From Cephalotus follicularis (lineage: Eukaryota > Streptophyta > Magnoliopsida > Oxalidales > Cephalotaceae), in assembly GCA_001972305.1 (NCBI GenBank), contig BDDD01001456.1:62001-126000 (forward strand): a stretch of 64,000 nucleotides of DNA, given 5' to 3'. The translations under genes were made by a program, and so were the position numbers. This document shows, one piece after another, positions 1-64,000 of the stretch. The notes beneath the pieces were generated by a model. That model was not told the DNA's origin. It saw only the letters and a list, made by a program, of their open reading frames with translations, and made no database searches. Position 1 is the stretch's first letter; every line of letters begins with the position of its first letter.

Positions 1-50
1 AAGACTATATGCATAGACTATTCTACTAGCAATGTAAATTTATTAAAACA

Positions 51-1274
51 TCAATAAGCTATACTAGTAAGAGAGTATCCAAGAAATATACCTTCATCCG
101 CTTTTGAGTCGAACTTACGAAGTTGATCCTTTTCGTTGTTGTGAATGAAGCACTTGCATCCGAAGGCACGAAAGTGACTTGTGTTATCCTTTCTCTCTCT
201 CCACAACTCGTATGGAGTCTTTTTGATAATTGGCCTTATTGATGTTCTATTTAAAATATAACATGCAGTGTTTGTGGCTTCGAACCAAAAATATTTTGGA
301 AGATTTTTTTTGCAAAGCATGGTTCTAGTCATTTCTTCTAAAGTTCTATTTCTCCTCTCAACAACACAATTTTGTTGAGTTCTAGGAGTTGAAAATTCAT
401 GTTTAAAACCATTTTCTAGGCAAAAGTTGTCAAAAATGTGAATTTTGAACTCTTTACCATGATCGCTTCTTACTTTCAAAATAAGAAATCCTTTTTCTTT
501 TTGAACATGTTTACAAAAATTTGTAAAGAATGTAAAGACTTCACTTTTATGTGCTAAAAAGAAAACCCATGTGTACCTAGAGTAGTCGTCAACAATAACA
601 TAAGCATAAGACTTACCACCTAAGCTTCTTATGTTTATAGGTCCAAAAAGATCCATATGAAGTAGTTCGAGTAGCCTAGTAGTTGAGACAATGTTAATTG
701 ATTTAAAACTTGTTCTAGTTTGTTTTCCTTGTTGACAAGCATCACAAATCTTGTCTTTTTGAAAATTCAACTTAGGGAGACCTCTAACTAGGTCATGTTT
801 TAAAATCTTGGAAAGTGTTCTCATACTAACATGTCCAAGTCGTCTATGCCACATCCAACTATCTTCATTTAAGGAGACAAGACATTTAACATTTTGATTT
901 TGAAGATCATCTATGTTTATAACGTAAACATTGCCTTCTCTTTGTCCTATAAACTTGGTGGTGTTATTGTTATTGTCAGTGACTCTACATGATAACTTTT
1001 CGAAAATAACTCTACAATTCTTGTCACACAATTGGCTTATGCTCAAGAGATTATGTTTGAGTCCTTTAACATGCAGTACATTAGAAACAGTAAGATTTTC
1101 ATTACCTATGGATCCGATTCCAATGATTTGTCCTTTTGCTTTATCTCCAAAGGTTACGTTTCCTCCTTCTTTTGGTTCCCAGGTTACAAAAAGACTTTTG
1201 TTTCTCGTCATGTGTTTGGAGCATCCGCTATCAAGGTACCAACGATTCCTTTTTGATGACGTCTTTAGGCACAT
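51..1274 (-). pseudogene. Copia B protease-integrase region
   Basis: The start carries the aspartic-protease signature DSGCSKHMT. Then comes the GAG-pre-integrase HHCC zinc domain (HRRLGH near 840, CDACQQGKQTR near 740) and the integrase core (LLHMDLFGPI, VIVDDYSRYTWVF, RSDHGKEF, then TPRTQQN and VERRNRTLEEM). Order and spacing fit Copia pol, where integrase precedes RT. Protease would mature the polyprotein and integrase would insert the cDNA. This span is among the better preserved pieces of B. Fossil. Confidence 0.9.
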
Positions 1275-1497
1275 CTACAAAACAAATGAATTTTAGTTGA
1301 ATACTTTGGTACCCAAGTTGCTTTGGGTCCAGGGGGGTTAGTGATAAAAGTTCCTTTTGGAACCCATAGAGTTCTTATCTTAAACATTTGATTTCTATAG
1401 AACATGTTTTGTTTAAACTTATTTCTCTTGTACATATCATTTTTCCTACGATAGCAGTTGTGTGTAGTGTGACCATTTTTATTGCAATAGTTACAAG

Positions 1498-2925
1498 TTA
1501 TGCTAGATGAGGTCTTTTTACTGTGTTTCTTTCAAGATATTTTTGAAAGTGCTTAACATTGTTCATCTCATCATAACCTAAGCTAGCCTTATTGAAAACA
1601 CACCTTTGAAGTCCTAAATGGTCGTCAAGTTTTTCACTACTATTTGAAAACTTTGAAAAAGTTTTCTTAAGAGCACCAACTTCTATTTTAAGAGATTCAT
1701 TTTCTTTTTCAAGAGATACAATCTTATCATCTAAAGGCTTGTTTGATAAACATTCTATCTCATGTTTTAAACTAGCATTTTCTTTATTAATCACTTTTAT
1801 TGTCTTTTTGAGTGAGGCATTTTCTACACTAAATTGTTCAAGTAATTCAAGAAGTTCACTTACCTCGTTTTCATCTTTGTCTTCATCGAGACCGTCAATT
1901 TCCATCAATGCCAATTGTGCTACTTCTTGGTTCTCCTCTTCTTCAGAGCTGGATTCATCACTGTCCGACCATGTAGCTAGCATTGCTCTCTTCTTTTTTT
2001 ATTGTTTCTTTGGCTTTCTTTAATCTAGGACATTCACTTTTGTAGTGACCGGGTTTGTTGCATTCGAAGCATATGATTTCTTCCTTCTTAATCTCAGATT
2101 TTGAGGGAGTTGACTTCTTGAAGTTTTTGCTGCCAAACTTCTTCTTTGCTAAGAATCTTTTGAATCTCCTTGTTATTAAGGCCATCTCATCATCACTATC
2201 TTCTTCTCTTGAATCAGCTGTAGAAGATTTGAATGTTATGACTTTCTTTTACTTCTTGTCTTGTTCTTCATCATCTTCATCATTTTTAATCGTCATCTCG
2301 TGTGTCATGAGCGATCCAAGAAGCTCTTCAAGTGGCAATGTGTTGAGGTCCTTTGCTTCTGCTATGGCAGTGACTTTAGGCATCCAACTCTTAGGTAAAC
2401 ACCTGAGTATCTTTCTTACAATCTCAATGTTAGTGTAGCACTTATTTAAGGATTGCAGTGAGTTTATAATATTGGAAAATTGAACAAACATACTAGAAAT
2501 ATTTTCCTTTTCTTTCATTGAGAACATTTCATATTCTTTAACTAGAATATTTATTTTAGCATCTTTTACCTGATTGGTTCCCTCATAGGTCACCTCGAGT
2601 CTATCCCACGTCTCCTTTGCCGTAACTCATGAGGAGACTCTATTGAACTCGTTAGAATTTAAGGCAGATATTATAACATGTTTAGATTTAGCGTTTAGTT
2701 ATACCTTCTTTCTATCCGCATCCGTATATAAACTTCTAGGTTTAAGAGATTTGACACCTTCTTTTGATATAGTTTGAGGAAGTTTAGGGCTGTCAATGAT
2801 GATGTCCCATAAGTTGAAATCAAGTGCTTGAATGAAGATGGTCATCTTTGCTTTCTAGTGACAGTAGTTGTTTCCGTTGAAGAAAGGAGGCTTTGAGATG
2901 GACATGCTCTCTTTGTTGGTCATAT
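1498..2925 (-). pseudogene. Copia B gag remnant
   Basis: Gag of the UBN2/Copia type, the structural protein that forms the virus-like particle. From right to left it shows the N-terminal gag fold (about 2249-2925, with 'RKILRCLPKSWMPKVTAI'), a CCHC zinc knuckle CFECNKPGHYKSEC (about 2030-2071) used for RNA packaging, then a glutamate- and lysine-rich coiled coil ending near 'LGLQRCVFNKA.LGYDEMNNV' (about 1530-1700). That last block recurs in C (25180-25250) and in the Copia patchwork (38700-38790), which ties the three together. Fossil. Confidence 0.85.
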
Positions 2926-2954
2926 TCAATTACATCACAGATCTTTGTAACCTC

Positions 2955-4083
2955 AACCAACCGAGTACAAGATTGCTCCCTCCGAGCTATACAAGAGACA
3001 ACCTCTCTTGTTTACAAGTAAATTGAAAGTGTTTGAATGGTTTACAAATTCTCAACGAATTTGTTTACAATTTAGCTCAAATCTAACAAAGCTTCTAGTG
3101 ATTGAGAATGTAAAAAGGGAAGGCTTTGTAATGTGTGAAATTGCTTCAATATGATCTCTTTTGTTGTTGATAGTGTTTAGAATATTGCTTGAGTTGCCTT
3201 GAATGATTATCCAACTTGATTGCTTGAAGTGACTTGAAAAATGCTCCACTTTGGCTTATAAACATCTGCTCCAACGGATCTATTTTTGAATGTCTTGCAC
3301 AATCCTGTCGGCTGGATTTTTTGGGCAGTCAGCTGGAGTTGATGGCGCGTTTTTCAAATATAGTCGTTAGTTGAAGGCAGTTGGTTGCTTCCTCTGGGCA
3401 GTCAGCTGCTTCCTCTGGGCAGTCGGCTGATGCTCTGTTCCAGTAGGCTGGACGAGGTGGATTGGACTTCCAAAAAGCTACTGCCAATTTTGCACATATC
3501 TTTGACAGTCGGCTGGAGATGTTAACAGCCGACTGGTGATCCTTGACAATCGACTGGTGTCCTGCTTCAGTCGGCTGGTTGAGGCGGTATGGAGTTAAAA
3601 AACCTACTGCCTCATTTTGACACACTTGACAGTCGGCTGGAGATGTTGACAGTCGACTGGTGTCCTGCTTCAGTCGGCTGGTTGAGGTGGTATGGAGTTC
3701 AAAAACCTACAGCCTCATTTTGACACACTTGACAGTCGACTGGACCTCCTTGGTAGTTGGCTGTTTTGTCCTGGCAGTCGGCTGCTCCCCTGATGCAGTC
3801 GGCTGGTGTGGAGTGTACCTTCAGGTGCTGGGATTCCTTCAAGAACCAGTCAGCTTTTTAATCCAAACAGTCGACTACTCAACCAAAACAGTCGGCTGTC
3901 CAACCTGGGTAGTCGGTTGTTTTTGCCTGTATCTGCAGAAATAGCCTTTGCACAACTTTGGATATTAAATCAAATGAGTATATGAATTGATGGTTCAGAA
4001 AATTATGCATACAGGTATTACATGTTTGTTAATCATCGAAATAACACATGTTAATGCAATTCACAGGGTGGCAAGGGCCAACA
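2955..4083 (-). repeat. Copia A 3' LTR (partial)
   Basis: Matches 11311-12462 nearly base for base; the part equivalent to 11058-11310 is not seen here. The upstream boundary is marked by the purine tract GGGGGAGAT next to TGTTGGCC (read on the minus strand). It holds a dense array of CAGTCGGCTG / CAGTCGACTG palindromes (about 3301-3935), then a CAACGG box and a TATA-like box (3254-3277) downstream in the element's direction. A 124-bp tandem duplication starts near 3506. Confidence 0.9.
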
Positions 4084-4640
4084 ATCTCCCCCTTTTTGAT
4101 GATTGACAAAACATACAAATTTTGCATAATTTTTTGACAAACTACACACTTTTAACACCCAAAGTTCAATATAATCAGTTATGTCATAATCATTGCATTT
4201 CATAGCATAAGGCATAACAAATTACACTTGGACAACACAAAAATTCATAAAGTTTCATACTTTTTCTCAACGAATTTTCATTTGCATCATTTACACAAAA
4301 TTCAACTTCTGAAACATTTCTCCCCCTTTTTGTCAAACAACAAAAAGATTGTAGGCTCCCCCTCAACCCAAGCATGTGATTTAAAAACTCCCCCTCAACA
4401 TTTGCATACTGAATTTACATATCAAGAGATATTGAAGAGTAAGAATGGATCATCATTAAAACATAAATGACAAGAAAATGAATAACTAAACACACTTTCA
4501 TTAAACGAAAAGAGGCAAGTACATAATCTAACTTCAAATGTCATTACAATAAAAACATCTCATAAACAAACTAAGAATTGCATTACATCTTCAACCTTCA
4601 ACATTTTTAATTCAAAATACAAGAAAACATGTAATGCAAC
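4084..4640 (-). promoter_or_regulatory. Copia A tail with several polypurine tracts
   Basis: Between the third reading frame and the 3' LTR, the minus strand carries at least four GGGGGA-type purine tracts (near 4085-4100, 4319-4336, 4355 and 4387). The one touching the LTR, AAAAAGGGGGAGAT, is the expected plus-strand primer. Repeated purine tracts here are a known Sirevirus hallmark. No coding signal is seen. Confidence 0.8.
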
Positions 4641-4648
4641 AGTGTAGC

Positions 4649-5760
4649 TCATGACGATCCGGGAGGAGGGTTTTGTGGAAAAGCATTTTGGAACATCTGG
4701 ATGAGAGTGGCTTCGACTTCATAGATTTGATCCACTCTCCCTGTAATGTATTCAATGTCTTCTTGTGCCAAGTCCATCCTCGCTTGAAGAGACTCTAGAG
4801 TGGGTCTGCTGCCACTGCTGTTGCTCGCTCCAACGTTTGTCCTCATTTCAAACTGTTGAGCATCATCTTCTTCTTCCTCTTCATCCCCATCTCCTCCGGC
4901 ACTCATAGCTGGTTCCCTCGCAGGTTCTCTGCCCCCGGCCAGTTGTTTTACCCACACACCATCCTCGAACTTAATATTGCAGCTTCTAAGCCTAGCTTTG
5001 TTAATGAGTTGCTTATGGGATGGTTTAACCTTGTGCTCATCATCTGGTATTTCAAGGTTAAGGGATGCTAGGATCCTACTTATAGGCATTGGGTAAGGAA
5101 TGTGGTGTGGCCTGGACAACATATGATTAACAATAAGATAGGGAAGGTTCACAAGAGTGCCATTTTTTATGCAAACCACAAGTTTAAGGTCTCGCTCGGA
5201 TGGGAGTGTGTGCGAGCCTTCCTAGGTAAAAGAGTTTTTGTAATTATTAAGAGGAGAATGCGGGTGGCTATGGGAAGATGGCTACTAGTCACGGTCAAGA
5301 TAGGATTAAAATCGGGGCGTTCTAAGCAAATACCTATTGCTTCCAATTTCTCAATGTCATTAAAGTGAGTAATACCGGAATTAGGAATCCCTAAGGTTTC
5401 GGCAATAAGATCCGGGGTTATAGACACTGGATTACCTAAGGTAAAGGATTTGGCTACACACGTTGTACAATTTTCAAGATTGGCATAAAAAAGTTTCACA
5501 AGTCTAGGGTAAATGGTGTGTGATGAGCACAAATATTCAAACCATCCCATTTGCTCTAGTCAAGACTTAATAATAGCAATATTACTAACTAGAATATCAC
5601 TAGCAAGCCATTTTTCATTATGCAATTTAATAGAATTAAGGACGGAGTGATACCTAGTCTCTTTCTCTTTAGAGAGAAAAAGTTTGTCATCATAGTCAAT
5701 CACACCCTGAGATGGTCGTGGATGCTTTGTTGCTATGCTCTTTCTTCTCTTGGATGCCAT
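4649..5760 (-). pseudogene. Copia A third reading frame (putative plant transposon protein type)
   Basis: A protein-coding remnant downstream of pol, where some Sireviruses carry an extra, sometimes env-like, frame. It starts with a basic N-terminus (MASKRRKS), has a central globular part with 'LGNPVSITPDLIAETLGIPN', then 'NLPYLIVNHM', and ends in an acidic low-complexity stretch (GDGDEEEEEDD) and a helical tail. The 'N.PYL..NHM' block and the layout match the third frame of Copia C (27348-28606), which supports a shared origin. I see no clear signal peptide or membrane segment, so I do not call it an envelope. Function is unknown. Fossil. Confidence 0.7.
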
Positions 5761-5849
5761 TGGAATCGATTGTAGCTTGTTTGTAGAGAGAGTTAGGATT
5801 TTGGGCAGGTTTGAGAGAGAAGAGGTAACCCGAAAGAAGGGAAATCGGG

Positions 5850-5960
5850 TTTATAAAACCTGATTCCCGTGCCTCCAGTCAACTGGGCTATTTTGTCCAG
5901 TCAGCTATATGTTTAGGCAGTCGACTGGACAATGAGTCCAGTCGGCTGGTTTCTGCAGAA
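5850..5960 (-). promoter_or_regulatory. Copia A internal palindrome array plus TATA-like box
   Basis: Between pol and the third frame lie four LTR-type motifs (CAGTCAACTG, CAGTCAGCTA, CAGTCGACTG, CAGTCGGCTG; about 5876-5950) at 20 to 22 bp spacing. In the element's direction they are followed by TTTATAAA (5850-5858), about 90 bp before the likely ATG at 5760. The order array, TATA, ORF copies the order in the LTR. A role as an internal promoter is inference. Confidence 0.5.
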
Positions 5961-6167
5961 CTTGGAAAATACAGAAAATTGCCAATCCCATTGATTCGCA
6001 AACATTTAGTCCGCTATTATGGACTAATAGTAACTTAGGTACATGAGCAATTTGATGTAATTGAGTTAAAAACTCAATGTTGAATGCATGATAAATTTTG
6101 AAAAGCATTTTTCATACCAATTCACACAATTTTTAGCCAAACATTACAAATGTGCATATAATGAGAT

Positions 6168-6887
6168 TCAAGAGGGATTTTGCATACCTAGCTCCCTTCG
6201 CAACGTGCAGAACCTCTCATTGTCCAAAGGCTTGGTAAAAATATCTGCAACTTGATTCAAAGTGTCAATATATTCAAGAAAAATATCTCTTTTTTTAACA
6301 TGATATCTAAGGAAGTGATGTCTAATTTCAATATGTTTTGACTTAGAGTGTTGAACAGGATTCTTACTCAAATTAATTGCACTAGTATTATCACATTTTA
6401 TGCACAGATTGTCATTGCGAATGCCAAAATCACAAAGTTGTTGCTTTAACCACAATGCTTGTGCACAACAACTTCCCGCCGCTACATATTCAGCTTCGGT
6501 GGTGGAAAGAGCAACACTATTTTGTTTCTTAGAAAACCCTGACACTAAAGAGTTGCCAAGAAACTGGCAAGTGCCACTAGTGCTATTTCTATCTAGTTTA
6601 CACCCACCATAATCGGCATCGGAAAAAACATGCAAGTTAAACAAAGAATCATTTGAGTAAAACAAACCTAGTAAAGGAGTATACGTAAGATATCTAAAGA
6701 TACGCTTAACCGCAATTAAGTGAGTTTCTTTAGGTGAATATTGGAACCTAGCACAAAGACACACACTAAACATAATATCCGGTCTACTAGCGGTAACATA
6801 AAGGAGATATCCTATCATGATTCTATAGAGTTTTTGATCTACCTCTTTACCATTTTCATCTTTGTCGAGTTTGGTAGTAGTGCTCAT
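6168..6887 (-). pseudogene. Copia A RNase H region
   Basis: Copia RNase H, which removes RNA from the RNA/DNA hybrid during reverse transcription. Visible signatures: YLTASRPDIMFSVCLCARFQ, the acidic motif SDADYGG, TTEAEYVAA, CDNTSAI, and the end block KHIEIRHHFLR and ADIFTKPL. The order is that of the Copia pol C-terminus. Fossil part of element A. Confidence 0.92.
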
Positions 6888-7732
6888 CAGAGTCTGGCAA
6901 GGCTTTGATTTTCCATTCCAAATCGTTTGAGTAGATCTTTTGTGTATTCGGATTGGTTGATGAAGGTGCCTTCATTTCCTTGTGAGATTTGAAAGCCAAG
7001 GAAGTACTTGAGTTCACCCATCATACTCATCTCGAATTCACCTTGCATAATGTTAGCAAACTCAACACAAAGAGAGTCATTAGTAAAACCGAAAATGATA
7101 TCATCAATATAGATTTGTACAATTAAAATGTCATTAAGTTTGGTTTTTACAAAAAGATTTTTGTCAACTAAACCTCTTTTAAAATCATTTTCTAAGAGAA
7201 ATTTAGAAAGCCTTTCATACCAAGCTCTTGGCGCTTGCTTTAAACCATAAAGTGCTTTTGACAATTTAAAAACATGATCGGGAAAGTGTACGTTTTCAAA
7301 ACCCAGAGGTTGTTCAACATAAACTTCCTCATTTATAACGCCATTTAAAAATGCACTTTTGACATCCATTTGATGCAATTTAAAACCTTTAAAACATGCA
7401 AAGGCCAATAGCAATCTAATAGCTTCTAAACTAGCTAAGGGAGAAAAGGTCTCATCATAGTCAATGCCTTCTTCTTGACTATAACCTTGTGTAACTAATC
7501 TAGCTTTATTTCTAATAACCAACCCATTTTCATCCATTTTGTTATGAAAAACCCATTTTGTTCCAATGGTGGATTGATTTTTAGGCCTCGGAACTAAGGA
7601 CCCAACATTACTTTTGTCAAATTGGTTTAGTTCCTCTGGCATGGCCACAATCCAAAAATCATCTTTTAAAGCATTGAAAACATTTTTGGGTTCGATATTT
7701 GAAATAAAAGCAACATTGACACAATACTCCAT
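6887..7732 (-). pseudogene. Copia A reverse transcriptase
   Basis: RVT_2-type reverse transcriptase. It opens at WIVAMPEELNQF and shows KWVFHNKMDENG, KARLVTQGYSQEEGIDYDETFSP, MDVKSAFLNG, LYGLKQAPRAWYERL and the catalytic YIDDIIFG, then GELKYFLGFQI. All RT blocks appear in the right order. The span overlaps the RNase H part by only a few bases. Fossil. Confidence 0.93.
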
Positions 7733-7801
7733 AAGAGAGGAACGAGTTCTTACCCCTTCGGTAGGATTACCGATTACCTCGTTGTCCTTGACATACTCTC
7801 T

Positions 7802-9100
7802 TTATCTTCTTTCTACGGGCTCCTTGGTGACTTGAATTTGTTGGAGTTCTTCTTCGTGTACATCTTCTTTTTCAATTTTGTCAACTTCAACATCATCTTT
7901 GGAGATGTCCAAGCCTTCCATTTGGTCCAAGATAACTACATCATCAACAACATCTCCCTTTCTCGGAGCACTATTAGACTCTTCAAATAATACATGAATA
8001 GATTCTTCAATAATTAAAGTCCTCTTATTGAATACTCTATAGGCTTTAGAGTTTAAAGAGTAACCTAAAAATATTCCTTCATGACTCTTGGCATCGAATT
8101 TACCAAGATTATCTTTCCCATTGTTCAAGATAAAAACCTTGCAACCAAAAGGTATCAAATGACTAACATTTGGTTTTCTATCATTGAAAAGTTCATATGG
8201 GGTTTTCTTTAAAATGGACCAAATCATTACCCTATTTATAATACAGCAAGCGGTGTTCACGGCTAAGGCCCAAAGATATTTTGTCAAATTATTTTCACAA
8301 AGCATGGTTCTCCCCATTTCTTCAAGAGTTCTATTCCTCCTTTCAACAACACCATTTTGTTGAGGAGTTCTAGGAGCCAAGAAGTTATGGTGAATACCAA
8401 GTTCATCACAAAAATTTTCAAAACCAAGGTTTTCAAATTCTTTTCCGTGATCACTACGTATGCTTACAATAGATATACTCTTTTCGTTTTGAATATGTCT
8501 ACCAAATTTAATGAAGGAATCTAAAGCATCACTCTTTAAAGCTAAAAATATGACCCAAGTAAATCTAGAGTAATCATCTACTATAACTAGGCCATATTGT
8601 TTACCACCAATGCTTAGAGTTCTAGTTGGTCAAAACAAGTCAATGTGCAATAGTTGTAAAATCCTAGTAGTTGAAACAATATTTTTGCCTTTAAAAGAAG
8701 TTCTAGTTTGTTTCCCTTGTGCACAAGCATCACAAAGTTTGTCATTTTCAAATTTCATTTTAGCCAAGCCAATGACTAAATATTTTCTACAAAGTTTAGC
8801 AAGAATATCCATGCTAGCATGGCCCAACCGTCTATGCCAAAGCCATTTATCATTTGTATTAGCATTGAAACAAACATTTTTGGAAAACATTTCTTTTAAA
8901 TACACAACATACACATTTCCTTGTCTATGACCAACAAACTTTACATCATTGGTGCTAGTATCAATAATGTGACAAAGTGAGGATTCAAAATTAACTTTAT
9001 ATCCTTTATCACATAATTGGCTAACACTAAGCAAATTATGCTTGAGCCTTACAACATAAGAAACATTTTCGATTAAGATATTGAATTCGTTACCTATCAA
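7802..9100 (-). pseudogene. Copia A pre-integrase and integrase region
   Basis: From right to left: a core-like stretch (LLSVSQLCDKGYKV), the GAG-pre-integrase zinc domain (WHRRLGHASMDIL, CDACAQGKQTRTSF, LLHIDLF near 8640), then the distal integrase part with TPQQNGVVERRNRTLEEMGRTML and FGCKVFILNN, and an acidic linker toward RT. The order is Copia-like. Fossil with several breaks across the pol region. Confidence 0.88.
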
Positions 9101-9214
9101 GCCAATGCCAACAATCTTGGCTTCATTGTTTCTACAAAGGTGACCTTTACTCCATCAACTTCTTTAAGATCAAAGAAGAGGCTTTTGTCACCGGTCATGT
9201 GCTTTGAGCAACCG

Positions 9215-10999
9215 CTATCCACGTACTATGGTTCTTCCTCCTTGTGATTCGCTCGCAAACATCTTTCCACCTACAAAGGTGTTAAATAATTTTGATCTTG
9301 GTACCCATTGTTTATTGGGTCCATTAATGTTACATTTTTGTTTTATTGTTCCTTTAGGAACCCAAATTTGTCTAAATGTGATAGTATTGTGATTTGGAGA
9401 AGGTCTAGCATGTGAATGATAATGAGCAATCTTTTTAAAGCATTTATCAACAACATGTCCTACCTTATGACAATATGTGTAATGAGGTCTTGTTTTAGTG
9501 TTCTTTAATTTTGCCTTAACCTCTAAAGGAGTATAACCTGTACCGGTTTTATCTAGGTAAGGTCTTTGGATAGCAAGCATTTCTTCTAGTTTCATGCTTC
9601 CTAGTGTGAATTTGCTAAAGGACTTCTATAGGTTCACATTTTTCTTTTTAAGGGATTCTACTTCCTTTTCTAGATTTATATTGTCACAAGAAGTAGTCTT
9701 AACTACACGATCAACCTTTTTAGCAAGTTCATGTTCCAAGATACTAATATCATTTTTCAAATGCTCATTTTCAATAACAAGAAAGTCCTTTTCTTTTTCA
9801 ATACTAGCCATATTGTTCTTAAGTGATGAGTATTGAGAGCATTTATTTTTAAATTCTACAAGCAATTCATCAAAAGCAAATTGTAATTCACCAAAGGTAT
9901 AGGAATCGTCTACCTCATTATCGCTTTCCTCGTTGTCACTCGATGCCATGAAGCAAAGGTTGGAAACTTGTTCGGTGATTTCATCATCGGAAGATTCGTC
10001 ATCACTTAAGTGCCATGCTTTGAGAGCTTTCTTCTTGAAGAGCTTCTTCTTCTTCAAATGAGGACAATCCACCTTGATGTGTCCCGGTTTGTTGCACTCA
10101 AAGCAAGTAGGAGGATCCATCTTGCTTCCTTCTCCTTTGTTGGGGTTTTTCTTTTGAAAATGTCTAGCTTTATTCATCTTTGCGAATTTTGTGAATCGTT
10201 TCAAAAAGAGAACGTAGTCTTCTTCTTCTAACTCCTCATCACTCGAGATTTCTTCTTTGTGAGTGCTTTTGAGGGAAATGTCCTTCCTCCTTTCTTCTTG
10301 AGGCATTTTCTCCACAAGGTTGGCATATTTTTATTTCAATTTCATCTCATGAGTCATGAGGGAGCCAAGTAGTTCTTCGATCTCCATGACCTTTAGGTGC
10401 TTCGACTCTTCAATTGCCGTGACCTTTGGTTCCCACTCATCATTAAGGCACCCGAGCAATTTCCTAACGGGTTCATCTTTGCCAAAAACCTTGCCAAGGC
10501 CAAGAAGAGCATTAGTGATATCAAGTAAACGATTATATAAATTTTTTATAGATTCGTTTGGTTGTATTTTAAATAATTCATAGTCTCTATTCAACAAAGC
10601 AACTTTGACATTTTTAACTTGCTCGGTACCTTCATGGGTGAGGATGAGAAATTTCCACACTTCATGTGCGGAGGTGCATCTCCTAACAAGATTATATTCG
10701 ACCTTATCTAAATATACAAGAAAAATATTTAGGGCCTTGTTATCTATGGTCAATTTTTTAAAATCATCATCATCCCATTCGTCATCCGTTTTATCAACGC
10801 ATTCATTTTTATCATTTATTTTCATGGGGATGTGAGGATGATTTTTGACACTAAGCCAATATTTGAAGTCTTTAGACTTACGGTAAATCTCCATACGACT
10901 TTTCCAATAGGGAAAATCGTCACCACTAAAAAATGGTACCTTGAATTCGGAGACATCGTCATGGTTTATAGTTTTGTTATTTATGCTAGTGGATGCCAT
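9215..10999 (-). pseudogene. Copia A gag region
   Basis: Starts at MASTSINNKT (10999) with the Copia gag signature 'FKVPFFSGDDFPYWKSRMEIY'. It continues through the UBN2 fold to 'EIEELLGSLMTHEMKLK', then a CCHC knuckle CFECNKPGHIKVDC (near 10085), a long acidic and lysine-rich coiled coil, and a second Cys/His motif CHKVGHVVDKC near 9450. Long coiled-coil gag tails are typical of Sireviruses. Fossil. Confidence 0.88.
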
Positions 11000-11043
11000 G
11001 ATCTTTCACTCAAGATGTTAATCTTCAAAAAATGAGCAGAGAA

Positions 11044-11055
11044 GCTCTGAAACCA
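11044..11055 (-). promoter_or_regulatory. Copia A primer binding site
   Basis: The minus strand reads TGGTTTCAGAGC two bases after the LTR end TACA. It differs by one base from TGGTATCAGAGC, the usual complement to initiator tRNA-Met in plant LTR elements. Confidence 0.85.
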
Positions 11056-11057
11056 AT

Positions 11058-12462
11058 TGTAGGAAGTCTAGAGCGGGGTGAATAGACTTATAAAAATAAA
11101 CTAGCAAATACCCTAGAAACAAAATAAACACAATCAATCAAAAGCGAAAATTAAAGAGTGTAGGGTTGAGAGAGTTGCAAACAAATATATAGTGGTTCGA
11201 CAAACCGCCTACATCCACTCCCCATGGCCTCCCCTTGAGTGTTTCACTAGTTTGCCCCAATCCAAGCTTGAAGTTCCAACCGAGCTTCAACGACTTTCGC
11301 TTTAACCAAGCGAGTACAAGATTGCTCCCTCCGACCTATACAAGAGACAAGCTCTCTTGTTTACAAGTCAATTGAAAGTGTTTGAATGGTTTACAAATTC
11401 TCAACGAATTTGTTTACAATTTAGCTCAAATCTAACAAAGCTTCTAGTTATTGAGAATGTAAAAAGGGAAGGCTTTGTAATGTGTGAAATAAAAAGGGAA
11501 GGCTTTGTAATGTGTGAAATTGTTTCAATATGATATCTTTTGGTGTTGAGAGTGTTTATAATATTGCTTGAGTTGCCTTGAATGATTATCCAACTTGATT
11601 GCTTGAAGTGACATAAAAAATGCTTCACTTTGGCTTATAAACATGTGCTCCAACGGATCTATTTTTGAATGTCTGGCACAATCCAGTCGGATGGATTTTC
11701 TGGGCAGTCAGCTGGAGTTGATGGCGCGTTTTTTAAATATAGCCGTTAGTTGAAGGCAGTCGGCTGCTTCCTCTGGGCAGTCGGCTGATGCTCTATTCCA
11801 GTCGGCTGGTCGAGGTGGATTGGACTTCCAAAAAGCTACTGCCAATTTTGCAAATATCTGTGATAGTCGGTTGGAGATGTTGACAGTCGACTGGTGAGCC
11901 TTGACAGTCGACATGTGTCCTGCTTCAGTCGGCTGGTTGAGGTGGTATGGAGTTAAAAAACCTACTGCCTCATTTTGACACACTTGACAGCCGGCTGGAG
12001 ATGTTGACAGTCGACTGGTGAGTCTTGACAGTCGATTGGTGTCCTGCTTCAGTCGGCTGGTTGAGGTGGTATGGATTTCAAAAACCTACTGGCTCATTTT
12101 GAAACACTTGACAGTCAACTGGACCTCCTTGGCAGTCGGCTGTTTTGTCCGGGCAATCGGCTGCTCCCCTGATACAGTCGGCTGGTGTGGAGTGTACCTG
12201 TAGTTGCTAGGATTCCTTCAAGAACTAGTCGGCTGTTTAATCCAAACAGTCGGCTGCTCAACCAAAACAGTCGGCTGTCCAACCTGGGCAGTCGGCTGTT
12301 TTTGCCTGTATCTGCAGAAATAGCCTTTTGCACAATTTGGATATTAAATCAAGTGACTATATGAATTGATGGTTTAGAGAATTATGCATACAGGTATTAC
12401 ATGTTTGTTAATCATCGAAATAACACAAGTTAAGGCAATTAACGGGGTGGAAAGGGCCAACA
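11058..12462 (-). repeat. Copia A 5' LTR with 21-bp palindrome array
   Basis: A 1405-bp LTR, TGTTGGCC to CTACA on the minus strand. It holds about twenty CAGTC[GA][GA]CTG motifs between 11684 and 12300. Runs start at 11757, 11778, 11799; 11884, 11905, 11926; 12112, 12133, 12154, 12175; and 12226, 12247, 12268, 12289, each step exactly 21 bp. A 124-bp tandem duplication begins near 11864 and 11988. A TATA-like box (11635-11642) and CAACGG (11651-11656) follow in the element's direction. The U5 end carries the 'GTGGTTCG...CCGCCTAC' block shared by the Copia LTRs here. Confidence 0.93.
11461..11520. repeat. 30-bp perfect tandem duplication
   Basis: A 30-bp unit beginning AAAAAGGGAAGG occurs twice back to back (11461-11490, 11491-11520). 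The partner LTR at left has it once, so the duplication arose after A inserted. Confidence 0.9.
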
Positions 12463-13583
12463 TTAAGGAAGCTTACACCTCACAATTTTGTGATTGACCT
12501 CAATCACTAGACCTTGACCTCAAGACCTTAGAGGATTCTCCTCTTTTACATGTGTTTAAAAAGTGTTTACCATAAAACCTCTCAGTAGGTTTGATTTGGC
12601 TTACAATGAAGAACACAAGAAAGAATTTAAAAGGTAAAGCTTTGAAGGTTTTTGAGACACTAGGAGCACTTTGAATTTTATAGAATGTAACTTGCTTGAT
12701 TGGTTGAATTCTTTGTATCTTGAAATGTTCTGAAGGCTTGGATCTTCCTTTTTATAGCAAAAAATTCCTTGTATCCGTTGCTTAAATCATGGAGGTTAAG
12801 ATTTGAAAATCTGATGATTTTCTATAAACTCTGTTAAGTAGCCGTTGAAGTAAAGACGTCGATGTCTTTGATAGGCACCGATGTCTTCATCAGTTAACTA
12901 GTCGTTGCTAGCATCTAGGGCGTAGTCTTTGTGGAAAGTCGTCAATGTCTATAATGGGCGTCGATGTCTTTTCTGGAGTTGTCGCCAGACTTTGAAGATA
13001 TGAGCAACACATCGATGTCCTTGTAAAGGAGCGATGTCTTTTATGGAAAAATAAATGTTATGAAAAACACATCGATGTCTTTATTACTGGATCGATGTCT
13101 TTTAGTTGGACATCGATATCTTCATAGAATCAAATCGATGTCTTTCTTCAGAATCAACCTGTAACTTTAGAGCTTTAAACACATCGATGTCCTTATAAAC
13201 ACATCTATGTCTTTGAGTAGAAACCTCGATGTCTTTTCCGAAAAAGATCGATGCCTTTGAAGGAAATCTGCCTGTAACTTTCGGTGCTAAACACATCGAT
13301 GTCTTCTGAGAAAGGGATCAATGTCTTTTATGAAAAATGGCCTGTAACTTTTGGAGCTAAAGTCGTCATGTAGTTTGATAATGAGATCGATGTATTTCAT
13401 GAAAAACCACCTGTAACTCTTGGTTCTTAAAGACGTCGATGTCTTCTTTAAATTGCATCGATGTCTTTTGTATAAAAACTGTCTTTTTGCCTTTTGTGAG
13501 ATTTCAAGTATCTTACACATAAAATAAACTTTGTTAAAACCAAATATGGTATCATCAAAACAAGGATTTAGACTAAAACGTCA
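12463..13583 (-). repeat. Copia B-type LTR, split by element A
   Basis: Minus-strand LTR that opens TGTTGACGTTTTAG at 13583. It has a U3 array of GACATCGATGTC-type motifs (about 12850-13490), then CAACGG (12775-12780) exactly 23 bp before CTATAAAA (12750-12757), and 'GATTGAGGTCAATCAC', which the LTRs of H and C also carry. It stops abruptly where A begins. Assignment to B rests on orientation, position and the gag similarity of B to H. Confidence 0.75.
12750..12780 (-). promoter_or_regulatory. CAACGG-23-CTATAAA core promoter, B LTR
   Basis: Read on the minus strand, CAACGG starts at 12780 and CTATAAAA at 12757, a 23-bp step identical to that in the C, G and H LTRs. The palindrome array lies immediately upstream. 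Confidence 0.65.
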
Positions 13584-14701
13584 ACAAAGTTAAATATTAC
13601 TGATTTTATTATTGAGCATGACTTCCACTATCGGAAGTATGTTAACTAAACGGGTATGACTTTCACCTTCGGAAGTGTACTGATTTTGATTTAATAAACA
13701 TGTCTTTCACTTTTGGAAGTATGTTAACTTTTGGATATAAATATGAATATGATTTTGGATATTTTCAAAAATTTGTTCGAAAATCTGCTTATGTTTTGAA
13801 GTGTTTTGAATAAAACAATGTTTTAGCATAATCACATACAGAGAAAAACTTACCTATGAGGTCTCATAGCCATGTTCTTTGGCACGGAGGAAATGACACC
13901 TACTGTGGCGGTGTGATCGGTCCACGGCGTCTCTCCTTATATATACATCCTCAGGGCAGGGTATGTATCCTTTTGAGGCGTATGAGTCGACTCTAGTTAT
14001 TATTGGATTTGGATTTTGGGATTGATTGTGTAGTGCAGTACACGTCTTTTCGTTTGGCATGTGGGCCTCGTGAATCCCTTGCACTTATATACATATGTAC
14101 TTCAGATCTCTGTATGAAATTATGAAAATCGGATAAAGTTATGATTTGTGACATTATGTTATTCGCAAAATTATTATATTATGCTTTTCAGAAAGTTATG
14201 AAGAAATTAGAACTGTTTTATTTAAATATCCTGCTTTTCCTTTTAAAGAATATTTAACTTTGTTATTTTCCTATTCTAAAGTTCAGATATTTTGTTTACC
14301 CGTTACTATTTTATTATTCCTTATCCGTACTGAGGTTTGCTCAGCCGCATTTTTGTTTCCATGCGGCAGGTTATCATGAGCATTGGGGAAATGTGTGATT
14401 GGTGATGTCCACCTATGTCTGAGGATCATTTAGGAGATTGGTTCATTTGTGTTTTTGTGGTCTTATGGTCATGTTAGAGCCTGTCTTTTGAACAATGTTA
14501 TTCTTTTCAGATTATGACTTCGGATTATGTTTCTTGTTTATGTTAAAAGTTTTCAGGCTATGTTTTCAGATTATGAAATGTTGTTGGATTATGTTTAGAC
14601 CACCACGTATTTTGAATAAAGATAAGTTTATGCTTGAGTTCATGTTTAGATGTGTTCTGTATTATGACCTGTAAGGGCTCCCACCGTTTAGCGGTGTTAC
14701 A
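13584..14701 (+). repeat. Old Gypsy LTR remnant related to the Z LTR
   Basis: Diverged but colinear with the Z LTR read in the opposite direction. Landmarks are 'GGCGGTGTGATCGG...ACGGCGTCT' (about 13905-13935), 'TACTGAGGTTTGCTCAGCCGC' (about 14328-14350), 'CATGCGGCAGGTT' and an end near GGTGTTACA (14701). No primer site follows, so it is probably a 3' or solo LTR. Older than Z by divergence. Confidence 0.65.
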
Positions 14702-15576
14702 ATATCCGTTTTTAATTTTATCAAAACGGTGTTATGCCTTATGTCTACCGAAAATAGGATATCCCAGGTATCACTTTCTTGGTACTGTACGTAGACAACA
14801 TACTACTCATTGGTAATGAAGTAGTTATGTTATAGTACAATTAACCAAGAACTTCTCCTAAAGGATTTGGGAGAGACTTCCTACGTTTTGGGAATGAAGA
14901 TCTAAAGAGATAGATCAAGTAGGTTGTTTGGACTTTCCCAAAGGCAGTACATCAGCAGGGTGCTGAATATGTATGGTCTTTTGAACTCCATGTTTTGCTT
15001 ACTGCCTATTAGCAAAGGAATTCATCTTTCCAAGAAGATGTCTTAACAGACTTATGACGAGAGTGTTGCATGAGTGGGCTACCTTATGCTTCGGCTATAG
15101 GCTACATCATGCTATACCATACTTCATACTATGCCTGACATCGCATAAGCCTAAGGGTATGGCTAGTAGTTCATCAGTCCAATCCCTGTGATAGGCACTG
15201 GGAAATTGTCAAAGAGATCTGAGAGAGACTCAGGATTTGTTCTTGACATATGGAGAAGAAAGTGAATTGAAATTTAAGAGTTATTCCGACTCTGATGTCA
15301 ACTATGATCCGGATGATCACAAGATCGTATCAGGATATATGGTTATCTTGAACGAATGTGCTGTGTGAGTTGGATGAGTTTATAACAGTAGGGTACTGTT
15401 GACTCCACCATGGAATAAGAATATGTTGTAACCTTTGATACCGAAAAATATGTTGTTTGGTAGCGGAAGTTCAATGTGGAACTTTATGTAGTTCCATCCA
15501 CTGTTCGTCCAGTTGTGGTGTATAGGACAACAATGGGGGGCCTTTACAAAAGCTATGGAACGCAGGTCTCATTACC
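14702..15576 (+). pseudogene. Very old Copia RT/RNase H remnant
   Basis: Decayed Copia pol. Readable pieces are an RT catalytic-block relic (LVLYVDN, about 14780-14815), a KDLGE..YVLGMKI relic (about 14850-14890), 'RQYISRVLNMYGL' (about 14940-14990), an RNase H relic 'SDSDVNYDPDD' (about 15285-15320) and 'LYVVPSTVRPVVVY' (about 15480-15520). Divergence is much greater than in A to F, so this is the oldest layer; Gypsy D inserted at its right end. Many breaks. Confidence 0.65.
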
Positions 15577-16001
15577 TGTCACACCCCGTTATTCAAATTA
15601 CGTTAAGGAAAAGCATATATATGGTGATATCAGGAATAATTATAATCCAACATTCTCCATTAACATTTCAATAACATAAGCGGAAGCATTCATATCTGGA
15701 TTATAAAATACAAGTCATCCGCACGCAGCCAATACTACGTGTGGGCACAATCCAACAATATCCTTATGCTTAAGGAAGTACAACAGTAACGGGGTATGCA
15801 CCGTTCATTACAATACAGTACATCAAAAGATAACAACCTTAAGGTACAAAGAAGCTCTCCAAAAGCTGCAGCAGCACCTCCCGTACGTCTTCGCTTAATA
15901 TGAAATTGTAGGGGTTAGTCGTTGTCCTCACTTGGCTAAGTAGGAAGATAAAGCATGCAATTGAATCTATAAATGTAAATATGCATGACAGTTAAAAGAA
16001 T

Positions 16002-16027
16002 GATATATATATATATATATATATATA
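16002..16027. repeat. (AT)n microsatellite
   Basis: About 13 AT units inside the D 3' LTR. The corresponding part of the 5' LTR is not preserved, so variation cannot be judged. Confidence 0.9.
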
Positions 16028-16727
16028 GTATTCCAATATATATACGCAATCATGCCAAGTGGCCATAGACAGTACAATGCAAGAATACCCCACAAGGGTA
16101 CAATCAATCAGTACAGTGGTTTGGGTGTCACATGTCGCTAACTCCTAGCACCAACTGTGCACCACCTATCTATCACCCTACACTTCGAAGATGATAGATA
16201 AGGTAACATTTACTACCGGCGTTAGCGGGCAGTTTAACAATCAAGTTCTGCATTGCAGACAGTTTGGGTGTGTACTCTAGCCAACTCCTGGCACATAGGA
16301 CCACCTCCGTTAGCCAGTGACATCTACCATCACTCGACTAACTGGCAATAACATACACAATCAATTCATTCAATTCAGCGATAATATTACATAAAGATAT
16401 ATTATGCAATATACAGTAGTTTTCGTTTGTAGAAAACATATCAATTCAGTCAGTGGTTCTCTTGTGAGAACTAAACGGTAGCAGTGCCTCTAATGAGGGG
16501 AAAATAACAGTAGTAGGATAATAAGATTTTCCGTTAGAAAACCGTTAAAAATCATTATTTATGCTTAAAGCATTAGGTTGGTAAAATCCTTGAATGTATA
16601 TTCTTAACAGTAGAAAAATTCATTGAACAACAGTGATAATAGCTACAACAAAGCAAATCAAGTGTCATTACATCCACAATTAAATCAATCGATCGATCCT
16701 AAGAATTCTATTCCTACTGTTCTAAAG

Positions 16728-16880
16728 CGTCGACAGTTTCTGTGTAAGCGTCGACGGTTTGAGCCTAAGCGTTGACACTACACACTTGAGTGTCGACCTT
16801 CTAGGCTTTAATATGCCATTCTCGTACGAAAGCGTTGACAGTGTCTGTGTAAGCGTCGGCACTTCTTGCATTCATACGAA
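16728..16880. repeat. D LTR palindrome array, first set
   Basis: CGTCGAC-type motifs start at 16728, 16749, 16770 and 16791, exactly 21 bp apart. A second pair near 16832 and 16853 is also about 21 bp apart. Arms are AAGCG/CGCTT type, as in Copia C. Confidence 0.9.
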
Positions 16881-17784
16881 TTCCAGGAGCGATTTCGAAA
16901 TAGGGGAATACACACAATCAACCCAATTCAGTTCAATTCTACATGCAATCAAATATTGACCATCACAACATATTATACATGTCATAGGTTAAAAAACATG
17001 TCAAAATCCCCTACCTTTAAAGCAGTCCCGAAATCAATCAATTGATTTCTCTCTCTATGTCCAAAGTTCTTCACCCTCCTTTCAATCTCCCAATATTGTA
17101 GAATTTAGCCTAAACAATTGCATTTTTAAGGTTTATACATTAATACCAGTGAGTTAATCTTGTTATCAAATCATGGTAACAACTTATAACTTAAACCATA
17201 GCTTATCATTAGTTTCTAAGCTTCAAAATTCCCTTTTACAATTTATACCCACGCAATCACTAATTCCAGGTTTACTCCATAATTGTTTGTTAGCAATGTA
17301 CATGTATATCTAACATTAGTATGCTATATCACTAACAGCCTTAACTATATCAAGGAATTTCGGATTACTTACCAATTCCAGGTGATGCTCCAATTTCTTC
17401 CCCTTTTTATCATTAGGCTCCTTCAACCTCTAGCAATCCTCCAGCAATTGTCCATATTGTCTCTCTATTTCTCAGTGTTTCTAACACTCCATCAGCTAAT
17501 GGATCAGCTGATATAAAGACTCAATTCCGTGCCTTTAATTTCCTCGGCTAGTTTAACTTTCATTGCACATTTCTCTCTCCCTCAAGCATGCATTCTTTGT
17601 TCTTCTCTAAATTTTGCAGGTTGTGCAGGTGGAAGGGGACATGCAAGGCTCTTAGTTTGGCACTATCAACAGATGGTAAGGCCTCTTTTGCATGGCCAAC
17701 ACGTTTATGGACACATGCCCATACTTCAATAATTTTAACTCTGCCATTTCACTCCAACTGACACCTGTTCTTGCGCCAGAACAC

Positions 17785-17965
17785 ATCTAAAGCGTCGCCG
17801 GTTACATCGTGGGCGTCGACGCTTATACGCCTTTAAGTGTCGATGCTAGGCGTTTAAAAGTCGACGGTTGGCGCCCAATCTCAGCCTTCAACTGTGCGTA
17901 TTGTGCACGTATCAGGGCTTAAAGCGTCGACGGTGTAACTTTAGGCGTCGGCGGTTTAACACCAG
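17785..17965. repeat. D LTR palindrome array, second set
   Basis: Six or so motifs (CGTCGCCG, CGTCGACGC, TGTCGATGC, GTCGACGG, CGTCGACGG, CGTCGGCGG) at 21 to 24 bp steps; the last two are 21 bp apart. Confidence 0.8.
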
Positions 17966-18235
17966 AAATTATTTCTTTATTTTCCATTTAAGAATTTTAT
18001 TCCAACTTCATTCGATTAAAAAGGTAACCAACGTAACATCTCAAAAGGACATTTTATTCATTGATGGGTACAAAACACATGAATTGAAATTGCGGTTATT
18101 ACATTCCCCCCTCCTTAAAGAAAATTCGTCCTCGAATTTATCCCTTCCATTCCGAATAAGTGGGGAAATGTCTCCATCATTTCGTCCTCACGTTCCCACG
18201 TAGCTTCATCTTCTCCGTGAAAACGCCATAGCACT

Positions 18236-19560
18236 TTACATAGGAATGGTCTTGTTCCTTAGGACCTTTTCCATTTGATCCACTATCCTCGTCAGCCTTT
18301 CCTCATAAGTCAACCTAGGGCTAATAAATACAGGGTCGTAGCTCAAAATGTGACATGGGTCGGGTACGTATTTCCGTAACATCGAAACATGAAATACGCT
18401 ATGCACATCCGACAAACTAGGCGGTAGAGCAATCTGATATGCTACCTCCCCCACTCTCTCCAGTATCTCGTAAGGTCCAATATAACTTGGAGCCAACGTC
18501 CCTTTGAGGCCAAAACGGTGTATCCCTTTCGAAGGCGAGATCTTCAGGAAAACATGATCCCCCTTTTCGAATTCTAGCTTTCTTCTCTTGCTATCGGCGT
18601 AACTTTTCTGCCGACTTTGTGCAGCTAGCAGTCTCTTCTTGATTATTTCCACTTTATCGGTGGTCTCTTGTGCCAAGTCCAGTCCCAGTACTTGTCTCTC
18701 ACCTACTTCGTCCCAGCAAACAGGTGATCTGCACTTCCTCCCCTATAAAGCTTCATAGGGAGCCATTCCAATGCTGGTGTGAAAACTGTTGTTGTAGGAG
18801 AACTCAATCAGTGCTAGATGATCCTCCCAACCCCCAGCAAAATCAATCATGCAAGCCTGTAACATATCCTCCAGAGTCTGAATAGTACGTTCGGACTGTC
18901 CGTCAGTCTGTGGGTGAAATGCAGTGCTAAAGTTCAAGGTTGTTCCCATAGCTGTTTGGAACTTCTTCCCGAACCTTGAGGTAAATCTAGCATTTCAGTT
19001 GCAATCAATACTGACCGGCACCCCATGCAAACTCACTATCTCCCAGATATACAATCGAGCAAGCTTCTCGATAGAATACGTCATGTTCATCGGAAGAAAG
19101 TGAGCAGACTTAGTAAGTCTGTCCACTACTACCCATACTACCTCATGCTGATTCCGTGACCTCGGTAATCCTGACACGAAGTCCATGGTCACATGCTCCC
19201 ATTTCCATCCAACCACTGGTAGCGATTGTAGCAGTCCCGCAGGTTTCTGATGTTCAGCCTTCACTCTCTGGCAGGTCAAACATCTTGCTACATATTCAGT
19301 AATCTCCCGTTTCATACCACTCCACCAGTAGTTCTTTTTCAGATCGTGCCACATTTTGGAACTTCCAGGGTGCACACTGTATTTTGACTTGTGAGCTTGT
19401 TGCAGTAGCTCATTCTTGATGCTCTCGTCATTCGGAACACATGTCCTCCCTCGGAACCTCAATATACCATCAGTATGAATGGAGAACTCATAATCAGTGT
19501 CTAGGTTCTCACGAATGCTCCATAGTTCAGAATCACTATACTGAGCAGTCAGAATACGCT
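18236..19560 (-). pseudogene. Gypsy D integrase and chromodomain-like tail
   Basis: The HHCC zinc domain ([30 protein letters not shown]) is near 19250-19360. The integrase core ([28 protein letters not shown], then [19 protein letters not shown]) follows to about 18850. The C-terminus has GPYEILERVGEVAY, VFHVSMLRKYVPDP and VLRNKTIPM. That tail matches the chromodomain-like end of Tekay/Del integrases, which is thought to guide insertion into heterochromatin. Fossil. Confidence 0.9.
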
Positions 19561-19689
19561 CCAGAAGTTCCGGTTGTGCTCTCAGACTTGCCACTATAAC
19601 TCCATGGGAAACCATGAACAGATTCCATCTCTGAAATTCTTCCAGTAGCTTCCACTGTGAAACCATTGCTCCAGCAATCATTGCCTTGC

Positions 19690-21073
19690 GACTCAGCGCA
19701 TCAGCCACTACATTCGCTTTTCCCGGGTGGTATTGAATGTTGCAGTTGTAGTCATTAAAGAATTCCACCCATCGTCTTTGTCTCATGTTGAGCTCCTTCT
19801 GGGAAAACAAATACTTCAAACTTTTATGGTCAGTAAAGATCTCAAACTGAGCACCATAGAGGTAGTGCCTCCATTTCTGCAAAGCAAACACTATGGCTGC
19901 CAACTCAAGATCGTGTACGGGATAATTTTCCTCGTCCGGCTTCAACTTCCTTGATGCGTCTGCAATCACCCTGCCATGTTGCATAAGTACACATCCCAAT
20001 CCTCTCCCAGAAGCATCAGTATAGACAGTGAAACCCTCATTACCCTCAGGTAATGCCAGCACTGGAGCTGAAACCAACAGACTCTTCAAGTCTTGGAAAC
20101 TTGCTTCACAAGAATCATCCCACACAAAACTGGACTTCTTCTGAGTCAACTGTGTCAATGGTGTAGCAAGCTTCGAAAATCCTTTGATGAATCTCTGATA
20201 ATAGCCAGCCAATCCCAAGAAACTACGAACCTCCGTAACGTTCCTCGGTTGGTGCCATTCGACAATACTTTCAATCTTCGAAGGATCCACTGAAAATCCT
20301 TCACATGACACTATGTGACCTAGGAAAGTCACATGATCCAGCCAAAATTCGCACTTGCTGAATTTGGCGTATAGCTGTTCCTTCTGTAGTGTCTGCAATA
20401 CAATCCTCAAGTGCTGCATGTGTTCCTCAATGCTCTTCGAATAAATCAGGATATCATCCAGGAATATAACGACAAACCGATCAAGATAAGGTTGGAACAC
20501 TCTGTTCATCAAACACATAAAGGCTGCAGGAGCATTTGTCAAACCAAACGGCAGTATCAGAAATTCGTAATGCCCTTATCTGGTTTGAAATGCGGTTTTC
20601 TCCACATCACCTTCTCTGATGCTCAACTAATGATAACCTGTTCTAAGATCAAGCTTGGAGAATACAGTTGAGCCTTGCAATTGGTCGAACAACTCCTCAA
20701 TATGTGGCAGAGGATACTTGTTCTTCACAGTCACCTGATTTACCAGCCTGTAGTCGATGCATAGCCGCATCGATCCATCCTTCTTCTTCACAAACAGAAC
20801 CGGTGCTCCCCACGATGACACACTCGGTCTGATAAAACCTTTATCAAGGTAATCTTGTAATTGAATCTTCAACTCCTTCAGTTCAGCAGGAGCCATTCGG
20901 TACGGTGCTCTGGGTATAGGAGCAGTTCCAGGCAACAGCTCAATACTGAACTCTATATCCCTCTTCGGTGGCAACGAAGTGAGTTCATCTGGAAACACAT
21001 CAGGAAATTCACATACAATAGGCACTTGTTCAATACTAGGCATACCTTTTGTATGATCAATCACATACGCCAA
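19690..21073 (-). pseudogene. Gypsy D reverse transcriptase and RNase H
   Basis: RT blocks: [47 protein letters not shown] and the catalytic [11 protein letters not shown] (near 20450). RNase H follows: [59 protein letters not shown], and [11 protein letters not shown] near 19700. Typical Gypsy order. Fossil. Confidence 0.92.
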
Positions 21074-21109
21074 ATAGCCTCCGCATCCTTACTTGAGGTA
21101 CTTATGTGC

Positions 21110-21715
21110 TCAAGTATATAAAATAATCGGAGCAGAAACATTCTTCTCCCCGATAAACTTGCACTCAGTCCCATCATGAAGGTAAAATGTCATCATCTTG
21201 TTGTAGCAATCGACACAAGCATGATGAGCATATAGCCAGTCCATCCCCAAGATTACATCGAAATGCCGGATAGGTATTATTAGGTCAGCAGATAACTGAA
21301 TCCCAGCTACCATGATCTCACAATCCTTCATAATAGTGTCAGATAGAAGACAAGTATCAGCAGGAGTACTCACCTCCAATACATAAGGTAGCCTAGAAGT
21401 AATACCATGCAAATTGTGAGCAAATTCAGATGCAATGAATGAATGCGTCGCACCAGGGTCAATCAATACATGAGCTAGTATGCCAGATATATAAATAGTA
21501 CCTCCCACAACAGTAGTAGATTCTGGCACATCATCTTTAGATAAGGTGTAGACCCTACCTTTCACAATCCCTTTCCCTGTGTTTTTCCGCGGTTGAGCAG
21601 CCGCTACACTACCACTAGCACCAGTACTTCCTTGTTGGCCACGTGCTTGATACCTCATCATTGGGAAATTATTCAGCATGTGATCTTGTGAACCACACCT
21701 CAAGCACTTTCCCAT
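21110..21715 (-). pseudogene. Gypsy D zinc knuckle and protease
   Basis: Gag-end zinc knuckle [11 protein letters not shown] at the right, then the aspartic protease with [16 protein letters not shown], where DPG takes the place of DTG/DSG as in several Gypsy lineages, and [19 protein letters not shown]. Protease cuts gag-pol. Fossil. Confidence 0.88.
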
Positions 21716-22774
21716 CTTCTTCCAACATTCAGTCTCATCATGATTCTGACGACCGTAAAAAGTACATCCACCTGAATTCTGTTGACTGTTTCGGCTAGGA
21801 GTCCTTGATCATCAGTTACTGCGTCGAGAACCTCCTTGCCCTCGGTTACCAGACTTTGCCGATTTAGCAGGATTGTTACTTCCTTTCCCTTGTGATTGTG
21901 CGGCCCTCGATTGATTAGTACGAGTCCGTTCTGCTCTGCTTTCATTGGCATCGACTTCCAGAACCATCGCTCTTTCCGCAACATCTACAAAAGAAGTCAG
22001 TTGCAGTAATAACAGTTTTGATCTAATGTCAGGTCAAAGGCCTTTGAGAAACCTTCGGATCATCCATGATTCACCCTCCATAAGATAAGGTGTATGTCTT
22101 GCCAGTTCCACAAATCTGGTCTGGTACTGAGCTACAGTCATGTCTCCTTGACGTAACTCCATCAGTTCAGTCTCCCTCCGGTCACGCTCTATCTGTGCCA
22201 CATAAGCATCTAGAAACTCAGACTGAAATCTGTACCAATTCCTGTCAAGTTCATGAGATTCCCACTTTGCTTCAATCCTTTCCCACCAATAGGTAGCCTC
22301 GCCCCATAAGCGGTATACAGCAAAGTTGAGTTTCTGCTGATTAGTACATTCTAGGCCAGCAAATATCTTCTCCAAATCTCTAATACACTGTTCGGTCATA
22401 GTAGCATTCAGTTCACCATTGAATGTCGGGGGATTCTGTCTCATGAACCGCTCCAGATCTCGGCCAAATCCACCGGTATGGCAAGCTTCAGGAGCTTGAT
22501 GATAGGTCCGGTTAGCCTCGTACATTTTCCAAATCTGTTCCATGTTCACCGCATTAGCTTGCATCTGTTGTTGGAAGAGGTCAACCATGCGGTCAAAGTG
22601 ACTCCTCTCGTCAGGCGCTGGAGGTACATTCACTCCTTCGTTCACTGTCGGGTCATTTCCAGGTATCGGAGGTGCATTGCCTCCTTTGTCGGCTCTACGC
22701 CTTCCTCTTCTTCCTCTTCGTAGGTCCATTTGGTTTCCTATATGGAATGACATAATCATTAGGAAACAATTCAT
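21716..22774 (-). pseudogene. Gypsy D gag
   Basis: Retrotrans_gag fold with NPPTFNGELNATMTEQCIRDL, YRLWGEATYWWERIEAKW, FLDAYVAQIERDRRETELMELRQG and [19 protein letters not shown]. An arginine-rich start (RRGRRGRRRADKG) near 22720 matches the start of F gag. A basic linker leads to the zinc knuckle. Fossil. Confidence 0.88.
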
Positions 22775-22817
22775 TCAATTTTCGAGAAACTTATCCCAGC
22801 TAGCATATGTGGAATAC

Positions 22818-22829
22818 GCTCTGATACCA
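22818..22829 (-). promoter_or_regulatory. Gypsy D primer binding site
   Basis: TGGTATCAGAGC on the minus strand, three bases after the LTR end TGTGACA: a perfect match to the usual initiator tRNA-Met primer site. Confidence 0.93.
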
Positions 22830-22832
22830 TGC

Positions 22833-23218
22833 TGTCACACCCCGTTATTCAAATTACGTTAAGCACAAGCATATATATGGTGATATCAGGAATAAATATA
22901 ATCCGGCATTCTCCATTAACATTTCAATAACATAAGCGGAAGCATTCATATCTGGATTATAAAATACAAGTCATCCGCACGTAGCCCATACTACGTGCGG
23001 GCACAATCCAACAATATCCTTATGCATAAGGAAGTACAACAGTAACGGGGTATGCACCGTTCATTACAATACAGTACATCAAAAGATAACAACCTTAAGG
23101 TAGAAAGAAGCTCTCCAAAAGCTTCAGCAGCACCTCCCGTACGTCTTCGCTTAATCTAAATTTGTAGGGGTTAGCCGTTGTCCTCACTTGGCTAAGTAGG
23201 AAGATAAAGCATGCAATT
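22833..23218 (-). repeat. Gypsy D 5' LTR, partial
   Basis: U5-side end of the LTR, nearly identical to 15577-15962. It ends exactly where the Copia C LTR opens with TGTTGACA. The rest of this LTR is not found beyond Copia C. Confidence 0.88.
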
Positions 23219-24207
23219 TGTTGACATTTATGTCTCAATCCTAAGTTTTGATGATAACACATTTTGTATCTAACAAAGTTTCTTGATGTGCAAGAAAGCA
23301 ACTAAGTAAGAAAAAAAACAGGAATTCTGCAGAAATCAACCCAGACCGTCGACGCCTACAAAGAAAGCGCCCGCGCTTAACCAGGCGGGCGAGACAAGGA
23401 GCTAAGAGTCTACCGGTGGAGTGTACGCAAAAATGGAAATAGCACTGAAACCGTCGACACTCAAAACAAAGCGTCTACGCTATGAGGTCCAAAGTGCCTG
23501 CTCTTAGCGCAAAGCGCCTGCTATTTGTTACAGAGACAGAATGACAATTAAAATGTGCCTAAGCGGCGACGCCCAAAGACTAAGCGTCAGCGCTTTAACT
23601 GGCGGTCGACTCCAACTTTGAAACGCCTGCGCTTTGAGCTGAGAATTCAAATTTGAGATCCCCAACGGTCACATGACCATCAACGCTTTGAAGGAGACAG
23701 TCGACGCTTTAGTCGGCTGGAACAGTTTCTGACAGATTTCAGTGGACATTCCATTAAGGAATTAATCCTAAACTAATCCCAACGGATCTATGAGGCAAGA
23801 AGCTATAAAATGACGAATGTTTGAAGAGAAAGAAAAGAGAACAACACAAGCAAATCATATATACAAACATCATTCAAAGAAATCTCACTCAAGGCATTCA
23901 AATCAAAAGCTCAACCAAAAAGTTTTATTTTACACTTTTAAGCCAATTCTTGTTCTCACTGTTTTGAGCAATCCTATCTTGTAAAATCTAACCTTGTGAG
24001 AGGTTTAGATCAAAACACTACTCTTTATACTTTGATTGTAATAGGGGAGTGAACCCTAGTGAATTTGGGGAGTGAACCCAAAAGAGAATTGTAAGTGATT
24101 GAGGTCAATCACAAAGGTGTAACCGAATATCACCCGCAATTGTATTCAGAGAACTAGTGGAAACTCAAGGAGATCCTTGGGAAAAGTGGACATAGGCAAG
24201 AGTTACC
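23219..24207 (+). repeat. Copia C 5' LTR
   Basis: Opens TGTTGACATTTATG and matches 29404-30400. The U3 array of GTCGACGC/GCGTCTACGC-type palindromes spans about 23345-23720. CAACGG (23780) and CTATAAAA (23803) follow, then the R/U5 blocks 'GATTGAGGTCAATCAC' and 'AGTGGACATAGGCAAGAGTT'. The very 3' end is not present. Confidence 0.88.
23780..23810 (+). promoter_or_regulatory. CAACGG-23-CTATAAA core promoter, C 5' LTR
   Basis: CAACGG starts at 23780 and CTATAAAA at 23803, 23 bp apart, downstream of the palindrome array. Likely LTR promoter core; the start site would fall about 30 bp further on. Confidence 0.65.
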
Positions 24208-24211
24208 AATC

Positions 24212-25740
24212 AAGTCAAGGAGGCCAAAGTTAGCATGCTTGTTCATGAATATGAAATGTTTACTATGAACGAGAATGAGGATATTAAATCCATGTTCTCT
24301 AGATTTACTAACATTATTAATGCTTTTCAAGCTTTAGATGAGACATATTCTAATAGTGAAATGGTGAGGAAAATTCTTAGGTGCTTGCCGAGATCATGGA
24401 TGCCAAAGGTCACCGCAATTGAGGAAGCAAAGAACCTCAATGTTCTTGCATTGGAAGATCTTCTTGGGTCATTGATGACTCATGAATTGTCAATACAAAA
24501 GAAGGATGACGATGAAGAAAAGGACAAGAAGAAGAAGAAGATTGTTGCATTAAAATCATTCCAAACCGAGGACTCCGATGATGATAATGATGATGAAGAG
24601 CTAGCATTCATTACTCGGAGGTTCAAAAAGATCCTTGCTAGCAAGAAGAAATTTGGTGGAAGGCCAAATAAGAAATTCCACCAAAAGGGAGAGGCAAGCA
24701 AGCTTGAAGAAATTATATGCTACGAATGCAATAAACCGGGGCACTACAAGAGTGATTGCCCTTGCCTCAAGAAGAAGGACATTTTGAAGAAGAAGAAGAA
24801 GGCTATGATCGCAACTTGGGATGATAGTGATGAATCAAGCTCGGAGGAAGACACAACCGAAGAGGTGGCTCAAATAGCCTTGATGGCTTTGGAGGATCAA
24901 GAAGAAGAAGAAAATGATGAGGTAACATACGAAGAACTTGTCTTATTAGTTGAAAAATATAGTTCTATGATTGCTTCAATGAAGAAAAAGGTTAAATTGA
25001 CTATTGAAAATGATGAGTTAAAATTGGCTAAGGAAGAAACCTCAAATGAAATTGAGGTAGACCTCCTTGAAAATGAGATAGCTTACCTTGTTAAGGAAAA
25101 CAAAAATCTCAAGGATGAAATAGAAGCCTTAAAGAAAACCTTTTCAAAGTTCTCTAATAGTAGTGAGAAGCTTGAAAAACTTCTTGGGATGCAAAGATGC
25201 GTATTTGATAAAGCGGGACTAGGATTTGAAGAAATGAATAATGTCAAGCTTTATCAAACATTCTTTGATAGGAAGGAGAAAATTGAAAAGGAAAAGGTTG
25301 ATAGGGCCAAGATTAAAAAGAAAACCATGTGTGACTATTGTGGTAAAATAGGACACACATCCTTTACTTGCTTTCACAAAAAGAATGCCATGTTTAGGAA
25401 AAATGAGATTTGATCATGCAATTTTTGTGGTAAACATGGACACACACACTCACAATGTTATCTTAAGAGGAATGCCATGAGTAAGAAAAACATTATGTGT
25501 ACACATTGTGATAGATATGGTCATGCATTTTCATCATGTTTCTATAGAAGAAATAATGTAGTTGTATCTTGCAATACTTGTGGTAATCATGGACACACTT
25601 CTACTTCATGTTTCTATAAACGAAATGTATTGAATGGTTTGAACTTCTCTAGAACAAAAAGAAGTTGGGTTCAGAAAGGAACTATTTTGACTAACCCTAA
25701 AGGACCCAAGATTTGTTGGGTACCTCAAACAAAAATTTGA
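24212..25740 (+). pseudogene. Copia C gag
   Basis: Gag with 'MLVHEYEMFTMNENEDIKSMFS', 'RKILRCLPRSWMPKVTAI' and 'LEDLLGSLMTHELS', a lysine-rich linker, zinc knuckle CYECNKPGHYKSDC (about 24718-24760), a long acidic coiled coil, and 'LGMQRCVFDKAGLGFEEMNN'. Unusually, the C-terminal part holds a series of four CX2CX3GHX4C-like zinc motifs: CDYCGKIGHTSFTC, a relic near 25415-25460, CTHCDRYGHAFSSC and CNTCGNHGHTSTSC. It ends at 'WVQKGTIL...PKICWVP'. Fossil; the most readable gag of the window. Confidence 0.9.
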
Positions 25741-25755
25741 AATTTGTATTTGTAG

Positions 25756-26370
25756 GTGTGCTTGAAGGCATTATCCAAGAAGACACAATGGTACTTGGAT
25801 AGTGGATGCTCCAAGCATATGACGGGCGACAAGAGTCTTTTCGTCAAGTATGAACCAAAGGAAGGAGGAGAAGTAACTTTCGGAGACAATGCAAAAGGAA
25901 AAATTAAAGGTGTTGGCTCCATAGGTAATCTCAAAACTTCTATTCACAATGTGTTATTTGTTGATGGACTTAAGCACAATCTCTTGAGCATAAGTCAATT
26001 TTGTGACAAGGATTGTAGAGTCATATTCGAAAAAGACTTATGCAAAGTCATAGATATAAATAATGGTCAAGTAAAGTTTATAGGACATAGACATGGAAAT
26101 GTATATGTGGTAGACATAGATGACTTAGTTAATGTTAAGTGTTTAGTTTTCATGAATGATGATAGTTGGCTATGGCATAGAAGACTAGGTCATGTAGGTA
26201 TGAAAACTATTTCAAAGCTTTTGAAACATGAACTAGTTAAAGGACTTCCTAAGATTAGCTTTGAAAAGGATAGAGTTTGTGATGCATGCCAATATGGTAA
26301 ACAAACTAGAGCCTCTTTTCAAAGTAAGAGCATAGTATCCACATCTAGGCCTTTACAACTTTTACATCTA
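25756..26370 (+). pseudogene. Copia C protease and pre-integrase part
   Basis: Starts at the protease signature [18 protein letters not shown], runs through '[19 protein letters not shown]' to the pre-integrase zinc domain ([25 protein letters not shown]) and 'LQLLHLDL'. Closely similar to the B region 51-1274. Fossil. Confidence 0.9.
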
Positions 26371-26990
26371 GATTTGCTATATTTAACGGCAAGTAGGCCG
26401 GATATATTGTTTAGTGTTTGTTTGTGTGCTAGATTTCAAGCTTGTCCCAAAGAATCACATTTGCATGCCGTAAAACGCATTTTCAAATATTTAGCATATA
26501 CACCGACCTTAGGATTATGGTATCCTAGGAAATCATCATTTGACCTTCACACTTACTCCGATGCCGATTTCGGAGGATATAAGGTGGATAGAAAAAGTAC
26601 AAGTGGCACGTGTCAATTCTTAGGCAATATGCTCATTTCTTGGTTTAGCAAGAAACAAAATTCGGTAGCTCTTTCAACTTTGCGCACATGTCATGTGGAT
26701 GAAGCAACAACTTCTTGATTATGGTTTTGTCTTTGAAAAGGTGCCAATTAGATGTGATAACACTAGTGCTATATGAGTAGGGAAAAATCCCGTTCACCAC
26801 TCTAGAACTAAGCACCTAGACATTAGATACCATTTCATTAAAGACCACATTGAAAAGGGTGACATAGAATTAGTCTTCGTCCCGACCGAAGAACAAGTCG
26901 CGGACATTTTCACCAAACCATTAGATGAACAAACCTTTTCAAAATTTAGATTGGAATTAGGTTTGTGTGAAATTGATTGATTAACATGTT
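26371..26990 (+). pseudogene. Copia C RNase H part
   Basis: RNase H end of pol: YLTASRPDILFSVCLCARFQ, HAVKRIFKYLAYTPTLGLWY, YSDADFGGYKVDRKSTSGTC, then a weaker stretch with 'KHLDIRYHFI', 'QVADIFTKPLDEQ' and 'FRLELGL' to about 26980. Close to the RNase H of Copia A. Fossil. Confidence 0.88.
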
Positions 26991-27094
26991 TTTGTGATTG
27001 ATGTGAATATGCATGATCGTTCATATTGCTTGTTTTTCACATGTTTGCATCACTTGCATTCGTTCTCGCGCACAAAACGGCAAATCTGCAGAAA

Positions 27095-27245
27095 AACAGA
27101 GCAAAGCGCCGACCGTGGCTATTAAAGCGTCAGCGCTTTAAAGCAATTTTAGGGTTCGAATTTGGGAAATTGGTCTAAGCGCCGACGCTTAAACCAACTC
27201 TGTCGACGCTTTAAGCGGGTTTTAAGTTTCTAAGCGCCGTCAGCC
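27095..27245 (+). promoter_or_regulatory. Copia C internal palindrome array before third frame
   Basis: Between pol and the third frame lie five or six motifs of the element's own LTR type (CGCCGACC, CGTCAGCGCTTT, CGCCGACGCTT, GTCGACGCTTTAAGCG, CGCCGTCAG). The first step is 21 bp and the next ones vary. The third frame starts about 100 bp later. No clear TATA box is seen, unlike in A. Confidence 0.6.
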
Positions 27246-27347
27246 ACACAGAACAACGAACCCTAACCTCAAAATACTCTTTTCTCTGGCGATTTCGTGG
27301 CGATTTGCTCTCAGAAAACAAAGCTAGATCATCATACTACATCAACC

Positions 27348-28606
27348 ATGCCTAGATTGAAGAATCTTGAGGAAGGACAAGGCTCAAAAGGAAAGAAAAA
27401 ATCTGCTGGGAAAAAGGGAAAGGGAAAAGCTGCTGCCACTACTCCACCCACAGCTCCTGAGGTGATCCCACCTACTCCTAGGTACCCAGAAGCTTACTTT
27501 AATAGGAAAATACTAGTTGGTAAAGTTTTAGATTTTGATTTTTGCACTAGGGAGGGTTTTCCAATTGTTGAATGGATTAGGGCTCAAAGATTAGAACCGT
27601 TTTCACCATAAATTTACCTAGCTATCCCGAACTCATGAAAGAGTTCTATGTGCATATTCGAAGTAGCTCCAGGGATGGTTTTACCAATATGGTTAAAAGG
27701 AAAACTTTTGACTTGGACCTAGATGAATTACACACTATCTTGCATATACCAAACGAAGGTGCTAGGGGTTGGAATGAAAGGTCATGGGTAACTAGTTCAG
27801 ACTTTAGCCGACAAGACTGCGTGAATGTTTTATTTGGTGAAAATGCTGATCACGTACAACGTATGTATACTAGGAACCTACCCTTAGACTATAGATTTCT
27901 ACATCGTGCGGTTTGCACGCACATTCTACCTAAGGCCGGTGGGTTTGATGAAGTGTCCCACATGGAGGCCTACACGATGTATCATTTCATTACTGGCCGT
28001 AGAGTCAATGTTCCCTACCTTTTGATAAATCACATGAACTCTATTCACGACCGGGAGAATGCGAGATGAGGGTACAGTAATGTTATCACCATGATTCTCC
28101 AATACTTCCATATCGACCTAACTGGAGAAGTGCACCACGACCTCCAAAGTGCAGACAAGCTGGGAAAGGGAACCCTCAGAAGAATGGGGTTCAAAAAGCA
28201 CAAGAGGACAGGTGTTTGGATTCCACGAGACGAGGATTCAAACAGAGTTGTGGAAGAGGAGGGAGAAGCCGAGGCAGGGGAAGAAGCTGAGAATATACCC
28301 CTGCAGATCGAACCACAGCCTCAACCAATCCCGGATGTCCATCTTCCAAGAAATAGGATGGATGAGATGTTCGACGCAATCAAAGGCATGCAGCAGAATA
28401 TTGAGGACATGAAGACAAACATGCAGTGCATGAGGAGGCGACAGAAGAGACTCGCCAAAAGATTTGCTGACACAGGCATTATAGTGTATGATGGCCTCAT
28501 ATCTTCATCTTCCAGCCACGACGACAATCCCCCGGACGATGCTGCTACCGATGATATGGAGGGAGATATCCGAGGAGATAATGAGAGTACTCATATGGAG
28601 GATTGA
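27348..28606 (+). pseudogene. Copia C third reading frame (putative plant transposon protein type)
   Basis: Begins MPRLKNLEEGQGSKG with a lysine- and alanine-rich basic N-terminus. The globular part has 'RNLPLDYRFLHRAVCTHIL' and 'GRRVNVPYLLINHM', then 'LRRMGFKKHKRTGVW', followed by an acidic stretch and a helical tail with 'MDEMFDAIKGMQQNIEDM'. The order and the N.PYL..NHM block match Copia A 4649-5760. I recall this as the fold annotated as a putative plant transposon protein; a profile search would settle it. No membrane segment or signal peptide is visible. Role unknown. Fossil. Confidence 0.7.
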
Positions 28607-29403
28607 GCATTTGCATCTCATGTCTCTTCTTTTGCATCTACTGTTGTTACTTTTTATGATCTATGAGCTTTGTAATCTTAGCTTGAATATTTGATTTCAG
28701 CTTATATTTTGTTCAGCTTGTGAAATGGGAAATGACTTTGTTACTGTTAGTGAAATTTGTTTTGTAGGTTTACTTGGTTATTGCAGTTTCATATATGAAA
28801 TGGATGTGTTCTTGATATGCAATGTGGTGTTGAATTTGGATTCGTCTTATGCAGACTGTGAAATATATATATGTGTTGGTACTTCTAGTACAATTAATGG
28901 TCTATGCATTTTTTTTAAAGATATTATGAATGCTTATTGGTTTTAAGCTCCATGAGAAAATTGGTTTAGTAACCTTGATATATTCACTTTGGTAACTTCC
29001 TGTTAAAAAGATATAACTGGAACATAAATTGCATGCTCAAAGGACTTTAATCATAAGTTTGGATATGTCTTTTAACCCTTTTAAGATGATAACAAAAAGG
29101 GGGAGAATGGAGAATATTGTACAAGTGGTTTTGGGAAGCAAATGGTAAATGGTAAATTTGAGAGAGTTTGGGAGAAAACTTGAGAAATAGTATATAAATG
29201 CATCATGGGCTTAATGACAATGCTATATAACCCTTATATAACTAAGGGGGAGGTAATGAACTCAGGGGGAGCTATTGCCGTTGAACTCTTAACCAAGGTC
29301 TCAAATTTTCCTTCATATGCTCTTTATTTGTTAAATGTTTATATCTTAACAATCTTTATGTCTTAATTGTAACAAATTTTGTCATCATCAAAAAGGGGGA
29401 GAT
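28607..29403 (+). promoter_or_regulatory. Copia C tail with several polypurine tracts
   Basis: AT-rich non-coding tail with purine tracts at about 29094-29106 (AAAAAGGGGGAGA), 29244-29251, 29264-29271 and 29390-29403 (AAAAAGGGGGAGAT, touching the LTR). Sirevirus-type arrangement. No coding signal. Confidence 0.8.
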
Positions 29404-30460
29404 TGTTGACATTTATGTCTCAATCCTATGTTTTGATGATAACATATTTGTATTTGACAAAGTTTCTTGATGTGCAAGAAAAACAAAAGATAAACAAACC
29501 AGCAAGAATTATGCAGGAAACAGCCCAGACCGTCGACGCCTAACATTAAAGCGTCAGCGCTTTAACAGTCAGTTGAGACAAGAACAAAGCGTCTACCGGT
29601 AAAGCACTTGGAGAATTGGGAATAACACTCCAACCGTCGACGCTCAAAACTCAAGCATCTGCGCTTTGAGGCACTAAGCGCCTGCTCTTAGTGCAAAGCG
29701 CCGTCCGATTAAAACAGTGGACACAACTTCTATTTAAAGAGGCCTAAGCGCCGACGCCCAAGTCTAAGCGTCAGCACTTTGAGGTGAAGGTCGAATCCAA
29801 CATTTGAACGCCTGCGCTTTGAGCTGAATATTCAAATTTGAGATCCCCAACGGTCACATGACCGTCGACGCTTTAAAGGAGTCAGTCGACGCTTTAGTCG
29901 GCTGGAACAGTTTCTGACAGATTTCAGTGGACATTCCATTATGGAATTAATCCTAAACTAATCCCAACGGATCTATGAGGCAAGAAGCTATAAATGGACG
30001 AATGTTTTGAAGAGAAGATGAGAGAACAACACAAGCAAATCATACAAACAAACATCATTCAAAGAAATCTCACTCAAGGCACTCAAATCAAAAAGCTCAA
30101 CCAAAAAACCTCAACTTTTATCATGAGCTATTTCTTGTTCTCACAAAATCAGAGAAAATTGTATCTTGTAATATCCAACCTTGTGAGAGGTTTAGATTCC
30201 AAAAACACTCTTTATACTTTGATTGTAATAGGGGAGTGAACCCTAGTGAGTTTGGGGAGTGAACCCAAAGTGAATTGTAAAGTGATTGAGGTCAATCACA
30301 AAGGTGTACCGAATAACATCCGTAATTGTGTTCGGAGAACTAGTGAAAACTCAAGGAGATCCTTGGGAGAAGTGGACGTAGGCAAGAGTTTGGCCGAACC
30401 ACTCTAAACTAGTGTTTGCAAATCTCTCTAACTCTATCTCTTTACATTGCTATTTAATTT
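29404..30460 (+). repeat. Copia C 3' LTR
   Basis: Opens TGTTGACATTTATG after the purine tract. Palindromes occur from 29531 to about 29900 (for example CGTCGACG at 29531 and CGTCAGCG at 29552; CGTCGACGC at 29635 and CATCTGCGC at 29656, each pair 21 bp apart). The promoter core is at 29965-29995. The block 'AGTGGACGTAGGCAAGAGTTTGGCC' is near 30372-30396. It ends near 30460 where Gypsy E sequence starts. Confidence 0.88.
29965..29995 (+). promoter_or_regulatory. CAACGG-23-CTATAAA core promoter, C 3' LTR
   Basis: CAACGG at 29965, CTATAAAT at 29988; same 23-bp step as in the 5' LTR of this element. Confidence 0.65.
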
Positions 30461-31700
30461 TAAATTGCTCACAAATTGCATGGTGTTACTTCTAGACTAT
30501 CATATGTTTTGGAAGTGAGTACTCCTGCGGGTACTTGTCTTTTATCTGATACTGTTATGAAAGACTGTGAAATCGTGATAGCTGGGATTGAACTATCCGC
30601 TGACTTGATAGTGTTACCTATCCGAGATTTTGATGTAATCTTGGGGATGGATTGACTGTATACTCATGATGCTTGTGTTGATTGCTAGAACAAGATGATG
30701 ACATTTTACCTGCAAGATGGGACTGAGTGCAAGTTTATCGGAGAGAAGAATGTTACTGCTCCGATCATTTCATATACACGAGCACAAAAATATCTCAAGC
30801 AAGGATGCGAAGGTTACTTGGCGTATGTGATTGATCATATGAAAGGCACGCCTAATATTGAACAAGTGCCTGTTGTATGTGAATTTTCTGATGTATTTCC
30901 ACATGAACTCACTTCATTGCCACCGGAGAGAGATATCGAGTTCAGCATTGAGTTATTGCCTGGAACTGCTCCTATATCTAGAGCACCGTACCGAATAGCT
31001 CCTGCTGAGCTGAAGGAGTTGAAAGTTCAACTGCAAGATTACCTTGACAAAGGGTTTATCAGACCGAGTGTATCACCGTGGGGCGCACCGGTTCTGTTTG
31101 TGAAGAAGAAGGATGGATCGATGCGGCTATGCATTGACTACATGCTGCTGAATCAAGTGACGGTAAAGAACAAGTATCCTCTACCACATATTGAGGAGTT
31201 GTTCGACCAATTGCAAGGCTCAACTGTGTACTCCAAACTTGACCTGAGAACAGGTTACCATCAGTTGAGGATTAGAGAAGGTGATGTGGAGAAAACCGCA
31301 TTTCGAACCAGATATGGGCATTACGAATTTTTGATACTGCCGTTTGGTTTGACTAATGCATCTGCAGCTTTCATGTGCTTAATGAACAGAGTATTCCAAC
31401 CTTATCTCGATCAGTTTGTCGTTATATTCTTAGATGACATCCTGATCTACTCAAAGAGCAAAGAGGAACACATGCAACACTTGAGAATTGTACTGCAGAC
31501 ACTACGGAAGGAACAGCTGTATGCCAAATTCAGCAAGTGTGAATTTTGGCTGGATCATGTGACTTTCTATGGTTACATAGTGTCGAGTGAAGGATTGTCA
31601 GTGGATCCTTCGAAGATTGAAAGCATTGTTGATTGGCCCCAACCAAAGAACGTGACGGAGGTTCGTAGTTTCTTGGGTTTGGCTGGCTACTATTGAAGGT
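30461..31700 (+). pseudogene. Gypsy E protease and reverse transcriptase
   Basis: Protease end ('[16 protein letters not shown]', '[13 protein letters not shown]'), then a linker, then RT with [45 protein letters not shown] and the catalytic [11 protein letters not shown] near 31420, and '[30 protein letters not shown]'-type connection blocks to 31700. Fossil. Confidence 0.9.
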
Positions 31701-31739
31701 TCATCAAGGGATTTTCGAAACTTGCTACACCACTGACAC

Positions 31740-33748
31740 AGTTGACTAAGAAGAAGTCCAATTTTGTGTGGGATGATTCCTGTGAAGCGAGTTTCCAAGA
31801 GTTGAAGAGTCGGTTAATTTTGGCTCCAGTGTTGGCAGTACCGGAAGGTAATGGGGGATTTACTGTTTACACAGATGCTTCTGGGAAAGGATTGGGATGC
31901 GTTCTGATGCAACATGGTAGGGTGATCGCATACGCATCAAGAAAGTTGAAATCGTACGAAGAAAACTATCCCGTACATGATCTTGAGTTGGTAGCCATAG
32001 TATTTGCCTTGCAGAAATGGAGGCACTATCTCTATGGAGCTCAGTTTGAAATCTTTACTAACCATAAGAGCTTAAAATATTTGTTTTCCCAGAAGGAGCT
32101 CAACATGAGACAGAGGCGATGGGTGGAGTTCTTCAACGACTACAACTGAAATATACAGTACCACTCGGGAAAGGCAAATGTAGTGGTTGATGCGTTGAGT
32201 CGCAAGGCGATGATTGCTGGAGCTATGGTGTCACAGTGGAATCTATTGGAGGAATTTCAGAGATGGAATCCATTCATAGTTTCCCGAGGAGTGATTGTGG
32301 CAAGTATGAGAGCATAACCGGAACTTCTCGAGCATATTTTGGCTGCTCAGTATAGTGACACTGAATTGGGGAGTATTCGTGAGAACCTAGACACTGATTC
32401 TGAGTTCTCCATTCATACTGATGGCATATTGAGGTTCCGAGGAAGGATATGTGTTCCGGATGACGAGAGTATCAAGAATGAGCTATTGCAACAAGCTCAT
32501 AAATCGAGATACAGTGTTCACCCAGGAAGTTCCAAGATGTGGCACGACCTGAAGAAGAATTACTGGTCGAGTGGTATGAAACGGGAAATTGCTGAATATG
32601 TAGCAAGATGTTTGACCTGTCAGAGAGTGAAGGCTGAACATCAGAAACCTGCGGGACAGCTACAATCGCTACCAGTGGTTGAATGGAAATGGGAACACGT
32701 GACCATGGACTTCGTGTCAGGATTGCCGAGGTCACGGAATCAGCATGAAGCCGTGTGGGTTGTTGTGGACAGACTCACTAAGTCCGCACACTTTCTTCCG
32801 ATGAACATGACATATTCTATCAAGAAGCTTGCTCGATTGTATATCCAGGAGATAGTGAGATTGCATGGGGTGCCGGTCAGTATTGTCTGCGACCGAGATG
32901 CTATATTTACTTTAAGGTTCTGGAAGAAGTTCCAAACAGCCACGGGAACAACCTTGAACTTTAGCACTGCATTTCATCCACAGACTGACGGACAGTCCGA
33001 GCGTACCATTCAGACACTGGAGGATATGCTACGGGCTTGTATGATTGATTTTGCTGGGAGTTGGGAGGATCATCTAGCATTGATTGAATTCTCTTACAAC
33101 AACAGTTCCCACACCAGCATTGGAATAACTCCCTATGAAGCTTTGTACAGGAGAAAATGCAGATCACCTATTTGCTGGGGCGAGGTAGGTGAGAGACAAG
33201 TGCTTGGACCAGACTTGGTACAGGAGACCACTGATAAAGTGGAAATGATCAAGAAGAGGCTGCTAGCTGCACAAAGTCGGCAGAAGAGTTACGCCGATAG
33301 CAAGCGAAGGAAGCTAGAGTTTGATAAGGGAGATCATATTTTCTTGAAGATTTCACGCTCGAAGGGGGTATACCGTTTTGGCCTCAAAGGGAAGTTAGCT
33401 CCAAGATATATTGGACCTTACGAGATACTGGAAAGAGTGGGGGAGGTAGCATAAAAGATTGCACTACCGCCTAGCTTGTCGGACGTACATAACGTATTTC
33501 ATGTTTCGATGTTACGGAAATACGTACCCGACCCATCTCACATATTGAGCTACGACCCTGGATTCATTAGTCCGAGATTAACATATGAAGAAAGGCCAAC
33601 AAGGATTGTGGATAGAATGGAAAAGGTTCTAAGGAACAAGACCATCCCTATGGTCAAAGTGTTGTGGCGTTTTCACGGAACTGAGGAAGCTACGTGGGAG
33701 CGTGAGGACGAAATGAGGGAAACATTTCCCCACTTGTTCGGAATGTAA
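31740..33748 (+). pseudogene. Gypsy E RNase H, integrase and chromodomain-like tail
   Basis: RNase H ([36 protein letters not shown]) to about 32200. Integrase zinc domain ([23 protein letters not shown]) near 32540-32660. Integrase core ([43 protein letters not shown]) to about 33060. Tail: VFHVSMLRKYVPDPS, RNKTIPMVKVLWRFHG and EATWEREDEMRETFPHLF, the chromodomain-like end of Tekay/Del. Fossil. Confidence 0.9.
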
Positions 33749-33794
33749 TGTAAGGGCTAAATTCGAGGATGAATTTTCTTTAAGGAGGGGGGAA

Positions 33795-34750
33795 TGTAAT
33801 TACCGCAACTTCAATTAATGTATATTGATCCAATTTAAATTAAATATACATTTTAATTGAGTTATTTGTTCAATTATATTGATTTCTATGATTGGTAAAT
33901 GCTCGGGATGAATGGATGTGCAATTGGTGAAGTATCAAAATTAAGAAGCCCTAAACCAGCCCAAACAACCGACTGTCACAGGGCAACAGTCGACTGTTTG
34001 CTACGTATTGAAGGCAGTCGACTGCCAGTTGAATCTAGTCGACTGGATTTGTCCAGGACAGACTCCTGGCATGTGCAGGGACAAGAATGACATGTGGGTA
34101 GGAGGCACATGCGTTCACCACCTGCCAGAACATGCAAAAGGGAATGCTTGCATGTTCTCTGCAGACCTACAACCTACAAATTGAAAAAATAATAAGAGAA
34201 AGGTGAAGAGAGGGATGCATGTGATGGAAAGAAAAGAGAGAAATGTGAGTGCATGTGACTTAGAGAAGGAATTTGACGAGTTCAATAGATTTTTGACCTT
34301 ATATCAGCTGTTGAACGGTGAAATGAGTGTTAGAAACATTGAGTGAAGAGAGGAATTATTGGAGCTTGCATTGGAGGAATTGTAGAGAGCACCAAGGAGG
34401 ACTTGGAAGCTTTAGACTCTTGGTAAGTTTCTAAACTCGAGCTCACTGCCATATGTGTTGATAAAATAGCTAGGAGAATGTGGAATATCTTCTGTTAATA
34501 TTTAGAATTAACAACCTCTTGAATTGAAATGGAAAATAGTGATTGGATCAAATGGAATTGGTGACTATAATCTCTAATGGTATTATAGATGTTGTAAGTT
34601 GGTATTATATAGACATTCTCTTGAGTATAGATATATATATATACCTTCTGTCAAAACAAGTTAAATGAATCCGAGATTGAATGATACTTGACATAGAGTT
34701 TAAAGAAAAAGTGGTGGAATGGTAAGAATGATGTTAAGACTCAATCAGCT
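33795..34750 (+). repeat. Shared E/F LTR, first part
   Basis: TGTAATTACCGC after the purine tract. Matches F's 3' LTR (45569 onward) with about 2.5 percent difference over roughly 190 bases compared. Holds CAGTCGACTG palindromes (about 33966-34045), including two 21-bp steps. Interrupted at 34750 by the Copia patchwork and resumed at 40852. Confidence 0.9.
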
Positions 34751-35653
34751 TGTTGAGTCTCAGTCATAGGGAGATTGTTGAATATCAATCATATGTTTTA
34801 ATGATTACAAATTTGCATTTAACAAATTTACTTGATGTGCAAGAAAGTTCCACAAAAGGCAAAACTCATCTGCAGGCAAAAGACATTGATTTCCCAGAAA
34901 TGACATCGACGTCCGTACAAAAGACATCGATCCCATTCAAGAAGACATCGACGTCTTTAGTGCCAGAAGTTACTGATCAAATTTTAAATGAAGACATCGA
35001 TCCCTACAAGCAAAGACATCGACGTCCGTACCAAAGACATCGATCCGTTTCCTAAGACATCGACGTCTTTCTAGACCTATCTGCATTTCCCAGAAAAGGC
35101 ATCGACCCCTACAGAAGAAGTCGATGTGATGCTCAAAGATTCAACTGCCTGGAGATTTCCCAGAAATGACATCGATGCCTTTAAAAAGACATCGACGTCT
35201 TTTTAAATGGATTGACCCGGGAAACATGGAACGGCTAGTAAACGCACTTCTAACGGCTAGCAACTATCAAAGACATCGATGCCTTTCTAAAGACATCGAC
35301 GTCTTTATGTCAGCAGAGACAAAAACAAAGTTGCATCAACTCTTTTTTATATCCAGAATGCCCAAGACCTTTGCAACGGCTATAATATGAAGAATGCTAT
35401 AAATACAAGCCAAGAAACAAGCTCAGGAGGAACAACTCTTGAACATTCAATCACAAAAGCTCATCTTGCCTATCTACGAACAAAAGAGAAAGACATCAAG
35501 CTAGAGTTTTACACTTTCATTTCCAAAGCTTGCAACTAGTTTACACTTTCATATCCAACCTTTTAGAGGTTACTTGTAAACACAAAACTATCTTTACAAA
35601 TCCTTCTTTGTAAAAAGGGTGTTAAAACCCTTGGTGAGAATTTAGAGGGGAGT
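34751..35653 (+). repeat. Copia G 5' LTR, partial
   Basis: TGTTGAGTCTCA start. The array of GACATCGACGTC / GACATCGATCCC motifs has starts at 34902, 34923, 34944 (21-bp steps) and 34993, 35015, 35036, 35056 (20 to 22 bp). A core promoter lies at 35374-35404. Ends where the H LTR begins. Confidence 0.85.
35374..35404 (+). promoter_or_regulatory. CAACGG-23-CTATAAA core promoter, G 5' LTR
   Basis: CAACGG at 35374 and CTATAAAT at 35397; 23-bp step. Confidence 0.65.
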
Positions 35654-36724
35654 TGTTGGGTTTTTCAATCCCAAATCTTTTGATTTTGATGATAACAAAT
35701 TTTACTAATATTTGTTAATGATTTCAAGATTCATTTCAATGATCTTAATTGCAAAAGCTAGGCAGAAGTTGAAATGAAGAAGGCCTATCGGACGAAGTAC
35801 TAATGACCCTTCCTCAGTGTTTTTGTCATAACTTTCTCTACCAAATGAATTTTTATGTGAGACGAACGGCTTTGGAAACTATACTCCCGTATATTTCCAA
35901 CGGTTATTCATTTGTTCAAATTGGAGCAGAAATGAGAAATACATCGACATTTTTAGCAAGACATCGATGTGCTGGAAATTGCAAACAACAAATAGAACTG
36001 GAGCAGAAAGACATCGACGTCTTTGAGGAAAGAGATTGATGTCTTTGGTCCTGGACATATAACGGCTAGTTCTTAAAGTGCATTAAAGTGGGATAAAACT
36101 TTCCAAATTAATCCCAACGGCTATATGCTTCAAGAGTCTATAAATTGGGCTTGAAACAAAGCTTAAACAAGCAAGGAGGAATCATCAAACAAAGCCCTTA
36201 TCAAGAATCAAACCAAGCCTCAATTCTTCATAAATTCAAGTAAGAAAACACTCATATAATTGTAACTTTTATTTTTGTTGAGTGTTATTTTTGAGAGCTC
36301 ATTCAATCTAGATCAAACCTATTGTGAGGTTGTACTACAAACACTTGTAAAAGAGGAGAGTGAATCCTTTAAGGTCTTGAGTTCAAGATCTTGTGATTGA
36401 GGTCAATCACACAATTGTGAGGTGTAACGAATTGCCACCTTAATCAATTTGAGATAGTGAAAATTCAAGGAGGTCCCTTGGGAAAAGTGGATGTAGGCAA
36501 AGAGTTGGCCGAACCACTCTAAAACTCTGTTTGTAATTTCTTACTCTCTCCCTTTATTGTTTTTAATTGTTTATATTCTTGCTTATATTTTTGCATATAT
36601 ATTCATCATATATTGAATTGTCATTTCAATATATTTATTGTTAGGCATATATACAAAAATGATTAATTTTGTCTAAGAATTCTATTTACCCAACCTCTTA
36701 AGTTGCCAAAGTATTTTTTTTTCA
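35654..36724 (+). repeat. Copia H 5' LTR
   Basis: TGTTGGGTTTTTCAATCCC start, end ...TTCA before the primer site, 1071 bp. Few palindromes (GACATCGACATT, GACATCGATGTGC, GACATCGACGTC; about 35943-36045), a core promoter at 36115-36145, 'GATTGAGGTCAATCAC' near 36396 and 'AGTGGATGTAGGCAAAGAGTT' near 36486. Confidence 0.88.
36115..36145 (+). promoter_or_regulatory. CAACGG-23-CTATAAA core promoter, H LTR
   Basis: CAACGG at 36115 and CTATAAAT at 36138; 23-bp step. Confidence 0.65.
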
Positions 36725-36726
36725 AT

Positions 36727-36738
36727 TGGTATCAGAGA
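36727..36738 (+). promoter_or_regulatory. Copia H primer binding site
   Basis: TGGTATCAGAGA two bases after the LTR end, matching an initiator tRNA-Met primer site except for the last base. Confidence 0.9.
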
Positions 36739-36782
36739 CAGTAATCTCGTTATTCTTAAGTGTTAGAGATTTAAAGATCAAT

Positions 36783-37430
36783 ATGGCCATGAACTTTAAT
36801 TCTAGTGAAAGCCAAAATATTTCAAGACCACCATTTTTTGATGGAAATAATTATAGTCACTGGAAAGCCAAAATGACTATTTTTATTCAATCTCTAGATT
36901 ATAATCTTTGGGACTTAATTGTAGATGGTCCAAATTTACCTACCATTACTAATGAAAATGGTGAAATTATTTCAAAACCTAGAAATAAATATAATGATGA
37001 TGATAGAAAAATAGTACAGTTAAATGCTAAGGCAAAACATGTAATCATATGTGCTATAAATTCAAATGAATTTAATAGAGTATCTTCTTGTGTTTTGGCC
37101 AAAGAGATGTGGGATAGAGTACTAATCAAGTAAAAGAGGCCAAAATAAATATGCTTGTTCATGAATATGAAATGTTTACTATGCATGATAATGAAGTTAT
37201 TAAGACTATGTTTACTCGTTTTACCAATATCACTAATGCTCTACAAGCTCTAGGTAAAATTTATACTAACAGTGAAATGGTAAGGAAAATCCTCAGGTGT
37301 TTGCCAAGAATATGGATGCCAAAGGTGACAGCTATCGAGGAAGCAAAACATCTTAGAACTTTTCCTTTGGAGGACCTCCTCGGTTCGTTAATGACTCACG
37401 AGTTGTCAATCATAAAAAAAGATGATGAAT
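36783..37430 (+). pseudogene. Copia H gag N-terminal part
   Basis: Starts MAMNFNSSESQNISRPPFF with 'FDGNNYSHWKAKMTIFIQSL', then 'MLVHEYEMFTMHDNE', 'RKILRCLPRIWMPKVTAI' and 'LEDLLGSLMTHELSI'. Close to the gags of B and C. No pol follows before the tail. Fossil. Confidence 0.88.
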
Positions 37431-37439
37431 TTCAATGTG

Positions 37440-38107
37440 TATCAGAGCAAATTGATTCCTTTTTGATGTTAACAAAAAAGGGGGAGAATTGCTCATGGCT
37501 GACATTTTACATTTTTGCAGTATTGCTGGGTATTTTGTCACTTTGCAGGGCTGGCTGCTGGCATTTTGATATTCATTTTGATATTCATGTGCATTTTTGC
37601 ATTTTGCTGGGCATTTTTGCAGGGCTATTAGGGCTGTTGCATGTCATTTTGCAGTGTATTTAGCATTTTGCATGTCATTTTGCAGTGTATTTAGTATTTT
37701 GCAGGTTGCAGGCTTGTTATGTTGTTTCATGTTTAGGGGCATAAGGCATTCGCAGGGTTGTGTTATGATAGCTAATTATGCAGATTTGCAGCTCATAAGG
37801 CTGGTTGTATTATGATAGCTAATTATGCAAGTGTTGGATTGCTTATCTGCAGTATTGATGTTTGGTATGCAGGGGGAGTATGCTGTGTCAATAATGCAGT
37901 TCATAGTGCATTAAGTTTGGCTTTATACACAGGGGGAGTATGCATTTAGCAAGCTTTGTTGATTTTGCACAATGGAAGTAAAGGAAAGTGCATAAATTGA
38001 GGGGGAGCAAATTTTGTTTATTTATGCATTACATTTCCATAATGATTAGTTTTGCATTCAACTCAAATTTTATAGCAAATTTTTGTCATCATCAAAAAGG
38101 GGGAGAT
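37440..38107 (+). promoter_or_regulatory. Copia H tail: polypurine tracts and G/T-rich simple repeats
   Basis: Non-coding. GGGGGA tracts lie near 37474, 37872, 37931, 38000 and 38095-38107 (touching the next LTR). A perfect-looking 31-bp tandem repeat (GCATGTCATTTTGCAG...) occupies 37639-37669 and 37670-37700, in a wider stretch rich in GCATTTTGCAG. Confidence 0.75.
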
Positions 38108-38540
38108 TGTTGACATTTATGTCTCAATTCTTAATTTCGATGATAACACATTTTCCACTAATGAGTTTGTTTTGTGCAAGATAAGCAAGAACATAAAGCA
38201 GATACAAATCAGTTTAACCAGACAAACTGTCGACATTCAAATTGAAAGCATCAGCGCTTCTGGGATTGTGAGTTTGGAGGCGTCGAGAGTTAATATGAAA
38301 GAGTCGACTACTAAAAACGCACAAAGCGCCAGCTCTCAAATTGAAAGTGGCGACACTCTAGCACAAAACGCCAGCACTCAAATTTAAAGTGGCGACAGTC
38401 TAGCACAAAGTGTCAGCAGTTTGGTTTACAAAGTATTCAAAGCGCCAGCATCAAAATTCAATGTCTACGAATGACACAAGACATCAAGAGGCGACAGTTA
38501 ATATCAAACTTGTAGCACATGAAGAGTCGACGCTTATATT
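38108..38540 (+). repeat. C-like Copia LTR piece
   Basis: Opens TGTTGACATTTATGTCTC like Copia C but diverged. It has CTGTCGACATTC, AGCATCAGCGCTTC, GGCGTCGAGAG, GAGTCGACTAC, AGCGCCAGC and AGTGGCGACA motifs, weaker versions of the C array. No TATA box or U5 part seen. Confidence 0.75.
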
Positions 38541-38979
38541 GAAACGGCGAAAGAATGAAAATAGCTATCATAAAAATGAAATTGATATCTTGAATGTTTC
38601 ATTAAAATTATCAAATGATTTTGAGGAAGAGAATAAAAAGCTAAAACTTGAAATTGATGCTTTGAAGAAATCATTTTCTACTTTTTCAAATAGTAGCACT
38701 AAATTGGATAATCTTTTAGGTTTACAAAGGTGTGTGTTTAACAAAGCCGGTCTTGGCTACGAAGAAATGAAAAATGTCAAACACTTCAACAATTTCTTTG
38801 TTAAGAAAAATGAGCATAAAATTATTTGCAATTATTGTGGTAGATTAGGACATGTTTCTACCTCTTGCATTTATAAAAATAATTTTTTCTATGGTAAAAC
38901 TAGAAAGATTTGGGTTCCAAAAGGAACTCTTGTGACTAACTTGCAAGGACCCAAGTTCAAATGGGTACCAAAAAAATAA
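38541..38979 (+). pseudogene. Copia gag C-terminal piece
   Basis: A coiled coil 'LKLSNDFEEENKKLKLEIDA', 'LLGLQRCVFNKAGLGYEEMKN', one zinc motif CNYCGRLGHVSTSC (near 38830-38870), and 'IWVPKGTLVTN.QGPKFKWVP'. Equivalent to the C gag region 25100-25740. Fossil. Confidence 0.85.
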
Positions 38980-39541
38980 ACCTTGTTTTTGTAGGTGTAC
39001 TTGGAGTAAATTTCAAGATGATCAAGTACGCAAATTTGGGGAGAAAGCCTTTGTTGAGAGGGAGGTAACATTTTTTTTGACAATAAAATATTGCTCTCAT
39101 TGATTTAATTTTTATCCAACAATTGGTATCTCTAATTTTTTTTTTGATATTGTTAACTTTAAATGGATGTTATTTCAAATGTAATTCCTTTTTTATCCCT
39201 TTAAAATTGTTTAAATTGGTATCAATTTTGTTAAAATACTCTTTTTGATGCTAACAAAAAGGGGGAGAATGCTTATGATTAAAGAAAAAATGATAGCCTA
39301 TGTTAAGGGGGAGTTTATGATAAAAGGGAATAAAAGGGAAGCAAGATATGATTTACTTGCATAAATCGTTATTTTGAAAAATGAAAAATTAGATATCATA
39401 GTAAGGGGGAGTATATCATAGTAAGGGGGAGTATATCTAATGTTTTTAATCTTTGGTATCTAAAAGAAAATCTTTTTGCTTTGAAATGTCATATTTTTCC
39501 ATAATGAAGAAAATTTTTGTAATCATCAAAAAGGGGGAGAT
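38980..39541 (+). promoter_or_regulatory. Copia G tail with polypurine tracts
   Basis: AT-rich and non-coding. Purine tracts lie near 39255-39266, 39305, 39404, 39424 (a duplicated 'AGTAAGGGGGAGTATATC' block) and 39528-39541 next to the LTR. Confidence 0.75.
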
Positions 39542-40174
39542 TGTTGAGTCTCAATCATAGGGAGATTGTTGAATCTCAATCATATGTTTTAGTGATTACA
39601 AATTTGCATTTCACAAGTTTACTTGATGTGAAAGAAAGTTCCACAAAAGGCAAAACTCATCTGAAGGCAAAAGACATAGATTTACCAAAAATGACATCGA
39701 CGTCCGTACAAAAGACATCGATCCCTTTCAAGAAGACATCGACGTCTTTAATGCCAGAAGCTACTGATCAAATTTTAAATGAAGACATCGATCCCTAAAA
39801 GCAAAGACATCGACGTCCGTACCAAAGACATCGATCCCTTTCCTAAGACATCAACGTCTTTCTAGACCTATCTGCATTTCCCAGAAAAGACATCGACCCC
39901 TACAGAAGAAGTCGATGTGATGCTCAAAGATTCAACTGCCTGGAGATTTCCCAGAAATGACATCGACGCCTTTAAAAAGACATCGACGTCTTTTTAAATG
40001 GATTGACCCGAGAAACATGGAACGAATAGTAAAGGCACTTCTGACGGCTAGCAACTATCAAAGACATCGACGCCTTTCTAAAGACATCGACATCTTTATG
40101 TAAGCAGAGACAAAAACAAAGTTGCATCAACACTTTTTTATATCCAAAATGCCCAAGACCTTTGCAACGGCTAT

Positions 40175-40205
40175 AATCTGAAGAATTCTATAAATACAAG
40201 CCAAG
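40175..40205 (+). promoter_or_regulatory. CAACGG-23-CTATAAA core promoter, G 3' LTR
   Basis: CAACGG at 40175 and CTATAAAT at 40198; 23-bp step. Confidence 0.65.
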
Positions 40206-40450
40206 AAACAAGCTCAAGAGGAACAACTCTTGAACATTCAATCACAAAAGCTCATCTTGCACATCTACAAACAAAAGAGAAAGACATCAAGCTAGATTTT
40301 ACACTTTCATATCCAAAGCTTGCAACTAGTTTACACTTTCATATCCAACCTTTTAGAGGTTACTTGTAAACACAAAACTATCTTTACAAATCCTTCTTTG
40401 TAAAAAGGGTGTTAAAACCCTTGGTGAGAATTTAGAGGGGAGTGAACCCT

Positions 40451-40610
40451 TGTAAGGTGTTTGATTGATTTGCACCCGGAACCCAAAATCAAGTGTAAGG
40501 TGTTTGATTGATTTGCACCCGGAACCCAAAATCAAGTGTAAGGTGTTTGATTGATTTGCACCCAGAACCCAAAATCAAGTGTAAGGTGGTTTGCTTTGAT
40601 TTTCACCCGT
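40451..40610. repeat. 43-bp tandem repeat, about 3.5 copies
   Basis: Units start at 40451, 40494 and 40537, with a degenerate one at 40580; each begins TGTAAGGTG and contains TTGATTTGCACCC. It lies in the transcribed R/U5 part of the G 3' LTR. The 5' LTR does not reach this part. Confidence 0.88.
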
Positions 40611-40851
40611 AAGCCGAAAATCAAAGGTTGCTAGTGGTACCTAGTGGAATCTCAAGGGTTTCTTGAGAAAGTGGACGTAGGCACGGATTTGCCGAACCAC
40701 TATAAATTCGTTTGCACACTCTCTATCCCTTAACTCTTTACTTACAATTATATTATTTGTTCTTGTGTGCTTGTTTAGTTTCATAATTTAATTTGTAATT
40801 TCCGCATACAATTTTGTTATTTAAGGTTGCCATATAAGTCTTTTATTTTCT

Positions 40852-41277
40852 GAGCTAGTGATTAAGCTACTGTTAGAGTTATTGAAACCTACTGGTACTA
40901 ATGCATGTGTCCATAAAACATGCATACATAGATTGAACTTGCTGGATTGAAAGATTGTTGGTGAAGAAGGCTTGAAACTCAAAGAGAAAGATCAAACTCA
41001 ATTGATCTTGGGATAACGATTTGAGGTAGGGGTAATGATATGTTATGGAAGATATAGTATGCATAGTGTTGTGTTGTATTTCCTTTTATGTAAGGATAAT
41101 TGTTGGTTTAACCGCACGTAGTATGGGATGCGTGCGGACGGGTTGTAGTATATTCCGGCTTAACGAATGCTTCCGCAAATTTATTTATGAATTGTGCTGG
41201 AATATTATTTATGCTTATTTCTGATATCACCACATATGCTTGTCCTTTATACGGGAATGGAAATACGGGGTGTGACA
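40852..41277 (+). repeat. Shared E/F LTR, second part
   Basis: Resumes GAGCTAGTGATTAAGC, as in F's 3' LTR at 46509, and ends ACGGGGTGTGACA at 41277, the same U5 end as Gypsy D. Together with 33795-34750 it forms one LTR used by both E and F. Confidence 0.88.
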
Positions 41278-41280
41278 GCA

Positions 41281-41292
41281 TGGTATCAGAGC
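41281..41292 (+). promoter_or_regulatory. Gypsy F primer binding site
   Basis: TGGTATCAGAGC three bases after the LTR end, a perfect initiator tRNA-Met primer site. Confidence 0.95.
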
Positions 41293-41382
41293 ATATTCCA
41301 TATATGCTAAGCTGGGATAAGTTTCTCAGAAATTGAGTGAATTGTTTCCTAATGATTTTTGTCATTCCATATCAGAAACTGA

Positions 41383-42450
41383 ATGGATCGAAGGAGAGGT
41401 AGACGTGGAAGGCGTAGAGCTGACGAGGGGAACAATGCCCCACCTGTTCACAAAAATGCCCCGGAAGTGAATGTTCCTCCAGTACACGATGAGAGGAGTA
41501 ACTTCGAACGCATGGCTGATCTTTTCCAATAGCAGATCCAAGCCAATGCTGCACACATGGAACAGATGAGACAGATGTATGAGGCTACTCAAGCCCGACA
41601 GTATGTTCCAGAAGTCAATCACGTTGGTGATTTTGGCAGAGACCTGGAGCGGTTCATGAGGCAGAATCCTCCTACATTCCTGGGAGAGTTGGATGCCAAT
41701 GTAGCTGAGTAATGGATGAGAGACATGGAGAGGATATTTGAGGCCTTGAGATCTACCGATGAACAAAAGATTACCTTTGCTGTGTATCGCCAATGGGGTG
41801 AAGCTACTCATTGGTGGGAAATGGTTGAAGCAAAGTGGGAATCTTGAAATCTGGACAGAACTTGGGACCGATTTCAATCAGAGTTCTCTGCAGCTTATGT
41901 TCCACAGATGGAGCGAGACAGGAGAGAGACATAATTAATGGAGTTACGTCAAGGAGATATGACGGTAGCTCAGTACCAGACCCGTTTTGTGGAGTTAGCT
42001 CGGCACACGCCCTATCTCGTTGAGGGTGAATCGAGAAAGATCCGAAGGTTCCTGAAAGGCCTTCGTCCGGATATCCGATCTAAGTTATTACTATTGCAGC
42101 TAACATCTTTTGTAGATATTGCTGAGAGAGCTAGGATTCTGGAGTCTGATGCAAATGACAGAAGGATAGAGCGGTCTCGTACTCAATCAAGACCAGCACA
42201 GTCACAAAGGCAGGGTAGCAACCATCCTACTGGTTTTGCAAAGTCTGGAAATAAGAATCAAGGAGGTTTTCGACGCAACAATTTCCGATCAAGAACTCCT
42301 AACCGAAGTGGCCAACATAACTCTGAAGGATGTACTTTTTACGGTCGTCAGAACCATGATGAGGCCGAGTGTTGGAAGAAGATGGGAAAGTGCTTGAGGT
42401 GTGGCTCACAGGATCATTTGATGAGTGGTTGCCCGATGATGAGGGATCAT
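41383..42450 (+). pseudogene. Gypsy F gag and zinc knuckle
   Basis: Starts MDRRRGRRGRRRADEG like D gag, with 'DLERFMRQNPPTF', '[20 protein letters not shown]' and '[20 protein letters not shown]', a basic linker rich in R, S, Q and N, and Cys/His motifs '[14 protein letters not shown]' and '[14 protein letters not shown]' near 42330-42435. Fossil. Confidence 0.88.
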
Positions 42451-42539
42451 GCATGCGGCCAACAGGGAAGTGCCGGCACGAGTGGTAGTGTTGCGGCAGC
42501 TCAACCGCGGAGAGACACCGGAAAAGGGATCATGAAAGG

Positions 42540-43910
42540 TAGGGTCTATACCTTATCTAAAAATGATGTGCCAGAATCTACTACTGTTTTGGGAGATACT
42601 ATCTATATATCTGGCATATTAGCTCATGTATTGATTGACCCTGGTGCGACGCATTCATTCATTGCATCTGAAATTGCTCACAAATTGCATAGTGTTACTT
42701 CTAAACTATCATATGTTTTGGAAGTGAGTACTCCTGCGGGTACTTGTCTTTTATCTGATACTGTTACGAAGGACTATGAAATCGTGATAGCTGGGATTGA
42801 ACTATCCGCTGACTTGATAGTGTTACCTATCCGAGATTTTGATGTAATCTTGGGGATGGATTGGCTGTATACTCATCATGCTTGTGTTGATTGCTACAAC
42901 AAGATGATGACATTTTACCTGCAAGATGGGACTGAGTGCAAGTTTATCGGAGAGAAGAATGTTATTGCTCCGATAATTTCATATACACGAGCACAAAAAT
43001 ATCTCAAGCAAGGATGCGAAGCTTACTTGGCGTATGTGATTGATCATACGAAAGGTATGCCTGATATTGAACAAGTGCCTGTTGTATGTGAATTTTCTGA
43101 TGTATTTCCATATGAACTCACTTCATTGCCACCGGAGAGAGATATCGAGTTCAACATTGAGTTATTGCCTGGAACTGCTCCTATATCTAGAGCACCTTAC
43201 CGAATGGCTCCTGCTGAGCTGAAGGAGTTGAAAGTTCAACTGCAAGATTACCTTGACAAAGGGTTTATCAGACCGAGTGTATCACCGTGGGGCACACCGG
43301 TTCTGTTTGTGAAGAACAAGGATGGATCGATGCGGCTATGCATTGACTATAGGCTGCTGAATCAAGTGACGGTAAAGAACAAGTATCCTCTACCACATAT
43401 TGAGGAGTTGTTTGATCAATTGCAAGGCTCAACTGTGTACTCCAAACTTGTCCTGAGAACATGTTACCATCAGTTGAGGATTAGAGAAGGTGATGTGGAG
43501 AAAACAGCATTTCGAACCAGATATGGGCATTACGAATTTTTGATACTGCCGTTTGGTTTGACTAATGCACCTGCAGCTTTCATGTGCTTAATGAACTGAG
43601 TATTCCAACCTTATCTCGATCAGTTTTTCGTTATATTCTTAGATGACATCCTGATCTACTCAAAGAGCATAGAGGAACACATGCAACACTTGAGAATTGT
43701 ACTGCAGACACTACGGAAGGAATAGCTGTACGCCAAATTCAGCAAGTGTGAAGTTTGGCTGGATCATGTGACTTTCTTAGGTCACATAGTGTCGAGTGAA
43801 GGATTGTCAGTGGATCCTTCGAAGATTGAAAGCATTGTTGATTGGCCCCAACCGAAGAACGTGACGGAGGTTCGTAGTTTCTTGGGTTTGGCTGGCTACT
43901 ATCGAAGGTT
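42540..43910 (+). pseudogene. Gypsy F protease and reverse transcriptase
   Basis: Protease with [16 protein letters not shown] and [21 protein letters not shown] with [56 protein letters not shown] and the catalytic [10 protein letters not shown] near 43640, then [19 protein letters not shown]. Fossil. Confidence 0.9.
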
Positions 43911-43950
43911 CATCAAGGGATTTTCGAAACTTGCTACACCACTGACATAG

Positions 43951-45522
43951 TTGACTCAGAAGAAGTCTAATTTTGTGTGGGATGATTCCTGTGAAGCGAG
44001 TTTCCAAGAGTTGAAGAGTCGGTTAATTTCGGCTCCAGTGTTGGCAGTACTAGAAGGTAATGAGGGATTTACTGTTTACACAGATGCTTCTGGGAAAGGA
44101 TTGGGATGCGTTCTGATGCAACATGGTAGGGTGATCGCATACGCATCGAGAAAGTTGAAACCGTACGAAGAAAACTATCCCGTACACGATCTTGAGTTGG
44201 CAGCCATAGTATTTGCCTTGCAGAAATGGAGGCACTATCTCTATGGAGCTCAGTTTGAAATCTTTACTGACCATAAGAGCTTAAAATATTTGTTTTCCCA
44301 GAAGGAGCTCAACATGAGACAGAGGCGATGGGTGGAGTTCTTCAACAACTATAACTGCAATATACAGTACCACCCGGGAAAGGCAAATGTAGTGGCTCAT
44401 GCGCTCAGTCTCAAGGCGATGATTGCTAGAGCTATGGTGTCACAGTGGAATCTATTGGAGGAATTTCAGAGATGGAATCCGTTCATGGTTTCCCGAGGAG
44501 TGATTGTGGCAAGTATGAGAGCACAACCGGAACTTCTCGGGCGTATTTTGCCTGCTCAGTATAGTGACACTGAATTGGGGAGTATTCGTGAGAACCTAGA
44601 CACTGATTCTGAGTTCTCCATTCATACTGATGGCATATTGAGGTTCCGAGGAAGGATATGTGTTCCGGATGACGAGAGTATCAAGAATGAGCTATTGCAA
44701 CAAGCTCATAAATTGAGATACAGTGTTCACCCAGGACGTTCCAAGATGTGGCACGACCTGAAGAAGAATTACTGGTGGAGTGGTATGAAACGGGAAATTG
44801 CTGAATATGTAGCAAGATGTTTGACCTGTCAGAGAGTGAAGGCTGAACATCAGAAACCTGCGGGACTGCTACAATCGCTACCAGTGGTTGAATGGAAATG
44901 GGAACACGTGACCATGGACTTCGTGTCAGGATTCAGATCACCTATTTGCTGGGACGAGGTAGGTGAGAGACAAGTGCTTGGACCAGACTTGGTACACGAG
45001 ACCACTGATAAAGTGGAAATGATCAAGAAGAGGCTGCTAGCTGCACAAAGTCGGCAGAAGAGTTACGCCGATAGCAAGCGAAGGAAGCTAGAGTTTGATA
45101 AGGGAGATCATGTTTTCTTGAAGATTTCACCGTCGAAAGGCGTATACCATTTTGGCCTCAAAGGGAAGTTAGCTCCAAGATATATTGGACCTTACGAGAT
45201 ACTGGAAAGAGTGGGGGAGGTAGCATATCAGCTTGCACTACCGCCTAGCTTGTCGGACGTACATAACGTATTTCATGTTTCAATATTACGGAAATACGTA
45301 CCCGACCCATCTCACATATTGAGCTACGACCCTGGATTCATTAGTCTGAGATTAACATATGAAGAAAGGCCAACAAGGATTGTGGATAGAATGAAAAAGG
45401 TTCTAAGGAACAAGACCATCCCTATGGTCAAAGTGTTGTGGCGTTTTCACGGAACTGAGGAAGCTACGTGGGAGCGTGAGGACGAAATGAGGGAAACATT
45501 TCCCCACTTGTTCGGAATGTAA
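43951..45522 (+). pseudogene. Gypsy F RNase H, integrase and chromodomain-like tail
   Basis: RNase H ([39 protein letters not shown]), the integrase zinc domain ([31 protein letters not shown]), the start of the integrase core (HVTMDFVSG), and the tail (GPYEILERVGEVAYQLALP, RNKTIPMVKVLWRFHG, REDEMRETFPHLFGM). Shorter overall than in E. Fossil. Confidence 0.9.
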
Positions 45523-45568
45523 TGTAAGGGCTAAATTCGAGGATGAATTTTCTTTAAGGAGGGGGGAA

Positions 45569-47407
45569 TGTAATAACCGCAACTTCAATTAATGTATATT
45601 GATCCAATTTAAATTAAATATACATTTTAATTGAGTTATTTGTTCAATTATATGGATTTCTATGATTGGTAAATGCTCGGGATGAATGGATGTGCAATTG
45701 GTGAAGTATCAAAATTAAGATGCCCTAAACCGGCCCAAACAGCCGACTGTCACAGGGCAACAGTCGACTGTTTACTACGTATTGAAGGCAGTCGACTGCC
45801 AGTTGAATCCAGTCTACTGGATTTGTCCAGGACAGACTCCTGGCATGTGCAGGGACAAGAATGACAGGTGGGTAGGAGGCACATGCGTTCACCACCTGCC
45901 AGAACATGCAAAAGGGAATGCTTGCATGTTCTCTGCAGACCCACAACCTACAAATTGAAAAATAATAAGAGAAAGGTGAAGAGAGGGATGCATGTGATGG
46001 AAAGAAAAGAGAGAAATGTGAGTGCATGTGACTTAGAGAAGGAATCTGACAAATTCAACAGATTTTTGACCTTATATCAGCTGTTGAATTGTGAAATGAG
46101 TGTTAGAAACATTGAGTGAAGAGAGGAATTATCGGAGCTTGCATTGGAGGAATTGTAGAGAGCACCAAGGAGGACTTGGAAGCTTTAGACTCTTGGTAAG
46201 TTTCTAAACTCGACCTCACTGCCATATGTGTTGATAAAATAGCTAGGAGAATGTGGAATATCTTCTGTTAATATTTAGAATTAACAACCTCTTGAATTGA
46301 AATGGAAAATAGTGATTGGATCAAGTGGAATTGGTGACTATAGTCTCTAATGGAATTATAGATGTTGTAAGTTGGCATTATATAGACATTCTCTTGAGTA
46401 TAGATATATATATATACCTTCTGTCAAAACAAGTTAAATGAATCCGAGATTGAATGATACTTGACATAGAGTTCAAAGAAAAAGTGGTGGAATGGTAAGA
46501 ATGATGTTAAGACTCAATGAGCTAGTGATTAAGCTACTGTTAGAGTTATTGAAACCTACTGGTACTAATGCATGTGTCCATAAAACATGCATACATAGAT
46601 TGAACTTGCTGGATTGAAAGTTTGTTGGTGAAGAAGGCTTGAAACTCAAAGAGAAAGATCAAACTCAATTGATCTTGGGATAGCGATTTGAGGTAGGGGT
46701 AATGATATGTTATGGAAGATATAGTATGCATATTGTGTATGTCTATTTTCTGCATGTTTACATGTGTTGAAATTGATTGGGATTGAATTTGAATTGCATG
46801 ACATGCCACAACCTGCATTTTCTGGGCAGAGGCAGTCGACTGCACCCCTTGGCAGTCGACTACTGAACCTATCCAGTCGACTGCCAAGGCAAAGCAGTCG
46901 ACTACACAACCAAGGCAGTCGGCTATTCTTGATGGCAGTCGACTGTTCTGGGCAAATTTTCTGGTATAAGTCCTATTAAGGCCTCAAATTTGAATGTAAT
47001 GAACCTGGCCTCAATTTGGATGACTAGAACAGTTAATCCTGGCCTCATATAAAATTACATTCCAAAACTAAACAGTGTACGCACTCCTTGTGAGAGTTGC
47101 AAATGAATTGATTATGTGATGCTATTCTTGCGAATCCTTGCATTACTATTGATTTGTGTTATTGCTACTGATTTGGTTATTATTACTGAATATGCTACGG
47201 TCACATTAGTATAAACTGTTTGGTGTCATTAACACCACTACTACTTGAATTTCAACAATTGAAACCAACTATGGGCTATGTACCCAAATTATGATATCAA
47301 CTATCATTTTCAAAAGAATGATTATTGCCAAATGAACTACTGATTTTCCTCCTATATGAGAGGTACCTACTGTTTTGTTTCCCAAACTGGAAACCACTAG
47401 TTTACAC
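45569..47407 (+). repeat. Gypsy F 3' LTR
   Basis: TGTAATAACCGC start. First palindrome set about 45745-45825. Second set at 46833, 46853, 46874, 46895, 46916 and 46936 (steps 20, 21, 21, 21, 20). It is longer than the shared LTR because of the region after about 46735. The block before 47400 is recognisable in the D LTR ('GAGGTACCTACTGTTT...GGAAACCACT' against 16480-16530 reversed). The U5 end is not seen; CACTA sequence starts at about 47408. Confidence 0.85.
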
Positions 47408-47409
47408 TT

Positions 47410-47607
47410 GTGAACTTCAATCACTTGTTGTACAATAATTATTTATTGGATGATGAACCTTTCATCTTAGTTGAGCAAGTAGAGCATGTTTGGTACGTGC
47501 AAGACCCTACAGAATCGGATTGGCATGTTGTTGTTCCTTTGACAGCCAGAGACAAGTTTGACATGTGCTCGTCGGAGGATTCGGTTCTCCCAATAGGAAT
47601 TCCATAA
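47410..47607 (+). pseudogene. CACTA transposase C-terminal piece (DUF4216-like)
   Basis: Reads NFNHLLYNNYLLDDEPFILV, then EQVEHVWYVQDPTESDWHVVV and a stop. The 'DEPFILA.Q...VFYV.DP....W.VV' pattern is the DUF4216 domain found at the end of the large En/Spm transposase (TnpD-like). Only the last 66 or so residues remain; the catalytic part is absent. The following 47608-47763 may be untranslated sequence. Confidence 0.75.
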
Positions 47608-49136
47608 GTTCAACCCTTCAGTATGCAAGAGTCGGATAACATTGGACCGGATCATACTCACAATGTAGTGTCTTGGGTGAGAGAAGGGATTGATGGGGAA
47701 ACTATTGACACGGGGCTTCCAAATAATGATATAGATGATGGGAGTATGAGCAAAGATGATTGACACTATTTTTTTTTTTTGAATTTGAAGTGCAATTATG
47801 TACTCTCATTAATAAAGTGTTACAATGTTTCATTTTGAATCTTCATCGTATTGCCTCGAAATTATTGTAATTATAGTATGGATGATTGTTGTAATATATA
47901 TGTATATTGGTATGGGACAGTATGCATATGTAGTTACCCTCAAGACTCCTGGTAGAGTGCCAATGGATATGGATCGCATTGTATAGACTGTAGGAATATT
48001 GATTGTAATGGATATAGAACGGTTAGTGATATGGTATGCTCACTGTTGATGGGTTGTGTTATAGCCTTGCATTGATATGAAATGACATTGCTAGTATCTA
48101 TTGACATGTATGCATCTTCATGACATACACAAAGTATATTTGCTTCACCTCTGTATGTTTCACTGCATATGTATATTGTACAAAACCATTGGCTGCTGAC
48201 CTATTTCATTGTAATGAAATGAGTCAGGTTTAGGTCCAGTTGGCGAGCAGCAATGATTAGCCAGGGCAAACGCAGAGTAAGGATTTATGTTTCTCCAGCT
48301 TATATTTGTATAAATATGAATAAAGTAAATGAACAGATATCCTATGAGAATTGCTTATGATCATTATATGACTTGCTGGCTTGTGGCAGTGCTAGTATAT
48401 ATATGAGTGTTGATGTATTGGATATCCATGGTTTTCATATTGAGGAGTTGAGATGACTATCCTCCATATTTGTATGATATATTCGTTAAGATGTGGTATG
48501 GTGCGGACTGAGCCCCCATCATATAAATTGCGATGTTTATCATGTGGCATGGATCCGATAAACGGATACTACATGCCCGATTTTTTTGGAAATCTTAAGA
48601 GTATGATAATTTAATGGGTATCAACATGTAGTTGTTTATTATGTTGTTTTTATCTCATATTTTTTACTTCGCATAAATGAGTTCATGTTTGTATAGGTTG
48701 ATGACGGGCGAGAGAGTTCACGGTGTACACATGGATGACTTACATGAAGAGCCTAATCAGCAGAGATCTCTCCCCCTTGCTAGATCACATGAGGGGATAT
48801 CAATAGAATTTATACATGACATTTCTAAATATATATTTTATTTTTTTCCATATAAAAGAAGAGTCAGATTTTCTAGCAGGGTCAATAAACATGTCAATTG
48901 ACTAAACAATAGTTGTCACAAAATCCGAAACTTAACATCTGTTTCAACAAGCCATCTAACATAAATGTGGGGATCAAGGAAGTCTATTTGTGTTCAACAA
49001 CTGTTCCATTTTTATTTTTTCTTATTTGGGAGGATGCAAGGTTACCTATATAGAAACTAGTTCATTTTGTTTCAGTACATGAAGACTAGAAATTGATATG
49101 ATGCAACTTACAAACATGTTCTCATTAATCTCATAG

Positions 49137-49393
49137 GAGAATCTTCTGCATCTGATGCCAATACTTCTGCAAATAAAGTTAGAGGGCCTACAAAACCCCT
49201 AAAGCAGTGGGGCACAGATAAAAGATTGATCTTTGAGTGGAATGAATTTCACCAACCTGTTGGACCAAATGCTACAGTTTTGGTAGGACAGTTGGGGAGC
49301 TTTGCTCAGGATGGTGATTTGTTACCATTGACAATCACTTCACGGAGTGGGATGGATCAATCTGTGTTAGATAACATTTGGGAAGACATTTTA
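49137..49393 (+). pseudogene. CACTA transposase_24-like gene, exon with GPTKPL block
   Basis: Follows an AG acceptor (49135-49136) and ends at a GT donor (49394). It reads SSASDANTSANKVRGPTKPL, then WNEFHQPVGPNATVLVGQLG and DNIWEDIL. 'RGP.K.L', 'FN..GQPVGPN' and 'IW..I' are the typical opening of the Ptta/En/Spm (transposase_24) family. The reading frame continues cleanly into the next exon. Confidence 0.75.
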
Positions 49394-49490
49394 GTAAAAA
49401 TTACTTCAATTATGATATTAAGCTCTCAATATTTTTTTATATTTGATATTCACAACTGTGATGTCTGATGTCTAATTTTCAATTTTTTAG

Positions 49491-49694
49491 AGCAACACCA
49501 ATGCACCCCTGGAATACATAACAATTTGCATGAAGTTGCTCAACGAAAAATGGAGGGTCTGGAAACATAGAGTAAAGCATGATTACTACTTGGTTCACCA
49601 AACAGACGAGGAGCGTAGGTCGAACCCTCCTCGTAGGTTGGATCCTGAGCAGTGGGAAACTGTAATCAGATTCTGGGGTAAAGAATCATCAAAG
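49491..49694 (+). pseudogene. CACTA transposase_24-like gene, second exon
   Basis: AG acceptor at 49489-49490 and GT donor at 49695. Reads 'MKLLNEKWRVWKHRVKHDYY' and 'RLDPEQWETVIRFWGKESSK', matching the family's 'W..WK..LK..Y' and 'QW..LV.YW' blocks. In frame with the previous exon. Confidence 0.78.
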
Positions 49695-49832
49695 GTATGA
49701 TTTAATATGTTGAGCATTGTAATAGAGATAAACTTGATATTTACAACCTCATACATATGAAATATAATTGACATCAATAACTTCAAATGCAAAAATGTTA
49801 TAAACATCTTTTTCTTCTCTTTCCTTTTGTAG

Positions 49833-50700
49833 AAAATTGCATAAACAAATTCAGAATATCGCGGATGCCCTGTGGCCGTCAGTAGGACTGGTAGGACGAG
49901 TCATGCGAATAAACATCACAAGGTAGCTCTTTAAGTTAATGAGGTTTATCACTAAAAGTAACATTATACAATCCATCTACGTCGTTCAAGGTCATTAAAC
50001 ATTACATATATTTATCTATGTTAGTGATATTATATGAGTTCATCTATGTTGTTGCATTGAGCATTTCAGATGAATCAAAATAATGAGCCCATCAATTGGC
50101 CTAGCGTGTGGAGAACAACCTGGGAAAAAAAGGGACATATGACGAAAAGGATGGTGTGAAAGAAATTGAGGTATAACTTGTGCATTAAATTTTGTAACTG
50201 AATTGCATAACTGAATTATATTAAATATATGAGTGTTAATGTGTAAGTCATTTTGCATGTTTGAAGAAAATTCATTTTTCTTTGGTTGATAGGAGCAACT
50301 GATAACATAATTAAGTACACTAGCACCAAAAAATAGTCAAGATCCAACAATGTTAGACCAAGTCTTTGTTGATGTGTTGGTGGTGATGGACATGGTTGTG
50401 TGCGGACAATGGGCATAGTTGTTGTCCCACCTAGTAGTAAATCAAGAACATCATCTTCCAAAGCTTCTCAATTTAAATTTGAAGCAAGTATTCGTGCAGA
50501 GTATGAAGAAAGATTCACTGATCTCAAAAGAAAGTTGCGGCAACAAATAAGTGACCAACAACGAAAGATTGTAGAACTTATGACAGTTATGCGTAATCAA
50601 AATGTTACATCTCGAAGATTTCATTCGACAATTCCTACTTTTGCTTCTAGTGTAAGCGAAAGTCGGGATCCGACCTTTTTACCAACCTCTCATCAGGTAA
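49833..50700 (+). pseudogene. CACTA transposase_24-like gene, later exons (decayed)
   Basis: The piece after the AG at 49831-49832 resembles the family's 'A..N..NR......HT.G..S...' block but has an early in-frame stop, so the gene is dead. Another piece at about 50070-50170 follows. The last (about 50400-50700) reads TMGIVVVPPSSKSRTSSSKA, then a basic coiled coil 'LKRKLRQQISDQQRKIVELM', the usual C-terminal helix of this family. Exon borders here are uncertain. Confidence 0.6.
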
Positions 50701-51406
50701 TTATCTATATATGAAAATATGCATCTCATTTCCATAGAAAATATATATATTAATGATACATATTTGAACTTGTATTTTATTTTATACATTCATACCTTTT
50801 GCAGCATGATGATACACCTGGGGCATAGAAGCAGAGATAAATAAATAGTCAGTAAGGTTATTGGAGGTTAGGCTCTTCTAAATTTAGATGATTATCTCTC
50901 CCCCTATCACTCTCTCTCTGGGATGGGGGGTGAAATGGTATAACGATGCTTTTGCTAATCTATTGTGGCCTTAATTTTCTCAGATTTTTTGGAAATTGAA
51001 TTTCTCATGACCAATAAATGCAGGTGAGGAAGCCAATGTGCCGTATCAAGCATGTGCTCAATGAGAGAGCAACTGAAGAGCTAGATCCTAGGAGGTCTAT
51101 AGAGATAAAGAAGATGATTGATGCCTTGTGATGCCTCTTTTCCTGAATGCTCTGAGTTGGGTTTGTTGGTAGGGTGTGTTACTGTGTTTCTTTCTTGGTT
51201 TTTCTTGGTTGAATAATTTAATACACTGAATTATAAATTTTGAGGCTTGAATAACGTTAATACACTAAATTATCTGGGAACAAGGCCTTCACTAATGTGG
51301 CCTTCGAAGGAGTTGTAAATCATTTGTAGTTAAGGCCCAAAACTATTCTTTTGTCATGAAACTTCAGTATTCTCCCAACTTTTATATAATATTTTTATAC
51401 ATAGTT
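50701..51406. other. Stretch with no convincing gene
   Basis: AT-rich. A short open stretch at about 51024-51128 reads RKPMCRIKHVLNERATEELD and might be a last exon of the CACTA gene or chance. Nothing else supported. Confidence 0.5.
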
Positions 51407-51620
51407 TTGTTTTGAAGGGCCGAGCCCTATTATATTTTATGTTTTAATAATATGGTTGAGACGGAGCCCAATCCATACGTATTTTCTGTTTTGAGTTGTG
51501 GTTTGCTGAGGGCTGAGCCAAATTATAAACTGTGATTTTCTTTACAAGGGACATAGTCCAATAAACGGATACTACATGCCTGATTTTTGTAAAAATTAAA
51601 GACTTAGAATTATTTTCAAG
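51407..51620. repeat. Degenerate four-fold repeat with GAGCCC core
   Basis: Four loosely related units of about 45 to 60 bp, each with a 'GG.C.GAGCCC.AT' style core (near 51420, 51463, 51511, 51549), followed by AT-rich spacer. The last carries ATAAACGGATACTACATGCC (51561 on), also present at 48556-48575 on the other side of the CACTA exons. Probably LTR or subterminal repeat relics. Confidence 0.55.
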
Positions 51621-52004
51621 TTTTTGTTGAAAAGTTAGACTTTATCATTTTAAATTATCTTTGTTAGTGATATTCCTTAAGGTTCTCTTTTGTGGAGTCA
51701 CCAATTTTTTTTTCATTGTAATCATTCTAGGCCATAATTTTGAAGCATATGCACCTTGTTTATGGCTCAATGCTAGGCTAGGTAGCTGTATATATATTCT
51801 TGAAGAGAACATACACAGAAGTTTTAAAAATAGATAAAGTGATATATATATATATATATAAAATCAATATCTTTTACTTTCACTACTTTAAATCGAATTC
51901 TGATGGGTAAAATTAGAGCTGGTAGCATCGTTTACCTTCACCATGATTATTCGTTTGTACATTTCAGCAAAATAATTAGTTTTCTACAATATTGTACAAT
52001 AATA
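51621..52004. other. AT-rich stretch with (AT)n microsatellite
   Basis: No coding signal. An (AT) run of about 10 units lies at 51842-51861. Confidence 0.7.
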
Positions 52005-53389
52005 TGTGACACGCCCCGTTCCCGAGCACCCCGCCCGAGGACGGCCATGCCAGGTGGAAGGATCCCCAACCTGGATCCCTAACCAAAACCCCAATAAACA
52101 AAGACTAACACTAAGGCCAAGGGCAGGCGTTAAAACACACTGCCGAGAAGAGCCACGCTCCCCAAGCCAAACGCACCTAAGGCATGGAAACAAGAAATGC
52201 TCGTGCACAAGGAAATGAACACGTTTAACATAAGCTAAGCCTGGGATCAACCCAAGGGCCCGGGGACAAACGCCAAGCATGGGACAACTACCCGAGGTCC
52301 CTCCAACACTAAACTTACACTAAGGAGATGGAATCTCGCCCCGGCTAGGTACCCAAGGGATCCACCAGGGCTCACCTGACAAAACATCTTCAGGGACCGA
52401 GCTGGTCCGAGGTCAGGAGAACAGGCAAAACTAAGGAAAACTTCTTACTCTCACTTAACGCCTGCGAGCATGCCCGGGGACAAACATCAGGGGACGCCAC
52501 CAAACCTCAGCTTAGGGTCAACCAACCCGAGCTGCGAGGTCAACCTAAGGTTTGAATAACCATGAAAATTGCCACCCCTCCCCCGGCATCACAGCAGAGG
52601 TGCCACGCACAAAAGCCCCCGGGGAGAAACATTGAAGTTTCACCAAGGCCATGGCTGGGGAGACCTGCTCCTCTGCCTAGGGTCAAACGACCCCCAAACT
52701 CATACGTCGTCCCTGCACCCTAAACGCTTAACATAAACAACGACAAGGCTGGGTAAACAACTCATAACAACGAAGTATATAAAACAACAAGTGAATTATA
52801 TACGGTCCCGGGCAAACTGCAAAGGACCCACAACATCCATGAAGTCATATACATGTTTACAAAAAGAGGATTTACAAGACATAGACATCAACAAGTCTAT
52901 ACAAAAACCCTAAGAATGTCCCCAAATGCATGAAGGTGCCCGTGGCCGAGGAGCCATCCTAAGGTGCTGCGTCAGGCGTCTACCTTAGGGATCAAACGCC
53001 CACTCCTCCATCAACCACAATAAGTCTCATACATAACCAAGTAACCAGTAACCAGTAACCAATACCCGAGGACAACAACACATGATATCAAAATAAAGCA
53101 TGAATACTTAAACAGAAAGGGAAACAACAAGTTCAACCCAGGCATCGAGTCCTCGGCTCGGAAACAAGAGTATTCACATGCTAAATCAACAGATGGCAGA
53201 AGAAGAAATCCTAGTCAAAGATAATATCATGGAAGGGCATATAAACAGTAAACTCTCAGTTATCAATTGATAGAAAGAAGAACAGCCCACTCACTAGTAT
53301 CAGCAGTTTCCTCAGCTAGCTTCCTTGTTCTGCGGACTCCGTGCCTACATCTTCCTCTGCAAGACCAACACACAACAACGCTTAGCGAC
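52005..53389 (-). repeat. GC-rich Gypsy-type LTR piece, target of Z insertion
   Basis: Begins TGTGACACGCCCCGTTCCCG, the reverse of a typical Tekay-like LTR end (CGGGGCGTGTCACA), and is visibly richer in G+C than its surroundings. Ends where Z starts, after GCGAC. No coding capacity I can support. The rest should lie beyond Z, outside the window. Identity as an LTR is inference from the end motif. Confidence 0.5.
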
Positions 53390-56037
53390 TGTAACACCCC
53401 CAGACGACGGGAGTCGTCACAGGACATAATACAGAACCTATCATAACATATCGTATCTTATACATAACATATGTAATCAAATCATTTCTTTATTAGCCAA
53501 AACGTGGTGGTCTTATCATAACTGAAACATTGAAACTTAACAATATAACATTTTCGAATAAACTTAAACATATCCGAGTTCCCAATTTAAATCATAAAAA
53601 CATAAGTCTCATAGTTTATGCCCACATAACATAGGGATCACACTCCTAGAGATCCTAACACATAGGGTGGTCATCTCTCGTCACACTTTCCCACGCTGCT
53701 CCTGAAAACCTGCCGCATGGAAAATAAAAACGCGGCTGAGCAAACCTCAGTACAGATAAGGGAATATAAAACAGTAACGATAAGTTTAAAAACAGTAAGA
53801 TTCATAACAGAAATCTTAAGTAAATAAAACAAATAAATAATCGTAAAATCACAATTGTACTTTCATAAAATCCATATAACTTTCGAAACATTTACGATGC
53901 ATTTCATAAAATCATTTACGAATCATATGTCATACTGAGCCACATACATATCACATAACATAAATTTGGCAAAGGGAGGCGCTAATTCCACATGCCCACT
54001 AGAATTGAAGTGTACGGCACTACACAAGTCAATTCTCACATAACACATATCCGATCACACCTCGGATCACATATCTGATCACACCTCAGATCACATAAAC
54101 TAGAATCGATTCATACGCCTCTATCATACATAGCGGATCCATAAATCCACCTCATGGGATTTATTCATACACTCAGAGACGCCGTAGTCTAATCACACCG
54201 CTACGGAAGTGTCACGTCCCTGTGCCAGGCCTACGACGTGCCTATGGTACGCCCCATAGGTGGGTACAATGCTCAGTATTCAATTATTACGAAAACATTG
54301 ATTTATCGAAATCAATTTTAAACCACATAAAATATGCTTTCACAAAACATATCGGAAAACCGCTCACAACGGTATCATAACATACATTTCATAACCCAAA
54401 TCATCAACTCATTTATACTTTGCTATAAAGAGGTGATCGTAACATATCGTATCATTTCATATCATATACATAACGTCGGAATCATTTAAAAATGTCAAAC
54501 CAACTTCATTTTTGAAACGTGTCAAAAAATTTATCAATTTCATAAACGAACAAGCATAGCATAAAGCAAAACTGATTTTATTTGATAAGATCATAAGAGT
54601 GTATCAAGGAACGAAGTATCCGTACCTTATGCGTTTACAATGCACTTACGGATAGGTGATTTAAAACAACTCCACTTGAGGCTCATCAATCTAAAATACA
54701 CCAAAGCCATACGTATAAGAGTCTAATACACATCAGAAACATTAAACAGACTCATGACAGTGTTTGGAAAAGACCCGGATCGATTCGGAGAACAAACGGA
54801 GCAAAACAGTTGAAAATAGTACATTTCAGGGCAAAACAGTCGACTATTACAGAGCACCAGCCGACTGGAGAAGCTCTGCATTCGACTAATCACAGGGCTA
54901 GTCAACTACTCAAACTAGAATGCAGGCAATGGACTGGTTCATTGATTCAGTCGACTACTCGACCCAAGACAGTCGACTGTGTTCATATGGCAGTTGACTG
55001 TTCATCCAATCCAGCCGACTGTCCACAAGAACAGCCGACTGTTCTGGACGACAGAACAGTAGGAAACTAGACAATTCAATACAAAAACTGATTCAAACGA
55101 GTACCACGTTAAACCAGAGACATATGGACACCAATATATGACCATATATGACATTTAGGTGACATGGAAACACAAAATTGACATTGAACAAAATAATCAG
55201 TGGCTTAACTTCAAAGGAGGGCAAGAAAACATGCATACACATATGTCCAGATTCTGTCCATTATCATTTACAGATGTTATAAAACCAATTTATGACAAGT
55301 TTAGATATATCAATCGTGTTAACAGACCTACTAACACCATGGCTAAACATATAAACGTAGGAATTGAAACTAAAGGACAGTAAGAGAATAAAACTCAAAT
55401 CATAACATTGCAGCAAAACCATAGCAGAAAGGAACGAATTAACTGACCTGTAATGGTATAAAGAACACAGAAACCGTACGAGAAATACCACAATTCTATG
55501 ATCACAAGGCTGAACACAAAAACAAAACAAAAGAGAAGGAAAAACGAATATACAAACTCAAAGCTTGTCAAGAAAATATGATCAAAAGACAACAAGGGAT
55601 AACAATCAAACCTGATTTGATGAAGAACACAACAATCACAAGAACATAGAAATTCTCACTTCTAACTTCGGCAGTGACTTCACAGAAGGGAGAGGCAATC
55701 ATATAATAATGACAATGTCTCTCACAAAAAGGAAAAAGGGAGACAAAATCTGCCAAAAAGGGAAGAATAGAGGATTTCCATGGATTTAGAATGGAAAGAA
55801 GATATTTTTGCCGTGTGGAAGTAATGAGGGGAGAGAGTGTTCGGGAGAAAGGAGGAAGAAATAGGAAAGAAAAGAAGAAAGAAGAAAGAAAAAGGAAAAA
55901 GGAAAGAAAAATAAAAGAACAATAAATAAAATGATTAAAATGAAATAATAGGATTTTAAAACAAATAAAAGGAATTTGTTGTAATAAATAAAATTTGATT
56001 AAAATAACAATAAACCCAAACCCAACATAGCATTACA
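53390..56037 (-). repeat. Gypsy Z 3' LTR
   Basis: TGTAATGCTATGTTGGG (56037) to GGGTGTTACA (53390) on the minus strand, 2.65 kb. CAGTCGACT palindromes occupy 54834-55050, mostly at 21-bp steps. A long purine-rich tract (GAAAGAAAAGAAG type) lies at about 55850-55925. The block 53700-53760 with GCTCAGCCGCGTTT (reversed) is also in 13584-14701. Confidence 0.92.
54834..55050. repeat. Z left LTR palindrome array
   Basis: About ten motifs (CAGTCGACTA, CAGCCGACTG, CATTCGACTA, CAGTCGACTG, CAGTTGACTG and others), typical steps 20 to 22 bp. Several have TCGA changed to TTGA or TCAA. Confidence 0.88.
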
Positions 56038-56193
56038 TACCCAATTTCGGATTGGTATCAGTCAGCCCCATTCACATAGGCCGAAAACACAGGGCAATCG
56101 GACTTAAAAATTAATAAAATTAGAAAAGCCCGAAAACACACATAAAATTTGAAAAACACATACGAATAACCGAAATCATAACACAAACATAGC

Positions 56194-57400
56194 TCAAAAA
56201 AACAAGTGCGGATATCGCTCCCGAATATGCTCCTCAAGCTCCCAAGTAGCCTCTCGTTCGGAATGATTCTTCCACAGCACTTCCACAAAAGAAACGGTCT
56301 TGCTACGTGTCACTCGTTCCTGTCGATCCAGAATAGCCTCGGCCTCCTCGTCGCAAGATAGGTCCTCCCGAATACGGTCCAACGGATAGTGAACCACATG
56401 TAGGGGCTGATACTGATAACCTCTCAGCAAGGACACGTGGAACACATTATGAACATGTGCTAACTGCAGAGGCAAAGCTAACCGATAAGCAACCGTGCCT
56501 ACCTTCTCCAAAACTTTGAAAGGCCCGATAAACCGCGGACTCAACTTTCCCTTCAGCCCAAAACGTTGGACTCCTTTCCAAGGTGAATCTTTCAAAAACA
56601 CATGTTCACCCACCTTGAACTCCAAGTCCCTCCGATGTCTGTCCGCATAACTCTTCTGTCAAGACTGAGCTGCTTTCAATCTCTCCCTTGCTATGGCCAC
56701 TTTCTCGGTAGTGATGTGCACTAGCTCGGGTCCCTCGATAACTCGCTCTCCAACCTCATCCCAACATGTCAGAGCTTGACACTTCCTCCCATACAGAGCT
56801 TCAAACGGAGTCATACCGATACTAGCGTGCCAACTGTTATTGTAGGCAAACTCCACCAAGCTCAAATACTTATCCCAGCTCCCAGTCCACTCTAAAGCAC
56901 AAGACCTCCACATATCTTCTAGGGTCTGGATGGTTCTCTCAGTCTGCCCATCTGTCTGTGGATGGAAAGTTGTACTGTAACTGAGCCTAGTACCCCAAGC
57001 TTTCTGGAACCCTTTCCAAAACAACGAAGTGAAACGAGGATCCCTATCCGAAACAATGGATACCGGAGTCCCATGTAGTCTCACTATCTCATGCTGAAAC
57101 ACCTCAGCCAAACGATCCACCGAAAAGTCCTCTCGGATAGCCAAGAAGTGAGCCGATTTAATCAATCGATCCACTACTACCCAGATAGCATCGTTCCTTC
57201 TGAAAGTTCTCGGCAAACCCGTAACGAATTCCATCGATATACTTTCCCATTTCCATACCGGAACTTCCAAGGGCTGTAACAAACCACTAGCACGCTGGTG
57301 CTCAATATTTACCTGCTGACAGATCAAACACTTCCCAACGTACTCCGCTACATCTCTTTTCATTCCATTCCACCAGAAGTTCTTCTTCAAGTCTCTATAC
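56194..57400 (-). pseudogene. Gypsy Z integrase and chromodomain-like tail
   Basis: Zinc domain ([30 protein letters not shown]) near 57310-57390. Core: [50 protein letters not shown] and [20 protein letters not shown]. Tail: GPFKVLEKVGTVAYRLALP, VFHVSLLRGYQ, RSKTVSFVEVLWKNH and EHIRERYPHLFF, the Tekay/Del chromodomain-like end. Fossil. Confidence 0.9.
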
Positions 57401-57769
57401 ATTTTCGTAGAACCCGAATGTATAGAAAATGGAGAACTGTGTGCCTCTGACAAAACAGCATCTCTAATAGAAGAATCTGACGGAACACACAACCAATTAC
57501 CCAGCCATATGACACCATACTCATCCATACAAAATTCCGATTGCTTACCCTTTTCAACATTCTGGACTAAGGCCCAAAGCTCACCATCATCACTCTGAGC
57601 TGTCTTAATCCGAGATATAAGAGTAGGCTCAACATTCATTGCAGCAACATAACCTTCAGAACCCCGAACATACAGATACAAATCCATCCGCTCCATATCG
57701 GCTATCAACTGCGGCTGAGTAAGCAAAGCCGCTACACTCCCAGAACTCTTCCGACTAAGAGCATCAGCA

Positions 57770-58960
57770 AGCACATTCGCTTTACCAGGATGGTACTGAA
57801 AGTTCAGATCATAGTCTTTCAGAAGTTCTAACCACCTTCTCTGACGCATGTTCAACTCTTTATGCGTAAAGATATACTTGAGACTCTTATGATCGGTAAA
57901 GACGTCACAAGTTTCTCCGTACAAGTAGTGCCTCAAAATCTTCAACGCAAACACTACAGCTGCCAATTCGAGATCATGTGTAGGATAGTTCACTTCATAA
58001 GGCTTCAACTGTCTCGAAGTGTAAGCTATCACATGACCGTGTTGCATCAAAACACACCCCAAACCCTTTTTGGAAGCATCGCTGTAAATCTGGTATCCAC
58101 CCGACCCAGATGGTAAACGAAGAATCGGTGCCGACACAAGACCATTCTTCAGTTTCTCAAAACTTGCTTCTCGCTCCTCATTCCATTCAAACTTCGCTCC
58201 TTTCCTCATAAGCTGAGTTAGTGGTAAGGCTATAGAGGAAAAGCCTTCCACAAACCGCCTATAATATCCAGCCACACCCAAGAAGCTCCTAACCTCCGTC
58301 ACTGTGGTAGGTCTAGGCCATTTAGTAATAGCCTCAAATTTAGCAGGATCCACACAGATACCTTCAGCTGTAACCACATGACCCAAAAAATGCCACCTGT
58401 TCCAACCAGAACTCACACTTTGAGAACTTCGCGTAAAGCTGATTCTTCCTCAGAATACCCAGCACAATGCGAAGCTGTTCTTCATGTTCTTCCTTCGACT
58501 TAGAATACACAAGAATGTCATCTATGAAGATAATAACAAACTGATCAAAGTACTCATGAAACACCCTATTCATCAGATTCATGAAAACTGTCGGTGCATT
58601 AGTGAGTCCGAAAGGCATCACCAAAAACTAATAATGCCCATACCGAGTACGAAAAGTAGTTTTAGGCACATCTTCATCCTTTATACGTAGCTGATGATAT
58701 CCCGATCTTAAATCGATCTTTGAGAAATACCGAGCATCTTGGAGTTGATCAAACAAGTCATCAATCCTAGGTAGCGGGTATTTATTCCGAACAGTAATTC
58801 GGTTCAACTCTCTGTAGTCTATGCATAACCTCATAGACCCGTCTTTCTTCTTTACAAATAGAACTGGAGCACCCCATGGCGAAACATTAGGCCGAATAAA
58901 ACCCCGATCCAACAGCTCTTGCAACTGTTCCTTCAACTCTTTCAGTTCCAACGGTGCCAT
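57770..58960 (-). pseudogene. Gypsy Z reverse transcriptase and RNase H
   Basis: [60 protein letters not shown] and the catalytic [11 protein letters not shown] near 58510. RNase [57 protein letters not shown] and [11 protein letters not shown] near 57760. Fossil. Confidence 0.92.
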
Positions 58961-59074
58961 TCTGTAAGGTGCCTTAGATAAAGGTGCCGCTCCAAGAATG
59001 AGTTAGATGGTAAACTCCACTTCCCGTTGCGGTGGCAAACCCGGTAATTCCTCCAGAAACACGTCAGAAAATTC

Positions 59075-59754
59075 TCATACCACAGGATAGTCTTCAAGGC
59101 GAGGCTCAACCTTTGAGACATCCTTCACAACACCTAGGAAACCTTCAGCGCCCTTAGCCACCAATTTCTGAGCCATCAGAGCTGATATAACCTTCACTTC
59201 TTTCCTAGGCTGTGAACCCTGATAAACAAAATCAGGTCTATTCACATCCCCAAACAGAACCCTCCGAGCATAGCAGTAGATCGTGGGTCGATGTCGATCC
59301 AACCAGTTCATACCCAGAATCATATCGAAGTCATACATATCGATAGGCAGAAGATCCGCATCACGAACCCGATCATCGAAAACAAGAGGACAAGCAAAAA
59401 AACACTCAGATATCACAATAGAAGAACCCGTAGGGGAAGAACCAAAGTTGGATCAAGCAACTGTGAAGACATCCCAAGATGCCGAACAAAAGACCTCGCT
59501 ACAACCGAGTGGGTCCATCCAGTATCATACAAAACATAAGCCCTACGGTTACCAACAGAAATAAAGCCCAAAACAGTACCTGGTGCATTAGCAGCCTGCT
59601 GAGTCGTGATAGCAAAGACACGACCTCCCATATTGCACTGTCCATGATCTGCATTGTTTCCCTTCCTTTCCTTCGCAAGAGGGTCTGGACAATCCTTCAC
59701 GAAATTCCCTTTCTGACCACACACAAAACAGGCCCCGATAGCCTTGTAGCACAC
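59075..59754 (-). pseudogene. Gypsy Z zinc knuckle and protease region
   Basis: Zinc knuckle CFVCGQKGNFVKDC (near 59690-59735); protease with RAYVLYDTGWTHSVVARSF, where the catalytic triplet appears as DTG, and YDFDMILGMNWLDRHRPTI near 59290-59350. Fossil. Confidence 0.85.
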
Positions 59755-59844
59755 TCCAACTGGATGCTGTATACCACATATATCACATTTGGCAATCTGG
59801 ACATCCGCAGCTCCCTGTGTCTGCCTCTGGTCATTACCGGGATG

Positions 59845-60618
59845 TTACTGTCCCTGGTTATCATTCCTGTTCCCTCGCTTGCCATTTCTATTCTTGTAAT
59901 TCTGTCCAGAACCTTGCCCTTGAGAATCGCCTCTGTTTCTCTTTCTGTCACTCTCTTGAGGAGCTGACTGGAAATCTAACCTTTCCAGCTCTATGTTCTT
60001 CGCTGCATTTGCCACTTCAGAAACATCAGCAAATCTGGCGTTGATCAGTTTACCCCGGAGCTGATAATGCAACTTCCACTTAAACTTTTCTGCCTGCTCC
60101 AGTGATGTCCCCGCCGCGGACCCAGCAAAACCAGCAAGCCTAGTGAAACGAGTCAGAAACTCTGTCACCGACTCTCCATCCTTCTGTCTGGTATTAATGA
60201 ACTCCCTGGCGCAAGCCTCCTTATCAGCAGTGGGAAAGTACTGCTGATAAAAGACTTCGCAAAACTCGGACCAGGTCAAAGTCTCCGCATAGCTTCCACC
60301 CTTAGCCAAATCCACAGCTTTCCACCATTTCTGAGCATCACCCTCAAGCTTGTAAATAACTGGCTTAATCTTCTGTTCATCACTGCAACCAAGCACATCG
60401 AAGATCTTATCCATATGAGCAATCCAGTGCTCAGCCTCCACGGGAGTCATGGCTGAGCTGAAAGACTGCTGTCTCTGCATCTGGAACTGCTCTAGCCAGA
60501 TATACGTGGGCGTGTCAGTCCTGCCCCCAGCTTCTCTTCCCAACTGAACATCAGCTGGAGCATCCTCAGCAACAACCGGCTCCCTACAGCCCCGATCCCG
60601 ATTCTGCTCACTCAACAC
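59845..60618 (-). pseudogene. Gypsy Z gag
   Basis: Retrotrans_gag fold: MTPVEAEHWIAHMDKIFDVL, YKLEGDAQKWWKAVDLAKGG, WSEFCEVFYQQYFPTADKEA and DGESVTEFLTRFTRLAGFAG, then a basic linker (GSGQNYKNRNGKRGNRND). A longer N-terminus to about 60735 is likely. Different from D/F gag, so Z is a separate family. Fossil. Confidence 0.9.
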
Positions 60619-60887
60619 GCGTCATACCTCCTGAGCGACCGCCTGACGTACAAGCTCCTCCATAGACGGCTCATTTCTGACTCCCTGAGCCTCCACGGGT
60701 GCAGTCCTCCGAGCAGCGTTCCTTGTACGTGCCATCTACAAAAGGTACCCAAAGCATAAAACATCACAAGGAACAAAACCAAAACAAAAAACATATCATA
60801 AAATCAAAACCGAAACAGCCTAACCCAGTGTCTACCCAATCTCACAAGTCAAACCTAGTTAGGTCTTCTAAGGAAACAAAACCTAAT

Positions 60888-60899
60888 TCTCTGATACCA
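60888..60899 (-). promoter_or_regulatory. Gypsy Z primer binding site
   Basis: TGGTATCAGAGA on the minus strand, five bases after the LTR end GTTACA. Confidence 0.9.
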
Positions 60900-62181
60900 A
60901 AACCTGTAACACCCCCGGACGGCGGGAGTCGTCACAGGACATAATACAGAACCTATCATAACATATCGTATCATATACATAACATATGTAATCAAATCAT
61001 TTCTTTATTAGCCAAAACGTGGCGGTCTTATCATAACTGAAACATTAAAACTTAACAATATAGCATTTTTGAATAACCTTAAACATATCTGAGTTCCCAA
61101 TTTAAATCATAAAAACATAAGTGTCATAGTTTATGACCACATAACATAGGGATCACACTCCTAGAGATCCTAACACATAGGGTGGTCATCTCTCGTCACA
61201 TTTTCCCCCGCTGCTCCTGAAAACCTGCCTTATGGAAAATAAAAATGCGGTTGAGCAAACCTCAGTACGGATAAGGGAATATAAAACAGTAACGATAAGT
61301 TTAAAAACAGTACGATTCATAACAGAAATATTAAGTAAATGAAACAAATAAATAATCGTAAAATCACAATTGTACTTTCATAAAATCCATATAACTTTCG
61401 AAACATTTACGATGCATTTCATCAAATCATTTACGAATCATATGTCATACTGAGCCACATACATATCACATAACATAAATTTTGCAAGGGAGGCGCTAAT
61501 TCCACATGCCCACTAGAATTGAAGTGTACGGCACTACACAAGTCAATTCTCACATAACACATATCCGATCACACCTCGGATCACATATCTGATCACACCT
61601 CAGATCACATAAACTAGAATCGATTCATACGCCTCTATCATACATAGCGGATCCATAAATCCACCTCATGGGATTTATTCATACACTCAGACACGCCGTA
61701 GTCTAATCACACCGCTACGGAAGTGTCACGTCCCCGTGCCAGGCCTACGACGTGCCTATGGTACGCCCCATAGGTGGGTACAATGCTCAGTATTCAATTA
61801 TTCCGAAAACATTGATTTATCGAAATCAATTTTAAACCACATAAAATATGCTTTCACAAAACATATCGGAAAACCGCTCACAACGGTATCATAACATACA
61901 TTTCATAACCCAAATCATCAACTCATTTATACTTTGCTATAAAGAGGTGATCGTAACATATCGTATCATTTCATATCATATACATAAAGTCAGAATCATT
62001 TAAAAATGTCAAACCAACTTCATTTTCGAAACGTGTCAAAAACATTATCAATTTCATAAACGAACAAGCATAGCATAAAGCAAAACTAATTTTATTTGAT
62101 AAGATCATAAGAGTGTATCAAGGAACGAAGTATCCGTACCTTATGCGTTCACAATGCACTTACGGATAGGTGATTTAAAAC

Positions 62182-62628
62182 TGTTGGCCTTTGCCACCCC
62201 GTTTAATTGCATAAACATATGTTATTTTGATGATTAACAAACATAGTTTACTTGTATGCATAAATCCTTGAGTTATAACTTCATATACTCACTTGATTTT
62301 ATGTCCAAAGTTGTGCCAAGAACTCTTATGCAGATACAGGCCAATCCAGCCGACTGGTAGGCAATCCAGTCGACTGCGAGCGAAGTTTGTTGGAGCTCGG
62401 TTGGAGTTTCAAGCCCGGATTGAGGCATACCTAGTGAAATACTCAAGGGGAGGCCTTGGGGAGTGGACGTAGGCGGTTTGCCGAACCACTATACATCCGT
62501 TTGCAATTCTCTTAACCCTACACTCTTTACTTTTCCGCAATTGTGTGTTTGAGTAAATTGTTTTAATTGTGGTATATTTGCTAGATATTTTTTATAAGTT
62601 TATTCACCCCCCCTCTAGACTTCCAACA
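62182..62628 (+). mobile_element. Solo LTR of the Copia A family
   Basis: TGTTGGCCTTTGCC to ACTTCCAACA, 447 bp, flanked by AAAAC on both sides (62177-62181, 62629-62633). The other Z LTR has AAAAC once, so the insertion is exact. Its ends match the Copia A LTR (1405 bp), but it carries only two palindromes (CAGCCGACTG, CAGTCGACTG, 20 bp apart). It keeps the 'GAGTGGACGTAGGCGG' block. Left by LTR-LTR recombination; natural remnant. Confidence 0.93.
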
Positions 62629-62802
62629 AAAACAACTCCACTTGAGGCTCAACAATCTAAAATACACCAAAGCCATACGTATAAGAGTCTAATACACATC
62701 AGAAACATTAAACAGACTCATGAGAGTGTTTGGAAAAGACCCGGATCGATTCGGAGAACAAACAGAGCAAAACAGTTGAAAACAATACATTTTAGGGCAA
62801 AA

Positions 62803-63020
62803 CAGTCGACTATTACAGAGCACCAGCCGACTGGAGAAGCTTGGCAGTCGACTAATCACATGGCTAGTCAACTACTCAAACTAGAATGCAGGCAGTCGAC
62901 TGGTTCATTGATCCAGTCGACTACTCAACCCAAGAAAGTCGACTGTGTTCATATGGCAGTTGACTGTTCATCCAATCCAGCCTACTGTCCACAAGAACAG
63001 CCGACTGTTCTGGACGACAG
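62803..63020. repeat. Z right LTR palindrome array
   Basis: Same array as 54834-55050, with several motifs closer to CAGTCGACTG than in the left copy (for example GGCAGTCGACTAAT against GCATTCGACTAAT). Steps about 21 bp. Confidence 0.88.
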
Positions 63021-64000
63021 AACAGTAGGAAACTAGACAATTCAATACAGAAACTGATTCAAACGAGTACCACGTTAAACGAGAGACATATGGACACCAA
63101 TATACGACCATATATGACATTTAGGTGACATGGAAACACAAAATGAACACTGAACAAGATAATCAGTGGCTTAACTTCAAAGGAGGGCAAGAAAACATGC
63201 ATACACATATGTCCATATTCTGTCCATTATCATTTACAGATGTTATAAAACCAGTTTGTGACAAGTTTAGATATATCAATCATGTTAACAGACCTACTAA
63301 CACCATGGCTAAACATATAAACGTAGGAATTGAAACTAAAGGACAGTAAGAGCATAAAACTCAAACCATAACATTGCAGCAAAACCATAGCAGAAAGGAA
63401 CGAATTAACTGACCTGTAATGGTATAAAGAACACAGAAACCGTACGAGAAACACCACAATTCTATGATCACAAGGCTGAACACAGAAACAAAACAAAAGA
63501 GAAGGAAAAACAAATATACAAACTCAAAGCTTGTCAAGGAAATATGATCAAAAGTCAACAAGGGATAATAATCAAACCTGATTTGATGAAGAACACAGCA
63601 ATCACAAGAACACAAAAATTCTCACTTCTAACTTTGGCAGTGACTTCACAGAAGGGAGAGGCAATCATATAATAATGACAATGTCTCTCACAAAAAGGAA
63701 AAAGGGAGACAGAATCTGCCAAAAAGGGAAGAAGAGAGGATTTCCAGGGATTTAGAATGGAAAGAAGAGATTTTTTCCGTGTGGAAGTAATGAGGGGAGA
63801 GAGTGTTCAGGAGAAAGGAGGAAGAAATAGGAAAGAAAAGAAGAAAGAAGAAAGAAAAAGGAAAAAGGAAAGAAAAATAAAAGAAAAATAAATAAAATTA
63901 TTAAAATGAAATAATAGGATTTTAAAACAAATAAAAGGAATTTGTTGTAATAAATAAATTTTGATAAAAATAACAATAAACCCAAACCCAACAGAGCATT

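Follow-up and report, generated by a model that had tools for sequence, protein, structure and literature searches.

Activator sites about two helical turns apart are a known feature of viral promoters, for example the 21-bp repeats of the HTLV-1 LTR and of SV40. Those repeats occur in few copies, are read by known factors, and do not form arrays of up to 20 palindromes. Closer to the present case are the repeated motifs (RMs) of Sireviruses, high-copy palindromes that lie in the LTR upstream of the TATA box and in the linker separating pol from env, with diverged flanks, and that are predicted to give CpG islands where they cluster (Bousios et al. 2010; PMC2829016). The passages of that report identify no factor for the RMs and call them Sirevirus-specific relative to other Copia elements. 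Words for helical spacing, phasing or periodicity occur only in its reference list, and the sole "21 bp" in these passages is that of an integrase signal. Its Table 3 includes TCGA-core repeats from Vitis (CGGTCGACCG) and from tobacco Tnd-1 (ACAATCGATTGT); the TCGA core, for which a preliminary description of the present locus knew of no precedent, is thus shared with two published Sirevirus repeats.

We show herein that, in a 64,000-nucleotide stretch of Cephalotus follicularis DNA (the window, i.e. the whole stretch analysed), TCGA-centred palindromes recur at steps of about 21 bp in the LTRs of both Copia and Gypsy elements. Our preferred reading, which we hold with barely better than even confidence, is that the arrays are LTR platforms for the cooperative binding of dimers, with a few trans-acting, probably host-encoded, readers common to both superfamilies. 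A limited literature search found neither helical phasing nor the presence of the same words in chromodomain Gypsy LTRs.

Palindrome arrays in Copia and Gypsy LTRs

Three palindromic words, CAGTCGACTG, GCGTCGACGC and ACATCGATGT, dominate the window, and every word has a central CpG. A site was defined as a match to any of the three with at most two mismatches, and 300 dinucleotide shuffles were made of each of 15 LTR regions. Ten-bp palindromes at 20-22 bp steps were found in 14 of these regions; the other, a remnant at 38.1 kb, held three sites (shuffle maximum 3) and no pair at this spacing. The elements and arrays are as follows.

2955..4083, minus strand: Copia A, other LTR; 17 sites at 3305-3898; Sirevirus PPT AGGGGGAG at 4086-4093
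5876..5948, minus strand: Copia A linker (internal) array, downstream of the pol ORFs; CAG word, 3 sites
11304..12462, minus strand: LTR of Copia A (assigned to Sireviruses); 20 CAG[T/C]CGACTG sites at 11684-12298 (self-BLAST, shuffles)
12473..13600, minus strand: LTR J, ends approximate; Copia-type by similarity to Copia G; 16 ACATCGATGT-class sites at 12856-13464
15577..18103, minus strand: Gypsy D 3' LTR, its start placed from the PPT GGAGGGGGGAA/TGTAATAACC; GCG-word arrays at 17792-17954 and 16727-16862
23218..24204, plus strand: Copia C LTR; GCG-word sites at 23346-23707
27127..27209, plus strand: Copia C linker array, shortly past the end of pol
29403..30390, plus strand: Copia C, other LTR; GCG-word sites at 29530-29892; PPTs at 29098, 29245, 29264 and 29394
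33966..34045, plus strand: Gypsy E array; CAG word, a copy of the first Gypsy F array
34747..35653, plus strand: Copia G LTR; 14 ACATCGAYGT-class sites at 34883-35302
35654..36726, plus strand: LTR I, Sirevirus-type; 4 sites at 35941-36042; CA/ATTGGTATCAGAG junction at 36725
39538..40443, plus strand: Copia G, other LTR; 13 sites at 39674-40093; five PPT octamers at 39260-39532
45569..47400, plus strand: Gypsy F 3' LTR; start from the PPT/TG junction, 3' end not located and end nominal
45740-45819 and 46833-46945, plus strand: Gypsy F CAG-word arrays, within its 3' LTR
53389..56034, minus strand: Gypsy H LTR; 9 CAG-word sites in the array 54837-55041
60904..64000, minus strand: Gypsy H, other LTR, cut by the window end; 9 sites in the array 62803-63007

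Shuffled regions yielded at most one pair at 20-22 bp. The two Copia A LTRs contained 10 and 14 such pairs (shuffle maximum 0), and their 17 and 20 sites compare with a shuffle mean of about 1 and a maximum of 5; its linker had one pair among three sites. There were 8 pairs in each Copia G LTR (14 and 13 sites), 7 in LTR J at 12.5-13.6 kb (16 sites), 5 in Gypsy D (11 sites), 2 in Gypsy E (4 sites), 7 in Gypsy F (10 sites), and 7 and 8 in the Gypsy H LTRs (11 and 12 sites). Weak cases are Copia C, whose LTRs hold 8 and 9 sites with 2 pairs apiece, and element I (4 sites, 2 pairs). Outside the regions, 43,635 bases of the window held 33 sites and a single pair, which is that of the Copia C linker (27179/27200). 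Over the whole window, TCGA-TCGA distances of 20, 21 and 22 bp were represented by 8, 17 and 8 pairs, and the distances of 12-19 and 23-40 bp by 0-3 pairs each. The short step was 20.78 +/- 0.81 bp (156 gaps of 17-23 bp).

Site and pair counts far above the shuffles, and a 20-22 bp peak nearly absent from the rest of the window, bear out the preliminary description of 21-bp-step arrays in the LTRs of both superfamilies. All 20 motif starts listed there hold such a motif, but only 12 have an exact TCGA core, the others showing TCGG, TCAA, TTGA or TCAG variants. Additional to its examples are the Gypsy H arrays, the array at 12.8-13.5 kb, a second array each in Gypsy D and Gypsy F, and the linker copies of Copia A and C.

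The CAG word is common to Copia A and Gypsy E, F and H, and the GCG word to Copia C and Gypsy D. The related Gypsy LTRs D and F have different words at the same LTR address in both arrays, the second array ending at LTR +1376 in each. In four of the five Copia-type LTR families, the last palindrome lies 100-104 bp upstream of a TATA box; measured from its centre, the distance is 100 bp in G, 101 bp in C and I (ignoring a further weak site of Copia C at 29895), and 104 bp in J. No TATA box at about 100 bp after the last palindrome was found in Copia A, Gypsy D or Gypsy H.

Identity of the elements

By their sequence hallmarks, Copia A, C and G are classed as Sireviruses. In all three, the PPT AGGGGGAG begins 10 bp upstream of the 3' LTR (29394 for an LTR start at 29404; 39532 for 39542; minus-strand 4086-4093 for 4083), and identical PPTs recur nearby: four in Copia A (4086, 4320, 4356, 4388), four in Copia C and five in Copia G (39260-39532). 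The 5' junction CA/ATTGG with the PBS TATCAGAGC is matched by element I at 36725 as ATTGGTATCAGAGAC, the last base differing; no match was found beside the LTRs of Copia A, C or G. Palindromic repeats occupy both LTR and linker in Copia A and C, and copies in Copia G were seen in the LTR only. Assignment of Gypsy H to the chromodomain Gypsy elements is supported by a match to PF00385 at the C-terminus of integrase (27.7 bits, above the cut-off of 25.1). Gypsy F is weakly assigned to the same group, with 21.3 bits on the cut-out end and 17.7 in the whole ORF, both below that cut-off.

Abundance across the genome

A genome-wide scan for such arrays, as the preliminary description proposed, returned 38,210 exact CAG pairs at 19-23 bp versus 136 for a reversed-pattern control, and 3,529 exact GCG pairs versus 4. 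In a 200-kb sample from 20 other places, 29 arrays with at least two short steps were spread over 13 of the 20 stretches, Gypsy-bearing loci among them, and of 50 pairs of repeated palindromes spaced by 20-22 bp, 48 had TCGA or a one-off core. The list of arrays comprises 44 of 64 clusters, those with at least two gaps of 19-23 bp. By tally, with ACA and ACG counted as one, 31 of the 44 contain a single word class, which speaks for the preferred reading; the 13 with mixed classes count against it. In IMG/VR, no contig contained the exact CAG pair, and the one Copia protein searched had no relative.

An MSA-like motif, YAACGGYYA, was considered and rejected: all 11 window copies lie in LTRs in the sense direction, yet permuted-core controls give 6-18. 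It occurs 18 times in 264 kb, versus 8.5 expected under a Markov model.

Spacers, duplication and exchange

The palindromes are conserved, and the spacers carry little information. It had been proposed that spacing is kept while spacers drift. This is supported in part. In Gypsy F2, six sites keep steps of 20-21 bp although their spacers resemble each other no more than shuffles do (10 comparisons, p 0.12), and Gypsy H3 is borderline (21 comparisons, p 0.053); in Copia A, G, J and Gypsy D2, spacers within an array are alike. The D1 and F1 tests comprised 3 and 1 comparisons only. When the LTRs of A, G and H are compared, and element E with element F, the palindromes have diverged at least as far as the spacers, so inserted copies are not protected. 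Between J and G the palindromes look conserved (24.8% differences, versus 51.4% in the spacers), but this was set aside as partly circular, because sites were picked by word match.

A serious rival to the binding reading is that families have exchanged arrays. Under this account of mutational origin and exchange, 21-bp units would arise by slippage or unequal exchange and spread by recombination between LTRs, with no binding needed. Besides the within-array likeness, Copia A shows clear block duplication (TRF periods 103 and 124), and in 9 of 30 comparisons Copia and Gypsy spacers resemble each other slightly beyond shuffles (p<0.05 by one or both of two statistics), a hint of exchange or common origin and not of a shared reader. 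Moreover, the spacers in the second array of Gypsy D show no homology with those of F, L028, L006 and L035 (p 0.12-0.53), whereas these four are mutually homologous (p <= 0.021); the D array may therefore be the product of a swap. A point-by-point change of word in Gypsy D was rejected on the same ground, its spacers matching those four no better than chance, and the claim is thereby limited to a common LTR address. However, the F2 spacers are unalike at a spacing of 20-21 bp, where such drift should bring indels, and the persistence of almost only TCGA-centred palindromes is left unexplained by mutation and exchange. We consider mutational origin and exchange unlikely as the explanation.

Helical phase of the longer gaps

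The longer gaps favour whole helical turns. Among 35 non-redundant arrays, 79 gaps of 24-125 bp prefer a period of 10.5 bp, with an R of 0.385 that 0 of 5000 uniform draws reached; the preference is present in the sample alone (p 0.00055) and in the window alone (p 0.006). These 35 remained of the 44 arrays after near-duplicates were dropped (L019a, L028d, L030a, L035a, and window A3, G3, H5, E and C5); for D2, weaker sites were included manually, and C entered without its outer gaps. The distances between TCGA pairs, taken over 24-134 bp in eight non-redundant LTRs of the window, have their strongest period at 10.2 bp (103 pairs, power 29.5). Away from LTRs and linker arrays, 36 pairs give a power of 0.3 at 10.3 bp, their best being 5.6 at 20.3 bp. 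In the 200-kb sample, the TCGA peak is at 10.3 bp, and none of the seven other palindromic 4-mers that were tried exceeds a power of 8.6 at any period. Most of this spectral signal comes from two loci, L030 (related to window LTR J) and L019, and phases agree weakly across the 17 loci with enough pairs (nR2 2.68). Taken separately, the sample gives a best period of 11.5 and the window one of 10.8. Relative to whole turns of 10.5 bp, long gaps are too short by about 1.5 bp, and gaps of 28 and 48-51 bp recur.

For long gaps, 10.5 bp fits better than 21 bp (R 0.385 versus 0.326; power in the sample 40.9 at 10.3 bp versus 12.6 at 21 bp), which argues against the duplication of 21-bp units as a sufficient account. 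The suggestion that a protein could bind all sites on one face is supported as a reading, the binding itself being inferred.

A composite element in the 28-bp gaps was also entertained, since a genome list, in which 36 of 50 places have steps of 27-28 bp, suggested a central CGTG/ACGT-like core; it was dropped as a general rule because, of the 34 distinct gaps of 24-34 bp in the window plus L001-L035, only two carry CGTG/CACG.

The arrays might instead act in RNA, adjacent palindromes forming hairpins in LTR transcripts as small-RNA precursors or as packaging or dimer signals. Arrays G, F2 and H3 do fold better than shuffles (z -4.1, -8.2, -4.8), and passages on maize Sirevirus palindromes call them small-RNA hotspots (PMC5311732, PMC10760457). 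RNA pairing, however, needs no 10.5-bp phase, and Copia A, which has the most units (20) and the imperfect CAGCCGACTG as its usual word, gives a z of -0.58 and is equalled or surpassed in stability by 5 of 20 shuffles. A link to 21-nt siRNAs, whose length the preliminary description had noted, finds no support in this folding, and an RNA-level role is very improbable.

Discussion

In the dimer-platform reading, each 10-bp palindrome would be bound by a protein dimer, and bound neighbours would touch along one face of the helix. The three words (CAG-, GCG- and ACA/ACG-TCGA) would correspond to about three related readers, each element family having settled mainly on one. Since elements as unrelated as Copia (Sirevirus) and Gypsy (chromodomain) share their words, the simplest assumption is that these readers are proteins of the host. 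Bound arrays may drive or protect LTR transcription, as the distance of the last palindrome to the TATA box in most Copia-type families suggests. More tentatively, the arrays could form a genome-wide cis-regulatory code for LTR retrotransposons, on which unrelated Copia and Gypsy elements have converged and within which Gypsy D and F differ in words. Such a code would combine a TCGA dyad with a rule of helical spacing and with three flanking letters that name which of about three host readers is addressed.

A silencing or anti-silencing platform is unlikely, but several features fit it. An element-encoded or host chromatin protein would recognise the arrays, in the manner of VANC proteins at VANDAL repeats, and remove or place DNA methylation there, and word choice would reflect an arms race. 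The central CpG and the different words of Gypsy D and F at one LTR address agree with this, as do passages describing VANC targets as short non-coding TE repeats that vary from one related element to another and change in concert (PMC5735166, PMC10398659), and an extra ORF described for active sunflower Tekay elements (PMC12844716). On the other hand, VANC systems are TE-encoded and belong to DNA transposons, while the words here are common to two superfamilies, and the passages of PMC5735166 give no palindromic rule for VANC targets.

Strict spacing, together with words common to Gypsy elements, points to shared trans-acting proteins and makes the question testable. If the readers of the dimer platforms are host proteins, the arrays, being common in the genome, would be a shared entry or control point for many of its retrotransposons.

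The VANC targets of Arabidopsis VANDAL elements belong to DNA transposons with a TE-encoded reader, and palindromes are not mentioned in the passages concerned (PMC5735166). The maize Sirevirus palindrome CACCGGACNNNGTCCGGTG is likewise one palindrome in two TE classes of one genome, being shared with Helitrons, but the word is another, the second carrier is a DNA transposon, and the passages describe no phasing (PMC10760457). Sirevirus RMs resemble the present arrays as palindromes of LTR and linker, with a TCGA core in the Vitis and Tnd-1 repeats; the CGG-CCG signature stressed in passages on them is absent from the window words, which have CAG, GCG or ACA around TCGA, and the Tnd-1 repeat is likewise an exception to it (PMC2829016). 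Unlike the RMs, the same words here also fill Gypsy LTRs, those of D, E, F and H, and occur at Gypsy-bearing sample loci.

Results

Arrays of TCGA palindromes in Copia and Gypsy LTRs

Self-similarity indicates that the window is composed of LTR retrotransposons nested in one another, and 10-bp palindromes with a TCGA centre are arranged as arrays inside their LTRs. All 20 motif starts of the preliminary description are correct, with an exact TCGA core in 12. When sites with at most two mismatches to the array words were counted against 300 dinucleotide shuffles per region, both sites and 20-22-bp pairs were above chance in 14 of 15 regions, any pair being counted; Copia C (two pairs per LTR), element I (two pairs) and the linker of Copia A, after pol (one pair), are weak, and the 38.1-kb remnant had no 20-22-bp pair in the same count. 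The other 43,635 bases contain 33 sites and one such pair. Three words, named by their flanking letters, cover the arrays of the window, and the proposed occurrence in both superfamilies is borne out by the CAG and GCG words.

Words of the window arrays and their carriers
CAG word, CAGTCGACTG: Copia A (as CAG[T/C]CGACTG); Gypsy E, F, H
GCG word, GCGTCGACGC: Copia C; Gypsy D
ACA/ACG word, ACATCGATGT/ACATCGACGT: Copia G; LTRs I, J

Other features near the arrays
11684-12298 and 3305-3898: Copia A, units mainly CAGCCGACTG, read in element orientation
54837-55041: Gypsy H array, opposite form CAGTCGGCTG in 3 of 9 units, CAGCCGACTG in none of 9
38107-38540: nested Copia C-like LTR remnant, decayed TCGA sites, own PPT cluster at 37871-38098
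62182-62628: insertion of ~447 bp within a Gypsy H LTR, carrying two CAG palindromes; pieces resemble Copia A 3911-4083 and 11057-11301
40451-40624: 43-bp tandem repeat, four copies, directly after the end of Copia G LTR similarity

Copia A, C and G each have an exact Sirevirus PPT at the expected place, plus several further copies, by comparison with the features given in the consulted parts of PMC2829016. The chromodomain of Gypsy H is above the Pfam cut-off and that of Gypsy F below it. In 200 kb sampled from 20 other stretches of the genome, Gypsy proteins share a 10-kb stretch with CAG arrays (L025, L030, L033, L035) and GCG arrays (L020, L031), and Copia proteins with ACA arrays (L016, L017, L030) as well as with arrays that are mixed or of other kinds (L017, L024, L035). 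No protein match was obtained in four further stretches that bear arrays (L018, L019, L027, L028); in L019, L027 and L028, one array each lies within similarity to a window Gypsy LTR.

Word frequency

A scan of this sample for repeated palindromic 10-mers only (examples listed being the first eight per core) found TCGA or a one-off core in 48 of 50 repeated-palindrome pairs at 20-22 bp. Among the 64 possible TCGA palindromes, only CAG, ACA and GCG had more than one such pair, and ACGTCGACGT had none in the sample. The counts were 11, 5 and 3, against 0, 4 and 3 in a control covering seven times as many distances, so the signal is strong for CAG and modest for ACA and GCG. Throughout the 1.58-Gb genome, exact pairs at 19-23 bp number 38,210 for CAG (control 136) and 3,529 for GCG (control 4); at the 50 listed GCG places the step is 19 bp in 4, 20 bp in 18, 21 bp in 24, 22 bp in 2 and 23 bp in 2. 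CAG pairs at 24-40 bp number 11,007 (control 30), with steps of 27-28 bp in 36 of 50 places listed, many with a central ACGT/CGTG-like core in the spacer; in the window such steps lie at 33987-34024 and 45761-45798. A single word class makes up 31 of 44 arrays listed, and 13 are mixed.

Spacing and helical phase

Short steps measure 20.78 +/- 0.81 bp (n=156), and longer gaps group near 28-31, 41-43, 48-53, 60-66, 70-73 and 83-85 bp. Of the periods from 6 to 30 bp, 10.5 bp fitted the longer gaps of 35 non-redundant arrays best (R 0.385, reached by none of 5000 draws; R 0.326 at 21 bp), with p values at 10.5 bp of 0.00055 in the sample and 0.006 in the window, where the best periods were 11.5 and 10.8 bp, respectively. 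TCGA pair distances past the first step peak at about 10.3 bp in both, a peak absent outside the window LTRs. Several points count against helical phase: L030 and L019 supply most of the spectral power in the sample, L030 is related to window LTR J, phase agreement is weak across the 17 sample loci with enough pairs, and the long gaps are ~1.5 bp short of whole turns.

Address within the LTR

A TATA box lies 100-104 bp after the last palindrome centre in C, I, G and J, and a TATA-like stretch 107 bp after it in Gypsy F; A, D and H have no TATA box at 100-104 bp. Gypsy D and F have two arrays each, the second ending at LTR +1376 in both, with GCG at this address in D and CAG in F. Direct alignment of the two LTRs covers only 91 bp. 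The address is nonetheless homologous, because alignments between D and L035 flank the array: 72% over 213 bp before it, stopping ~110 bp short, and 79% over 831 bp after it, beginning some 300-460 bp beyond. Spacer comparison found no homology between the second arrays of D and F; a swap of the array is therefore as likely as a base-by-base change of word.

The motif YAACGGYYA, which we take to be an MSA-like MYB3R site, was also seen:
11740, 12839, 23172 (-)
23663, 29848, 35251, 35374, 35898, 36060, 36115, 40165 (+)
All 11 window copies are within LTRs in the sense direction, several closely upstream of TATA; in 264 kb the motif is not above permuted-core controls.

Spacers and decay

The proposal that spacing is kept while spacers drift is supported in part: spacers are no more alike than shuffles in F2, the second array of Gypsy F (p 0.12), and are alike in A, G, J and D2, in Copia A because of block duplication. 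Likeness in H3, an array of Gypsy H, is borderline against shuffles (p 0.053), and comparisons for D1 and F1 are few. Between sets, 18 of 55 comparisons, including 9 of the 30 that pair a Copia with a Gypsy set, exceeded shuffles by a small margin on one of the two statistics used; this fits array exchange, a distant common origin, or palindrome-adjacent letters that may belong to the site. The block duplication and the slight Copia-Gypsy likeness favour arrays produced by mutational growth and exchange, a reading we hold to be rather doubtful.

Differences between copies, palindromes versus spacers, are 11.0 versus 5.1% in Copia A LTRs, 4.3 versus 4.3% in Copia G LTRs, 5.6 versus 4.3% in Gypsy H LTRs, and 7.5 versus 2.5% between elements E and F; Copia C is reversed (11.2 versus 23.2%). 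Selection, if any, would work on replicating lineages, and inserted copies would not be its target.

Discussion

We slightly favour the arrays being an LTR enhancer or promoter-protection platform. The palindromic sites suggest that each would be bound by a dimer, and spacing by helical turns suggests that neighbouring proteins would sit side by side along one helix face. Since the words are common to both superfamilies, these proteins would be encoded by neither Copia nor Gypsy elements. That the arrays form an anti-silencing platform is unlikely. Action as RNA hairpins, for which predicted folding is strong in G, F2 and H3 but gives no signal in Copia A, is very improbable.

A limited look at the literature did not turn up such arrays in Gypsy LTRs, and no plant-retrotransposon title was among the listed matches to the letters CAGTCGACTG. 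The consulted parts of PMC2829016 report neither a Gypsy occurrence of palindromic repeats nor a spacing or helical rule. Novelty, limited as this literature look was, thus appears to lie in TCGA arrays in Gypsy LTRs and in the spacing/helical rule. The core itself is already present in 2 of 13 words published in PMC2829016. According to this 2010 study, palindromic repeats in LTR and linker are a Sirevirus hallmark and are absent from classic Copia elements. The arrays after pol in Copia A and C resemble the Sirevirus linker repeats described there.
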